Shown here one piece after another: positions 1 to 42,987 of a stretch of DNA of 42,987 nt; the stretch's first letter is position 1, and every line of letters begins with the position of its first letter. The notes beneath the pieces were generated by a model that was not told the origin of the DNA, did not search any database, and saw nothing but the letters and a program-made list of their open reading frames with translations. The stretch is from the NCBI GenBank assembly GCA_024281095.1, contig JAMXLJ010000044.1, forward strand, positions 1-42,987. Reading direction: 5' to 3'. The translations under genes were made by a program, and so were the position numbers. The stretch is from Acidimicrobiia bacterium. GTDB taxonomy: Bacteria; Actinomycetota; Acidimicrobiia; IMCC26256; JAMXLJ01.

Positions 1-22
1 GGCGTGGCATCCTGACCCTCCG

Positions 23-667
23 ATGTCGTCGACCCCGGCCCGCGCCCGCGCCGCGACAGCGCTCCTCGCCGTCTTTCTCGTTTCGGTCGCCGCGTGCGGT
101 GGCGGGGGCGGCGGCAAGGCGAAGGCCGCCACCACGACGGTCAAGATCAACAGCAGCGTGGCGCTGCGGCTGCTGAACACCGGCGTAGCGAGCATCGGGC
201 CGGACACCGCGTTTCCGAACGATCTGCGCGACACGCTGACGAAGTCGGTGAACCAGTACGTCGAGTCCGCAGTCGTCGCACCCTTGCGTTCCGGGGCGGT
301 GCCGCCGGAACTCGCCGGCATCTTCACTGCCGGGGCGGGGGCGAAACTGAGCGGCCCCGATCGGCCCGCGCTGACCGACGAGGGCGTGCCCACGTTGACG
401 GGCAGCATCACACCGGCGACGGCCGCATTCTCTCTGCACGGATTGGCCGACAAGGCAGGCGAGATCGTGCTCGTCGCCGCCGCGCTGGACCTTGACCTGC
501 ACGCGCCGGTCGCGGGCGGCGATCTCCACGTCGTGCGAACCGGCGACCTGCTGTTCGCGAATGAGGGCGGTTCCTGGCGCGTCGCCGGCTACGACATGAC
601 CGTGCAACGCGACGGGCCCGGGGTGCAGGTCGCGGCGGGACACGCGACAAGGGCGCCGACGGCATGA
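23..667 (+). CDS. Secreted lipoprotein of unknown function
   Basis: The 214-residue product starts with a short basic stretch and a hydrophobic core ending in a lipobox (V-A-A-C near residue 25). A glycine-rich linker follows, so it is probably exported and lipid-anchored to the outer face of the membrane. The rest is a mixed alpha/beta region without a domain I recognise. Its stop overlaps the start of the next gene in an ATGA at 664-667, so it is translationally coupled to the LCP protein and may act with it at the cell surface. That role is inferred from position only. The start lies only 22 nt inside the window, so its promoter is not visible. Being a real gene is well supported; function is unknown. 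Confidence 0.75.
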   Translation: MSSTPARARAATALLAVFLVSVAACGGGGGGKAKAATTTVKINSSVALRLLNTGVASIGPDTAFPNDLRDTLTKSVNQYVESAVVAPLRSGAVPPELAGIFTAGAGAKLSGPDRPALTDEGVPTLTGSITPATAAFSLHGLADKAGEIVLVAAALDLDLHAPVAGGDLHVVRTGDLLFANEGGSWRVAGYDMTVQRDGPGVQVAAGHATRAPTA

Positions 668-1590
668 GAACCCATCTTCGAAGGCACCCGATCCTGGGCG
701 CGGCGATCGTCGCGCCGCTCACACTTTTCCTGGCGTTGTGCCTCGTGTTCGCGGCGTGGCTGCACGGCATGCGCATCCCGTTCGCATCGGGAACGACGTG
801 GTTCACGGTGCAGAAGGTCGGGTCGGCCCACTACAACGAGGAGCCGACGCAGCCCGTCTTCTTCCTCGTCGTGGGCAACGACTCTCGCGGCGGCCCGGGC
901 AACGCTCTCGGTGACGCCCTTCACCTGATCGGGCTCAACCCGGCGCTCCACAAGGGGACCATGCTCGACATCCCGCGCGACACCGCCGCGGACATCCCGA
1001 ACCACGGTGTCGACAAGATCAACGCCGCGTTCTCGCGAGGCGGCGTTCGGCTGCAAGCGCAGACCGTCGCCAAGATGGTGGGCGTCGACATCCCCTACGC
1101 GATGACCACCGACTTCGGTGGCTTCATCTCGATGGTCGACGGTGTGGGCGGCATCGACGTCAACGTGCCGTTCGCGATGCACGACACGTTCTCCGGCGCG
1201 TACTTCCAACCCGGGCCCGTGCACATGAACGGCACCCAGGCCCTGGCGTTCTGCCGAGACCGTCACGACTTCGGGATCGGCGACCTGCAACGAAGCGAGA
1301 ACCAGGGCACGTTCATCCTCGACGCGCTGGCGAAGCTGCGGGCCCAGAACACCGACGCGACGGGAACCTTCAACCTGTTGGCCACGCTCGGGCGGCACGC
1401 GGTCATCGACGGCATCGGCTTGAAGGATCTCTACCGGTTCGGTCGACTCGCGCTCGACTTCGACCCGTCGCAGGTCCGCAACGTCCGCATCCCCGTGACG
1501 AGCGGCTCGGGCACCCGGCTCAACCTCGACGCGGGCGCCCGGTCGCTGTTCCAGGACTTCGCCGACGACGCCGTCCTCGAGTCGCACTGA
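664..1590 (+). CDS. LytR-CpsA-Psr (LCP) family cell-wall ligase
   Basis: This 308-residue protein has one N-terminal membrane segment (about residues 9-32) and then an extracellular LCP domain. Family landmarks appear in order: NDSRGG, the DIPRDT block, KINAAFSRGG, the VDGVGGIDV block, and a C-terminal CRDRH...GDLQRSENQ block holding the conserved arginines. LCP enzymes transfer undecaprenyl-phosphate-linked glycopolymers (arabinogalactan, teichoic or capsular polymers) onto peptidoglycan outside the membrane. The acceptor and donor here are unknown. It overlaps the upstream lipoprotein gene by 4 nt and probably shares its transcript. Length and motifs are ordinary for the family, with no visible defect. 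Confidence 0.93.
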   Translation: MRTHLRRHPILGAAIVAPLTLFLALCLVFAAWLHGMRIPFASGTTWFTVQKVGSAHYNEEPTQPVFFLVVGNDSRGGPGNALGDALHLIGLNPALHKGTMLDIPRDTAADIPNHGVDKINAAFSRGGVRLQAQTVAKMVGVDIPYAMTTDFGGFISMVDGVGGIDVNVPFAMHDTFSGAYFQPGPVHMNGTQALAFCRDRHDFGIGDLQRSENQGTFILDALAKLRAQNTDATGTFNLLATLGRHAVIDGIGLKDLYRFGRLALDFDPSQVRNVRIPVTSGSGTRLNLDAGARSLFQDFADDAVLESH

Positions 1591-1635
1591 GCCGGCCTTC
1601 GCCGTCGACGCCTGGTTGCTGTCACCGCCCGTCCC

Positions 1636-1641
1636 TATCCT
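1636..1641 (+). promoter_or_regulatory. -10 box (TATCCT) of the helicase gene, leaderless type
   Basis: TATCCT ends 7 nt before the GTG at 1649 and no Shine-Dalgarno sequence lies between them. This spacing puts the transcription start at or next to the start codon. The same layout recurs at five other genes in the window. Confidence 0.6.
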
Positions 1642-1648
1642 CGGCGCA

Positions 1649-3922
1649 GTGGATGCGTGCGACACGCTGCAGGCGCTGACCGACGACGAGGCACTCGCGA
1701 ATCGCGCGGCGTTCCGCGCCACGCTGCCGGCCCGGACATCGCGGTTCGCGGCCCCGGACCGCCCGTTGCGGCCCGACATGAAGGCGCTGCTCTCGCGGCG
1801 CAAGATCGACGGGCTGTACACGCACCAGGCTCAGGCCGTCGACGCGCTGCGCGACGGTCGCAGCGTGGTCGTCGCCACCGGCACCGGCTCGGGGAAGTCC
1901 CTGTGCTACCAGGTGCCCATCCTCGAGTCTGCGCTCGCGGGCACGAACGACACGGCGCTCGCACTGTTCCCCACCAAGGCACTGGCGCAGGACCAGCTCC
2001 GCTCGATGCGGTCGTGGCTCGTGCCCGGCCTCCGCGCGTACTCCTACGACGGCGACTCGTCACCTGACGAACGCGGTGAAGCGCGCAAGCGCGCGACCGT
2101 GCTGTTCACGAACCCCGACATGCTGCACGTCGGCATCCTGCCGTCGCATCAGCGCTGGGCGACGTTCCTCATGCGCCTGCGCTACGTGATCGTCGACGAG
2201 CTCCACACGCTGCGCGGCATCTTCGGCAGTCACGTGGCGCACGTGCTCCGTCGGCTCCGCAGGGTGTGCGCACACTACGGCTCCGATCCGGTCTTCTGCT
2301 TCTCGAGCGCGACGATCGGCAACCCCCAGGAGCTGGCGGCGGCATTGTGCGGGCGCGATGTCGAGCTCGTCATCGACGACGGGTCACCCCAAGCGGAGCG
2401 GTCGTTCGTCTGCTGGCAGCGGCCCCTGCTCGACGAGCATTCCGGCACGCGCGGGTCCGCGAACGTGGAAACGGCCGATCTCGTCGCGCGCTTCGTCGGT
2501 TCCGACCACCAGGCCCTGGCATTCGTGCGCACACGGGCGGGCGCGGAGCTCGTCGCGAGCTACGCCCGGCGGATCCTCGACCAGGCCGGCATGCCCGGCG
2601 ACCGTCTCGTGCGCGCGTACCGCGGCGGATACCTCGCACGTGAACGACGCGAGCTCGAGCACGCATTGGCGGCCCGCGACGTCATGGGCGTCGCCGCCAC
2701 GAACGCGCTCGAGCTCGGGATCGACGTCGGGGGCCTCGACGCCATCGTGCTGAACGGGTTCCCGGGAACGCTGGCCTCCATGTGGCAACAGGTCGGCCGA
2801 GCCGGGCGCTCCGGCCGCCGGGCGGCCGCGGTGCTCGTCGCCGGCGACGACCAGCTCGACCAGTGGTACGCCGCCCACCCCGACCAGCTGTTGCAGCGCA
2901 GGACCGAGGCCGCGGTGGTCAATCCGCAGAACCCGTTCGTACTTCGGCCGCATGTGGCCTGCGCGGCGCACGAGCTGCCGCTGAGCCACCACGACGACCA
3001 GTACTTCGGCCCCGGCCTCGACGACGTCGTGCGCGAGCTCGTCATCGACGACGAGCTCAAGCCGCGCGACGGGAAGATGTTCTGGGCCGGCCGCGAACCA
3101 CCGGCGCCCAAGGTCGGGCTGCGAACCGGCTCATCGGTCGAGTACAGCCTCGTCGACGCGACGACGGACCGTCTCGTCGGGACGGTCGACGGCGCGCGCG
3201 TCTTCCACGTCGCCCACGAGGGTGCGATGTACCTGCACCAAGGCCGGCAGTACCGCGTCGAACATCTCGACACGGTGCACCGGGTCGCGATGCTGGTGGC
3301 CGCCGAAGATGCCGACGAGTACACGCAAGCGCGCGACGACGTCGATGTCGTCGTGCGCGCGGCCGCGGCCACGACGGTCGCCGGTGTCGGGCGAGCCTGT
3401 CTCGGCGACGTCGAAGTGACGAGCCAGGTGATCGCATACCAACGCAGACGGATCTCCACCCGCGAGACGATCGACGTCGTCGATCTGGAACTGCCTCCGC
3501 AAACCCTCGTGACCCGTGCCTGTTGGTACTCGTTGCCGGCCGCGGCGCTCGCCGGTGCAGGAGTCGGCCCGCCTCGGGTGCTCGGCACGGTGCACGCCGC
3601 CGAGCACGGCCTGATCGGTCTCCTCCCGCTGTTCGCGATCTGTGACCGGTGGGACGTCGGCGGTGTGTCGATGGCGTTCCACCCTTCGACCGGCGAACCG
3701 ACGATCTTCGTCTACGACGGTTACCCGGGAGGTGCGGGAATCGCCGATCTCGCATTCGACGCATTGCAGGACCACGTGCGGGCGACGTTGGAGCTCGTCG
3801 AACACTGCCCGTGCGACGGGGGCTGCCCGTCGTGTGTGCAGTCGCCGAAATGCGGGAACTGGAACGAGTACCTGGACAAGGAGGGCGCGGTCGCGCTGCT
3901 GCGACTCCTCACCGGGCACTGA
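1649..3922 (+). CDS. DEAH-box helicase of the helicase/secretion neighbourhood (DUF1998 C-terminus)
   Basis: This is a superfamily 2 DNA helicase of about 757 residues. Visible motifs are motif I GTGSGKS, the DELH box (motif II), SSATI (motif III), and in the second RecA lobe the ATNALELGIDVGGLD block and QQVGRAGRSGR (motif VI). The C-terminal part ends with a four-cysteine cluster (C-x3-C...C-x2-C...C pattern around positions 3805-3855), as in YprA/MrfA-type helicases with a DUF1998 metal-binding domain. MrfA relatives act in DNA repair. The neighbourhood partner is known as the DEAH helicase next to Tad secretion genes. I chose GTG 1649 because of the TATCCT box. An upstream TTG at 1616 is in frame but lacks support. 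The 3' end overlaps the convergent TadE-like gene by 14 nt. Confidence 0.9.
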   Translation: MDACDTLQALTDDEALANRAAFRATLPARTSRFAAPDRPLRPDMKALLSRRKIDGLYTHQAQAVDALRDGRSVVVATGTGSGKSLCYQVPILESALAGTNDTALALFPTKALAQDQLRSMRSWLVPGLRAYSYDGDSSPDERGEARKRATVLFTNPDMLHVGILPSHQRWATFLMRLRYVIVDELHTLRGIFGSHVAHVLRRLRRVCAHYGSDPVFCFSSATIGNPQELAAALCGRDVELVIDDGSPQAERSFVCWQRPLLDEHSGTRGSANVETADLVARFVGSDHQALAFVRTRAGAELVASYARRILDQAGMPGDRLVRAYRGGYLARERRELEHALAARDVMGVAATNALELGIDVGGLDAIVLNGFPGTLASMWQQVGRAGRSGRRAAAVLVAGDDQLDQWYAAHPDQLLQRRTEAAVVNPQNPFVLRPHVACAAHELPLSHHDDQYFGPGLDDVVRELVIDDELKPRDGKMFWAGREPPAPKVGLRTGSSVEYSLVDATTDRLVGTVDGARVFHVAHEGAMYLHQGRQYRVEHLDTVHRVAMLVAAEDADEYTQARDDVDVVVRAAAATTVAGVGRACLGDVEVTSQVIAYQRRRISTRETIDVVDLELPPQTLVTRACWYSLPAAALAGAGVGPPRVLGTVHAAEHGLIGLLPLFAICDRWDVGGVSMAFHPSTGEPTIFVYDGYPGGAGIADLAFDALQDHVRATLELVEHCPCDGGCPSCVQSPKCGNWNEYLDKEGAVALLRLLTGH

Positions 3923-4304
3923 GCGAAGCGCCACATCCACCGAGCGCTGCACAAGCGGGTCGCACCTCGGCCCGGGCGCGGCCTCGGACCTTCGACGCCG
4001 TGGCGCCGCGCAGGCGGATCTCGACGACGACCTCGGCGTGCGTGCCGCCGCAGTCGCACGAGACGAGACGCGCGCCATTCCGCAGGGCGGCGTCGCGCGC
4101 GGCCGCCTCCGGCCCACGCCGGCCCAGGGCGAGGGTGTCGGCGGCGGCCAGGGCCGCGGCGTCGGCCGCAGTCTCGGCCCGGGCCTGGCCGATCAACACG
4201 ATCCCGGTGCGAGCGGCCGCGATCGCCACCGCGACCCCGACCACGAGGACCGCGATCACGATGATCGACACGGCGCCGCGCTCGCCTCCTCGAGGCGTCC
4301 TCAT
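3909..4304 (-). CDS. TadE/G-like pilus assembly protein (helicase/secretion neighbourhood)
   Basis: This 131-residue protein has an N-terminal RGAVS motif leading directly into one membrane helix (about residues 11-32). The helix is followed by an alanine-rich amphipathic stretch (ETAADAAALAAAD), typical of TadE/TadG pseudopilin-like proteins. Two cysteines near residue 83 (CDC) and two more near the C-terminus could form disulfides outside the membrane. It is the last gene of the Tad operon. Its ATG overlaps the stop of the TadE gene (4301-4304), and its own stop overlaps the end of the convergent helicase gene. It corresponds in position to mycobacterial Rv3654c. The role as a minor pilin-like subunit is inferred from the family. 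Confidence 0.82.
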   Translation of the reverse strand: MRTPRGGERGAVSIIVIAVLVVGVAVAIAAARTGIVLIGQARAETAADAAALAAADTLALGRRGPEAAARDAALRNGARLVSCDCGGTHAEVVVEIRLRGATASKVRGRARAEVRPACAALGGCGASLSAR

Positions 4305-4663
4305 CGCTCGACCCGCATCGAGGCGTGCGCGTGCAAGACCGGATCGGGGAAGAGCACTCCGATGAGCGGCAGGTCGGTGACCGACCGGACCGCGACCTCG
4401 ACCTCGACGACGTCACCCACCCGAGGGGGCCGCCTGACGTTGACGGACGCTCCCGCGACGACACGGTGACCGGCCGCGATCGCGTGCGCGATGTCGCGAT
4501 CGACGCTGGAGACGCGCGCGACCTCGCGCGCCGCACGCACGACACCGAGCTGATCGCGTACGAGCAGCGCGATCTGTAGGACGGCGAGGACCGCCATGAC
4601 GAGTACGGGCAGCAGTAGGGCAAGCTCGACCGTGGCCTGGCCGCGCTGGCGCGACCAAGCCAC
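4301..4663 (-). CDS. TadE family pseudopilin
   Basis: The 120-residue product begins close to the prepilin-like motif RGQATVELALLLP. A glycine sits at the expected cleavage site and a glutamate at +5, followed by one membrane helix. TadE proteins are minor pseudopilins of the Tad/Flp system and are processed by a TadV-type peptidase. No such peptidase lies in this window. I place the start at GTG 4663, just before VAWSRQRGQ, because the frame upstream shows no conserved sequence and overlaps other Tad genes. It sits between the Flp-like gene and the second TadE-like gene with ATGA coupling to the latter. Confidence 0.85.
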   Translation of the reverse strand: MAWSRQRGQATVELALLLPVLVMAVLAVLQIALLVRDQLGVVRAAREVARVSSVDRDIAHAIAAGHRVVAGASVNVRRPPRVGDVVEVEVAVRSVTDLPLIGVLFPDPVLHAHASMRVER

Positions 4664-4683
4664 GTCCGAACTGTGAAACGCGC

Positions 4684-4920
4684 TCAGGGAACGAGCTTTC
4701 CGACGACGGTGTCGAAGAGACGGCTGAGCGCGTGGCTCTTCGACGCCCAGGCGACGAGCACCGTGGCGACCGCGGCCGCGCCGAGGATCACCAGCGCGTA
4801 CTCGGCGGTGGTCTGACCGGCCTGCGCGCCGGCTGTGACCGCGGCGCGGACCCGAACCCGGACGATCGCGATGAGCGAGGCGATCGCCGTGACGATGAGC
4901 TTGATGACGCGACGGAGCAT
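4684..4920 (-). CDS. Flp-type pilin-like small protein (DUF4244)
   Basis: This 78-residue protein has a basic, hydrophobic leader and the pilin processing motif G|QTTAEYAL, with glutamate at +5 and tyrosine at +6. A hydrophobic helix of about 20 residues and a short C-terminal tail follow. This fits the actinobacterial DUF4244/Flp family and the position of mycobacterial Rv3656c. It would be the major or only structural subunit of the predicted Tad filament or pseudopilus. The start is ATG 4920 because AGAGGAAG lies 5 nt upstream on the minus strand. A further upstream GTG at 4935 would swallow that ribosome binding site. Confidence 0.85.
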   Translation of the reverse strand: MLRRVIKLIVTAIASLIAIVRVRVRAAVTAGAQAGQTTAEYALVILGAAAVATVLVAWASKSHALSRLFDTVVGKLVP

Positions 4921-4979
4921 CGGACTTCCTCTCACATGACGTGCATTCGTCCAGTGGTGGCGCGGGGAAGCGCGGCCCG

Positions 4980-5681
4980 TCAGGTACGGGCGAAAGCCGT
5001 GAGCAGCGCGGGCGCCACAGTGAGCAACCCGAACGCCGGCAGCACGAGGAACACGAGCGGGAACAGGAGGCGCACGGGGACCGTACGGGCACGGGCCTCG
5101 CTGGCGCGTCGCACGGTGGCTCGAGCCTCGTCGGCCGTGCGGGCCAGCGCCGCGCCGACCGGCGCGCCGGTGCGTTCGGACGTGGCGAGCGCGTCTGCCA
5201 GGCTCTCGAGTGCAGGCGCCGACGTGGCCAGGCGGCGCAAGGCCTCGCCGAAGCCGACTCCGAGCTCACAGGACCGCAGGACGTCGCGCAGGTGCCGTGC
5301 GGTATGTGGCGGCATCCACCCGGCTGTCGCCTCGACGGCGAGGAACGGTGTGCAGCCGGCGCCGACTGCGACGGCAAGGAGCTCGGCCGCGAGGGGAAGC
5401 TCGCCACGAATCGCGTCGATCTCACGCGCCGAACGGCGCCGACGCCCGATGCCTCTCACCACTCGACCGATGGGCCCGAGCCCGAACCGCTGCGCCTGAT
5501 GAAGCGCCAGACGCAACGGTGCGCGCCAGTTCGGCGGCCGGGCCGATGCGACGCGCGACGACTGCGACAATTCGCTCGCCCGCGCGGCCGCGATCCGAGT
5601 GCCGGCGCGCGACACGACCGCAGCTGCCGCCACGGCGCCCGCCGCGACACCGACGACCCACGCGAACGCGACCGCGCTCAT
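4980..5681 (-). CDS. tadC: TadC-type type II secretion system F domain protein
   Basis: This 233-residue membrane protein of the T2SSF family has an N-terminal membrane segment and a central cytoplasmic helical region that contains ELPLAAELLAVAVGAG, a typical T2SSF stretch. A C-terminal hydrophobic hairpin (LLFPLVFLVLPAFGLLTV) follows. TadB and TadC form the inner-membrane platform that couples the TadA motor to pilin assembly. The start at ATG 5681 overlaps the TadB stop (ATGA, 5678-5681); more upstream starts would intrude into TadB. Mycobacterial counterpart by position: Rv3657c. Confidence 0.87.
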   Translation of the reverse strand: MSAVAFAWVVGVAAGAVAAAAVVSRAGTRIAAARASELSQSSRVASARPPNWRAPLRLALHQAQRFGLGPIGRVVRGIGRRRRSAREIDAIRGELPLAAELLAVAVGAGCTPFLAVEATAGWMPPHTARHLRDVLRSCELGVGFGEALRRLATSAPALESLADALATSERTGAPVGAALARTADEARATVRRASEARARTVPVRLLFPLVFLVLPAFGLLTVAPALLTAFART

Positions 5682-6547
5682 CCCACCGCACCCACGATCC
5701 GCCGCATCCAGACGATCGCGAGCGCCTCGAGCACAAGACCGACCAGGAGACACACCTGCCCTGTCGGCGTTGTGACGAGCACGCCTACCGTGCCGGGATC
5801 GGTGAGGGTCTGGAATGCGAGGTACGCGAACGGCGCCGCGCCGACGACGATCGCCGACAACCGCGCCTGCGCGGAGAGGGCCCGGGCTTCCGCGGCGGCG
5901 CCGTTCGCGTCTCGCAGCGACCGCGCCAGCCCCTCCAGCGCGTCGACCGAACGGCCACCGAGACCGTCGGCCACTGCCAGCGCGCCCGCCACGGCGCGGA
6001 CGGTGGCGTCACTGCGCTCGACCGCCCACAGCTGGAGCGCGTCGGGAAACGCCATGCCGAGCGCGACGCGCGCTTCGACGCGAGACGTGTCCGATGCGAG
6101 CGCTCCCTGCGAACGTGCCAGTGAGGCGACCGCGTCACGCACCGTGCCACCGGCGCGCAACTCGGCGGCGACAGTGTCGAGCGCCGAGGGAAGCGCCGCG
6201 CCGAGCGCGCGTGCGCGCCGCTTGCGACTCACCCGCAGAGCAACCGGGCCACCGAACAATCCGGCGATGACGACCGGTGCGGCGAGAGGCGCGGCCATCG
6301 ACGCGGCAAGCAGGGCTGCCGCGGCGGTGCCGCCGAGCCACAGCTGGAGCGCGCGCTCCGGGCCTGCGTCGATGCCGGCGTCCTGCAGCGCGCGGTCGAG
6401 CCGGGCGGCGACGCGCGGAGGGATCATCGAGGACGTCGGGCGGGGCGAAAGCGAGCGGGCCCGTTCGCGGCCGGTCGCGCGTGCCGCCGCGCTGACGAGC
6501 GCGGCAACGGTGAGCGGACCGCCGATGGTCGCGAGCAACGTGATCAT
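5678..6547 (-). CDS. tadB: TadB-type type II secretion system F domain protein
   Basis: The 289-residue protein has two N-terminal membrane segments and a T2SSF domain with the helical stretch SALDTVAAELRAGGTVRDAV. It ends in a hydrophobic C-terminal pair of segments. It is the larger of the two platform proteins of the Tad machine. ATG 6547 overlaps the TadA stop in an ATGA, so translation is coupled to the motor protein. Length and layout match TadB better than TadC. Position matches mycobacterial Rv3658c. Confidence 0.88.
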   Translation of the reverse strand: MITLLATIGGPLTVAALVSAAARATGRERARSLSPRPTSSMIPPRVAARLDRALQDAGIDAGPERALQLWLGGTAAAALLAASMAAPLAAPVVIAGLFGGPVALRVSRKRRARALGAALPSALDTVAAELRAGGTVRDAVASLARSQGALASDTSRVEARVALGMAFPDALQLWAVERSDATVRAVAGALAVADGLGGRSVDALEGLARSLRDANGAAAEARALSAQARLSAIVVGAAPFAYLAFQTLTDPGTVGVLVTTPTGQVCLLVGLVLEALAIVWMRRIVGAVG

Positions 6548-7767
6548 CGAGTCGCCATCCCTGCCCGGCCGCTGTCGGGTCGGCGGCGAGGTCGCGACGG
6601 CGGGTACACCCGCGGGAGATCGCCGTCGTCGGCGTTGACGAGCAAGGGCCGCAACTCGAGCCGGCGGCGGTCGTGGGCCACCTCGGCGATGCTGCGCACG
6701 CACCGTGATCCGCCGCCGGCGCGGCCGACATGGATCACGGCGTCGACGGCCGAGGCGACCTGGGCTCGGATCGCGGGCGCCGGGAGCCCGACACCGGCGA
6801 AGAGGACGAGCGTCTCGAGCCGAGCGAGCGCGTCGGCCGGCGAGTTCGCGTGGAGCGTGGACAGTGAACCGTCGTGCCCGGTGTTCATCGCCTGCAACAT
6901 GTCCAGCGCCTCGCCACCACGCACCTCGCCCACGACGATGCGGTCGGGACGCATGCGCAACGCGGCCCGTACCAGGTCCCTGACCGTCACCTCGCCGGCC
7001 CCTTCGGCATTCGCACGGCGGGCTTCGAGGCGCACGACGTGGGGTTGGACCAAGCGAAGCTCGGCAGTCTCCTCGATGGTCACGACGCGTTCGCACGCGG
7101 GCACCGCGGACGACAACGCGTTGAGCAAGGTGGTCTTGCCCGTGCTGGTGCCGCCGGCCACGATCACGTTCCAGCCCGCTTCGATCATCCACCGCATGAG
7201 CTGTGCGCCGCGTTCGTCGACGCCGAAGGCCTCGAGCGGCACCGCGCGCGTTCGGAACCGGCGAATCGTGACGCAAGGCCCGTCGATCGCGAGCGGCGGC
7301 ACGACGGCGTGCAGGCGCGAACCGTCGGCCAGGCGTGCATCGACCATGGGCGACGAACGGTCGAGCCGCAGACCGAGCGGCGCGATCACTCGAGCCACGA
7401 GGCGAACGATCGCCTCCGCGTCGAGCGAGATCGCGACCCCCTCGAGCTCGCCCCGTCGTTCGACGTACGCGACATCGGGGCCGTTCAGCATGATCTCGTC
7501 GACGTCGGGGTCGGCGAGCAGCGGTTCCAGCGGGCCCAGCCCCGTGACGTCACGGAGCAGCTCCTCGAGGAGCCGCTCGTGACGGCTCGCCGCGAGCAGG
7601 GGCGCCTCGGCACGGAGCAGCTCACCCAGTCGTGCCCGTAGCTGGACCTCGGCCGCGTGCCCTTCCAGGTCGCCGCTGTCGACGACGAGCCGCTCGTGGA
7701 CACGGCGCTTCAGCGCGATGTCGTCGGCAGCAACCGGAGCGACGACCGACATGTGCCCGCTGCTCAC
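6544..7767 (-). CDS. tadA: TadA-type secretion ATPase (CpaF family)
   Basis: The 407-residue motor ATPase has an N-terminal domain and then the VirB11/CpaF core. Walker A is GGTSTGKT (residues 205-212). The Asp-box-like segment TIEETAEL follows, then Walker B in RPDRIVVGEVRGGE (273-286) and the His box GHDGSLSTLHANS (297-309). It hydrolyses ATP as a hexameric ring under the TadB/TadC platform to drive pilin assembly. The start at GTG 7767 overlaps the CpaE-like stop as GTGA; a second in-frame ATG at 7752 is possible. All catalytic motifs are intact. Counterpart by position: Rv3659c. Confidence 0.92.
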   Translation of the reverse strand: MSSGHMSVVAPVAADDIALKRRVHERLVVDSGDLEGHAAEVQLRARLGELLRAEAPLLAASRHERLLEELLRDVTGLGPLEPLLADPDVDEIMLNGPDVAYVERRGELEGVAISLDAEAIVRLVARVIAPLGLRLDRSSPMVDARLADGSRLHAVVPPLAIDGPCVTIRRFRTRAVPLEAFGVDERGAQLMRWMIEAGWNVIVAGGTSTGKTTLLNALSSAVPACERVVTIEETAELRLVQPHVVRLEARRANAEGAGEVTVRDLVRAALRMRPDRIVVGEVRGGEALDMLQAMNTGHDGSLSTLHANSPADALARLETLVLFAGVGLPAPAIRAQVASAVDAVIHVGRAGGGSRCVRSIAEVAHDRRRLELRPLLVNADDGDLPRVYPPSRPRRRPDSGRAGMATR

Positions 7768-8507
7768 GCCGCCGCGCCCTTGCGCGTCGGCGCGACACCG
7801 GCCGCGCGGAGCACGGTCATCGCGGCGCGCGCCAGCCCGTCGGGAAGACGCCGCGTCAGCGCTCCTGCGTCGACCAGTCGCGCGGTGGTGGCACGCCAGG
7901 GAATGCGCGCCACGACGGGAAGGTCGAAAACCTCGGCCACGTCCTTCGACGAGAGCGCGCGCTGCGGCTCGTCGACGATCACGACCCCGGACGCCCGCGC
8001 CAGTGCGGTGGAGCGGACGCCACGACGCAGCGCGAGATAGCACGGCCGCACGACGACGAATGCAACGTCGGAAACCTCGAGCAACGCGCGCGACGCAGGT
8101 GAGTCGGCTCGCCCGGCGTCGACGATCGTCGGTACGGGACCGTCGCGGAGCGCGACGGCCAGTGCCGCGCCGCACTCGGCCGCGGCGGGCGGCGCGAGCA
8201 GGGGCGGTGCAGCGCCTCGCGGAAGCAGCGACGCGCCGGTCGTGACGTCGACCGCGAGCTGGTCCAGCGCGTCGGTGGGCGCCTCGATGCCCGCCGCGAG
8301 CCAGTCGGCGAGGCCCGTGGGCGGTTCGGCCGGAAGACCGAGAAGGGCCGGAAGATCACCGTCGAGGTCCGCGAGGCGCACGACGACCCGGCCCGAGGCG
8401 GCCGGGCCCGTCTCGGTGAGCGAGGAGCGGGCAAGGGCGAGAGCACAGGCGGCGGCCAGCACCGACGTACCGGAGCCGCCCTTCGGGGACCACAACGTGA
8501 ACAGCAC
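7764..8507 (-). CDS. CpaE-like MinD/ParA family protein of the Tad locus
   Basis: This P-loop protein of about 247 residues belongs to the ParA/MinD group. The deviant Walker A region reads SPKGGSGTS (residues 7-15). The signature lysine of KGG is kept, but the usual second lysine (GK[TS]) is replaced by threonine, so nucleotide handling may be altered. LADLDGD follows as the A' region, and later VIVDEPQ. CpaE proteins position Tad machines; actinobacterial relatives (Rv3660c, Ssd) are linked to septum-site control. I chose GTG 8507 because GGAGG lies 5 nt upstream, right before MLFTLWSPKGG. Longer starts to 8576 add a non-conserved tail and would cover that site. It is the first gene of the operon. 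Confidence 0.85.
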   Translation of the reverse strand: MLFTLWSPKGGSGTSVLAAACALALARSSLTETGPAASGRVVVRLADLDGDLPALLGLPAEPPTGLADWLAAGIEAPTDALDQLAVDVTTGASLLPRGAAPPLLAPPAAAECGAALAVALRDGPVPTIVDAGRADSPASRALLEVSDVAFVVVRPCYLALRRGVRSTALARASGVVIVDEPQRALSSKDVAEVFDLPVVARIPWRATTARLVDAGALTRRLPDGLARAAMTVLRAAGVAPTRKGAAA

Positions 8508-8577
8508 GTATTCCTCCACACCGGCGCGCAGACGCGCGATGAACAGTGAAGAGGAAGTGCCCCGGGGAAGGACCAAA

Positions 8578-8606
8578 ACCTTATGGAAGGGTCACGCCGC
8601 CGTCAA
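8578..8606 (-). promoter_or_regulatory. Predicted promoter of the Tad operon (TTGACG-17-TAAGGT)
   Basis: On the minus strand TTGACG (8606-8601) is followed after 17 nt by TAAGGT (8583-8578). This gives a 5' leader of roughly 60 nt to the CpaE-like gene. It is the only -35/-10 pair of this quality in the divergent space. It lies just upstream of the -10 box of the opposite HAD gene, so the two could influence each other. Confidence 0.55.
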
Positions 8607-8614
8607 GACACGCG

Positions 8615-8620
8615 TAACCT
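8615..8620 (+). promoter_or_regulatory. -10 box (TAACCT) of the HAD-IB gene, leaderless type
   Basis: TAACCT ends 7 nt before the GTG at 8628. The box lies inside the extended open frame that begins at ATG 8583, which argues that 8583 is not the true start. Confidence 0.6.
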
Positions 8621-8627
8621 GTCCCAC

Positions 8628-9545
8628 GTGGAGGCCGCCTTCTTCGACCTCGACAAGACCGTCATCGCGAAGAGCTCGGTGCTCGCGTTCGGCCGGCCCT
8701 TCTATCGCGAAGGTCTGCTGTCGCGGCGCGCGATCGTCAAGAGCATCTACGCGCAGGTCGTGTTCATGCTCGTCGGCGCCGACGAAGCGAAGATGGAGAA
8801 ACTGCGCGAGGCGATGCTCGGGCTCACACGCGGATGGGAGCAGGCGCACGTCGCGCAGATCGTGCGCGAGACGCTCGACGAGGTCGTGTCGCCCATCATC
8901 TTCGCCGAGGCGCTCGAGCTCTTCGCCGAGCACCACGCCGCGGGACGCGAGGTCGTCATCGTGTCCTCGGCACCCGCCGAGGTGGTCGAACCGCTCGCCG
9001 AGTTCCTCGGCGCCGACCGGGCGATCGCGACGCGCGCGGAGATCGACGACGAAGGCCGGTACACCGGGCAGCTGGCGTTCTACGCATACGGCCCGTACAA
9101 GGCCGAAGCCGTGCGCGAGCTTGCAGCACGTGACGGCATCGACCTCTCCAGTTCGTTCGCGTACAGCGACTCCGTCACCGACCTACCGATGCTGGAGGCG
9201 GTCGGGCATCCGGTCGCGGTGAACGCCGACCGCGAGCTCGCCCGCGTAGCGAGGGAACGCGGCTGGGACGTGCGCGACTTCCGGCAGCCCGTTCGTCTGC
9301 GCGACCGGGTTCCGGTACCGCCGCGAGGTCCGACCATCGCGGTCAGCGGCGTGCTCGCATTCGCCGGCGCGGGCGCGGCCGCACTGTGGTGGTGGCGCCG
9401 TCACGAGCGGCTGTCGCTCACACGACGCGAGCGCGCCGCGGCCCGCGCCCGCGCAGTCTCCGGCGACACGTACCTTGCCCTGCGCCATACCGTCGGTGCG
9501 TTGGCGGCCGCCCGCCGTCTCGCGACCGGCGTCACGCGCACCTGA
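8628..9545 (+). CDS. HAD-IB family phosphatase (SerB-like) with C-terminal membrane helix
   Basis: This 305-residue haloacid-dehalogenase-type phosphatase has all four motifs: DLDKT (nucleophile D7, acid D9), VSSA (serine near residue 113), the lysine in YKAEA (near 158) and SDSVTD (D181, D185). A helical cap lies between motifs I and II as in SerB-like enzymes. The C-terminus has one membrane segment (about 235-257, ending WWW) and a basic tail, so the enzyme is probably membrane-attached with its catalytic domain in the cytoplasm. I prefer GTG 8628, given the TAACCT box 7 nt upstream and the motif-I spacing typical of the family. It matches Rv3661, which flanks the mycobacterial Tad locus. 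Substrate unknown. Confidence 0.88.
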   Translation: MEAAFFDLDKTVIAKSSVLAFGRPFYREGLLSRRAIVKSIYAQVVFMLVGADEAKMEKLREAMLGLTRGWEQAHVAQIVRETLDEVVSPIIFAEALELFAEHHAAGREVVIVSSAPAEVVEPLAEFLGADRAIATRAEIDDEGRYTGQLAFYAYGPYKAEAVRELAARDGIDLSSSFAYSDSVTDLPMLEAVGHPVAVNADRELARVARERGWDVRDFRQPVRLRDRVPVPPRGPTIAVSGVLAFAGAGAAALWWWRRHERLSLTRRERAAARARAVSGDTYLALRHTVGALAAARRLATGVTRT

Positions 9546-9570
9546 CACGCCACAGCGTGACCGCGCGCAA

Positions 9571-9592
9571 CGAGCCCGCCGCGGCGGGCTCG
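9571..9592. terminator. Inverted repeat, probable bidirectional terminator
   Basis: A 10-bp perfect arm pair (CGAGCCCGCC / GGCGGGCTCG) lies between the stop of the HAD gene (9545, plus) and the stop of the micro-gene (9619, minus). No long T-run follows, as is common in actinobacteria. Confidence 0.6.
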
Positions 9593-9618
9593 TGCGGTTC
9601 GGATTGTCGGGCTGGTGC

Positions 9619-9693
9619 TCAGGCCTCGCGAACCTTCTTCGCGACGACTGCACCGACCGCAACAACGATGAGGAGCAGCAAGAGCTTCTTCAC
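9619..9693 (-). CDS. 24-residue single-pass membrane micro-protein
   Basis: A short frame GTG...TGA encodes MKKLLLLLI, a hydrophobic middle (VVAVGAVVA) and a basic end (KKVREA). The layout is one membrane helix with a positive residue pair on each side. AGGGGG lies 4 nt before the GTG on the minus strand, a TAGGAT box lies about 55 nt upstream (9753-9748), and a hairpin follows the stop. These surroundings suggest expression. It resembles tiny actinobacterial membrane peptides such as the DLW-39 family, but it lacks the DLW tail and I cannot assign it to a family. The function is unknown. Confidence 0.5.
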   Translation of the reverse strand: MKKLLLLLIVVAVGAVVAKKVREA

Positions 9694-10018
9694 GCGTCCC
9701 CCTGGGATCGAACACGAATGCCCAACAGCACCCACCGGGCGAAGGACATCCTAACCGTCGCCGGGACGGTGCCGCGCCGGCCCACGCAAGACCGTCGCAG
9801 CCTGCTTGCCGGCGGCCGTCAGCCGGGCCATTCGGCCCAATGGGAGCGCAAAGCCTCAGAGGCGCGCGACCTGGCCGATCTCCTGCCCGGCACGACGAGT
9901 CGCTTCGGAGACGTGGGATCTCCTCCGCCGTCACGCGCGGTGCCCGGCGACCGGGCGGCCGAACGTCGAGCTCGGACTGCAATGATGTGCCCCTGCCGTG
10001 CGCACTCGCCGCGGGCCG
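9694..10018. other. Intergenic stretch without a recognisable gene
   Basis: These 325 bases hold the probable leader and TAGGAT box (9748-9753, read on the minus strand) of the micro-gene. Near 9980-9986 there is an AATGAT-like -10 candidate for the tRNA. Open frames crossing the region show no domain and are typical GC-rich noise. Confidence 0.5.
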
Positions 10019-10112
10019 GGAGGTGAACGGGGTCTGGTGGCCCCCCTCGTCTTCAAAACGAGTGGGACGGGTGATCCCCGTCCGGTGGGTTCGATTCCTG
10101 CCACCTCCGCCA
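10019..10112 (+). tRNA. selC: tRNA-Sec (anticodon TCA)
   Basis: The about 94-nt molecule folds as a selenocysteine tRNA. The acceptor stem starts GGAGGTG and ends CACCTCC with discriminator G and an encoded CCA. The D arm pairs GGGG with CCCC. The anticodon stem is CTCGT/ACGAG with loop CTTCAAA (anticodon TCA, reading UGA). A long variable arm (GGACGGG/CCCGTCC) precedes the T loop TTCGATT. The long variable arm plus TCA anticodon separate it from tRNA-Ser and tRNA-Leu. The eighth acceptor pair looks like an A-C mismatch. It implies that the genome makes selenoproteins; no selA, selB, selD or recognisable selenoprotein gene is in this window. Confidence 0.93.
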
Positions 10113-10142
10113 CGTCCGGCCGGCGCCCACGAGCCGCACGGA

Positions 10143-10148
10143 TAGCCT
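10143..10148 (+). promoter_or_regulatory. -10 box (TAGCCT) of the alpha/beta hydrolase gene
   Basis: TAGCCT ends 6 nt before ATG 10155, the leaderless arrangement seen repeatedly here. It begins 31 nt after the tRNA-Sec CCA end. Confidence 0.6.
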
Positions 10149-10154
10149 CCGCGG

Positions 10155-11060
10155 ATGCCGTCCTCGAGTCGCCGCGCCCCGAAGATCCCGCCGAGCCGCT
10201 ACCTCGACCTCGGCGGGCGCGTGCACTACCGCGAATGGCCCGGCCCGGACGGGCTGACGATCGTCTGCGTCCACGCGCTGGGCCGCAATCACCTGTCGTG
10301 GGTGGGCCCGTCGCCGGCGTTGTCGCGCCACGGGCGGATGCTCGCGCTCGACCTGCCGGGGTACGGCCTGAGCCCGCGCTCGGGCCGGCGCGGCACGGTC
10401 GAGGCGCAGCAGTCGCTCCTTCACCAGTTCCTCGACGCCACCACGACCGGGCCGGTCGTGCTCGTCGGCGAGTCGCTCGGCGGAGCGGTCGGCGCGCGCC
10501 AGGCGGCGCACGATCCCGAGCGCATCGCCGGGCTGGTCCTCGTCAGCTCGTACCTCCCGCCGGTGTTCGGCGGGTGGCGCTCGCCCGCGGTCGTGAGCGG
10601 GCTGGTGCTCGAACGCCTCGGCGAGGTCGGCCGCGTGCTCGTCGACGTCCCGCTCGACGCGATCGTGCCGCAGGTCGGCCGCATCCCGCTCAGCGAAGAG
10701 GTGGCGAAGGAGGCCGCGGCGATGCAACGCGCACAGCCGCGCGGACTCGATGCACTGCTCACCGACGCAGAAGCGCTCGGCTCACTCGTGCGGTTGTCGG
10801 CGATCGTGTCGCGCGCACATGCCATGTTCGACGCGATCCGGTGTCCGGTGCTGTTGCTGCATGGCGAGGCGGACGCAGAAGTACCGGCGGTGTGGGCACG
10901 TGCCGCGGCCGCCGCTCATCCGGACTGGGAGCTGCATGTGATGCGGGAGGTCGGCCACATCTGCGATCTCGACGACCCGGGGGCCTGGGCCAGCCTGGCG
11001 ACGAGGTGGCTCCAAGGCACGGTCGTACCGGCGCTCGACGCGGCGCGCAGCCTGTCCTGA
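10155..11060 (+). CDS. Alpha/beta hydrolase
   Basis: The 301-residue cytoplasmic protein has an alpha/beta-hydrolase fold. HALGRN forms the oxyanion region, the nucleophile elbow is GESLG (serine 107), an acidic residue lies in HGEADAEVP, and the catalytic histidine is in EVGHICD. No signal peptide is visible. The TAGCCT box fixes the start at ATG 10155. It stands alone between tRNA-Sec and a convergent sigma-factor gene, so context gives no substrate; esterase, epoxide hydrolase or C-C hydrolase activity are all possible. Confidence 0.87.
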   Translation: MPSSSRRAPKIPPSRYLDLGGRVHYREWPGPDGLTIVCVHALGRNHLSWVGPSPALSRHGRMLALDLPGYGLSPRSGRRGTVEAQQSLLHQFLDATTTGPVVLVGESLGGAVGARQAAHDPERIAGLVLVSSYLPPVFGGWRSPAVVSGLVLERLGEVGRVLVDVPLDAIVPQVGRIPLSEEVAKEAAAMQRAQPRGLDALLTDAEALGSLVRLSAIVSRAHAMFDAIRCPVLLLHGEADAEVPAVWARAAAAAHPDWELHVMREVGHICDLDDPGAWASLATRWLQGTVVPALDAARSLS

Positions 11061-11093
11061 CCGGATGAGGGATTGCAGAAGTGGTGACGCGAA

Positions 11094-11119
11094 GAAGCCG
11101 GGCACGCAGGCCCGGCTTC
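11094..11119. terminator. Stem-loop terminator between convergent genes
   Basis: A 10-bp perfect stem (GAAGCCGGGC / GCCCGGCTTC) with a 6-nt loop lies between the hydrolase stop (11060) and the sigma-factor stop (11140). It is suited to end both transcripts. Confidence 0.75.
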
Positions 11120-11139
11120 GCGCTTGAACAGTGCGGTCG

Positions 11140-12078
11140 TCAGACGGCGAGCAGGTCGCGCGCGCCGGTGTCGGCCGACGGGTGACGCAGCTTCGACATC
11201 GCCCGGGCCTCGATCTGGCGGATCCGCTCACGCGTGAGGTTGAAGTACTCCCCCACTTCTTCGAGTGTGCGCGGCTCGCCCCGGTCGAGACCGAAGCGCA
11301 ACGCAAGGATCTGACGCTCCCGCTCGTCGAGCGGTGAGAGCAGCTTCTCGATCTCGGCCGGCAGCAGCGCTGTGGCCGCGACTTCGAACGGCGACTCGGC
11401 CGAGCGGTCCTCGACGATGTCGCCGAGCTCGGCGTCGCCGTCTTCCCGCAATGGCTCGGACAGCGACAGCGGCTCGGCCGCGAAGCGCAGCGCCTCGGTG
11501 ACCTTGTCCTCCGGCATCTCGACCTCGGCCGACAGCTCCGCGAGGGTCGCGGGCCGGCCGAGCTTCAGCTCCAGACGCGAACGCGCCTTCTGGAGCCGAG
11601 CGAGAGTGTCGCCGGCGTGCACCGGAAGGCGGATCGTCCGGCCGGTGTTGGCGATCCCGCGGGTGATGGCCTGACGGATCCACCAGGTCGCGTACGTCGA
11701 GAACTTGAATCCCTTGCGCCAGTCGAACTTCTCGACCGCGTGCATCAGACCCAGGTTGCCCTCCTGGATCAGGTCGAGCAGCGGGAGCCCCGAGGCCTGG
11801 TACTTCTTCGCGATCGAGACCACCAGGCGGAGGTTCGACTGCACGAAGGTGCGCTGCGCGTCCTCGCCGTCGCGACCCAGGCGACGCAGCTCGCGCTTCT
11901 TCGCCGGTGTCAGGCTCTTACCACCCGCGAGCAGCTCCTCGCGCGCAGCGTTGCCGTTCTCGATCTGCTGGGCGAGACGAACTTCGTCGTCCTTCGTGAG
12001 CAGTGGGTACTGCCCGATGTCCGTGAGATACAGCCTGACGAGATCTTCCTCGTCCCGCTCGACGCGCTCCTTGGCCAC
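11140..12078 (-). CDS. RNA polymerase sigma-70 factor (group 1/2, RpoD/SigB-like)
   Basis: The 312-residue sigma factor has region 1.2 (DLVRLYLTDIGQYPLLT), region 2 with LVVSIAKKY...DLIQEGNLGLMHAVEKFD and FSTYATWWIRQAI, region 3, and region 4 with LEEVGEYFNLTRERIRQIE. The lack of a long N-terminal extension fits a group 2 factor (SigB/Hrd type). However, some actinobacteria have a short principal factor, and I cannot tell which this is. The start is GTG 12078 with AAGGAAG 4-5 nt upstream on the minus strand. The promoter region holds an inverted repeat (12196-12217), which suggests regulation. Confidence 0.92.
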   Translation of the reverse strand: MAKERVERDEEDLVRLYLTDIGQYPLLTKDDEVRLAQQIENGNAAREELLAGGKSLTPAKKRELRRLGRDGEDAQRTFVQSNLRLVVSIAKKYQASGLPLLDLIQEGNLGLMHAVEKFDWRKGFKFSTYATWWIRQAITRGIANTGRTIRLPVHAGDTLARLQKARSRLELKLGRPATLAELSAEVEMPEDKVTEALRFAAEPLSLSEPLREDGDAELGDIVEDRSAESPFEVAATALLPAEIEKLLSPLDERERQILALRFGLDRGEPRTLEEVGEYFNLTRERIRQIEARAMSKLRHPSADTGARDLLAV

Positions 12079-12195
12079 GCTGCTTCCTTCTCGCTGGTCA
12101 AGTCACTGGAAACCGAAGCCGGCTCCCGCTGACAATTTCTGTGAACTGGAAGATGAGCGCGTTCGTCCCCACACAACGTTCGCGCTGCACTGACC

Positions 12196-12217
12196 CCGGT
12201 ACTGAGTACGATACCGG
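12196..12217. promoter_or_regulatory. Inverted repeat in the sigma-factor upstream region
   Basis: CCGGTA-10 nt-TACCGG encloses a second small palindrome GTACTGAGTAC (12199-12209). A TTGACG hexamer on the minus strand lies right beside it (12226-12221), without a clear -10 at standard spacing. It may be an operator for the sigma gene or for the divergent ABM gene. Confidence 0.35.
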
Positions 12218-12231
12218 TCCCGTCAAGATCC

Positions 12232-12252
12232 TTTTCCACAGGGTTATCCCCA
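12232..12252 (+). other. Two DnaA-box-like 9-mers
   Basis: TTTTCCACA (12232-12240) and TTATCCCCA (12244-12252) each differ at one base from the TTATCCACA consensus and lie 3 nt apart. No dnaA, dnaN or AT-rich unwinding region is near, so this is not a replication origin. A DnaA-responsive promoter is possible but unproven. Confidence 0.25.
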
Positions 12253-12313
12253 GGAATTGGGGAATCGGGCCGGGCGCCGGCCGCGAGCACGCCTGGAGAC
12301 GAGGGAGCAGCCC

Positions 12314-12646
12314 ATGCCCGACGATGTGCGGATCTGGGTCGTGGCCGGATCCTTCCGGGCCCGGGCCGGCGCCGAGCAGCAGCTCACCGCGGCACTCGCG
12401 AACTACGTCGTGCTGACGCGCATGCGGCCGCACTGCCGGAACGTGGATCTCGTCGCCTCGGCCACACAGCGTGGCCGGATGCTCGTGATCGAGAAGTGGG
12501 ACGACCCGGAGGCGCCGCGGGATCACCTCGACCAGCCCGAGACCGTCGACATGGCTCGGGCCGCGGTGCCCTTGCTCACGGAGAAGCCCGATCTCGACCT
12601 CTACGAGGCCGTCAGCGCGCAGGACATGGAGGAGCCGGGCCGGTAG
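12314..12646 (+). CDS. ABM-fold (antibiotic biosynthesis monooxygenase-like) protein
   Basis: The 110-residue protein fits the dimeric alpha/beta barrel ABM superfamily. It has VAGSFRARAGAEQQLTAAL, a strand-helix-strand start, then a central RPHCRNVDLVAS segment and the IEKWDDPEA stretch that matches the usual E.W.d...A.dAH motif loosely. Members act as small cofactor-free monooxygenases on quinols or polyketides, or as heme-degrading enzymes; the substrate here is unknown. ATG 12314 is preceded by GAGGGAG 6 nt upstream. It is divergent from the sigma-factor gene. Confidence 0.72.
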   Translation: MPDDVRIWVVAGSFRARAGAEQQLTAALANYVVLTRMRPHCRNVDLVASATQRGRMLVIEKWDDPEAPRDHLDQPETVDMARAAVPLLTEKPDLDLYEAVSAQDMEEPGR

Positions 12647-12661
12647 GTCAGCGGTTGACGA

Positions 12662-13291
12662 TCAGGCGGACGGGCGCGGCGCGCGGAGCTGCTCCTTGCG
12701 CAGCGCCGTCTTCTTCGGTCGTTCCCGCGTGTCGGCCGCGTCGGTTTCGGCGCAGGCCTCGTCGATCTCCGGCCAGGTCAGCGCATCGGCGTCCCAGAGA
12801 CGCCGGAAGACCTCATCGGCGACATCGTTGAATCCGTGGTGCAGGCGGTAGTGGTACAGAAGCCGGTCCGGGCGCGTCGCGGGAACGCCGAGACGGTGCG
12901 CCCTCCCCTCGGTCCAGACGTCCCACGCCGCACGCTGGCGGTCGGTGAGATCCTCGTCGGTCGGCGCCCCGGAGAACTCGGGACGAAGACGGTCGGCCGC
13001 CCGCAGGAGCGCGCGCACCAACTCCGAGAGCGCCAACTCGGGCTGGAACTTCAGGGGTCGCTTCGGATCCTCGAAGTTCGCGCCCGACATCCAGATGTCG
13101 AGGCCCTCGGGGCCCACCGCGACGAACGTGCCCGTCAACGGATGCGGGAGCACTTCGTCGACCTCGAGTGTCACCGCGACGTCGTCGGGGAAGCCCACGA
13201 GCGCGGCGGCCTCGGCGGTGAGCTGCGCGATCGTCGACGCGTCGTAGGGAACGAGTGTGAACGGGTCGGGAGCGACGGTGATCGCCGGCAT
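12662..13291 (-). CDS. Conserved-looking protein of unknown function, third gene of the ferritin-like operon
   Basis: The 209-residue soluble protein has no domain I recognise. The N-terminal half looks like alternating strands and helices. A central acidic/aromatic segment (GPEGLDIWMSGANFEDP) and an HYRLHHGFN stretch with three histidines could bind a metal. The C-terminus is basic and probably disordered. Its ATG shares one base with the stop of the upstream DUF455-type gene (13291), so the two are tightly coupled. Its job is presumably linked to those ferritin-like proteins. Confidence 0.65.
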   Translation of the reverse strand: MPAITVAPDPFTLVPYDASTIAQLTAEAAALVGFPDDVAVTLEVDEVLPHPLTGTFVAVGPEGLDIWMSGANFEDPKRPLKFQPELALSELVRALLRAADRLRPEFSGAPTDEDLTDRQRAAWDVWTEGRAHRLGVPATRPDRLLYHYRLHHGFNDVADEVFRRLWDADALTWPEIDEACAETDAADTRERPKKTALRKEQLRAPRPSA

Positions 13292-14124
13292 CAGGCGCCG
13301 TACGCGCCGCCGCCCTCGGCGGCTGCGGCGGCCATCGCCTCGGCGTCGGCCTGGGCCTGCTTCGAGATCTCCACGAGGTCGTCCATCTCCGCCTCGTCGA
13401 AGCCGGCCATCCGCCGGAACTTGCGCGCGAGGTGCACTGGGTTCTCGTCGCTCTCGCCCCGGAATCCGCCGAGGCTGAAGATCTTGTCGACGGTGCGCTG
13501 GAACTCGAGGGCGCGGTTGCGCCGCTCCGGATCCTTCTCCGTGAGCCGTCGCAACCAGTCGGAGCCCATCTTCACGTGGGTGACCTCGTCCGCGAGCATC
13601 CAGTCCTCGCAGAACTCGAGCACCGGATCGCCGGCGACGTCGCCGAATTCCTTCATCGCGTTGAACACGTCGATCGCGAGGCCTTCGAGCGCGCGGTTGA
13701 CGCCGCACAGCCGCAGGACCGGATCGTCGGCGCACGCGGCTTCGTAGAGGAATGTCGATTCCGTGAACTCGCCGATCTCGCTACCCATCCACTCGCCGAG
13801 CTTCACGGAGATCTCCACATGACGCGACTCATCCCAACACTGCCGGGCCATGTCGAGCTTCAGCGCGAACGGCGCGTCGTCTTCGTCGAAGTCGAAGCAG
13901 GTGCGTCCCGCACCTTCGAGCGCCTGGATCTCGCCGACGAAGATGCCGTGCATCAGCGATCGGGCCCGGTCCGCGGCGGCCGGTCGGCTCGGCTCGAGCT
14001 TCGCCGAACCGAGATCACGCTCCATCATCGCGGCGTTGCGCGGATCGAAGACTCGATCCTCGATCTTGGTGCGGACGAAGCGCTCGTCACGGGCGAGCTC
14101 GTTGGGCGGGAAGATCTTCCTCAT
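13291..14124 (-). CDS. Ferritin-like diiron protein (DUF455 type)
   Basis: The 277-residue all-helical protein carries the four-helix diiron ligand pattern. A glutamate lies in helix A (GEIQALEGAG), then the E-x-x-H of WDESRHVE, a glutamate in helix C (NRALEGLAID), and a second E-x-x-H in ADEVTHVKMG. DUF455 proteins are ferritin-like oxidases or oxygenases of largely unknown substrate. It overlaps the upstream ferritin-like partner by ATGA (14121-14124) and the downstream unknown gene by one base. This suggests a fixed stoichiometric complex or a two-step redox function. Confidence 0.8.
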   Translation of the reverse strand: MRKIFPPNELARDERFVRTKIEDRVFDPRNAAMMERDLGSAKLEPSRPAAADRARSLMHGIFVGEIQALEGAGRTCFDFDEDDAPFALKLDMARQCWDESRHVEISVKLGEWMGSEIGEFTESTFLYEAACADDPVLRLCGVNRALEGLAIDVFNAMKEFGDVAGDPVLEFCEDWMLADEVTHVKMGSDWLRRLTEKDPERRNRALEFQRTVDKIFSLGGFRGESDENPVHLARKFRRMAGFDEAEMDDLVEISKQAQADAEAMAAAAAEGGGAYGA

Positions 14125-14798
14125 CCGACCGCGACCTCCTCGTCGTGCGTGATCCCCAGGCTACCGGGGCCTGCGACACCGCCGGCCCGTACCATCAGCG
14201 TCTCCAACTCGGCCTGACGGCGCGCGGCCCGCTCGACCGCTTCGGCGGTGTCGATGAGCGACTGCAGCAGCATCTCGCCCTCGCGCCAGTCGTCCATCTC
14301 GTCCTGCAACGCGAAGCGCAACGAACGCATCGTCGGCGCGTCCGTGATGGAGCTCGTCGCGTTGAGGTGGTACGTGTACGCGGCGACCAGCCGCGGCGCC
14401 AAGACGCGGTAGACCCCCACGAGCTTCTCGATCGTGAGCTCGGGTGCTTCCGGCTCACGCAGCGCGTCGACGAACGCGACGATCTCGTCGTTCGCGGGTT
14501 GCGTCAACCGATCGGGGTTCATCTCACGCAGCTCGGGCAGCCGCTTGTGCCACAGCTCGGCGTGCCACGCGTGGTGGTAGCAGTGGCGACCGAGCACCAT
14601 CTTCACGTCGAGCTCCGGGATCGTCGCGACCCAGCCACCGAGCGTCTCGAACAGACGCATCTCGATCCACTTGTAGTTGCCCACCCGACGGGCCGACTCC
14701 GCCACGTCGAACAGCCCCGGGAGCTCACGCCGGTCCCACGGCGCGAACGGCGCCCGGGGAGTACTGGGATCCGCCACGGCCAAGGCCCCTCTCGTCAT
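14121..14798 (-). CDS. Helical, ferritin-like partner protein
   Basis: This helical protein of about 225 residues has candidate diiron ligands: a glutamate in YKWIEMRLFE, then histidines in GRHCYHHAWHAELWH, and later acidic helices (LQDEMDDWREGE). It looks like a distant ferritin-like fold, paired with the DUF455-type gene that overlaps it. I place the start at ATG 14798, the first ATG after a predicted promoter (TTGACC-18-GAGAAT). The frame extends to a TTG at 14840, but that codon lies inside an 18-bp palindrome and within the -35 box. Fold assignment is tentative. Confidence 0.65.
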   Translation of the reverse strand: MTRGALAVADPSTPRAPFAPWDRRELPGLFDVAESARRVGNYKWIEMRLFETLGGWVATIPELDVKMVLGRHCYHHAWHAELWHKRLPELREMNPDRLTQPANDEIVAFVDALREPEAPELTIEKLVGVYRVLAPRLVAAYTYHLNATSSITDAPTMRSLRFALQDEMDDWREGEMLLQSLIDTAEAVERAARRQAELETLMVRAGGVAGPGSLGITHDEEVAVG

Positions 14799-14810
14799 CG
14801 AGCGGAGGTC

Positions 14811-14841
14811 ATTCTCGGCCGGTCTTGACCGTACGGTCAAG
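14811..14841 (-). promoter_or_regulatory. Promoter with 18-bp perfect palindromic operator
   Basis: CTTGACCGTACGGTCAAG (14824-14841) is a perfect palindrome of the kind bound by TetR-family repressors. Its left half, read on the minus strand, supplies TTGACC (14840-14835) as a -35 box. After 18 nt comes GAGAAT (14816-14811). A repressor on this site would block the ferritin-like operon. The stop codon of the upstream EamA gene also falls inside the palindrome. No TetR gene is in the window. Confidence 0.6.
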
Positions 14842-15826
14842 GACCGCGGTTGGCCCCGCTGACCAGGCCGTTCGTCAGTTCGGTCCCGTGCTCGGCGCTC
14901 TCACGCCGCCGCCGGGACCGCACCCAGCCCGGGCCGGCCTCCTCCACGACGATGGCGAGCAGGATCAAGACGCCTCCGGCCACTCCCACGCCGCCGAGGC
15001 CCTGCCCGACCGCATATCCGGTGATGGCGGCGAAGACGGGCTCGAGCGACAGCAGCAATGCGCTGCGCGTCGCCGGGGTGTGGCTCTGCCCGTAGACCTG
15101 CAATGTGAACGCGAGCGCCGAGCACGCCAGCCCCGTGACGATGATCGCCAGCCAGGCGCGGCCGGTGAGCGCGCCGAAACCCGTCCAAGCGAGCACGGGA
15201 AGCGTGAACACCACGAGCGCTGCCATCTGCGCCGTGTTGAGCACCAAGGCGTCGAAGCGCGCGGCGAAGACGCCGAGCAACACGATCTGCACGGAAAACG
15301 CGAACGCGCACCCCAAGGTGAGCGCGTCGCCCGTGCCGAGATGGAAGTCCGCGCCGGTGATCAGGAAGAGCCCGGCCGCGGCGAACGCTACGGCCGTCGC
15401 GGTGACGGGGCCCAGCCCGCGATGCCGGAGCGCGACCTGGATCAGCGGCGTGAAGACGACGAAGAGGCCCGTGATGAAGGCCGAGTTCGAGGCGGACGTG
15501 TACTTCAGCCCGGTCGTCTGCAGCATGTATCCCAGCGCGAGGGCGACGCCGAGGGCGCCGGCAACCGGGACGAGACGCGCGCCTCGGGCGCGCGCCGGCG
15601 CAGGCGTCGTCGTGGCCCGACGGTGTGACCACAGCGCGAGCGGGAACAGCGTGACGGCTCCCAGGGTGAATCGCAGCACGATGAAGCCGGCCGGCGTGAC
15701 GTCGCGCACTGCGTCCTTGACCATCACGAACGTGAGCCCGAAGCACGCGGCGGCAACGACGAGCGCCATCTGCGGCGCGAGCGACCGGATCAAAGGTGAG
15801 CGCACGACGCGGCGCGTCGTGACCAC
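14837..15826 (-). CDS. EamA/DMT-family transporter
   Basis: The 329-residue integral membrane protein has two EamA repeats and about ten hydrophobic segments. The first repeat starts MALVVAAACFGLTFVMVKDA and contains GYMLQTTGLKYTSASNSAFI, the typical EamA end-of-repeat signature. The second has LSLEPVFAAITGYAVGQGL. DMT proteins export amino acids, metabolites or drugs; the substrate here is unknown. GTG 15826 is the usual extent, although a slightly later start is possible because a terminator hairpin ends only 5 nt upstream. Confidence 0.9.
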   Translation of the reverse strand: MVTTRRVVRSPLIRSLAPQMALVVAAACFGLTFVMVKDAVRDVTPAGFIVLRFTLGAVTLFPLALWSHRRATTTPAPARARGARLVPVAGALGVALALGYMLQTTGLKYTSASNSAFITGLFVVFTPLIQVALRHRGLGPVTATAVAFAAAGLFLITGADFHLGTGDALTLGCAFAFSVQIVLLGVFAARFDALVLNTAQMAALVVFTLPVLAWTGFGALTGRAWLAIIVTGLACSALAFTLQVYGQSHTPATRSALLLSLEPVFAAITGYAVGQGLGGVGVAGGVLILLAIVVEEAGPGWVRSRRRRESAEHGTELTNGLVSGANRGP

Positions 15827-15831
15827 TACGC

Positions 15832-15854
15832 CGGCCCGGCCGGCCGCCGGGCCG
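15832..15854 (-). terminator. Stem-loop after nadE
   Basis: A 9-bp perfect stem (CGGCCCGGC / GCCGGGCCG) with a 5-nt loop sits 13 nt past the NadE stop on the minus strand. Confidence 0.6.
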
Positions 15855-15867
15855 TCACACGCACCAT

Positions 15868-17577
15868 CTATCCCGACCAGGCGTTGGTGATCGGGAGCCT
15901 GCGGTCCTTGCCGAACGCCTTCGGCGAGACGCGCACACCCGGGGGCGCCTGCCGTCGCTTGTACTCGTTGTGGTCGACGAGGCCGGCGACGCGGCGGACG
16001 AGCTCCTGATCGAGGCCGCGTTCCTCGAGATCGGCGATCGAGAGATCGTTCTCGACGTAGCCCTCGAGGATCGGATCGAGCCGGCTGTAGGCCGGCAGCG
16101 AGTCTTCGTCTCGTTGGTCCGGCCGCAACTCCGCGCTCGGCGGCTTCTCGAGCACAGTCGCCGGGATGAGCTCACGTCCTGCCCGTTCGTTGCGATCACC
16201 GGCGAGCGCGTACACGAGCATCTTCGGGACGTCTTTGATGACCGCGAAACCTCCGGCCATGTCGCCGTACAGCGTCGAGTACCCCGTGGCCATCTCGCTC
16301 TTGTTGCCGGTTGTCAACACCAGCCAGCCGAACTTGTTACTGATCGTCATCAACAACGTGCCGCGCACGCGCGCCTGCAGGTTCTCCTCTGCGATTCCGC
16401 TGTCGGTGCCGGAAAACACATCCGAGAGCATGTCGAGGAAAGCATGGTGCGCGGCCTCGATCGGGATGGTGTAGGTGCGGATGCGGAGGTTGGTCGCGAG
16501 ACGCTCGGCGTCGGTGATGCTCCCCTCGCTCGAGTACCGCGAAGGCATGAGCACGCCGACGACGTTCTCGGGGCCGAGCGCGTCCACCGCGATGGCCGCG
16601 ACGAGTGACGAGTCGATACCACCCGAGAGACCGACGAGCACGGTGTTGAACCCGTTCTTCCGCACGTAGTCGCGCGTGCCGAGCACGAGCGCTTCGTAGA
16701 CCTCGCGCACGGGCTCGAGCACGGCCTCGACACGCGGCACGGAGGCACGATCGGCGAGCTGCGCGTCCGTGACCCGTACTTCGGGCAACGGGAGAGCAGT
16801 CGCGCGGCCGCGCGGATCGAGGAGACGCCGCCGGAAGCCGGGCCGTACCTCGACGTCCACCACGAGGAGGTCATCGGCGAACTGCCGGGCGCGAGAGATC
16901 AGATGGCCGCCTTCGTCGAAGACCATCGACGCGCCGTCGAACACCAGCTCGTCCTGACCGCCGACAAGGTTGACGTACACCAGGGGCACTGACGCGTCCG
17001 CCGCCCGCGTCGCCAACATGGTCTCGCGTTCACGGAGCCGGCCCGCGTAGTAAGGGGACGCGTTGACGTTCACGACGAGCTCCGCACCGCCCGCGGCCTG
17101 GGTGAGGATCGGCCCAGTGGGACTCCACGCGTCCTCACAGATGGTGACCGCCACCCGGACGCCGTTCACCACGAAGAGCGGGCCGTCGGCGGTCGCGGGC
17201 GCGAAGTAGCGCTGCTCGTCGAAGACGGCGTAGTTCGGCAACAGGTGCTTGCGATAGACGCCGTGCACCCGGCCGTGCGCGCAGACCGCCGCCGCGTTGT
17301 AGAGGTCGCGGCCGGCCTCCGGGAAGCCGACGACCGCGGCCGTGCGCCCGGTGCGCGACGCGAACTTCTCGAGCGCCTCGGCCGCCTGCGCCACGAACGT
17401 CGGGCGCAGCAACAAGTCTTCGGGGGGATACGAAGTGATCGCGAGCTCGGGGAAGGCGACGAGGTCGCACCCCGCGCCCTCCGCGGCCTCGTACGCCTCC
17501 AGCATGCGGTCGACGTTGCCGGTGAGATCTCCGACGACGAGGTCGAGCTGGGCGGCGGCAACTCTCAGGCGCGACAC
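15868..17577 (-). CDS. nadE: Glutamine-dependent NAD+ synthetase
   Basis: The two-domain enzyme of about 569 residues converts nicotinate adenine dinucleotide, ATP and glutamine to NAD+. The N-terminal nitrilase-type amidase has the E44 (AFPEL), K110 (VYRKHLLPNY) and C147 (ICEDAW) triad that frees ammonia from glutamine. The C-terminal synthetase has the ATP pyrophosphatase loop SGGIDSS (residues 318-324), YSTLYGDMAGG and a C-terminal KRRQAPPGVRVSPKAFG stretch. The start is GTG 17577 because TATCCT lies 6 nt upstream. The frame remains open farther upstream, into the divergent glnE, without conserved sequence. Confidence 0.96.
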   Translation of the reverse strand: MSRLRVAAAQLDLVVGDLTGNVDRMLEAYEAAEGAGCDLVAFPELAITSYPPEDLLLRPTFVAQAAEALEKFASRTGRTAAVVGFPEAGRDLYNAAAVCAHGRVHGVYRKHLLPNYAVFDEQRYFAPATADGPLFVVNGVRVAVTICEDAWSPTGPILTQAAGGAELVVNVNASPYYAGRLRERETMLATRAADASVPLVYVNLVGGQDELVFDGASMVFDEGGHLISRARQFADDLLVVDVEVRPGFRRRLLDPRGRATALPLPEVRVTDAQLADRASVPRVEAVLEPVREVYEALVLGTRDYVRKNGFNTVLVGLSGGIDSSLVAAIAVDALGPENVVGVLMPSRYSSEGSITDAERLATNLRIRTYTIPIEAAHHAFLDMLSDVFSGTDSGIAEENLQARVRGTLLMTISNKFGWLVLTTGNKSEMATGYSTLYGDMAGGFAVIKDVPKMLVYALAGDRNERAGRELIPATVLEKPPSAELRPDQRDEDSLPAYSRLDPILEGYVENDLSIADLEERGLDQELVRRVAGLVDHNEYKRRQAPPGVRVSPKAFGKDRRLPITNAWSG

Positions 17578-17583
17578 ACCCCA

Positions 17584-17589
17584 AGGATA
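17584..17589 (-). promoter_or_regulatory. -10 box (TATCCT) of nadE, leaderless type
   Basis: On the minus strand TATCCT ends 6 nt before GTG 17577 and there is no ribosome binding site. It lies in the divergent nadE-glnE space, which also has GC-rich inverted repeats around 17605-17635. Confidence 0.6.
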
Positions 17590-17671
17590 GAAGCCCGGGG
17601 CCCGCGGGCGGCCCGGCCGTGCGGGCCGCGCGGCCCGGATGATCCCGTGGGCGCCGTGCGCCACTGCACCA

Positions 17672-20464
17672 ATGGAGTCGGTTCTCGACCGCCCGTCCAT
17701 CACGGAAGTCATCGAACGCTCGGCCGACCCCGTGACCGCGCGCGTCTCGCTCATCCGGCTCGCCGAGCGCTATCCCGAGCTCGAGCGGGAGCTCGCCCAC
17801 GAGCACTCGCTGCTCGAGGCGCTCGTCGCCGTCGCGGTCGCGTCGCGCTCCCTTCTCGCGGGCCTCCTCGTCGACGCCGAGATGCTCGACGTGCTGCGTG
17901 ATCGGGCGGCCCTCGGCGTTGAGCTCGACCCGGCGACACTCGGTCGCAGAGCGCAGGCGATGCTCGGGCGGCACGCGGACGGCGCCGCCGCGCTCCGTCG
18001 ATGGAAGCGGCGGGAGCTGGTGCGCATCGCCGCCCGCGACCTGCTCGGGCTCGCCGACCTTCCGGCGGTCGGCCGGGAGCTGGCCGCGCTCGCGGAAGCG
18101 GCGCTCGACACAGCCACCGCTCTCGCCCACCCCGATACACCCGTCGCCGTGATCGGAATGGGGAAGCTGGGTGGCGGGGAGCTCAACTATGCCAGCGACG
18201 TCGACGTCCTGTTCGTGCACGAGGGTGACGCTGACGCGGCCGTCGCGGCGGCGCGTGAGGTGCTCGCCTTGATGGCCGAGCCCACCGCAGACGGCATCGT
18301 GTTCCGCACGGACGCCGACCTTCGACCGGAAGGGCGCTCCGGACCACTCAGCCGGAGCCTCGACTCCTACATCTCGTACTACGAGCGGTGGGCGCAACAT
18401 TGGGAGTTCCAGGCCTTGATCAAGGCGCGTGTCGTCGGCGGCGACCGCGAGCTCGGCGAACGGTTCCTTCAGCAGGTTCAACCGTTCGTGTGGCCGGAGG
18501 TCCTGAATCCGGATGCGGTGCGCGAGATCCGTGCGATGAAATCGCGTTCCGAGGGGGAGATGCGCCGGCGCGGGTTGAGCGAACGCGAGCTGAAGCGCGG
18601 AACAGGCGGTATCCGTGACATCGAATTCGCGGTCCAGCTCCTCCAGCTCGTGCACGGCCGTCATGACCCGACGATCCGATCGCGCAATACCCTCGATGCA
18701 CTCGACCAGCTGGGTCGCGCGGGGTACGTGGAAGAAGTGGACGCGCGGCGGCTCGATCGCGCGTACCGCTCGCTACGCACGGTCGAACACCGCCTCCAGC
18801 TCTTGGACGAGCAGCAGACCCACACGCTTCCTTCCGACCCGGCGAGCCGGAACCGCCTGGCGCGCGTCCTCGGCTACCGCGACCGTCCTGACGCATCCGC
18901 GGTCGAACAGTTCGATTCGAACCAGCGCGCGCAGCAAGCCGCGGTGCGGTCCATCCACGAGAAGCTGTTCTTCGCCCCGCTGCTCGAAGCGCTCGCGGGC
19001 AGCGGCCCCTTGTCGCTGGCCGCCGCCGAGGACCGGCTTGCCGCGTTCGGCTTCACCGACGTCGCGCAGGCCCAAGCCGGTTTACGCGAGCTGACGTCGG
19101 GCATGACACGGCGCTCCCAACTGATGCACCAGCTCCTGCCGCTGCTGCTCGAGTGGTGCTCGGCCGCGCCCGATCCCGACCTCGCGCTGCTCCAGCTGCG
19201 ACGGCTCGTCGAAGGGCCGATGCGTTCGGCCGCGATGGCGACCGCCTTCCGCGACGTACCCGGCACCGCCGAGCGGACGTGCCGCATCCTCGGGTCGAGC
19301 CGCCTGATCGGCGATGCACTCCGGCGCCATCCGGAGCTCGTCGACCTCCTCGGCGACGACGCGCAACTCGCGGTCGAGAAGAGCGGGCAGCAGCTCGTGG
19401 GGGAAGCGCTGCGCACGCTCACGTGGCGCACCGACGACGAGGAGCGCCGCGAAGGTCTGCGGCGGTTCAAGCGTCGTGAGATCGTGCGGATCGGCGCTCG
19501 CGATCTGCTCGGCTTCGCGGACGTCGACTCGACGGGTCGCGAGCTCGCGGCGCTCGCGGACGCGTCGGTCGAAGCCGCGCTGCGCTCGCTCGAGCCCCCG
19601 CTGCCGTTCGCCGTGATCGGTATGGGTCGCCTCGGCGGGCTCGACCTGTCGTACGCCTCCGACATCGACGTGTTGTTCGTCTACGAAGGCGAAGGACCGG
19701 GCGACTTCGCCGAGGCCGAACGGATTGCGGAGACGCTCATGATCGAGATCGGCGCAACCACCGCCGAGGGCCAGACCTTCCGCATCGACGCGGACCTTCG
19801 GCCGGAAGGTAAGCAGGGCCCGCTCGCGCGATCACTGGAGTCGTATCGCCAGTACTACGAGCGCTGGGCGCTCACTTGGGAGTTCCAGGCATTGTTGAAG
19901 GCGCGGCCCGTAGCGGGTGACACGAACCTCGCGGCGCGCTTCTGTGCACTCGTCGAGCCGCTCGTCTATCGCGATGAATTCAGCGACGACGCGGTACGTG
20001 AGGTTCGCAGGATGAAGGCGCGTATCGAACGCGAACGCATCCCACCGGGAGAAGACCCACAGTTCCATCTGAAGCTCGGCCGAGGATCGCTCTCCGACGT
20101 CGAGTTCACGGCCCAGCTCCTGCAGTTGCGTCATGGCGCGCGATTTCCCGAGTTGCGGACGACGTCGACCGCCGCGGCTTTGCACGGAGCGGTCCACGCC
20201 GCCGTGTTGAGCGGTGATGACGCGTTGGCGCTGGAGCAGTCGCATGCGTTCTGCTCACGGGCCCGCAACTATCGATTCCTGCTCACGGGCTCACCCAACG
20301 AATCGCTCCCGACGAGCTCAGCTGAGGCGGCACGGCTCGCGCGCATGCTGGGATACGTGACGCGACCGCAGACCGCCCTGCGCGACGACTATCGCCGCAT
20401 CACGAGACGGGCCCGGCGTGTGACGGAACGCGTGTTCTACGGACAGGAGCCCGAGGCCTCGTAG
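17672..20464 (+). CDS. glnE: Bifunctional glutamine synthetase adenylyltransferase/deadenylylase
   Basis: The protein of about 930 residues has two nucleotidyltransferase-type halves. The first active-site block is GGGELNYASDVDVLFV (about residues 166-181) and the second is GGLDLSYASDIDVLFVY (about 651-667). Each is followed by RIDADLRPEG- or RTDADLRPEG-type and ESY..YYERWA..WEFQAL segments. By family knowledge the N-terminal half removes AMP from, and the C-terminal half adds AMP to, glutamine synthetase in response to PII and glutamine. The length is normal. ATG 17672 gives a typical N-terminus; an in-frame ATG at 17639 is an alternative. No glnA is adjacent. Confidence 0.95.
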   Translation: MESVLDRPSITEVIERSADPVTARVSLIRLAERYPELERELAHEHSLLEALVAVAVASRSLLAGLLVDAEMLDVLRDRAALGVELDPATLGRRAQAMLGRHADGAAALRRWKRRELVRIAARDLLGLADLPAVGRELAALAEAALDTATALAHPDTPVAVIGMGKLGGGELNYASDVDVLFVHEGDADAAVAAAREVLALMAEPTADGIVFRTDADLRPEGRSGPLSRSLDSYISYYERWAQHWEFQALIKARVVGGDRELGERFLQQVQPFVWPEVLNPDAVREIRAMKSRSEGEMRRRGLSERELKRGTGGIRDIEFAVQLLQLVHGRHDPTIRSRNTLDALDQLGRAGYVEEVDARRLDRAYRSLRTVEHRLQLLDEQQTHTLPSDPASRNRLARVLGYRDRPDASAVEQFDSNQRAQQAAVRSIHEKLFFAPLLEALAGSGPLSLAAAEDRLAAFGFTDVAQAQAGLRELTSGMTRRSQLMHQLLPLLLEWCSAAPDPDLALLQLRRLVEGPMRSAAMATAFRDVPGTAERTCRILGSSRLIGDALRRHPELVDLLGDDAQLAVEKSGQQLVGEALRTLTWRTDDEERREGLRRFKRREIVRIGARDLLGFADVDSTGRELAALADASVEAALRSLEPPLPFAVIGMGRLGGLDLSYASDIDVLFVYEGEGPGDFAEAERIAETLMIEIGATTAEGQTFRIDADLRPEGKQGPLARSLESYRQYYERWALTWEFQALLKARPVAGDTNLAARFCALVEPLVYRDEFSDDAVREVRRMKARIERERIPPGEDPQFHLKLGRGSLSDVEFTAQLLQLRHGARFPELRTTSTAAALHGAVHAAVLSGDDALALEQSHAFCSRARNYRFLLTGSPNESLPTSSAEAARLARMLGYVTRPQTALRDDYRRITRRARRVTERVFYGQEPEAS

Positions 20465-20502
20465 CTGCAGGATCGACTGGCGCGCCTGCGCTCGCATCCA
20501 CG

Positions 20503-20508
20503 TAGCCT
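20503..20508 (+). promoter_or_regulatory. -10 box (TAGCCT) of the DUF3500 gene
   Basis: TAGCCT ends 6 nt before GTG 20515 with no ribosome binding site, which fits a leaderless transcript starting in the short space after glnE. Confidence 0.6.
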
Positions 20509-20514
20509 GCACGA

Positions 20515-21438
20515 GTGGATCTCGGGGCACGCCTCGTCGTGGAAACCTCCAGGCTGCTCGACGAGCTCAACGACACGCAGGCCATTCGCGCGCGCTTTCC
20601 CTTCGACGAAGAGGAGCGACGGAGCTGGTTCTACTGGCCCGACGATCGGCGAGGCCTCGCGTTGTGGCAGCTGGATCGCAGCCAGGCCAAGGCGGTGCAC
20701 CGTCTGCTCGGAACGGTGTTGCCACTTCCCGCGTTCACGCGCGTGGTCACCATCATGAGCCTCGACGAAGTGCTCGACCGCCTGGAGGACCACGCGACGA
20801 CGCGCCGGCACCGCGACGACTACTGGGTCAGCGTGTTCGGTGAACCGGGCAGTGACGCGTGGGGACTTCGGTTCGAGGGCCACCACGTCTCGATCCACGT
20901 GACGGTGCGTGGCGGCGAGGTCGTCGCGACACCGCTGTTCCTCGGCGCGAATCCGGCGGTGGTGCATGGGACGTCCGGGCCCGTCCTGGCGCCGCTCGCT
21001 CACGAGGAGCGGCTCGGGTTCGAGCTCCTCCACGCGCTCTCGGTGGAGCAGCGTTCGACGGCGGTGATCGCCGACGTCGCGCCGGACGACATCGTGACCC
21101 GCAACGCGCGCCAGATGGACGGCCCGCTGCCGCCTGACGGGGTACCGCTCGCGTCGCTCACCGGACCGGCGGCGCGCGCTGCGGGTGCGCTGCTCGACGT
21201 GTACATGGAGCGCTTTCCCGACGGTTGCCGGCGGCCCGATGCGACCGGGGCCGTGTTCGCGTGGGCGGGCGCGCCGGAGCCGGGCACCGGCCATTACTAC
21301 CGGATCTCGGCTCCCCGCCTGCTCGTCGAGCTCGACAACACCCAGGACGGCGCGAACCACGTGCACACGGTCGTGCGCGACCCACGCGGCGACTTCGGCG
21401 CCGACATGCTCGCGGAGCACCATCGCCGCGCCCACTGA
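20515..21438 (+). CDS. DUF3500 family protein
   Basis: The 307-residue protein matches DUF3500. It has an N-terminal helical part with FPFDEEERRSWFYWP, a central HHVSIHVTVRGGEVVATPLF block, and the characteristic C-terminus LDNTQDGANHVHTVVRDP followed by GDFG. The conserved histidines and acidic residues suggest a metal-dependent enzyme, but no activity is established to my knowledge. No signal peptide is seen, although many relatives are exported. Start GTG 20515 follows from the TAGCCT box. Confidence 0.85.
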   Translation: MDLGARLVVETSRLLDELNDTQAIRARFPFDEEERRSWFYWPDDRRGLALWQLDRSQAKAVHRLLGTVLPLPAFTRVVTIMSLDEVLDRLEDHATTRRHRDDYWVSVFGEPGSDAWGLRFEGHHVSIHVTVRGGEVVATPLFLGANPAVVHGTSGPVLAPLAHEERLGFELLHALSVEQRSTAVIADVAPDDIVTRNARQMDGPLPPDGVPLASLTGPAARAAGALLDVYMERFPDGCRRPDATGAVFAWAGAPEPGTGHYYRISAPRLLVELDNTQDGANHVHTVVRDPRGDFGADMLAEHHRRAH

Positions 21439-21537
21439 GAGTGCGGAGGCCTGGCGGGGTGCGCGCGCACGCGTCACGCTCCTGAAGGTCATGGGTTATC
21501 AGGTCACACCGCCGGGCACCCTCTACGCGAACACGCC

Positions 21538-21951
21538 TTGACCCGTGGGAGCGGTGCCCCAGTGCACAGCGCGGTCGATGCCCTTGTGCCTTGCGACGCG
21601 TCTTCACCCGGCCGCGCGCGCCGGTTCGTGGCCGACGTGCTGCAGCGGCACGGGCTGCAGACGGCAACTGATCAGGTCGAGCTCCTCGTGAGCGAGCTGG
21701 TGACGAATGCGATCCGCCACGCCGCCAGTGACGCGACGATCGCGATCGACCTCGACGAAGACCGGATCCGGGTCAGCGTGAGCGACCGCGGGCCCGGCTG
21801 GCCGGAGCCCCGTGACCCCGACGGTCGCCCGGGCGGTTACGGCCTCCGCTTCGTCGACGAGCTCGCGGACAACTGGGGTACGTACCGCGTCGGCGACGGG
21901 AAGACCGTCTGGTTCCAGCTCGACCTCGCGGAGCACGAGCGCTCCACGTAA
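21538..21951 (+). CDS. GHKL ATP-binding protein (RsbW/anti-sigma kinase-like)
   Basis: The 137-residue single-domain ATPase of the HATPase_c_2 type has an N box (VSELVTNAIRHA), a G1-like DRGPGWP, and a G2-like GGYGLRFVDELADNWG. Such proteins are usually anti-sigma factor kinases that bind a sigma factor and phosphorylate an antagonist. No antagonist or sigma gene is adjacent, so the partner is unknown; the group 1/2 sigma factor at 11-12 kb is one conceivable target. The start is uncertain: TTG 21538 is the longest, and GTG at about 21571 is a good alternative. Confidence 0.8.
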   Translation: MTRGSGAPVHSAVDALVPCDASSPGRARRFVADVLQRHGLQTATDQVELLVSELVTNAIRHAASDATIAIDLDEDRIRVSVSDRGPGWPEPRDPDGRPGGYGLRFVDELADNWGTYRVGDGKTVWFQLDLAEHERST

Positions 21952-22021
21952 TCGGACGTGTGCGCGCTGCACACAGCCGTCCAACTCGTAACGTCCGACG
22001 CCACGAGGCGTGTGTGGGGCG

Positions 22022-22057
22022 TTGCCGCGCGGTCGCGGCTAACGATATAGTCTATAT
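22022..22057 (+). promoter_or_regulatory. Promoter with AT-rich palindrome upstream of the FAH-family gene
   Basis: TTGCCG (22022-22027), an 18-nt spacer and TATAGT (22046-22051) form a promoter. The -10 box is part of a perfect inverted repeat ATATAGTCTATAT (22045-22057), very unusual in this GC-rich DNA. Similar words occur in three other island promoters and may be sites for the GntR/FCD regulator encoded at 34.8 kb. The leader to ATG 22196 is about 135 nt. Confidence 0.6.
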
Positions 22058-22195
22058 ACCTGCCTCCGAACCGACGCTTCGGGGGCTCGCGACGCTTCGT
22101 TCGGGTGCCAGAACCGCGTGCGGAGCCCGTCCCTGTCAGCGGGGTCACAAATAGAGGTGCAGCAGGCACCGTTCGACCGCAAGGAGATCGTCCTG

Positions 22196-23044
22196 ATGCG
22201 TCTCGCCCGCGTCGTGTCACCCGAGGGTCCGACCGTTCTCGCGCGCCTCGACGACGGGCAGGCGGTACCGATCGTGACGTGTTCCGCCCGGTTCGCGAGC
22301 GACGAGCTGCGCGACGCGCTCGCTGCGGACGTCGACCTCGGCTCGATCGACCCGATCGGCGAGAGCTTTCCCGTCGCCGGTGCGAGCTGGCGCGCTCCGC
22401 TGTGCTTCCCCCAGAAGATCCTTGCGATCGGCTTGAACTACGCGGACCATGCACGCGAGGCCCAGCTCGAGATCCCTTCGAACCCGATGCTCTTCACGAA
22501 GTTCACGAACGCGATCATCGGCCCGGACGAGCCGATCCGTTACCGGCGAACGGACTCCGAAGAGGTCGACTACGAGTGCGAGCTCGCGGTCGTGATCGGA
22601 CACCGCGCCCGCAACCTCGCGGTCGAGCATGCGCTCGACGCGGTGTACGGCTACACGATCTGCAACGACATCTCCGCGCGCGATGCGCAGTTCAGCGACG
22701 GCCAGTTCTCGCGCGCGAAGTCGTTCGACACGTTCTGTCCATTGGGGCCCGTCGTCGTGACGGCCGACGAGATCGGCGACCCGCAGGCGCTCGGGATTCG
22801 CACGCGCGTGAACGGGCACACGGTTCAGGATTCGACGACGGCCGAGATGATCTTCTCCGTGGCGGAGCTGATCGCCTACCTTTCCCGGTTCATGACGCTC
22901 GAGCCCGGCGACGTGATCGCGACGGGCACACCTGCGGGCGTCGGCATGGCGCGCACGCCGCCGCTGTACCTCGGCGACGGCGATGTCGTCGAGGCCGAGA
23001 TCGACCGTCTCGGCGTGCTGCGCAACCCCGTCGCCGTCATCTGA
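22196..23044 (+). CDS. Fumarylacetoacetate hydrolase (FAH) family protein
   Basis: The 282-residue protein has a short N-terminal domain and then the FAH fold. The landmark GLNYADHAREA comes first. Metal ligands are in DYECELAVVIG (E127, E129) and NDISARD (near residue 158), and a GDVIATGTPAGVG block lies near the C-terminus. Family members hydrolyse C-C bonds in acylpyruvates, or act as decarboxylases or hydratases in aromatic and heterocycle breakdown. AAGGAG 9 nt upstream supports ATG 22196. It is convergent with the amidohydrolase module (16-nt gap) and has its own island-type promoter, so a late ring-cleavage step is likely. Confidence 0.92.
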   Translation: MRLARVVSPEGPTVLARLDDGQAVPIVTCSARFASDELRDALAADVDLGSIDPIGESFPVAGASWRAPLCFPQKILAIGLNYADHAREAQLEIPSNPMLFTKFTNAIIGPDEPIRYRRTDSEEVDYECELAVVIGHRARNLAVEHALDAVYGYTICNDISARDAQFSDGQFSRAKSFDTFCPLGPVVVTADEIGDPQALGIRTRVNGHTVQDSTTAEMIFSVAELIAYLSRFMTLEPGDVIATGTPAGVGMARTPPLYLGDGDVVEAEIDRLGVLRNPVAVI

Positions 23045-23060
23045 CCGCGTCACCTCTCGG

Positions 23061-24395
23061 TCATCCCGAGAACGTGTGCCTTCCGTTGAAGTACACGTGC
23101 TGGCGCTCGAAACGCACCTGCTCGCGGGCAGGCACGGGAGTGGTGAGGTCCACTTCCTTGCCGGCCTTCATGATCATGCGGAACGACTCGGTGTGCTGCA
23201 GCACGCGAATGTCTTTCGAAGGGTCTCCGTCCACGACGAGGATGTCGGCGAGCTTGCCGGCATCGAGACTGCCGATCTCCGACTCCCAACGGGGCAGGGT
23301 CCGCGCCGCCTGCAGGGTGCCCGCGTTGATCGCGGCGAGCGGCGAGAGTCCGACGTGGGTGACGAGGATCTCCATCTCCTTCGCGTGCCATTCACCGTAC
23401 GGTGTGAGAGAGAACCCGGCTTCGGAGCCCGCCATCAGCGGCACACCCGCGTCGTAGGCCCGACGAATGTTCTCGGCGGACGTGTCGATCTCGCGTTTCA
23501 GACTGTCGCGTGACGCTGCCGACATCTCGGCGCCCGTCGCGTCGAGCGCGTTCACGAGCAGCGGCAGCGTCGGACAGATCGGGATCTTTTTCTCGGCGAC
23601 CAATTCGAGGCCTTCGTCATCCATGAACGACGCGTGCATGATCCAGTCGAACCCCGCCTTCGCGGCGAAGGTGACCGACTCGGCCGAGCGCGCATGGATC
23701 GTGCACTTCCTGCCGAGTCGGTGCACCTCGTCGGAAAGGAGCTGCAGCTCATCGAGCCGGAACGCGCAGCCGTGGATGGGGTTGTAGTAGCTCGTCGCGT
23801 CACCCGAACCGGCAACCTTGACGAAATCGACCGTGTCCTTGATCTGCAGGCGCACCGCTTCGAGGATCTCGTCCTTGCTGCGCACGAGGACGCTCGCATT
23901 GCCGGGCGGATTGGCGATCCAGTTCGGGAACGCGTCACCGAGACCCTGGTGGGTCGTGATCTCGGGGCCCGCGACGGCGAACCGGGGGCCTTCCACCAGA
24001 CCGGCCTCGACCGCGTCGCGCACCGCGATCGGAACACGGTAGACCGCGGCCGGATCCGACGCGCTCGTGACACCGGCGCGCAGCACCCGCTTGGCGCTGT
24101 GGGTCGCGACGATCGCGCGCCACTCCGCGGATCCGTACATTGCAAGCTCCTCTTCGGAGCGGGGCTCGCCGTACGAGATGTGGCAGTGGGCATCGACGAT
24201 TCCCGGGATGATCGTCGCGTCACCGAAGTCGACAACCGTGGCCGCCGCCGGTTGATGCTTCCACGACTCCGGCAACGCGTCGCGTGCGCCCACCCAGGCG
24301 AGGCGTTCGCCGACGACGACCACGGCTCCGCGCTCGATCGGGTCCGCGCCGGTGCCGTCGATCACACGCCCGTAGAGGATGTACTCGTCGGTCAT
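23061..24395 (-). CDS. Imidazolonepropionase-type amidohydrolase, module I
   Basis: This 444-residue metal-dependent hydrolase has the urease/dihydroorotase barrel. Visible ligands are H70-x-H72 (DAHCH), the carbamylatable lysine K193 (FVKVAG), H234 (TIHAR) and H254 (IMHAS). At the position where relatives have GTDAG, this protein reads GSEAG, so the catalytic aspartate is replaced by glutamate (E325); the paralogue at 28270-29637 has the same change. GKLADILVVDGDP closes the family pattern. Such enzymes open cyclic amides or cleave amide and peptide bonds. AAAGGAA 4-5 nt before ATG 24395 sets the start. It is the last gene of module I. Confidence 0.88.
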   Translation of the reverse strand: MTDEYILYGRVIDGTGADPIERGAVVVVGERLAWVGARDALPESWKHQPAAATVVDFGDATIIPGIVDAHCHISYGEPRSEEELAMYGSAEWRAIVATHSAKRVLRAGVTSASDPAAVYRVPIAVRDAVEAGLVEGPRFAVAGPEITTHQGLGDAFPNWIANPPGNASVLVRSKDEILEAVRLQIKDTVDFVKVAGSGDATSYYNPIHGCAFRLDELQLLSDEVHRLGRKCTIHARSAESVTFAAKAGFDWIMHASFMDDEGLELVAEKKIPICPTLPLLVNALDATGAEMSAASRDSLKREIDTSAENIRRAYDAGVPLMAGSEAGFSLTPYGEWHAKEMEILVTHVGLSPLAAINAGTLQAARTLPRWESEIGSLDAGKLADILVVDGDPSKDIRVLQHTESFRMIMKAGKEVDLTTPVPAREQVRFERQHVYFNGRHTFSG

Positions 24396-24435
24396 GGGGT
24401 TCCTTTCGTTCCGCGGCCGCAGGCCGAGTTCGCGA

Positions 24436-25623
24436 TCACGTCGAGGTGGGACTGATGGTTCGAGCCGGCGCGGGGGTGCCGGTGGGCACGTGAGACGCGG
24501 TCTTCGCGAGACGGGTCCGGATGGCCTCGCGCTTACCAACCCATGACACGAAGGGCGAACGGAGCCGCTCGAGGCCGCGCGGGCACGTCGCCGAGATGAG
24601 CCCCCACAGGTACGTCCACCGCTGGGTGTGGGCGACCAGCGGCCGCTCACGTGCCTCCCACTGGTCGAGGCCGTGCTCCAGATCGCCTGCGTAGCGGTCG
24701 GCGAAGACGGCGAGCGCGAGCGCGTTGGCCATCGCCAGGCCGGCTCCCTGGCCCAGGTTGGGCGGCTGCGCATGCACCGCGTCGCCGACGATCGCGACCC
24801 GACCGGCATGCCAGCGCGAGACCCGGACCATGGAGAACGCGTCCCACCGCGCTTCGGTTTCCGGGGTGATGCGCCGGATGTAGTGCTCCAGCGCAGGGAA
24901 CGACCGGACCCACGCGTCCTGGTCGACCGGGACGCGTCGCGCCGCGATGTCGTCGTTGCGACCGCAGAGCGCGAGGTAGATCCAGTCGCGGTGGCACGGC
25001 GTGTAGAGGATGCGCCGCGTGCCCGACCAGTACTCGACGCACCGGGACGCCTTCGCGCCGCGACACTCGAGCTCCGTACGCGGGATCAGCAACCTCGTCG
25101 CGCCGTCGCGCAGCGTGCGCTTGGCCCGAAGCAGACCAACCGAGTCACGGACGCGTGAATGGATGCCGTCGGCTCCGACGACCAGGTCGGCCCGCAGGGA
25201 CCTGCCGTCGCCAAGATGCAGCTCACCCGACGGAGCGGCGCCGACGACCTTGTGCCCCGGCTCGATGGTGACGCCGAGCGATACCGCCGCTTCCTGCAAC
25301 GCCGCGTGCAACGTGGGCCGCAGCATCGTGAACAGGCGCTCGGCCGGGCCGTGTTCGTATTCGAACTGTTCCACGAGACCGAGCCGCTCGTCGCGCACCT
25401 GGAACTGGTGGATGGGTTGCGCGGTCGCCAGCGCGCGGTCGAGCACACCGAGCGCGTCGAGCACCCGAAGCCCGTTCTCCCACACGTAGATGCCCGCACC
25501 GATCTCGCGCAGCTGCGGCGCTTGTTCCCACACGCGTGTCTTCCAACCCCGACTGGCGAAGGCGACGGCCGCGGCCAGGCCACCGAGGCCGGCTCCCGCG
25601 ATCTCAACCGAACGTCGGTGCAC
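24436..25623 (-). CDS. Single-component FAD-dependent aromatic monooxygenase, module I
   Basis: The 395-residue flavoprotein of the PHBH/salicylate hydroxylase group has GAGLGG for ADP binding (residues 10-15), GADG (150-153) and GDAVHAQPPNLGQG (280-293), which contacts the flavin. It would hydroxylate an aromatic or heteroaromatic ring with NAD(P)H and O2. A strong AAGGAGG 4 nt before GTG 25623 sets the start. Its paralogue at 33571-34731 shares long identical runs such as YVWENGLRVL and GTRRILYTPC, so the two likely act on related compounds. It lies between the hydrolase and amidohydrolase genes of module I. Confidence 0.93.
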   Translation of the reverse strand: MHRRSVEIAGAGLGGLAAAVAFASRGWKTRVWEQAPQLREIGAGIYVWENGLRVLDALGVLDRALATAQPIHQFQVRDERLGLVEQFEYEHGPAERLFTMLRPTLHAALQEAAVSLGVTIEPGHKVVGAAPSGELHLGDGRSLRADLVVGADGIHSRVRDSVGLLRAKRTLRDGATRLLIPRTELECRGAKASRCVEYWSGTRRILYTPCHRDWIYLALCGRNDDIAARRVPVDQDAWVRSFPALEHYIRRITPETEARWDAFSMVRVSRWHAGRVAIVGDAVHAQPPNLGQGAGLAMANALALAVFADRYAGDLEHGLDQWEARERPLVAHTQRWTYLWGLISATCPRGLERLRSPFVSWVGKREAIRTRLAKTASHVPTGTPAPARTISPTST

Positions 25624-25659
25624 AACGCCTCCTTGTGGCCGCGCGGCACTGCCGAGGTG

Positions 25660-26517
25660 TCACTGCGGGACGTCCCGCGCGGCGGATGCGTCAGCCGCAT
25701 CGAGTTGTGCAGTGAGGTGCCGCAGAAAGCTCTGCTGGATCCGATTGAACAACTCCGGCTTCTCGAGACAGGCCAGATGGCCCGCGCTCGAGAACTCGAC
25801 GTAACGCGAACCGGGGATCGCAGCTGCGACGGCCCTCCCGTATCGGGGCAACGTCACGAAGTCGTCGGCCCCGACGGTGACGAGCGTGGGCGCGGTGATC
25901 GTTCGCAGCAGGTCTTCGGCGTCGTGGTGGAGCCCCGCGTCGTACTGACCGGCGTGCGAGCCGAACGGCATGCTGCGGACGAACGCCCCGACCGTGCCGA
26001 GGGCGCCGCCTCCGAAACCGTGATCGCGCAGGTGGTCGGGCGACACGAGGAAGAAGGAGTAATTCGACCACGACTCGCCGTCGCCGAGGCGTGCGCTGGC
26101 GCGCCGGGCTTCGAGCCACGCCCCCAGGTGCGGCGCGGCGCGCGTCGACGGCCAGCTGCCGTGCAACGAGAGCGACGACACCCGAGCCGGCCATCGGCGC
26201 GCGACGGCAAGCGCGACCGCGGAACCAAGCGAGTGCCCGACCAGATGGGCCGACGACCAATCGAGAGCGTCCATCGCGGCGGCGACGTCGCCCGCCATCG
26301 CGTCCGTACTCCACCCACCGCGCGGAAGCGGATCGGACCCGCCGGTGCCCGCGTTGTCGAGGAGCAGGCACGTCGCCCAGCGCGTGAACGCAGGAAGCTG
26401 TGCCAGCGTCCAGAACGAGCCGGGCAAACCGGTGCCCGCGATCATCACGACCGGGACGGGGCCACACCCGACGGTCTCGAACGAGACGCTCCGCCCGCCA
26501 GTGTCGATCGTGGTCAT
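25660..26517 (-). CDS. Alpha/beta hydrolase, module I
   Basis: The 285-residue hydrolase has the elbow GHSLG (nucleophile S96), an acid in GADDFVTLPRY and the catalytic histidine in SSAGHLACLEKP. The IAGTGLPGSFW region carries the oxyanion loop. AGGAG 8 nt upstream supports ATG 26517. The paralogue at 30061-30900 shares the TLPRY and SAGHLA blocks. Within the module it may hydrolyse the ring-opened product, an ester, or an enamine/aminoacrylate-like intermediate as RutD does. That last idea is inference from the neighbouring Rid-family gene. Confidence 0.88.
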   Translation of the reverse strand: MTTIDTGGRSVSFETVGCGPVPVVMIAGTGLPGSFWTLAQLPAFTRWATCLLLDNAGTGGSDPLPRGGWSTDAMAGDVAAAMDALDWSSAHLVGHSLGSAVALAVARRWPARVSSLSLHGSWPSTRAAPHLGAWLEARRASARLGDGESWSNYSFFLVSPDHLRDHGFGGGALGTVGAFVRSMPFGSHAGQYDAGLHHDAEDLLRTITAPTLVTVGADDFVTLPRYGRAVAAAIPGSRYVEFSSAGHLACLEKPELFNRIQQSFLRHLTAQLDAADASAARDVPQ

Positions 26518-26548
26518 GGCGGACGCTCCTGGCTCGGCCGGTGGGGTC

Positions 26549-27019
26549 TCAGTGACCCGACACCCCGGCGTCGGAGCGATCGGGCAACACGGCAACTCCG
26601 TCGACTTCGACGGTGAGGCCCGGGAGCGCGAGTGCGGTGACCCCGAGCAGGGTGGAAGCCGGATACGGCGGATCGAAGTACTCGCCGCGGATCGCGTGCA
26701 GTGCCTCGCGCGCCCGTACGTCGGTCAGGTACACCTTGAGCGACACGACGTCCCGCAACGTCGCGCCGAGCCGCTCGAGGGTCGCCACGAGTGTGTCGAG
26801 CGTGTAGCGCAACTGCGCCTCGGGATCTCCCGGATGGACGACCCGGCCCTCGTCGTCGAGCGCGGTGTGGCCGGCGAGGAAGACGAGGTTCCCGGCGACG
26901 CGGGCGTTGGAGTACAGCCCGACCGAGAGTTGGCCGTCTGTCGCAGCGACGACGTCTGTCGGCTGGTCCGTCGTGTCGTCCGTGGCGTGGTCCGTGGCGT
27001 GGTCATGGCGCGCGCTCAC
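26549..27019 (-). CDS. Rid (YjgF/YER057c/UK114) family protein, module I, with Asp/Thr-rich N-terminal extension
   Basis: The 156-residue protein has a normal Rid domain from about residue 30 (LVFLAGHTALDDEGRVV, then ATLRDVVSLKVYLTD). The substrate-binding arginine of true RidA enamine/imine deaminases (PAR-S/V-C) is replaced: here the motif is PAST, with S122, so it belongs to an Arg-less subgroup with unsettled chemistry. The first 23 residues (HATDHATD, then DTTDQPTD) are an unusual acidic repeat encoded by tandem 12-mers. GAAGGAG 5 nt before GTG 27019 supports that start. It is the first gene of module I behind its own promoter. Confidence 0.87.
   Translation of the reverse strand: MSARHDHATDHATDDTTDQPTDVVAATDGQLSVGLYSNARVAGNLVFLAGHTALDDEGRVVHPGDPEAQLRYTLDTLVATLERLGATLRDVVSLKVYLTDVRAREALHAIRGEYFDPPYPASTLLGVTALALPGLTVEVDGVAVLPDRSDAGVSGH
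26978..27001. repeat. Tandem 12-bp repeat in the Rid gene 5' end
   Basis: Two exact copies of GTCCGTGGCGTG and a degenerate third encode the HATD-HATD stretch of the Rid-family protein. The reading frame is kept because the unit is 12 bp, so copy number could change without a frameshift. Confidence 0.7.
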
Positions 27020-27050
27020 GTGTGCTCCTTCGCACCCGCTGATTCTTCAT

Positions 27051-27078
27051 ATCCTATAGTTGATAGCTTTTGGGTCAA
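27051..27078 (-). promoter_or_regulatory. Promoter of catabolic module I (TTGACC-16-TAGGAT)
   Basis: On the minus strand TTGACC (27078-27073) precedes TAGGAT (27056-27051) by 16 nt. The spacer is AT-rich and contains CTATCAACTATAG, a dyad related to the other island promoters. The -35 box overlaps the stop codon of the upstream MFS gene, so module I has its own start but could also receive read-through. The leader to GTG 27019 is about 25 nt. Confidence 0.55.
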
Positions 27079-28250
27079 GGACGTGGCGAAACCGGAGGCG
27101 GGACGACGCGCTGGCGCGACGCCCCGTGCGCGACCCACTGGGCGCACGAACCGCAGACGGCCACGCACACGGCCGCGCCGACGAAGACCGTCTTCAGGCC
27201 CGCCGTGGACGCGACGACCGCGAAGCCGATCGAGCCGATCGCCGCACCCCCGTCGAAGCACAGGTTCCATGCCGTCGAGCTGGACGCGAACTCGTCGGGC
27301 CCACGACGGTGCATGACGTCCGCGAGCGTCGCGGTACCGAGCACTCCGCACCCCGCGCCGGCCGCGGCTGCGGCGACCACGACCGCCATGCCGTCGGCGA
27401 GCACGCCGATTGCCAGCGAGCCGACGAGGGTCATGATCACACCCGGGATCACGAGCAAGGCGAACGGCACCCGATCCACCCTGGCGCCCGCGACGAGCCG
27501 GCCCGATGTCATCGCGATGCCGAACGCCAGCAGCGCACCCGAGCCCACGTGCGGATGGAGCAGCACCAGGAAGCTGTAGACGGCACCGAAGAACATCGCC
27601 GCAGGGAAGAACGACAGCAGCGATGCGAGCACGCCGCGATCGCGAAGCGCAGCCTGAACCGAGCCTGTTTCGGGCACTGCGAGCGCTTGCCGGGGGAGCC
27701 GCAGCCACGCGAGGACGGCACCGCCTGCCGCGACCGCGCTCGCGACGACGAAGAGCACCCCCCGCTGGCCGCCGTCGAACAAGGCGACGCCGAGCGGCGG
27801 GTAGACGATTCCGGCACCGGCCGTGAAGAACCCGTAGATGCCGAGCGCGCGTCCGCGTCGTTCGGGGTCGGCGAACACCGCGCAGAGCGCCGCACCCACG
27901 ACGGCGATGATCCCGAAGCCCGCACCGCGGACCGCGGTCACCACGAGGATCACGGCGATGTGCGACGAGAACGAGTAGCAGAGCCCCGGAACACCGATCA
28001 GTGCGAGGCCGAGCACGAACACGCCGTGCGCGCCCTTCCGGCGCAGGATCGACGGCATGAGCGCCTGACACGCGACCGTCGCGGTCATGAACACGCCGGT
28101 TGCCAATCCGGCCCCGAGGCGGCCGCTGCTCTGTTCCGCGATCAACGGCACGGTCGGCAACAGCAGGTAGAGGCAGCTGAAGCCTGCGAACGTCGACGCG
28201 ATCACGAACACGACCGCGCGGCGCGCGACCAGCGTGGGTGCCGCGCTCAT
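27075..28250 (-). CDS. Major facilitator superfamily transporter
   Basis: The 391-residue membrane protein has about twelve hydrophobic segments in two halves. MFS landmarks include DPERRGRALGIYGFFTAG after the fourth segment and a long cytoplasmic loop in the middle (residues about 190-205). It is the last gene of the module II operon, 19 nt after the amidohydrolase stop, so it probably imports the pathway substrate or exports an intermediate. The start at ATG 28250 lacks a strong ribosome binding site and could rely on coupling. Confidence 0.9.
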   Translation of the reverse strand: MSAAPTLVARRAVVFVIASTFAGFSCLYLLLPTVPLIAEQSSGRLGAGLATGVFMTATVACQALMPSILRRKGAHGVFVLGLALIGVPGLCYSFSSHIAVILVVTAVRGAGFGIIAVVGAALCAVFADPERRGRALGIYGFFTAGAGIVYPPLGVALFDGGQRGVLFVVASAVAAGGAVLAWLRLPRQALAVPETGSVQAALRDRGVLASLLSFFPAAMFFGAVYSFLVLLHPHVGSGALLAFGIAMTSGRLVAGARVDRVPFALLVIPGVIMTLVGSLAIGVLADGMAVVVAAAAAGAGCGVLGTATLADVMHRRGPDEFASSSTAWNLCFDGGAAIGSIGFAVVASTAGLKTVFVGAAVCVAVCGSCAQWVAHGASRQRVVPPPVSPRP

Positions 28251-28269
28251 GGACTCGACCGAAGTCCCG

Positions 28270-29637
28270 TCAGGAGACGGTGTGGCCTCGACCGGTCGAC
28301 TCGTCGTAGCGGAAGCGGCCGAGGAGATAGATCTTGTTGCGCTCCCACGAGTACTCGTGCCGTTCGGGGATGGGTGTGTCGAGGTCGACCGGGACACCGC
28401 CCTTGAGCACCATCTTGCGGCGTGACGGCGACTGCAGGATGCGGATGTCCCCGAGCGGATTGCCCTCGACGACGAGGATGTCGGCGAGCTTCCCCGCCGT
28501 GAGAGTGCCGATCTGGTCGGCCCAGCGCGGCACCGTGACCGCGGCCGCGCCCGTTGCGGCATGAATCGCCTCGAGCGGCGTCATACCGAAATGGGTCACG
28601 CAGATCTCGAGCTCGCGTGCGTGCCACTCGCCGTACGGCACGAGCGACCAGCCCGACTCGGATCCGCAGATCAGGGTCGCGCCCTCCTTGTGGGCGAGGC
28701 TGAGGTTCTCGGCCGCGGCGTCGACTTCACGCTTGAAGACGTCGAGCGAGCTCGCGCCGGCCTCGCCGCTCGACGAGTCGAGGATGTTCACGAGCAACGT
28801 CAGCGTCGGCACGATCGGGATCTGCTTCTCGAGGACGAGATCGAGCCCTTCGCGATCCATGTACGACGCGTGCATGATCCAGTCGAAACCCGCGGCCGCC
28901 GTCGCGCGCACCGACGCCGCGGTGCGCGCGTGCACGGTGCACTTCCGGCCGAGCCGGTGGACCTCGTCGGCGAGGATCCGGAACTCGTCCGTGGTGAACG
29001 CCATGCCCTCCACCGGTCCCTGCGTCACCGCCGAGTCGTTCGAGCCCGACACCTTGACGACGTCGACGCCGTCCTTCACCTGCAGCCGCACCGCCTCGAT
29101 GATGTCGTCGCGGCTCTTCACGAGCACCCCGGCCTGACCGACCGGAAACTCCATCCAGCTCGGGAACGCGTCCTCGAGGCCCTGGTGCGTCGTGATCTGC
29201 GCACCCGCCGCGGCGAGCCGTGGGCCCTCGACGATCCCGGCCTCGATCGCGTCGCGAAGCGACACCGCGATGTTGAACGTGCTCGCCGGATCGCACGCGC
29301 TCGTGACCCCGGCGCGGAGGACCTTCTTCGCGTTCCAGGCCGCCAGCATCGAGCGGTACGCAACGGGCGTGTACAGCGCGAGCTCCTCTTCGGAGCGCGC
29401 CTCGCCGAACGACGTGTGCACGTGCGCGTCGACGAGCCCGGGCATGATCGTGTGCCCGGGCAGGTCAAGCACTTCGAGCTCGAGTTGGGCGAGGTGCTGA
29501 GGCAGCTGCTCGCGCTCGCCGACCCACTCGATGCGGTCTCCGATCACGACGACCACGCCGTCGGCGATCGCGGGAGCACCGGTACCGTCGACGACCGTGC
29601 CGCTGATGCGGTAACCCTGCACGCCCGCGCCGTTCAT
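28270..29637 (-). CDS. Imidazolonepropionase-type amidohydrolase, module II
   Basis: The 455-residue paralogue of the enzyme at 23061-24395 has the ligands H72-x-H74 (DAHVH), K195 (VVKVSG), H236 (VHARTA) and H256 (IMHAS). The usual GTDxG is GSESG here, with glutamate 327 in place of the aspartate. The two proteins share long runs (EVHRLGRKCT, the YGEWHA block, GKLADILVV), so they arose by duplication. AGGAGG 8 nt before ATG 29637 supports the start. It sits between the Rid-family and MFS genes in module II. Confidence 0.88.
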   Translation of the reverse strand: MNGAGVQGYRISGTVVDGTGAPAIADGVVVVIGDRIEWVGEREQLPQHLAQLELEVLDLPGHTIMPGLVDAHVHTSFGEARSEEELALYTPVAYRSMLAAWNAKKVLRAGVTSACDPASTFNIAVSLRDAIEAGIVEGPRLAAAGAQITTHQGLEDAFPSWMEFPVGQAGVLVKSRDDIIEAVRLQVKDGVDVVKVSGSNDSAVTQGPVEGMAFTTDEFRILADEVHRLGRKCTVHARTAASVRATAAAGFDWIMHASYMDREGLDLVLEKQIPIVPTLTLLVNILDSSSGEAGASSLDVFKREVDAAAENLSLAHKEGATLICGSESGWSLVPYGEWHARELEICVTHFGMTPLEAIHAATGAAAVTVPRWADQIGTLTAGKLADILVVEGNPLGDIRILQSPSRRKMVLKGGVPVDLDTPIPERHEYSWERNKIYLLGRFRYDESTGRGHTVS

Positions 29638-29662
29638 CGTGGAGCCTCCTCGACCGTGAATC

Positions 29663-30064
29663 TCACCGCCGCGACGACGGGATCCCCGCCACGGCTTCGA
29701 TCTCGACGAGCATCTCGGGGTCGGCGAGGGCCGACACCTCGATCAGCGTGCTCGCGGGCCGCGCGTCCCCGAAGAACTCCCGGCGCACCGGGTTGATCCG
29801 CGTGCGGTCCTCGATGTTCCTCAGGAAGACGGTGACCTTCAGCACGTCGCGCAGGTCTGCGCCGACGGTCTGCAGGATGGCCTGCAGATTCCGCAGCACC
29901 TGGCGCGTCTGTTCGACGACGTCGCCCGCCGCCACGACCTTCCCGTCCGCATCGAACGGCGCCGCGCCCGAGACGAGCAGCAGATCGCCGAAGCGAACCG
30001 CGTCGGTGTAGTGGCTGATCGGCTCGCTCAGGCCGGCGACCCGAATCTCCTCGCGCTCGGTCAT
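29663..30064 (-). CDS. Rid (YjgF/YER057c/UK114) family protein, module II
   Basis: The 133-residue protein is a standard-length Rid domain. It has GDLLLVSGAAPFDADGKVV, DLRDVLKVTVFLRN and the C-terminal LVEIEAVAGIP. Where canonical RidA has Arg105, this protein has Ser105 (RPASTLIEV), so it lacks the carboxylate-binding arginine needed for 2-iminopropanoate hydrolysis. A different enamine, imine or peracid-type intermediate is more likely; RutC-like chemistry is one option. ATG 30064 overlaps the stop of the upstream hydrolase (ATGA), linking the two in expression. Confidence 0.9.
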   Translation of the reverse strand: MTEREEIRVAGLSEPISHYTDAVRFGDLLLVSGAAPFDADGKVVAAGDVVEQTRQVLRNLQAILQTVGADLRDVLKVTVFLRNIEDRTRINPVRREFFGDARPASTLIEVSALADPEMLVEIEAVAGIPSSRR

Positions 30065-30900
30065 CGTGCGCTCTCACTCCTTGCCGGCTCGGCCGCCTCA
30101 ACGCTGTCGAAGAATCGCTCGATCGCGGCGTTCATCTCAGCGCCGCGCTCCACCCAGGCGAGATGGCCCGCGCTCCGGATGACGTGCACCTGCGCGCCGG
30201 GTATGCGCGCCGCGACCTCTTCGTTGTACCGGGGCAGCGTGATGAGGTCCTCGTCGCCGTAGACGACCAGCGTCGGGACTGTGATCTCGTGCAGCCGGTC
30301 CATGGTGTCGTGGCCGAGATCGGCCTCGAAGTGTCCGATGTACGCGTGGAGCGGCTGCGCGGCCGAGTTCTTCGCGAAGAACTCCTCCACCTCGGCCTGG
30401 AGGTCGGGCTCGAGGTCGATGATCGTCGGCGACGACATCCAGAATGCAGACGCACGGAACGTCTCGATGGGTGCCGTGCGCAACATCGCGAGCCGGGCGT
30501 CGAACCACCGCCTGATGTGGTGTTCCCGGCGTGTCGACGACCACGTCGAGATCAGCACCGCCGACCGCACGAGCTCGGGCCGCCGCAACGCGATCTCCTG
30601 GATGATGGCGGACCCGAGGCTCACGCCGGCGAAGTGCGCAGTCTCGATCCCCAGGTGTTCGACGAGGGCAATGGCGTCGTGTGCGAAGGTCTCGAGCGTG
30701 TACGGGGCGTCCGGTGAATCGCTCGTGCCGGTGCCCCGGAGATCGAAGGTGATGCAGCGGTAGCGCCGCTCGAAGTGCGGAGTCTGCCAGCGGTCCCACA
30801 CGCCGCCGCCGATGCCGGTACCCGCGATCCACACGATCGGATCGCCCGTGCCCCGCTGCTCGTAGTGCAGGTCGATCCCGTTGAGGTGCGCGATCGGCAT
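30061..30900 (-). CDS. Alpha/beta hydrolase, module II
   Basis: The 279-residue hydrolase has the nucleophile elbow GVSLG (S94), acid in YGDEDLITLPRY and histidine in SAGHLAWVE. IAGTGIGGGVWD forms the oxyanion region. It resembles RutD and 3-oxoadipate enol-lactonase types in layout. It overlaps the Rid-family gene by 4 nt, and its paralogue in module I is likewise next to a Rid-family gene. A joint role, in which Rid and hydrolase process the same unstable intermediate, is a reasonable inference. Confidence 0.9.
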   Translation of the reverse strand: MPIAHLNGIDLHYEQRGTGDPIVWIAGTGIGGGVWDRWQTPHFERRYRCITFDLRGTGTSDSPDAPYTLETFAHDAIALVEHLGIETAHFAGVSLGSAIIQEIALRRPELVRSAVLISTWSSTRREHHIRRWFDARLAMLRTAPIETFRASAFWMSSPTIIDLEPDLQAEVEEFFAKNSAAQPLHAYIGHFEADLGHDTMDRLHEITVPTLVVYGDEDLITLPRYNEEVAARIPGAQVHVIRSAGHLAWVERGAEMNAAIERFFDSVEAAEPARSESAR

Positions 30901-30907
30901 CGGTGCC

Positions 30908-31375
30908 TCAGCTCCTTGCGCCCGAACTCAGCTTGATGATCTGTTGCAGCTCATCCGCGACACGGTGCGCGACCAGCTCGGCACGGGGCCGGTCGCGGAA
31001 GGAATCGCGCGCGTCGAAGAATCGCGGGCCGTGAAGCTGCGCTGGGATTCCCTCCGGACGGGCCGCGACGAGCACGTGCCAGTGCTCGTACGTCTCGCCG
31101 AACCTGTAGAGGTACACCTTCTCGCACCCCGTCGCGCGGCGGATGGCCTCGACGCTCGCCGAAAGCGCGGGCCCGAATGCCTGCAGCGCCTCGAACGGGA
31201 GATCCGAGAGGCTGCTCACGTGGGCGCGACTCTGGAGGAAGTACCACCCCGGCACGTCGAACCCGGGAAACACCGTCACCGTCCAGTGCCGGTCCTCGAA
31301 CACGACGACCGGCGACGTCTCGGACGGCCCGGCCGCGGTCGAGCACAGCGCGCACCCGCCCACTGCGGCCTCCAC
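30908..31375 (-). CDS. HIT-like protein with incomplete histidine triad
   Basis: The 155-residue protein has a C-x-x-C near the N-terminus (C8, C11) as in many HIT proteins. The PGWYFLQSRAHVSSLSDLP segment matches the HIT strand-loop, and the triad region reads EHWHVLV. The usual H-x-H-x-H is reduced to two histidines (H98, H100), so the AMP-transfer histidine pattern is altered and hydrolase activity is doubtful. The GTG at 31375 shares a base with the TAG stop of the SDR gene. Its place in a catabolic operon is unusual. Family assignment is fairly safe; activity is unknown. Confidence 0.75.
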   Translation of the reverse strand: MEAAVGGCALCSTAAGPSETSPVVVFEDRHWTVTVFPGFDVPGWYFLQSRAHVSSLSDLPFEALQAFGPALSASVEAIRRATGCEKVYLYRFGETYEHWHVLVAARPEGIPAQLHGPRFFDARDSFRDRPRAELVAHRVADELQQIIKLSSGARS

Positions 31376-32115
31376 TACCCCACCCCCCGTCCACCGTCGA
31401 CCGGGATCTCGATCCCCGTGATCCAGGACGACTCGTCGGAGATCAGGAAACGGACCAACCCCGCCACGTCGATCGGCTCGCCCACGCGACCGAGTGGGAA
31501 GAGGCGCTCCAGGTCGAGGAGCATCGCGTCGTAGGCCTCGGGCGCCATGCCCGCGTCGATGTAGATCTGGCTCCGCACCAGCGAGGGGACGATCGTGTTG
31601 ACGCGGATGCGGTCGGGCGCGAGCTCGGCCGCGGCGCCGCGGCCGAATGCCTCGATCGCACCCTTGGTGGCGGTGTAGATCGTCGCGTTCGGCAACGGCC
31701 GGCGGGTGAGCATCGTGCTGAAGTTGACGATCGATCCGTGCGTATGCCGAAGGCCCGGGAGGCACTGGACGATCATCGTGACGACGGCATCGAAGTTGGT
31801 CGCGAACTGGCTGCGGATGTCGGCCGGCGTCACCTCGGTGATCGGCTGCTCGATGATGATGCCGGCCGCATTGACGAGACCGCGGACGTCGCCCATCGAC
31901 TCGGTGATCTCGCCGATGCAGTGCTCGACGGCGGCGGGGTCACGCACGTCGCACGCGTAGCCCACGATCGTCCCTTCGGTCTTGTACCCCTCGAGACGGT
32001 CGAGCCGCCGACCGAGCGCGGCGACGGCAAATCCCCCGTCGGCGAGCGTCTCGCACGACGCGCGGCCGATGCCGGTGCCCGCGCCGGTGACAACCACGAC
32101 CCCGCTGTCGGCCAT
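31375..32115 (-). CDS. Short-chain dehydrogenase/reductase (SDR)
   Basis: The 246-residue classical SDR has TGAGTGIG (residues 10-17) for NAD(P) binding, DV near 56-57 for the adenine ring, NAAG (82-85), catalytic serine 133 and Y147-x3-K151. Arginine-rich GRRLDR after the second strand hints at NADPH preference. It would oxidise or reduce an alcohol/ketone in the module II pathway. It sits 24 nt after the amidohydrolase-2 gene and shares a base with the HIT gene. Confidence 0.92.
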   Translation of the reverse strand: MADSGVVVVTGAGTGIGRASCETLADGGFAVAALGRRLDRLEGYKTEGTIVGYACDVRDPAAVEHCIGEITESMGDVRGLVNAAGIIIEQPITEVTPADIRSQFATNFDAVVTMIVQCLPGLRHTHGSIVNFSTMLTRRPLPNATIYTATKGAIEAFGRGAAAELAPDRIRVNTIVPSLVRSQIYIDAGMAPEAYDAMLLDLERLFPLGRVGEPIDVAGLVRFLISDESSWITGIEIPVDGGRGVG

Positions 32116-32139
32116 CGTTCGTCGCCTGTCGAGAAGGGC

Positions 32140-33270
32140 CTACGCGCCGACGAGCTCGGGCAACTCGATCTGGAACAGCTCGCACGCGGTCCGGTACGCG
32201 ATGCCCGCGGCCACGTCGTCGGGTAGGTCGCTCACCATGTCGTTCACGATCTGGCGCGACCGGGGGAACGTGCAGCGAACGTGCGGGAAGTCGGACCCCC
32301 ATGTGAGCTTCATGTCGTTGCCGACCGCGCTGAGGACGTCGAGCACGTACGGGTCGTCGATGGCGCAGTGGTACACCCGCTGGAGCGCGTATTCCCGTGC
32401 CGGACGCTTGAGCCCCCGCAGCCCCCAACCTTCGGGATAGTCGTTTTCGAGCTGGTCGAGTCGCCACGCGAAGTACGGCAGCCACGCGACCTCGTACTCG
32501 CCGAGCATGAGCCGCAGGTCGGGGAACCGATCGAGCACGCGACCGAAGATGAACTCGTTGGCGAGGACCGGCTGGCACTCTGCGAGCACCGAGATCGTCA
32601 TGCCAGCCGCTTCTTCGAGGTCGTCACCCTGGAGTGTGAACGGATCGCGCTCGTTCCCGGTGATGATGTGCAGCACGATCGGCGACTTCGTGTCGACCGC
32701 GACCTGCCAGAGCGCGTCGTAGTGCTCACGACGGTACGGCGGCTGCGACTCGGCGGTGTCGGCGAACACCACCGCGCCACGCAGGCCGCGGCCGGCGGCG
32801 CGCTCGAGCTCCTCACACGCCCACGGGACGTCGTCGACCGGCAACATCGCCGTCGCGACGAACCGCTCGGGGTGCGACGCGGCGAACTCGGCGGCCCAAT
32901 CGTTGTACACGCGCGCGCAGTCACGCCGGAGATCGCCGTTCTGGATACGCATCGCGTACAGCATCCAGGTGGAGTTGAGGACCTCGAAGTCGACCTGATC
33001 GATATCGAGGCACTTGATGCGCGCGTCGGGATCGGACGCGGCCTGCTTCTGCAGCGCGCGGATCTCCGCGTCGGGCGACGACTGATCGATGATGCCGCCT
33101 TCGACCTCGATGTATTCGATGCCGGTGAAGAACAGCTTCGACCCGCCCTCGTCCTGGCGCACGAGCCTCGGCACCGCGTCGCCCCACTTCGAGCCGAGCG
33201 TCGACGTCCAGAGGTCGTACGGCTCGACGAGGTGCGAGTCAGCGGAGACGAGGTGCTCGATCGGGGCCAT
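32140..33270 (-). CDS. Amidohydrolase-2 (ACMSD/TIM-barrel) family metal-dependent hydrolase
   Basis: The 376-residue protein of the PF04909 type has an N-terminal metal motif DSH (D11, H13), a central histidine in IVLHIITG, and WGSDFPH near the C-terminus (D327, H330). Family members include decarboxylases of aromatic acids, ACMSD and 2-pyrone hydrolases. The N-terminal DSHLVEP and WGSDFPH pattern is the common actinobacterial catabolic subgroup. AGGAG 9 nt upstream supports ATG 33270. It is the first gene of module II behind a strong promoter, so a decarboxylation or ring-hydrolysis step is likely. Confidence 0.9.
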   Translation of the reverse strand: MAPIEHLVSADSHLVEPYDLWTSTLGSKWGDAVPRLVRQDEGGSKLFFTGIEYIEVEGGIIDQSSPDAEIRALQKQAASDPDARIKCLDIDQVDFEVLNSTWMLYAMRIQNGDLRRDCARVYNDWAAEFAASHPERFVATAMLPVDDVPWACEELERAAGRGLRGAVVFADTAESQPPYRREHYDALWQVAVDTKSPIVLHIITGNERDPFTLQGDDLEEAAGMTISVLAECQPVLANEFIFGRVLDRFPDLRLMLGEYEVAWLPYFAWRLDQLENDYPEGWGLRGLKRPAREYALQRVYHCAIDDPYVLDVLSAVGNDMKLTWGSDFPHVRCTFPRSRQIVNDMVSDLPDDVAAGIAYRTACELFQIELPELVGA

Positions 33271-33318
33271 GTGGCGGGTCTCCTTGTGCTCGCGGCGACC
33301 GGACTGCGTTGTCGCGAT

Positions 33319-33350
33319 GTCGACCGCGCTCACGCGGAGCGCGGTTCGAC
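33319..33350. promoter_or_regulatory. Hairpin in the leader of module II
   Basis: GTCGACCGCGCTC (33319-33331) and GAGCGCGGTTCGAC (33337-33350) pair over about 13 bp with one bulge and a 5-nt loop. It lies in the predicted 5' leader (about 175 nt) of the module II transcript. It may stabilise or attenuate the mRNA. Confidence 0.4.
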
Positions 33351-33451
33351 ATCACGACCGCCGGCGCGCTGCCGGCCAGGAACCAGCCTGAGCCTTCGGC
33401 TCCGGACCTCGGGCAGCTCGGTCGAAGCGTCAAACGGCAGGTTCGATAGAA

Positions 33452-33482
33452 TATACTATTCGGGCTCCGGGGCCGGTGTCAA
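33452..33482 (-). promoter_or_regulatory. Promoter of catabolic module II (TTGACA-18-TAGTAT), with overlapping divergent -10
   Basis: On the minus strand a perfect TTGACA (33482-33477) is followed after 18 nt by TAGTAT (33458-33453). The AT-rich core GATAGAATATACTATTC is a near-palindrome with ATAG/CTAT ends. On the plus strand TATACT (33452-33457) is a possible -10 for the divergent monooxygenase. The two promoters overlap, so one bound regulator could control both. Confidence 0.65.
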
Positions 33483-33528
33483 CGGACCGGTGTCAACGGA
33501 CCGGTGTCAACGAACCGGTGTCAACGAA
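33473..33528. repeat. Four tandem 14-bp repeats carrying TTGACA
   Basis: CCGGTGTCAACGGA occurs twice (33473, 33487), then as CCGGTGTCAACGAA twice (33501, 33515), with a fifth CCGG start. Each unit read on the minus strand contains TTGACA; the unit nearest the module II gene forms its -35 box. The array also lies in the probable leader of the divergent monooxygenase. Confidence 0.9.
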
Positions 33529-33570
33529 CCGGCGGCATTCCCGTGCGGTCGATCGGGGGGAACTGCGCGC

Positions 33571-34731
33571 GTGACCACGTCTCGACATGCGGAGATCGCC
33601 GGCGCGGGCCTCGCGGGGCTCACGGCCGCGGTGGCGCTGGCCCGGCAGGGTTGGACCGTGCGCGTACACGAATCCGCGCCGGAACTGCGCGAGATCGGCG
33701 CCGGGCTGTACGTGTGGGAGAACGGCCTGCGGGTGCTCGAGGCGCTCGGCGTGCTCGAAGACATCGCACCGAACGCCCACCACGTGACCGACTTCGACGT
33801 CGTCGACGAGCGGTTCCGCATCGTGCAGCGGATGTCGTTCTCCGAGGCGCGCGGCGAGCGACTGTGGACCGTGCTGCGTCCCGAGCTCCACAAGGCGCTT
33901 GCGCAGCGCGCCGAGGCGAACGGCGTGGAGATCGTCACGTCGTCGAGGGTCGTCGCGGCAACGCCCGACGGCACGATCGCAACTGCCGCCGACCGCACCT
34001 ACCGGGCCGATCTCGTGATCGCAGCCGACGGCGTCAACTCGACGATCCGAGACTCGCTGGGCCTGCTCGCGCGCAAGCACTACCTGCTCGACGGCGCGAT
34101 CCGTCTGCTGGTGCCGCGTAGCTCGGTCGAACGTTCGGATCCCCAGTACCAGCGTTGCATCGAGTACTGGAAGGGGACGCGCCGCATCCTCTACACACCG
34201 TGCAGTCCGGATCACGTGTACCTCTGCTTCACCGGCCGCGCCGGCGACGAAGCAGCAAAACGGCTCCCCATCGACGTTGACATGTGGATGCGGGAGTTTC
34301 CGCGTCTCGCGTTCGCGATCGAGCGCGTCACGCCCGACACGCCGGCGCGCTGGGACCGATTCCCCATGGTGAAGGTCCACCAGTGGCGCCGTGGGCGTGT
34401 CGCGGTGATCGGTGACGCCGCGCACGCGCAGCCACCGAACCTGGGCCAGGGCGCGTGCCTGGCGATGTCGAGCGGCCTCGCCCTGGGCTCGATGCTCGGC
34501 ACCAGCAACGACATCGAGGGCGCGCTGGAGCGTTGGGAAGCGTACGAACGTCCCATCGTGCGCCACACGCAACGCTGGACCTGGCTGTGGGGCCTGGCAT
34601 CGGTCGCGTTCCCGCACCGGCTGCAGCGGGCGAGGTCGCGGTTCGTCTCGTGGCTCGCGCACCGGGACTGGGTAGCACGCAATCTCGAGCGCACGTCACG
34701 CCACGTGCCCGCCGGCGCGCCCGTCGATTAG
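33571..34731 (+). CDS. Single-component FAD-dependent aromatic monooxygenase, module II
   Basis: The 386-residue paralogue of the enzyme at 24436-25623 has GAGLAG (residues 11-16), AADG (near 150) and GDAAHAQPPNLGQG (about 282-295). The whole chain aligns with its paralogue, so both should hydroxylate related rings with NAD(P)H and O2. It is transcribed away from module II across the 14-bp repeats. The start is GTG 33571 after a weak GGGGGGA. The frame stays open far upstream, but that part overlaps the amidohydrolase gene antisense and has no flavoprotein features. Confidence 0.93.
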   Translation: MTTSRHAEIAGAGLAGLTAAVALARQGWTVRVHESAPELREIGAGLYVWENGLRVLEALGVLEDIAPNAHHVTDFDVVDERFRIVQRMSFSEARGERLWTVLRPELHKALAQRAEANGVEIVTSSRVVAATPDGTIATAADRTYRADLVIAADGVNSTIRDSLGLLARKHYLLDGAIRLLVPRSSVERSDPQYQRCIEYWKGTRRILYTPCSPDHVYLCFTGRAGDEAAKRLPIDVDMWMREFPRLAFAIERVTPDTPARWDRFPMVKVHQWRRGRVAVIGDAAHAQPPNLGQGACLAMSSGLALGSMLGTSNDIEGALERWEAYERPIVRHTQRWTWLWGLASVAFPHRLQRARSRFVSWLAHRDWVARNLERTSRHVPAGAPVD

Positions 34732-34781
34732 GCCCGCACGCTTCTCGCGCCGGCAAACCGCCGTCGTCAGCCGAACCTTCG

Positions 34782-34787
34782 TATCAT
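34782..34787 (+). promoter_or_regulatory. -10-like box (TATCAT) upstream of the GntR gene
   Basis: TATCAT lies 28 nt before ATG 34816 and 17 nt before GGGAGG. No convincing -35 is visible. Confidence 0.35.
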
Positions 34788-34815
34788 CGTGCACACCGGA
34801 GCCAGGGAGGCTTCC

Positions 34816-35553
34816 ATGGCAACTGGACGTGGGAAGACGCCCGTCGTCAGCAAAGCGCCGGCGACAACCGCGCGACCGTCGATGAACCCCGTCGCGCAGA
34901 GCTCCGTGGTCGACCGGGTCGGTCGCGAGCTGCGACGTGCCGTCCTCGACGGGCGGCTGCGGCCGGGGCAGAAGTTCTCGATCTCGCAGCTCAGCTCCGA
35001 GCTCGGAGTGAGCCACATCCCGGTGCGCGAGGCGCTGCGGCACCTCGAGAGCCAGGGCCTCGTGCAACTCCGGCCGGGTCGAAGCGGCGTCGTCACGCCG
35101 ATCAACGAAGCCGACCTGCACGAGATCTACCTGTTGCGAGAAGCGATCGAGACCGCGCTCATCCGCGAGGCGGCACCCAAGTACACCGACGAGCATCTCG
35201 CGACGCTGCATGACCAGCTCGTCGCGATGGAGGCCGAGGTCGGCGACCCCGAAGGTGACCAGTTCTGGCTGTCGCACCATCAGTTCCACTGGGGTTTGCT
35301 CGAGCCCGCCGCGAGTGCGTGGAGCGAGCGTCTGCTCGAACCGTTGTGGCACGCAGCGGAGCGGTACCTCCGCCTCTTCTTCGTCGAGGGCGTCCAGCTG
35401 GGTCCATCGATGACGGAGCACATCGCGCTGTACGACGCAGCCGAGCGGCGATCGGCGAAGCAGTTGAGCGACGTGCTGCGCTCGCACCTGCGCGAGAACC
35501 TCGAGATCCTGAGCCGCAGCGTTCGCACCCTCGAGACGAATTACGCGTCCTGA
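34816..35553 (+). CDS. GntR family (FadR/FCD subgroup) transcriptional regulator
   Basis: The 245-residue regulator has an N-terminal winged helix-turn-helix (about residues 34-100: SISQLSSELGVSHIPVREAL then LESQGLVQLRPGRSGVV). An all-helical FCD ligand-binding domain follows. Candidate metal-binding histidines are in HHQFHWGLLE, TEHIALYDA and RSHLREN. FCD regulators sense carboxylic acids and catabolic intermediates and often repress at AT-rich palindromes. It is the only regulator gene in the island, which makes it the likely controller. GGGAGG 5 nt before ATG 34816 supports the start. A basic, proline-rich N-terminal tail of about 30 residues precedes the helix-turn-helix. Confidence 0.92.
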   Translation: MATGRGKTPVVSKAPATTARPSMNPVAQSSVVDRVGRELRRAVLDGRLRPGQKFSISQLSSELGVSHIPVREALRHLESQGLVQLRPGRSGVVTPINEADLHEIYLLREAIETALIREAAPKYTDEHLATLHDQLVAMEAEVGDPEGDQFWLSHHQFHWGLLEPAASAWSERLLEPLWHAAERYLRLFFVEGVQLGPSMTEHIALYDAAERRSAKQLSDVLRSHLRENLEILSRSVRTLETNYAS

Positions 35554-35584
35554 CGAGTGCCCGTCGCCGCCGGCCACGGTGCGC

Positions 35585-36697
35585 TCATGCGTCGCCACCG
35601 CGAACGAACGCATTGCCGAGTGCGGCGGGTTGGCGGACCCGGCCGATGACGCCAGCGAGCACGGCGATCGTCAGCGCGTAAGGGAAGGCCAGCCACAGCA
35701 ACGACGGGAGCGTCACATGTGGCTGACGGATCCCCAGCACGACCGCGCCGAGCAGGATCACGACCGTCGTGACGGAGCCCGCGGTCAACAGGCGCGGCGC
35801 GCCGGCCGGCGCGCCCGCGCCACGCCGGCGTTTCACGAGCGTGGAGACGAGGTACACGGCCGCCAGCGCGGCGAGGACGATCCACACGCTGCGGGGCACG
35901 AAGGACTGGCTCTGGAGCCGCAGCTGGAGCGCGTCCGCGCCTCCGAACAGCAGCGCGGCCGCGAAGACGCCCAGGGGCCGCCAACCGCCCACGATCACCG
36001 CGGCGAGCGCGAGGAACCCGCGCCCGCTCGTCATGCCGGCGAGGAACGTGCCGACCAGTCCGATCGAGAGGAACGCGCCGCCGACGCCGGCGAGCGCACC
36101 CGCGATGAGCACGCCCTCCCACCGCAGGCGTCGAACACTCACGCCCGCCGTCTCGTCCGCTTCGGGCACCTCGCCCGCGGCGCGGATCCGCAGGCCCCAG
36201 CGCGTCCTGAAGAACGCGATCCACACCAGCGGCACCAACGCGAAGCCGACGTAGACGAGCGGAATCTGACGGAAGAGCGCGCTGCCCAGCAGTGGTAACT
36301 GATCAGCGCCGGGGATGGTCATCGCGGCCATGCGTTTGATGAAGATGTTCGGCCGTGACGCGACGTATTGCTGGAAGGCGAACACGGACACGCCGGCGCC
36401 GATGATGTTGAGTGCGACGCCGACGACGATCTGATCGGCCCGGGCCTCGATCGTGGCTACGGCCATGACGACCGCCAGCAGCACCCCGGCCAGCAGGCCG
36501 ACGGCGACGCCGGCCCAGACATTGTGCGTCTCCGCAGCTCCCCAGAATCCTCCGAACGCGCCGACGAGCATCATGCCTTCCAGACCCACGTTGATCACAC
36601 CGGCGCTCTCGGACACGAGCTCGCCGAGTGCGACGATCAGCAGCGGGCTCGCGATGAGGATCGCGGCCCGGAAGAACTCGCTGTCGAATGGCTGCAT
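35585..36697 (-). CDS. BMP-type ABC importer permease 2
   Basis: This 370-residue permease of the branched-chain/ribose type (BPD_transp_2) starts MQPFDSEFFRAAILIASPLL. It contains the typical GLEGMMLVGAFGGFWG, a VNIG/ALNIIGAGVS-like region, and the cytoplasmic coupling stretch RIRAAGEVPEADETAGVSVR. An extra C-terminal pair of hydrophobic segments extends past the usual end (residues about 295-360). Together with permease 1 it forms the membrane channel for the BMP binding protein and the double ATPase. It is the last gene of the importer operon, convergent with the GntR gene (31-nt gap). Confidence 0.92.
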   Translation of the reverse strand: MQPFDSEFFRAAILIASPLLIVALGELVSESAGVINVGLEGMMLVGAFGGFWGAAETHNVWAGVAVGLLAGVLLAVVMAVATIEARADQIVVGVALNIIGAGVSVFAFQQYVASRPNIFIKRMAAMTIPGADQLPLLGSALFRQIPLVYVGFALVPLVWIAFFRTRWGLRIRAAGEVPEADETAGVSVRRLRWEGVLIAGALAGVGGAFLSIGLVGTFLAGMTSGRGFLALAAVIVGGWRPLGVFAAALLFGGADALQLRLQSQSFVPRSVWIVLAALAAVYLVSTLVKRRRGAGAPAGAPRLLTAGSVTTVVILLGAVVLGIRQPHVTLPSLLWLAFPYALTIAVLAGVIGRVRQPAALGNAFVRGGDA

Positions 36698-36738
36698 GGC
36701 GTCGTCTGCCTTCTCCGTTCGCGCGGTGCTCGTCGCCG

Positions 36739-37848
36739 TCAGGTCGCGTCTGCCACCGATGCCAAACCGGGTTGCACGCGAGGCGGTGTGTCCTCGTTCG
36801 CATCGACACGTCGCGCGTGGAGGGCGCGTACGAGGAGACCTGAGCACGCGACGAGCACGACGATGACACCCTGCGTGATGAAGACGATCTCCGACGGCAC
36901 GTCGGCTCGGGCCTGCATGACGCCTCCTCCGGTGGCGAGGGCGGCGAACAGGAGCGCCGCGGGGACGGAGCCAATGGGCGAGTTGCGCGCCACCAGCGCG
37001 ACGACGATGCCCGTGAAGCCGACGTTTCCGGTGAAGCCGGATGTGAGCATGTGACGCTCACCGCCGAGTACGAGACCCGCTCCGGCGAGGCCGGCGAGCG
37101 CGCCCGACAGCAGGAATCCCAGGACGACGACGCGGACGGTGGACACACCCGCGTGGCGGGAGCACTCGTCGTTCTCTCCGGTGAGCCGAAGCTTGAACCC
37201 GAAGACCGTGCGGTTGATCAGGAAGACCATCGCCGCGACCGCGACGAGGCTGAGGATCGCGTCCGCGGAGAACGGGGTGCCGTTCGCCAGCTCGGGCCAT
37301 CGGAACGCGCCCGGGATGAGCTTGCTCTGGAAGGAAGCCTTGCCGGGCGCCTTCATCGGGCCCCGCACGACCCATTCGACGATCTGGCGCGCGATGAACG
37401 TGAGCATCAACGTGGAGACGATCTCGTTCACGCCCCGCTTCGCCCAGAGCACCGCGGCGATCGCCGCGTACACCGCCGCAGCGATCATCGCGACGATGCA
37501 GCTCAACGCGATCGCCGGCACCGACGGCAGTGACGGCCCCTCGACCGCGACCAACGTCGCGAAGATCCCGCCGATGATCACCTGTCCCTCGAGGCCGAGG
37601 TTCACCTTCCTCGACCGGAACGCGACGATCCAGCCGAGCGCGACGAGGATGAGTGCAGGCATGCGGGCGGCGGTGAGGTAGATCTGCCGTCTCGAGCCGA
37701 ACGCGCCGTCCCACAGCGCGCGGGCCGCGGCACCTGCATCGTGGCCCGTTGCCTGCACGAGGAGCATCGACAGCAACACGCCGGTGATGGTCGCGGCGAC
37801 CGCGAGGGCCACGCTGAGGACGGACTCACGCAGCTGCTCTGTGTTCAC
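36739..37848 (-). CDS. BMP-type ABC importer permease 1
   Basis: The 369-residue BPD_transp_2 permease has about ten hydrophobic segments, the early VNLGLEGQVIIGGIFATL motif, and the coupling stretch RLTGENDECSRHAGVSTVR. Such heterodimeric permeases carry nucleosides, purine-like compounds or other heterocycles. GGGAG upstream supports GTG 37848. Gene order (ATPase, permease 1, permease 2) is canonical. Confidence 0.92.
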   Translation of the reverse strand: MNTEQLRESVLSVALAVAATITGVLLSMLLVQATGHDAGAAARALWDGAFGSRRQIYLTAARMPALILVALGWIVAFRSRKVNLGLEGQVIIGGIFATLVAVEGPSLPSVPAIALSCIVAMIAAAVYAAIAAVLWAKRGVNEIVSTLMLTFIARQIVEWVVRGPMKAPGKASFQSKLIPGAFRWPELANGTPFSADAILSLVAVAAMVFLINRTVFGFKLRLTGENDECSRHAGVSTVRVVVLGFLLSGALAGLAGAGLVLGGERHMLTSGFTGNVGFTGIVVALVARNSPIGSVPAALLFAALATGGGVMQARADVPSEIVFITQGVIVVLVACSGLLVRALHARRVDANEDTPPRVQPGLASVADAT

Positions 37849-37876
37849 CGGCGCTCCCGGATGGCGACGTTCAGGC

Positions 37877-39457
37877 TCATGCGTCGACCTCGGTCAGCTC
37901 GCCGCCGAGGTCGTCGACGGCCTCTCCCCCCAGCAACAGACCGAGCCGCTCGTAGGTCGCGTCCTGCCGGTCGAGGACGGCGAGGAATCGTCCGTCGACC
38001 ATGACCGCGACACGGTCGGACAGCTGCAGCACTTCCTCGAGCTCCGTGGAGATCATGAGGATGGCGCAGCCGCGTTCTTTTTCGGCTACCAGCCGCCGCA
38101 TCACGAATTCCGCGGCTCCGACGTCGAGGCCCCGGGTGGGCTGCGCGGCGATGAGGAGCTGCGGCGTGCGCGAGAGCTCGCGCGCGAGCACGACCTTCTG
38201 CTGGTTGCCGCCCGACAGTTGCCGGATCCGCACGCGAGGGCTCGGAGCCCGGACGTCGAACTCCTGCATCAGCGTGGTGCAGTACTCGTCGGCCGCGCGT
38301 TCGGAGACCACGCCGCCACGCTGCATCCGGCCGAGCGCGAGCTCCTTCATGAGCAGGTTGTCGCGGACCGACAGCTCGAGAGCGACGCTCGTGTGGTGGC
38401 GGTCCTCGGGGATGTACGCGCCACCACGGCGGTAGAAGTCGATCGGCTGGATCGAGGTGCGCCATTCGTCACCGAAGCGGAAACGACCGCCGGTTGCCGC
38501 GTCGAGACCGGTGAGCACGCGCGCGAGCTCACGCTGCCCGTTGCCGTCGACTCCCGCGACGCCGAGGATCTCGCCCTCGCGCAACTCGAACGACACGCCA
38601 TCGAGCCGTGGCCGCCCGTCGTCGGACCGCATGGTGAGACCCTCCGCGGCCACGACGACGCGCCCGGGACGGGCCGCCTTCGTCGACACCTGGAACAGGA
38701 TCTCGCGGCCCACGGTCATCCGCGCGAGCTGCGCCTTGTCGGTCGCGGCGACGGAGACCGTGCCGGCGACCTCTCCGTGCCGCAGCACGGTGCAGCGGTC
38801 GGCCACCTGCATCAGCTCGTCGAGCTTGTGGGTGATGAAGATGATCGAGTGGCCCTCGGCCGCGAGGTTGCGCAGGATCCTCACCAAGTGGTGCCACTCG
38901 ACGGGTGTGAGGACCGACGTCGGTTCGTCGAAGATGAGGATCTCGGCGCCGCGGAACAGCAGTTTGACGATCTCGACCCGTTGGCGCGTGCCAACAGACA
39001 GGTCCCCGACGACCGCATGAGGGTCGACTTCGAGGTGGTAGGCGCGGGACAGCCCGGTGACCTGTTCGGCGATGCGGCGCGTGTTGGAGAAGATGCGCGT
39101 GCCCGACGCGCCGAGCGCGAGGTTCTCGGCGACCGTGAGGGTCGGCACGAGTGCGAAGTGCTGGTACACCATGCCGATCCCGAGCTTGCGCGCGTCCGCA
39201 GGGTTGCGGATGCGCACCGGCTTGCCGTCGACCTCGATCGAACCCGACTCGGGTTGCAACATCCCGCTGACGACGTTCATCAGCGTCGACTTCCCGGCGC
39301 CGTTCTCGCCGAGGATGGCGAGCACCTCGCCGCCGTGCACTTCGAGGCTCACATCGCGGTTCGCGACGACGCCGGGGAAGCGCTTCGTGATTCCGCACAG
39401 CCGGAGACGCGGCACGGTCGGACTGCGATCCGACCCGACCGTCTGGGCCATGCTCAC
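37877..39457 (-). CDS. BMP-type ABC importer ATPase with two nucleotide-binding domains
   Basis: The protein of about 526 residues has two fused ATPase domains. Domain 1 has Walker A GENGAGKST (50-58), signature LSVGTRQR (153-160) and Walker B ILIFDEPT (173-180). Domain 2 has a degenerate Walker A (GVDGNGQREL), signature LSGGNQQKVVLAREL and LLIAAQPTRGLDVGA. The changed Walker A and the glutamine in Walker B of domain 2 are normal for the ribose/BMP ATPase class, so only one site is fully active. GTG 39457 is chosen since GAGG lies 7 nt upstream; a GTG at 39463 and an ATG at 39451 are near alternatives. Confidence 0.94.
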   Translation of the reverse strand: MSMAQTVGSDRSPTVPRLRLCGITKRFPGVVANRDVSLEVHGGEVLAILGENGAGKSTLMNVVSGMLQPESGSIEVDGKPVRIRNPADARKLGIGMVYQHFALVPTLTVAENLALGASGTRIFSNTRRIAEQVTGLSRAYHLEVDPHAVVGDLSVGTRQRVEIVKLLFRGAEILIFDEPTSVLTPVEWHHLVRILRNLAAEGHSIIFITHKLDELMQVADRCTVLRHGEVAGTVSVAATDKAQLARMTVGREILFQVSTKAARPGRVVVAAEGLTMRSDDGRPRLDGVSFELREGEILGVAGVDGNGQRELARVLTGLDAATGGRFRFGDEWRTSIQPIDFYRRGGAYIPEDRHHTSVALELSVRDNLLMKELALGRMQRGGVVSERAADEYCTTLMQEFDVRAPSPRVRIRQLSGGNQQKVVLARELSRTPQLLIAAQPTRGLDVGAAEFVMRRLVAEKERGCAILMISTELEEVLQLSDRVAVMVDGRFLAVLDRQDATYERLGLLLGGEAVDDLGGELTEVDA

Positions 39458-39506
39458 GCCCACACCTCTTTCGTGTCACGAACGCCGGATACCCGGGCCT
39501 TCGACC

Positions 39507-39559
39507 GGACGGGCCCTCGGCTGCCAGGCCAGGCGCTGCCTGCCAACCGAGGGCCGTCC
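39507..39559 (-). other. Intercistronic hairpin between binding-protein and ATPase genes
   Basis: GGACGGGCCCTCGG (39507-39520) pairs with CCGAGGGCCGTCC (39547-39559) over 13 bp with one bulge and a 26-nt loop. It follows the substrate-binding gene, a usual place for an RNA-stabilising or partial-terminator hairpin that lets the binding protein be made in excess. Confidence 0.6.
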
Positions 39560-39577
39560 ATCACCGCCGGCCTCCCC

Positions 39578-40657
39578 CTACGTGCCCGCGGTGACTTCCG
39601 TCGGGAGCTTGAGCTCCCCGGACTTGATCTTCGCGATCGTGTCGTCGGCCTGTTTCACGAGGTCGGGCTTGCGCCACTTCGGGCACAGCTCGAACCGCTG
39701 CACCTCGGGCACGTCGAGGTTGTACGCGCGTGTCGGCTTCGGAAGGTTGCCGTCGACGTAGTCCTTCACGGCAAGCTCGACCATCTTCGAGATGTCGGAG
39801 CGGTTGTTGCCGACGATGTTGTCGCCGCGGTCGCACCGGTCGACGACCGGGCTGAACAGCTTGACGTCTTTGCCCGACTCCTGCGCGGCCTGCTGGATGC
39901 CGACGAAGCCGGCGTCCACGAACCCGTAGAGCACGTCCGCGCCGGACGCGATCTGGGCCGACGCGGCCTGCTTCGCACCCGGCACGTCGGAGTACCCGCT
40001 GATGACGGTCTCGATGACCTGGATGCTCGGATCGATGGACTGTGCACCGCGCTTGAACCCTTCGAACGCGGTGCGCTCGATCGGGAACACCGGACCGGTG
40101 ACGTAGCCGAGCTTCTTCGTCTTCGTCAGCTTCGCGGCGATCTGGCCCATCGGATACGTCGGATAGCCGTAGATCGTCACGTAGCCGAACACGTTCGCCG
40201 ACGCCTCACCCGGCTTGTAGAAGCCCGACGGCACGATGAACGTCGTGTCGGCCATCTGGGCCGCGACCGGCAGCACGGAGCTCGCGATGGTGATGTCCGC
40301 GATGACGAGCTTGTTCCCGGTAGCGAGGTTGCGGATGGCGTCGCCGGCGGCCGCCTGGTCCCCCTCGAGGCTGTCGGCAACCGACAGCTTCACGCCGTAG
40401 GTCTTCGCCGCCGTCTGCGCACCTTCGTAGACGCTCTGGAAGTACGCCTGGTCGTTGCGCGGGCCGCCGATCGCGTTGCCGATCGTGAAGTCCTTGCCGT
40501 TCTTCGAGACCGTCGCGCTCGAACCGCCGCTGCTCTCCCTCGATCCACCCGAGCTCGATTTGCTGTCGGAGCCGCAGGCGGCCGCGACGAGCGCCAGGCA
40601 CACGACCGCCGCGATCGCCCACCCACGCTTGCGTTTCCTCACCCCGTGCATCTGCAC
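39578..40657 (-). CDS. BMP family substrate-binding lipoprotein
   Basis: The 359-residue lipoprotein has a basic N-terminus (RKRKRG), a hydrophobic core and a lipobox-like AAAC-G near residue 28, then a serine/glycine linker. The mature part is a BMP-type periplasmic-binding fold (DSLEGDQAAAGDAI, VFPIERTAFEGFKRGAQ, GADVLYGFVDAGFVGIQQAAQE). BMP proteins bind purine nucleosides or other heterocycles. GGAAGG 8 nt upstream favours GTG 40657 over ATG 40651. First gene of the importer operon, behind the strongest promoter of the island. The ligand is unknown. Confidence 0.92.
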   Translation of the reverse strand: MQMHGVRKRKRGWAIAAVVCLALVAAACGSDSKSSSGGSRESSGGSSATVSKNGKDFTIGNAIGGPRNDQAYFQSVYEGAQTAAKTYGVKLSVADSLEGDQAAAGDAIRNLATGNKLVIADITIASSVLPVAAQMADTTFIVPSGFYKPGEASANVFGYVTIYGYPTYPMGQIAAKLTKTKKLGYVTGPVFPIERTAFEGFKRGAQSIDPSIQVIETVISGYSDVPGAKQAASAQIASGADVLYGFVDAGFVGIQQAAQESGKDVKLFSPVVDRCDRGDNIVGNNRSDISKMVELAVKDYVDGNLPKPTRAYNLDVPEVQRFELCPKWRKPDLVKQADDTIAKIKSGELKLPTEVTAGT

Positions 40658-40680
40658 CGCGCTTGCCTTCCTTTCGTTAC

Positions 40681-40706
40681 GGTCTCCGTCGGAACCGATG
40701 GAGACC
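40681..40706. promoter_or_regulatory. Leader hairpin before the BMP gene
   Basis: GGTCTCC and GGAGACC form a perfect 7-bp stem, extended by an inner TCGG/CCGA pair. It is placed about 10 nt before the ribosome binding site, within a leader of about 175 nt. It could affect translation, but I recognise no riboswitch class. Confidence 0.4.
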
Positions 40707-40840
40707 GGTCTGCCGGCGTGTCGCTGTTCGGATGGATGCGGGGGGAGGAAGCCCGAATGCATGGCGATCGGGCACCACGTCGCGAGTACCCGATGGCGAC
40801 GTGTGACGTCAGGAACCACCGATCCGACGTGATTGGCGAT

Positions 40841-40870
40841 ATCGTATATAGTCACGCGATCGAGTGTCAA
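40841..40870 (-). promoter_or_regulatory. Promoter of the BMP importer operon (TTGACA-18-TACGAT)
   Basis: On the minus strand a consensus TTGACA (40870-40865) precedes TACGAT (40846-40841) by 18 nt. The -10 region GACTATATACGATATC is AT-rich and shares CTATATAC with the promoter of the FAH-family gene. Confidence 0.7.
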
Positions 40871-40922
40871 CAACGCTTGATGTCACCCACGCGTGCATCT
40901 GTCCCACGTCGTCGGGCGAGCG

Positions 40923-41969
40923 TCAGTTCCCGAGAGACGACGTCAGGTGCGCGACCGCAGCGGGATACGACAGCACGTCGGTGCTGTCGACGAACTGGTC
41001 CACGGACCCGGCGAAACCGAGACCACGAAGCGGCGTCGCGGCCATGCACGCGTCGACGAAGCGACACGAGCCGAGGACGACGTACGGGCGCGCGTAGAAG
41101 GGCCGAACGGTCGGTTCCATCGGCTCCGTCATTCCCAGCGCGTTGAAGCGAGCGGCAACGGCCTCGAACACTGTCGTCAACTGCCGCTCGCGCCCGCGCC
41201 AGTCGGCGGCCGCGAGCACGGCGCGCATGATGGGCACGAGCTCCGGGCCGCTGGAAAGACGCGCGAACGCCGTGCCGAGCCACTTGCTGTACGGGGCGTA
41301 CTCGCGCTCGATCAGGAAGCAGAGTCGCATCAGTTCGCGGACGAGCCGCGCCGCCACGATCGCGGACCCCAGCTCGTCGCCCACCTGACCGCACCGGCCG
41401 ACGAACGGCTCTTCCTGATCGAGGCGCCGCCACTGACAGCCGAGCGCGTACAACCACACGTCGTCCGGATACCAGCTCAACCGCTGCCGCGCCCGCGTGA
41501 GGTCGCCGGGCCCGTCCTCGAAGACCGCGCCGGCGGTCAGGGAACGGAGCCGTTGCGTAGGCGCCTGCAGCCAGTGTCGCGGCGTCATCGGCTCGCGGGG
41601 ATCGAAGCGGAGCAGGCCTCGGAAGAACCCGCCGACAGTCGTGAAAGCGACCTGGTGACGCACGGGCTCGTCGTCGCGGCGCGCGAACCTCGTCGGGTAG
41701 CCCCGAAATGTGTCAGGTAACGCGTCGTCGACCGCGCGCGTGAGCTCGGGTATCAGCGCGTCGTCGGTGTCGTCGTCGAGGAACACGTCGAGCCGGGGGC
41801 CCCAGCCATGGTCCGTCGACTGCTCCGTGTCGAACCCCACGACGTCCGAGCCGTCCCCGATCAGCGCGGCGGCGCGATCGGATGGTGCGACGTTCGAATC
41901 GAGGATCGGCGCAACGACCTCGAACCAGTAGTCGTGCGCGAGCTGGAGCCCCGGAACGAACGGAGGCAC
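40923..41969 (-). CDS. DUF4037 family protein (nucleotidyltransferase-like)
   Basis: The 348-residue protein matches DUF4037. An N-terminal nucleotidyltransferase-like core has GDGSDVVGFDTEQSTDHGWG (residues 38-57) and DVFLDD (61-66), and a long helical C-terminal part carries WLYALGCQWRRLDQEE and CRFVDACMAATPL. The GS...D-x-D layout suggests nucleotide transfer, perhaps to an antibiotic or a macromolecule, but this is unproven. GTG 41969 is set by TAGGCT 6 nt upstream. It lies upstream of the BMP promoter on the same strand and appears unrelated to the island. Confidence 0.82.
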   Translation of the reverse strand: MPPFVPGLQLAHDYWFEVVAPILDSNVAPSDRAAALIGDGSDVVGFDTEQSTDHGWGPRLDVFLDDDTDDALIPELTRAVDDALPDTFRGYPTRFARRDDEPVRHQVAFTTVGGFFRGLLRFDPREPMTPRHWLQAPTQRLRSLTAGAVFEDGPGDLTRARQRLSWYPDDVWLYALGCQWRRLDQEEPFVGRCGQVGDELGSAIVAARLVRELMRLCFLIEREYAPYSKWLGTAFARLSSGPELVPIMRAVLAAADWRGRERQLTTVFEAVAARFNALGMTEPMEPTVRPFYARPYVVLGSCRFVDACMAATPLRGLGFAGSVDQFVDSTDVLSYPAAVAHLTSSLGN

Positions 41970-41975
41970 GCGCCG

Positions 41976-41981
41976 AGCCTA
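41976..41981 (-). promoter_or_regulatory. -10 box (TAGGCT) of the DUF4037 gene
   Basis: On the minus strand TAGGCT ends 6 nt before GTG 41969, another case of the leaderless layout. Confidence 0.6.
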
Positions 41982-42249
41982 GAAAGCAGGCGCGCCTCCC
42001 GCCCGGGGATTTTCCGAGGAACGGCAGACGTGGCGGCCGGGACGGTCATCGCTGCCGCGGGTCTTCGAAACCGACGGAAACCGTCTTCTGGCCATTGTGG
42101 ATATATCTCCTGTAATGGGACGATTCGGAACGGCAGGGGCGCGGGTCCGGGAGCCGAGCGCGATTGCCGGCTCCTCGAGCCTGTTCCCGCCGCCCATGGA
42201 CGGACACCCGCACGTCGTGCGGCACGCAGACAGAGCCGGAGGCTCGACC

Positions 42250-42603
42250 GTGAAGATCGCTCGCACTCTCGGGCTCACGACGCTGGTCGTGGTCATGCTC
42301 GGCGCCTGCGTGCGACCTGGCACGAGCTCAGGCCCGCCGTTCGGCACCTCGTGCGAGGCCGCGTATGCGTATCTCGCGGCACACGCGGCACCCGGCTTCT
42401 CGTTCTTCTGCGGACCGCATTCCGCACTCGGCCACTACGGCTACACGTCGCTCGACCCGAAAGTCATACACATCGCATGCCCCGCACCCTTCGTCTACAT
42501 GAACGAGGCGTACAACTCCTGGCTGCCCGACTTCAACCGACCGATCGATCCGTACGGGCAAGGCACGCCCGCCGAGGACGCGTTTTGTAACAACTTCCGC
42601 TAG
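42250..42603 (+). CDS. Small lipoprotein of unknown function
   Basis: The 117-residue product has a basic N-terminus, a hydrophobic core and a clear lipobox (LGAC, cysteine near residue 20), so it should be anchored outside the membrane. The mature part has cysteines at four further places and aromatic, proline-rich segments (YMNEAYNSWLPDFN). I recognise no family. GGAGG 7 nt before GTG 42250 is a good ribosome binding site; longer starts to 42097 add sequence that would hide the signal peptide. An AT-rich patch (GGATATATCTCC, near 42098) upstream may belong to its promoter. Confidence 0.7.
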   Translation: MKIARTLGLTTLVVVMLGACVRPGTSSGPPFGTSCEAAYAYLAAHAAPGFSFFCGPHSALGHYGYTSLDPKVIHIACPAPFVYMNEAYNSWLPDFNRPIDPYGQGTPAEDAFCNNFR

Positions 42604-42684
42604 AGGGCCCGCGATCGTGCCGGTCGAGCCGGCGTCGGCCACGAGCGGGCGCGTCGATCGACAACGAGCGCACCGCCGGTCATC

Positions 42685-42987
42685 ATGCGCTGCATGCCCG
42701 CCCGCGCTCGTCGTGCGCTCGTCGGAATCAGCGTCTTCGCCGTGTTCATGGCGGGTTGCGGGAGTACGAACGGCTCGGCTCAACCTTCAACCGGCACGTT
42801 CGCGCTGCCGCCGGCCGGCAATTCGGTCGCGAGCCTCGAGGCAACTGCCCGCGCGTGGGCACGCGCGTTCCTGGTCGGATCGGTCGACGACATCCATGCG
42901 CTGCAGGGACCCGAGTGCAAGAACGACAGCGGTACGACGATCCCCGTCTCGACCGTGAACCTGTACGCCCGGGGACTGCGCGCGGCC
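42685..42987 (+). CDS. N-terminal part of a lipoprotein, cut by the window end
   Basis: An open frame of 101 codons runs off the window. It has an arginine-rich start, a hydrophobic core and a lipobox (MAGC-G, near residue 25), then a serine/threonine-rich linker and a helical stretch SLEATARAWARAFLVGSVDD. This last part resembles the start of NTF2-like or similar extracellular domains, but too little is visible to decide. ATG 42694 is an alternative start. It may form a pair with the lipoprotein 82 nt upstream. Confidence 0.6.
   Translation, partial: MRCMPARARRALVGISVFAVFMAGCGSTNGSAQPSTGTFALPPAGNSVASLEATARAWARAFLVGSVDDIHALQGPECKNDSGTTIPVSTVNLYARGLRAA

Follow-up and report, generated by a model that had tools for sequence, protein, structure and literature searches.

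The window analysed here, a 42,987-nucleotide stretch of an Acidimicrobiia contig (JAMXLJ010000044.1), carries an island that very probably takes up and degrades a nitrogen heterocycle of the pyridine type. In it an FAD monooxygenase, a PF01979 amidohydrolase, a Rid protein and an alpha/beta hydrolase occur in two parallel sets, A and B (23,061–34,731), alongside an FAH enzyme, an SDR, an Amidohydro_2 enzyme, a GntR/FCD regulator and a BMP importer. FMOb, FAH and GntR are encoded on the forward strand and the remaining island genes on the reverse strand. The raw list of open reading frames places several starts too far upstream, and likely starts were picked by eye. Kpi names refer to the 4-hydroxypyridine cluster discussed below.

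22,196–23,044, forward: FAH-family enzyme (PF01557), KpiD-like by family; start by eye from the translation
23,061–24,395, reverse: AH1a, set A, PF01979 amidohydrolase-fold protein, KpiC-like by family, Glu replacing the usual catalytic Asp; start by eye
24,436–25,623, reverse: FMOa, set A, MHPCO-related FAD monooxygenase
25,660–26,517, reverse: ABHa, set A, alpha/beta hydrolase, KpiB-like by family, GHSLG nucleophile motif retained; start by eye
26,549–27,019, reverse: RIDa, set A, Rid family, Ser at the RidA Arg105 position
27,075–28,262, reverse: MFS transporter (Pfam), accessory; start approximate, the frame running into AH1b
28,270–29,637, reverse: AH1b, set B, PF01979 amidohydrolase-fold protein, Glu replacing the usual catalytic Asp (GSESG)
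29,663–30,064, reverse: RIDb, set B, Rid family, Ser at the RidA Arg105 position
30,061–30,900, reverse: ABHb, set B, alpha/beta hydrolase, GVSLG motif retained
30,908–31,378, reverse: small accessory protein, putatively HIT-like (first-pass label)
31,375–32,115, reverse: SDR oxidoreductase (Pfam), core gene
32,140–33,270, reverse: AH2, Amidohydro_2 family (PF04909), core gene, nearest solved relative PtmU3; start by eye
33,571–34,731, forward: FMOb, set B, MHPCO-related FAD monooxygenase
34,789–35,553, forward: GntR/FCD regulator (Pfam), proposed binder of four operator-like sites
35,585–36,697, reverse: ABC permease 1 (BPD_transp_2); start by eye
36,739–37,848, reverse: ABC permease 2 (BPD_transp_2)
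37,877–39,463, reverse: ABC ATPase with two nucleotide-binding domains
39,578–40,657, reverse: BMP-type substrate-binding lipoprotein (PF02608); start by eye at the signal peptide

The first-pass annotation had described such a two-set catabolic island, and all but one of the families that it named are borne out by Pfam: PF01557 in the FAH protein (265 bits), PF01979 in AH1a and AH1b (102 and 93 bits), PF01494 in FMOa and FMOb (99.6 and 100.6 bits), PF00561 in both hydrolases, PF01042 in both Rid proteins, MFS, SDR, Amidohydro_2 and GntR plus FCD, with two BPD_transp_2 permeases, a double ABC ATPase and a Bmp lipoprotein making up the importer. The exception is the small protein at 30,908–31,378: since it gives no Pfam match up to E = 1 and its single-sequence AlphaFold model is poor (pLDDT 51), the HIT-like label is unconfirmed.

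Between the sets, the paralogues are 54% (FMO), 55% (AH1), 40% (Rid, over 111 residues) and 36% (hydrolase) identical. The annotation had made its reading depend on the members of each pair being relatives, and here the outcome is split: in trees built from chosen rows (22 AH1, 16 or 17 FMO, 17 Rid and 11 hydrolase, all with a long-branch warning) FMOa and FMOb form sister clades, as do AH1a and AH1b with moderate support, while neither RIDa and RIDb nor ABHa and ABHb are resolved as sister pairs. RIDb, which is 57% identical to the Rid protein of a Rhodococcus rhodochrous plasmid cluster, falls nearer to a Rhodococcus Rid than to RIDa. The Rid tree takes in part of the 32 Rid matches and omits the Rid of genome G816 at C52; the hydrolase tree omits the G000 hydrolase at C49.

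The conserved neighbourhood that the annotation expected is there: a complete copy of the doubled core order is found in one further genome, G816, and portions of it in G452 and G814. As the gene order recurs elsewhere at 56–80% identity, the arrangement is more than chance. The samples comprised 396 genomes of the phylum (E ≤ 1e-100), 394 of the class of genome G131 (E ≤ 1e-90, partly overlapping), 61 genomes (E ≤ 1e-40) and 60 around G452 (E ≤ 1e-80). The island is absent from the same-genus genome G001 (blastn) and is a self-contained, rarely found unit; the DUF4037 neighbour on its right side has no match in seven relatives. The MFS gene is accessory, not lying between set genes in G816, G452 or G814, and so is that of the putative HIT-like protein, which G816 and G452 do not have between SDR and ABHb. 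In G816 the 7.5 kb past AH1a hold no FAH match, and G452 shows only 0.9 kb there. The absence of FAH from G816 counts against the pathway proposed below, as do two others: GntR and MFS go unmatched both in the G816 stretch and in the G452 gaps, and ABHa is missing in G814.

The same kit occurs as a single copy in G131 (FMO, FAH, GntR, Rid, hydrolase, AH1, ABC), and the R. rhodochrous BX2 plasmid has it with an oxygenase of the HpaB type (GntR, AH1, HpaB, hydrolase, Rid, FAH). Among 72,556 plasmid records AH1b has two matches at E ≤ 1e-60, BX2 being the best, and RIDb one at E ≤ 1e-20, in the same BX2 cluster. Of eight further loci, the seven from Nocardia and Actinomadura, apart from one weak Rid match in L007, carry no additional island gene at E ≤ 1e-6.

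The island promoters have a 10-bp site in common, TATAGTATAT. With one mismatch allowed it has four matches across the 4.39-Mb genome, and every one of them lies at a promoter of the island, as compared to two matches for the reversed control pattern; the consensus was built from these same four sites.

22,046–22,055, forward: operator-like site TATAGTCTAT upstream of FAH, within the 13-base palindrome ATATAGTCTATAT
27,049–27,058, reverse: operator-like site TATAGGATAT just upstream of RIDa (set A transcript)
33,451–33,460, reverse: operator-like site AATAGTATAT in the divergent AH2/FMOb promoter region, overlapping ATAGAATATACTAT
33,473–33,532, forward: tandem repeat of a 14-bp unit (4.3 copies, 97% matches), lying between FMOb and the preceding operator-like site
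40,840–40,849, forward: operator-like site TATCGTATAT upstream of the importer operon

A site common to all four promoters supports the earlier suggestion that one regulator and one importer serve the island, and we propose the GntR/FCD protein as its probable binder. TATAGTATAT was not seen at the GntR-bearing clusters of G131 and BX2, the GntR proteins of which are only 27–29% identical, and with two mismatches allowed it matches once in L065, outside the island, and not at all in L066, L041 or L031.

By far the closest solved relative of both monooxygenases is MHPCO (2-methyl-3-hydroxypyridine-5-carboxylate oxygenase, from vitamin B6 breakdown), with 230 bits for FMOa and 255 bits for FMOb (39 and 41% identity) as compared to 105 and 90 bits for the next solved enzyme. 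Four of the five residues that we take, from their presumed roles, to form the MHPCO pocket (Tyr54, Arg181, Arg211 and Tyr223) are identical in all seven island FMO rows, and the fifth, Tyr82, is replaced by Phe. As judged by kinship and pocket residues, FMOa and FMOb belong with this hydroxypyridine oxygenase. The kinship leaves the type of reaction unfixed, because KnmB1, 45% identical to MHPCO, is a ring hydroxylase.

The 'imidazolonepropionase-type' label given to the amidohydrolases is not supported, as the HutI model (NCBIfam TIGR01224), the cut-off of which is 298 bits, scores 53.5 and 62. Among solved proteins, AH1a and AH1b come nearest to enzymes of the arginine carboxypeptidase, Xaa-Pro dipeptidase and ochratoxinase types. 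All 22 AH1 rows retain the metal ligands HxH, Lys, His and His. The catalytic Asp position is occupied by Glu in AH1a, AH1b and 20 of the 22 rows overall, and by Asp in five aligned solved relatives and in the Kpi-like AH1 proteins of G131 and BX2 (37–41% identity). Elsewhere, a third AH1 type, 50–51% identical to AH1b, accompanies a hydrolase and an SDR in G810–G813, G815 and G816 (the G814 contig being too short), with amidase, PhyH and E1 proteins also present at the G815 locus; it is a separate system from the island. AH1 homologues from the order or class of the window (L036–L040, L042) lie among SDR genes, with no FMO or Rid match.

The position of RidA Arg105 is occupied by Ser in all seven island Rid rows and in BX2, and by Asn in G131; an Arg-type Rid is encoded elsewhere in the same genome (C112). 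Rid proteins without Arg105 have displayed no deaminase activity. Of the analogy to RutC/RutD that the annotation drew, the placement of Rid beside an alpha/beta hydrolase holds, and the likeness to RutC is weakened, the arginine on which RutC depends being absent from RIDa and RIDb alike. By analogy only, a hybrid nicotine pathway contains, in the accessible text of its description, a Rid6 protein for an enamine (PMC7688666).

We propose that the island is a dedicated, GntR-controlled regulon that imports and degrades a pyridine-type N-heterocycle by a doubled version of the kpi (4-hydroxypyridine) pathway, a reading to which we give an even chance of being correct. Genes, gene order, the two paralogous sets, the common promoter site and conservation elsewhere are read directly from the DNA; the reaction steps are what we infer. 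The BMP importer would take up the compound, and the MHPCO-family flavoenzyme would hydroxylate its pyridinol or pyridone ring. The PF01979 protein may then open the ring with O2, like KpiC, an 'amidohydrolase' described as cleaving the ring using O2, in extracts containing which 3,4-dihydroxypyridine gains 32 Da (PMC7356986, accessible text). The alpha/beta hydrolase could take off the acyl group (formyl) on the nitrogen, the role supposed for KpiB; the Rid protein might speed amine release from the resulting, perhaps carboxylate-free, enamine or imine; SDR and AH2 would trim side groups, and FAH would cleave the final C–C bond. Sets A and B may act on two rings that resemble each other, or on two substituted rings that are related, the opened products differing more than the rings.

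The doubled-kpi reading is supported by the MHPCO scores and pocket residues, the kpi families together with the +32 Da of KpiC, the G131 and BX2 kits, the conserved order and the promoter sites. It is weakened by the Glu-for-Asp exchange in AH1a and AH1b, the absence of Arg105 from both Rid proteins, the missing KpiP-type permease and AraC regulator, the derivation of the site consensus from the same four sites and the lack of that site at the G131 and BX2 clusters. The annotation's broader idea, hydroxylation and opening of a nitrogen heterocycle, is supported by the kinship to MHPCO and by gene content matching kpi as far as the accessible text describes it.

The likeness to MHPCO, with its retained pocket residues, also suits a vitamin-B6-like route, in which each FMO would open a 3-hydroxypyridine ring as MHPCO does, AH1 would remove the acyl group from the N-acyl enamide as a true metal amidohydrolase and the alpha/beta hydrolase would act on a later ester or C–C bond. 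The invariant AH1 metal ligands and the hydrolases that are its named solved relatives are consistent with this, as are the B6 models that match importer and SDR below cut-off. However, all four importer models remain below their NCBIfam equivalog cut-offs (186/465, 156/400, 469/670 and 83/400 bits), for which reason we reject identity with a vitamin B6 importer, no B6-pathway model exceeds its cut-off among the matches listed, and the list of 21 PDB sequences that ABHb matches at E ≤ 1e-15 does not include what we take to be the B6-pathway hydrolase. With the AH1 catalytic Asp replaced by Glu and the single-set relatives resembling kpi, we consider this route rather unlikely.

An alkyl- or benzo-4-pyridone of the quinolone or quinaldine type is suggested as the substrate by plasmid pAL1, on which a monooxygenase of 40% identity adjoins an alpha/beta hydrolase and the gene for 3-hydroxy-2-methylquinolin-4-one 2,4-dioxygenase (a neighbourhood that also supports the doubled-kpi reading), and by KpiA, which is nearest to a quinolone hydroxylase in the accessible text of PMC7356986. 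The pAL1 enzyme nevertheless falls in a clade other than that of FMOa and FMOb and has Phe at the MHPCO Arg211 position, and no anthranilate-pathway family is among the island Pfam matches; quinolone degradation appears very unlikely.

Some BMP importers whose ligand is known bind nucleosides. A pathway for a purine, pterin or other diazine, with urate-hydroxylase-like flavoenzymes, imidazolone- or hydantoin-type amidohydrolases and a nucleoside-type BMP importer, could draw on HpxO model matches of 130–148 bits, but these are far below the 500-bit cut-off, MHPCO is ahead of the flavoprotein monooxygenase structures 3rp6/3rp8 (which we take to be HpxO) by about 147–165 bits, and the models for HutI and allantoinase score far under their cut-offs; we give it little credence. 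Three further routes were rejected: imidazolonepropionase or histidine/imidazole-acetate, on the HutI score; riboflavin/lumichrome (PMC12746152, accessible text), the P450, amidases and catechol dioxygenase of which Pfam does not recognise in the island; and 3-hydroxyanthranilate/2-aminomuconate, which Rid, FAH and Amidohydro_2 fit, with no 3-HAA dioxygenase or aldehyde dehydrogenase family in the island by Pfam.

A bolder form of the doubled-kpi reading, which we regard as decidedly unlikely, is that both sets belong to a single pathway, the substrate of which has two pyridine-type rings or else one ring that is attacked twice, each ring having its own monooxygenase, ring-cleaving oxygenase of the amidohydrolase fold and of a new Glu-for-Asp type, deacylase and arginine-free Rid with a new activity on carboxylate-free enamines. 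If true, it would add a second lineage to the O2-using enzymes of the amidohydrolase fold and give arginine-free Rid proteins their first enzymatic role.

In the accessible part of the literature searched, KpiC is the only PF01979 protein described as a ring-cleaving dioxygenase, and the island offers two conserved sister AH1 lineages, changed in their active-site acid, for testing that claim. Each AH1 has as its partner a Rid lacking the supposedly essential arginine, and since the operon is one in which an enamine would be expected, what such Rid proteins do can be tested directly. The dedicated regulator with its four candidate sites makes a simple reporter for substrate discovery.

The E. 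coli Rut pathway likewise places Rid beside an alpha/beta hydrolase and includes a flavin oxygenase, whereas no RutA- or RutB-type family is among the island Pfam matches and the Rid arginine is missing. The B6 pathway is linked to the island through MHPCO and its pocket, but differs in Tyr82, Phe in the island, and in its other enzymes, not recognised here; MHPCO-like enzymes include plain hydroxylases. The G131 and BX2 clusters, for which we found no functional description in the literature, resemble the island in combining AH1, Rid, hydrolase, FAH and GntR with one monooxygenase, and differ in having one set, an AH1 with Asp and, in BX2, an HpaB-type oxygenase.

Of described systems, the kpi cluster of Arthrobacter sp. 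IN13 (PMC7356986; contig MT469879), which serves 4-hydroxypyridine catabolism, comes closest and is the only near one in the literature searched; the annotation's remark that no described pathway has this content needs correction. In the accessible text, kpi is a single set with no Rid in its table, another permease type and an AraC regulator; the island has two sets, two Rid proteins, an SDR, an Amidohydro_2 enzyme and a BMP importer, and by Pfam it lacks a KpiP-type permease and an AraC-type KpiR2, its importers being BMP-ABC and MFS and its regulator GntR only. The putative kinship rests on families, sizes and gene content: both loci unite PF01494, PF01979, PF00561 and PF01557 proteins with a FadR/GntR-type regulator.

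The island is a real, conserved and doubled catabolic system, and its substrate is very probably a pyridine-type ring, if the kpi-like, MHPCO-like and quinolone readings are summed; we infer the substrate, the AH1 reaction and the use of the two sets alike. The 18 genes of the first-pass annotation span about 22,000 to 40,873 of the window (70% G+C; contig C44 of the 4.39-Mb draft genome), and Pfam returned all of its gene families with the exception of the 'HIT-like' label, which found no Pfam support. Each set consists of a PF01979 amidohydrolase-fold enzyme (AH1), a PF01494 FAD monooxygenase (FMO), a PF00561 hydrolase (ABH) and a Rid protein (RID):

Gene ending at 21,438: left neighbour
21,538-21,951: small ORF between the island and the last gene common with the same-genus genome G001
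23,061-27,019, minus strand throughout: set A, AH1a-FMOa-ABHa-RIDa
28,270-30,900, minus strand: AH1b, RIDb and ABHb of set B
33,571-34,731, plus strand: FMOb, apart from the rest of set B
Gene beginning at 40,923: DUF4037 gene, right neighbour

Judging by spacing, set A would be a single transcript. The nucleotide match to G001 stops at window position 21,435 (19.9 kb compared), the small ORF has no match within the G001 stretch compared, and no AH1 match was found in G001 at E <= 1e-40.

The supposed conservation of the neighbourhood is borne out: gene order is kept in the genomes G816 and G452, and partly in G814. G816 has the order of the window, AH1a-FMOa-ABHa-RIDa-AH1b-RIDb-ABHb-SDR-AH2-FMOb(+)-permease-permease-ATPase-BMP, at 58-80% identity, while G452 (MAG APA_bin_18) has it split over two contigs (SDR to AH1a and ATPase to AH2), the position of the BMP gene falling past the contig end. 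A 5-kb contig of G814 carries AH1a-FMOa-RIDa-AH1b-RIDb; ABHa, absent there between FMOa and RIDa (L067 1772-3433) from an otherwise similar island, may be dispensable or lost. Since the MFS and HIT-like genes are not at their window positions in G816 or G452, the GntR/FCD regulator has no match within the G816 stretch or the G452 gap, and a 7.5-kb search in G816 gave no match to the FAH gene (the visible G452 flank is only 0.9 kb), these genes are accessories of the window's version. The island is conserved but rare: both AH1 types occur in 3 of 60 genomes drawn around G452 (E <= 1e-230), and only in the window's own genome among 61 genomes around the window and among 396 of the phylum. Beside the G816 island, two short ORFs (L065 6263-6834) resemble, by eye, IS3-type transposase pieces.

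The description of the sets as parallel paralogues holds for the FMO and AH1 pairs, which are 54% and 55% identical and form sister clades (tree support 98/97 for FMO, 100/99 with MHPCO added; a moderate 86/81 for AH1). The Rid pair (40% identity over 111 residues; 33-40% across RIDb versus RIDa comparisons) and the hydrolase pair (36%) are not resolved as sisters by the trees. As each FMO and AH1 clade contains orthologues from other islands, the duplication is older than the divergence of these islands. The Rid genes may have separate origins, because RIDb is nearer to a Rid from a plasmid-borne Rhodococcus cluster (54-57% identity) than to RIDa.

Just five 16-base stretches of the window contain at least 12 A/T. 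Four of them, one each upstream of FAH, RIDa and the BMP importer and one in the gap separating AH2 from FMOb, have a common 10-mer, consensus TATAGTATAT; in 300 single-base shuffles of these four segments its score was never reached. With two mismatches allowed, all ten window matches fall at these places (0.24 expected); with one, the entire 4.39-Mb genome has four matches, all in the island, the reversed control pattern having two, and while the match of the four sites to a consensus built from them is not independent, its absence elsewhere in the genome is. The site was not found in the G816 island, in line with GntR being the binder, since that island has no match to the window's GntR; nor was it found in the clusters of G131 and of the Rhodococcus rhodochrous BX2 plasmid, whose GntR proteins are 27-29% identical to the window's. 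The operator-like site links FAH, not itself part of the main transcripts, with the rest of the system, and the island is probably co-regulated. A 14-bp tandem repeat (33473-33532, 4.3 near-identical copies) separates the start of FMOb from its operator-like site. The fifth A/T-rich 16-mer (42101-42116), near a small ORF (42097-42603), does not match the site.

The best match of FMOa and FMOb, far ahead of every other solved enzyme, is 2-methyl-3-hydroxypyridine-5-carboxylate oxygenase (MHPCO). Of five MHPCO pocket residues, Tyr54, Arg181, Arg211 and Tyr223 are identical in all seven island FMO rows, and Tyr82 is Phe in all seven. Plasmids from Rhodococcus, Arthrobacter, Variovorax and other bacteria encode relatives with 36-47% identity, one of which, on pAL1, adjoins a quinaldine-pathway gene. 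KnmB1, 45% identical to MHPCO, is described as a pyridine-ring hydroxylase (PMC9838390). A pyridine-type ring is thus well indicated, the exact reaction is not. The MHPCO-like reading of the island is unlikely, and the quinolone reading quite improbable. On a Rhodococcus plasmid (L030 8998-17667) and an Arthrobacter crystallopoietes plasmid (L034 8929-15412), an FMO relative has a periplasmic binding protein, a different amidohydrolase and ABC genes as neighbours, and on the former plasmid a succinate-semialdehyde dehydrogenase as well.

AH1a and AH1b retain HxH, Lys, His and His, with Glu (20 of 22 compared rows) at a position that is Asp in five solved relatives, G131 and BX2; this may reflect altered chemistry or merely a subfamily trait. 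A third AH1 type in G815 (L069 4128-14293) stands with an amidase, an alpha/beta hydrolase, a PhyH-type protein, an SDR and an E1 dehydrogenase, and has similar hydrolase/SDR neighbours in G810-G813 and G816.

The Arg105 position is Ser in all seven island Rid rows and in the BX2 Rid, and Asn in the G131 Rid; the window's genome encodes an Arg-type Rid outside the island. Roughly 10% of RidA-subfamily proteins are reported to carry Ser here, and Arg105 to bind the substrate carboxylate (PMC4433059), which makes a carboxylate-free enamine a natural candidate substrate. Rid proteins lacking this arginine are reported to have shown no deaminase activity (PMC8113886).

The best reading, one that we hold in even balance, is that the island is a variant of the kpi system of Arthrobacter sp. 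IN13, for which KpiA (PF01494) is described as hydroxylating 4-hydroxypyridine, KpiC (PF01979) as cleaving the 3,4-dihydroxypyridine ring, KpiB (PF00561) as turning the product into, most likely, 3-formylpyruvate, and KpiD (PF01557) as the proposed splitter of the KpiB product (PMC7356986). In the same work, the resolution of the enamine that follows KpiB is left open (PMC7356986). Single-set clusters are found in G131 (FMO, FAH, GntR, Rid, hydrolase, AH1 and ABC genes together) and on the BX2 plasmid (GntR, AH1, an HpaB-type oxygenase, hydrolase, Rid and FAH); the latter is bracketed by IS transposases (L031 4465-18040; several annotated), which suggests a catabolic transposon. The kpi families, KpiA to KpiD, are those of the island kit without Rid.

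Follow-up and report, generated by a model that had tools for sequence, protein, structure and literature searches.

Two genes in a 42,987-nucleotide stretch of DNA from an Acidimicrobiia bacterium (contig JAMXLJ010000044.1; the window, in what follows) encode Rid-family proteins with serine where RidA has its substrate-binding arginine, Arg105. On what do such proteins act? The question reaches beyond this locus: Arg105 serves as the deaminase criterion for Rid proteins, roughly half of those in our sample are without it, and the Rid subfamilies that lack it have been termed mysterious in the literature. The best explanation, to which we would give slightly under an even chance, is that the two proteins, Rid I and Rid II, belong to a pathway in which they deaminate a ring-opened enamine released by an alpha/beta hydrolase, in a pocket with an arginine at position 91, and do not serve as general scavengers of 2-aminoacrylate.

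Two Rid genes in two paralogous modules

Rid I and Rid II belong to the Rid superfamily (PF01042) by profile score, both lying above the Pfam cut-off of 27.3 bits (Table 1), and by fold: the AF2 model of Rid II (pLDDT 89.6) has, as a monomer, a TM score of 0.89 to 8yrc and superimposes on 6tcc at 1.8 Å over 130 residues (Z 21.5). Alignments to solved Rid structures, which are ungapped at the site (2dyy, 5yu2, 2b33, 5v4d and 1xrg for Rid II; 3k0t, 3r0p and 2cwj for Rid I), place Ser105 of Rid II and Ser122 of Rid I at the RidA arginine. A preliminary description of this DNA had claimed that both proteins lack that arginine; it was right, and its residue numbers are exact. Both also have Leu in place of Cys107. 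Among the other residues of archetypal RidA, Tyr17, Gly31 and Glu120 are retained in both, and Asn88 is retained in Rid II and replaced by His in Rid I. The serine likewise stands where Rid4 and Rid7 have Trp and where RutC has Arg104. The NCBIfam model for archetypal RidA, TIGR00004, gives Rid II 94.6 and Rid I 58.2 bits, both under its cut-off of 106.25; the RutC model, TIGR03610, gives 78.3 and 53.6 bits, both far under its cut-off of 169.1.

Loss of Arg105 is common. Serine occupies its place in ~10% of RidA proteins (Niehaus 2015, PMC4433059), and Rid4 to Rid7 all lack it, with Trp in Rid4 and Rid7 and a variable residue in Rid5 and Rid6 (PMC4433059). Our background sample, 60 readable Rids around PF01042 matches in the window's own phylum, has Arg105 in 31, Ser in 10 and other residues in the remainder, so that 29 of the 60 are without the arginine. 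With about half of the sampled Rids and the literature's tenth of RidA as precedents, two Rids without Arg105 in one window are unremarkable on that count alone. The same genome encodes two further Rids, on other contigs, and both keep Arg105.

Table 1. Coordinates of the features of the window
Feature	Coordinates	Strand	Remarks
FAA_hydrolase family	22118..23044	plus	convergent with module I; KpiD-like at family level; single copy
AH1, Amidohydro_1	23061..24395	minus	likely ATG 24395
FMO1, FAD_binding_3 monooxygenase	24436..25623	minus	
ABH1, alpha/beta hydrolase	25660..26517	minus	likely ATG 26517; starts 31 nt after Rid I stop
Rid I	26549..27019	minus	156 aa; S122 at R105 place; PF01042 83.5 bits
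MFS transporter	27075..28250	minus	between Rid I and AH2
AH2, Amidohydro_1	28270..29637	minus	metal ligands HxH, K, H, H retained; Glu at beta8 Asp
Rid II	29663..30064	minus	133 aa; S105-T106-L107; PF01042 111.3 bits
ABH2, Abhydrolase_1 (PcaD/RutD-like)	30061..30900	minus	stop overlaps Rid II start in ATGA
SDR dehydrogenase	31375..32115	minus	
Amidohydro_2 protein	32140..33333	minus	nearest solved relative PtmU3
FMO2, second FAD monooxygenase	33574..34731	plus	open frame 32281-34731, homology from about 33574
GntR/FCD regulator	34789..35553	plus	
ABC transporter: two permeases, ATPase, BMP-type binding protein	35585..40873	minus	

Each Rid adjoins an alpha/beta hydrolase gene, by overlap or across a short gap, and lies in a same-strand run with an amidohydrolase gene, which bears out what had been said of their surroundings. 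The neighbors are themselves paralogous: FMO1 and FMO2 are 54% identical, AH1 and AH2 56%, ABH1 and ABH2 36%, and Rid I and Rid II 40%. (FMO2 was located through a minus-strand open reading frame whose matches are antisense to other FMO genes.) That the set of four genes occurs twice in the window argues that monooxygenase, amidohydrolase, alpha/beta hydrolase and Rid would work together. A recent tandem duplication of the Rid genes was considered and rejected: the two are only 40% identical, and the amidohydrolase-linked Rids closest to the one are not those closest to the other, the position of Rid I having no marked support on the tree.

Some further features of the neighborhood deserve mention in their own right. 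AH1 as well as AH2 retains every metal ligand and has Glu in place of the beta8 Asp. This Glu is shared by 31 of 83 members of the amidohydrolase family, the other 52 having Asp; in AH1 and AH2 it is followed by a PYGEWHARELE-like motif. The solved structures nearest to the Amidohydro_2 protein are those of PtmU3, DitZ and other Amidohydro_2 members; since PtmU3 is a dinuclear monooxygenase/oxygenase of PF04909 (PMC10811679), the protein may itself act as an oxygenase and not as a hydrolase. Relatives of it at 41-44% lie near Rid and amidohydrolase genes at five loci. ABH2 and the SDR gene are about 470 bases apart (30901-31374), and no open reading frame that was tried in this interval has a Pfam match.

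Linkage to an amidohydrolase subfamily and a proposed pathway

A scan of the genome collection with AH2 as query yielded 80 loci, several of them incomplete, of which 19 hold readable Rids, 21 in all. Twenty of these 21, located within 8 kb of the amidohydrolase, are of the type that lacks Arg105 and has Arg91, vs 10 of the 60 background Rids (Fisher p about 1e-10, with kinship ignored). Conversely, such an amidohydrolase is absent from the 5 kb or so around every background Rid. The linkage is frequent, not universal; the amidohydrolase loci of Rhodococcus ruber and R. opacus have different neighbors. Genes for alpha/beta hydrolases, FAD monooxygenases, FAA hydrolases, GntR regulators and ABC transporters recur as partners. 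Mycobacterium sp. NAZ190054 has amidohydrolase, alpha/beta hydrolase, Rid, FAA hydrolase, FAD monooxygenase and NMT1/THI5 genes in one run; a Rhodococcus rhodochrous BX2 plasmid has the order GntR, amidohydrolase, HpaB monooxygenase, alpha/beta hydrolase, Rid (57% identical to Rid II) and FAA hydrolase, with transposases on either side; Geodermatophilus has FAD monooxygenase, FAA hydrolase, GntR, amidohydrolase, Rid and alpha/beta hydrolase; and an alphaproteobacterial locus has alpha/beta hydrolase, Rid, amidohydrolase and Amidohydro_2 genes together with a sugar-type ABC transporter. The alpha/beta hydrolases of the Mycobacterium and BX2 loci are just 23-27% identical to those of the window, and the Mycobacterium FAD monooxygenase is 29-30% identical to FMO1 and FMO2.

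The same families are found together in the kpi cluster of Arthrobacter sp. IN13, which encodes a 4-hydroxypyridine pathway (PMC7356986). KpiA, an FAD_binding_3 protein nearest to alkylquinolone hydroxylase, is the 4-hydroxypyridine 3-monooxygenase; KpiC, of Amidohydro_1, converts 3,4-dihydroxypyridine with the addition of two oxygens; KpiB, of Abhydrolase_1, leads to 3-formylpyruvate; KpiD is an FAA hydrolase and KpiR1 a regulator of the FadR family (PMC7356986). The hydrolysis of 3-formiminopyruvate was held by the kpi authors to be more likely spontaneous and to require separate investigation (PMC7356986). Among the plasmids searched, no clear relative of AH2 from an Arthrobacter kpi cluster came up. 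One Arthrobacter plasmid, pLDW-10 of A. crystallopoietes DSM 20117, carries a monooxygenase of the FMO group, with genes for a TorT-like binding protein, a sugar-type ABC transporter and an amidohydrolase next to it; this amidohydrolase has no similarity to AH1 or AH2 at E 1e-5, and the locus is possibly another N-heterocycle gene set.

The monooxygenases and the transporter of the window point in the same general direction. By sequence, FMO1 and FMO2 fall within the 4-quinolone/4-pyridone C3-monooxygenase group: both match the monooxygenases beside MeqE (Arthrobacter Rue61a pAL1) and AqdC1 (R. erythropolis BG43) at 39-41% over 340-377 aa, and the nearest solved relative of FMO1 is MHPCO, at 229 bits, the next enzyme scoring 105. 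The four ABC subunits find their best NCBIfam matches in 'putative B6 ABC transporter' models, though none of them reaches its curated cut-off. Taken together, the kpi families, the affinities of the monooxygenases and the B6-like transporter favor an N-heteroaromatic, 4-pyridone-like substrate. The vitamin B6 pathway itself, to which monooxygenase and transporter lean, was rejected: the transporter scores lie under the B6 cut-offs, and AH1 and AH2 have no known place in that pathway.

We infer from these affinities the following course of events. Each Rid would serve one of two paralogous modules for a hydroxylated N-heteroaromatic (pyridine- or pyridone-like) compound, whose ring the FAD monooxygenase would hydroxylate. 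The ring would then open, perhaps through the amidohydrolase-family protein acting in the manner of KpiC, and give an N-acyl (N-formyl) enamine, from which the alpha/beta hydrolase would take off the N-acyl (formyl) group; and the Rid would hydrolyse the resulting enamine/imine to aldehyde and ammonia, with Glu121 activating the water and a remote carboxylate held by Arg94 in place of Arg105. The FAA hydrolase would split the product. The most specific candidate for the substrate of the Rid is 3-formiminopyruvate (4-amino-2-oxobut-3-enoate). If this is true, the Rid gene is the gene for the enamine step of 4-hydroxypyridine-type catabolism, the step that its discoverers thought likely to be spontaneous.

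It is the amidohydrolase that lends itself to another reading, in which the substrate is acylated or amide-linked, the amidohydrolase is an amidase or dipeptidase, and the imine that the Rid removes comes from another enzyme, for example the SDR or the monooxygenase. The solved structures nearest to AH2 are the Cc2672 carboxypeptidase, Xaa-Pro dipeptidase and ochratoxinase, its set of metal ligands is complete, and its match to enamidase, the nearest characterized relative of KpiC, is weak (E = 0.0027); because of these affinities AH2 may be an ordinary amidase. This reading of the pathway leaves aside the grouping of FMO1 and FMO2 with 4-quinolone/pyridine monooxygenases and the linkage to an FAA hydrolase and a B6-like transporter, and we judge it unlikely. 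On the side of the alpha/beta hydrolase, E-2-(acetamidomethylene)succinate hydrolase is not among the best 60 solved structures listed for ABH2, although the two may be related.

A second alternative takes the clade out of deaminase chemistry altogether, making its members tautomerases, acyl-enamine hydrolases, or structural or regulatory partners of the alpha/beta hydrolase. No Rid4 to Rid7 protein, all of which lack Arg105, has so far displayed deaminase activity (PMC8113886, PMC4433059), and Rid and alpha/beta hydrolase genes are adjacent or overlap at several loci. Set against this are the retention of the fold, the presence of Glu120 in all 29 Ser-type Rids, and the fit of the proteins to an enamine step that has no assigned enzyme; we would not expect this alternative to be the correct one.

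The pocket around positions 105 and 91

What separates Rids with Arg105 from those without it is more than one residue. In a comparison of 114 Rids, comprising the background sample, the amidohydrolase-linked Rids and the other Rids of their genomes, arginine is found at E. coli position 91 in none of the 54 Rids with Arg105 and in 35 of the 60 without it, a contrast that follows nearly a single split on the tree (two changes) and contains no independent replicates of the 105/91 exchange; an independent-pairs test of the exchange finds 1-2 pairs only and is hence without power. The columns that best separate the Arg type from the Ser type are 105, 91, 16, 107, 114, 88, 87 and 84. Phe147 and Pro174 of Arabidopsis RidA line the ligand site (PMC4960622) and Gln103 of AmnE is a cleft position (PMC6742747); by our residue counting these correspond to E. 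coli 84, E. coli 114 and the place of Asn88, respectively. In E. coli numbering, Arg87, Asn91, Arg94 and Glu121 of Rid II stand at Phe84, Asn88, Tyr91 and Glu120, and Arg104, His108 and Arg111 of Rid I at 84, 88 and 91, so that both window Rids carry a second arginine, at 84, in addition to the one at 91. Arg94 of Rid II occupies one of nine columns that are invariant in 17 relatives (27-54% identity), and in the model Arg87, Asn91 and Arg94 share one face of the helix 84-98 (i, i+4, i+7). Since several of the separating columns are known pocket positions and Arg94 is invariant, the pocket appears to have been remodelled as a whole, beyond the loss of one arginine.

Arg94 is proposed as a new carboxylate anchor, which is purely our inference; the residue could instead be structural. 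The proposal has a simple geometric counterpart in the candidate substrate. The carboxylate of 3-formiminopyruvate is separated from the imine carbon by two carbons more than that of 2-iminopropanoate, and the change of Arg105 to Ser and of Cys107 to Leu, with an arginine one turn past Asn88, would match such a remote carboxylate. A bolder generalization would make the whole branch without Arg105 and with Arg91 a distinct type of enamine deaminase, its anchor moved from the strand at 105 to the helix at 91 to suit carboxylates remote from the imine, and would assign to it the deaminase step that aerobic cleavage of the pyridine ring lacks; as it stands we think this somewhat unlikely. Should the branch use a relocated arginine, the Arg105 rule is wrong for it and many annotations change. 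Serine at 105 was already known; in the literature searched, neither the Arg91 exchange nor its association with a kpi-like gene set turned up. Rids at ten loci form another group without Arg105, with His at 91 and, for the most part, Met at 107, the residue at 105 being Ala, Thr, Asn, Ser or Leu: a second alternative pocket.

The preliminary description took the serines to mean that the intermediate perhaps has no carboxylate, so that the enamine or imine would be hydrolysed with no need of the arginine. Ser105 and Leu107 do lower the basicity of that part of the pocket, and RidA and RutC lose their activity on amino-acid imines when the arginine is replaced (PMC4433059, PMC8113886). The same description had named another arginine in the pocket as what would refute it. 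At the level of the alignment such arginines are present (Arg94 and Arg87 in Rid II, Arg111 and Arg104 in Rid I), with Arg91 conserved across the clade; their contact with substrate is putative. The intermediates of the matching kpi-like pathway keep their carboxylate and, because in 3-formiminopyruvate it is retained at a greater distance from the imine, a substrate without one is not the best reading: possible, but second best, and in our estimate quite unlikely. The broader claim, that the intermediate is something other than 2-aminoacrylate, is in contrast very likely, given the dead arginine variants, the two Arg105 Rids elsewhere in the genome and the catabolic gene set. Ordinary RidA activity on 2-aminoacrylate, for which the RidA-like fold, Glu120, Tyr17 and Gly31 might speak, is very improbable indeed when R105A kills the activity of plant and Salmonella RidA (PMC4433059) and the genome's two other Rids keep the arginine.

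Comparison with known systems

The deamination of a ring-opened enamine that we prefer for Rid I and Rid II draws its closest pathway parallel from the kpi cluster, which, like the window, brings together FAD_binding_3, Amidohydro_1, Abhydrolase_1, FAA_hydrolase and FadR/GntR genes, a match that holds at family level only. Unlike the window, it has no reported Rid gene, and its uptake system is a permease, where the window has an ABC transporter.

Among proteins of the Rid fold, two pathway deaminases offer precedents. RutC, the 3-aminoacrylate deaminase of the rut operon, works in an N-heterocycle pathway and has the alpha/beta hydrolase RutD encoded next to it, but keeps Arg104, which Rid I and Rid II lack. 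The 2-aminomuconate deaminase AmnE (6IZH; Z 20.6 to the Rid II model) acts after the cleavage of an aromatic ring, and it too differs from the window Rids in keeping an arginine, Arg117, at the 105 place. The Ser-type minority of RidA (~10%) shares with them Ser105, the glutamate and the PF01042 fold; for that minority no function or context is given (PMC4433059), whereas the window type belongs to a branch without Arg105 that has Arg91 and a catabolic gene set. Rid4 to Rid7, finally, share the lack of Arg105 and are set apart by what replaces it: Trp in Rid4 and Rid7 and a variable residue in Rid5 and Rid6, as against the Ser-Thr-Leu and Arg91 of the window Rids.
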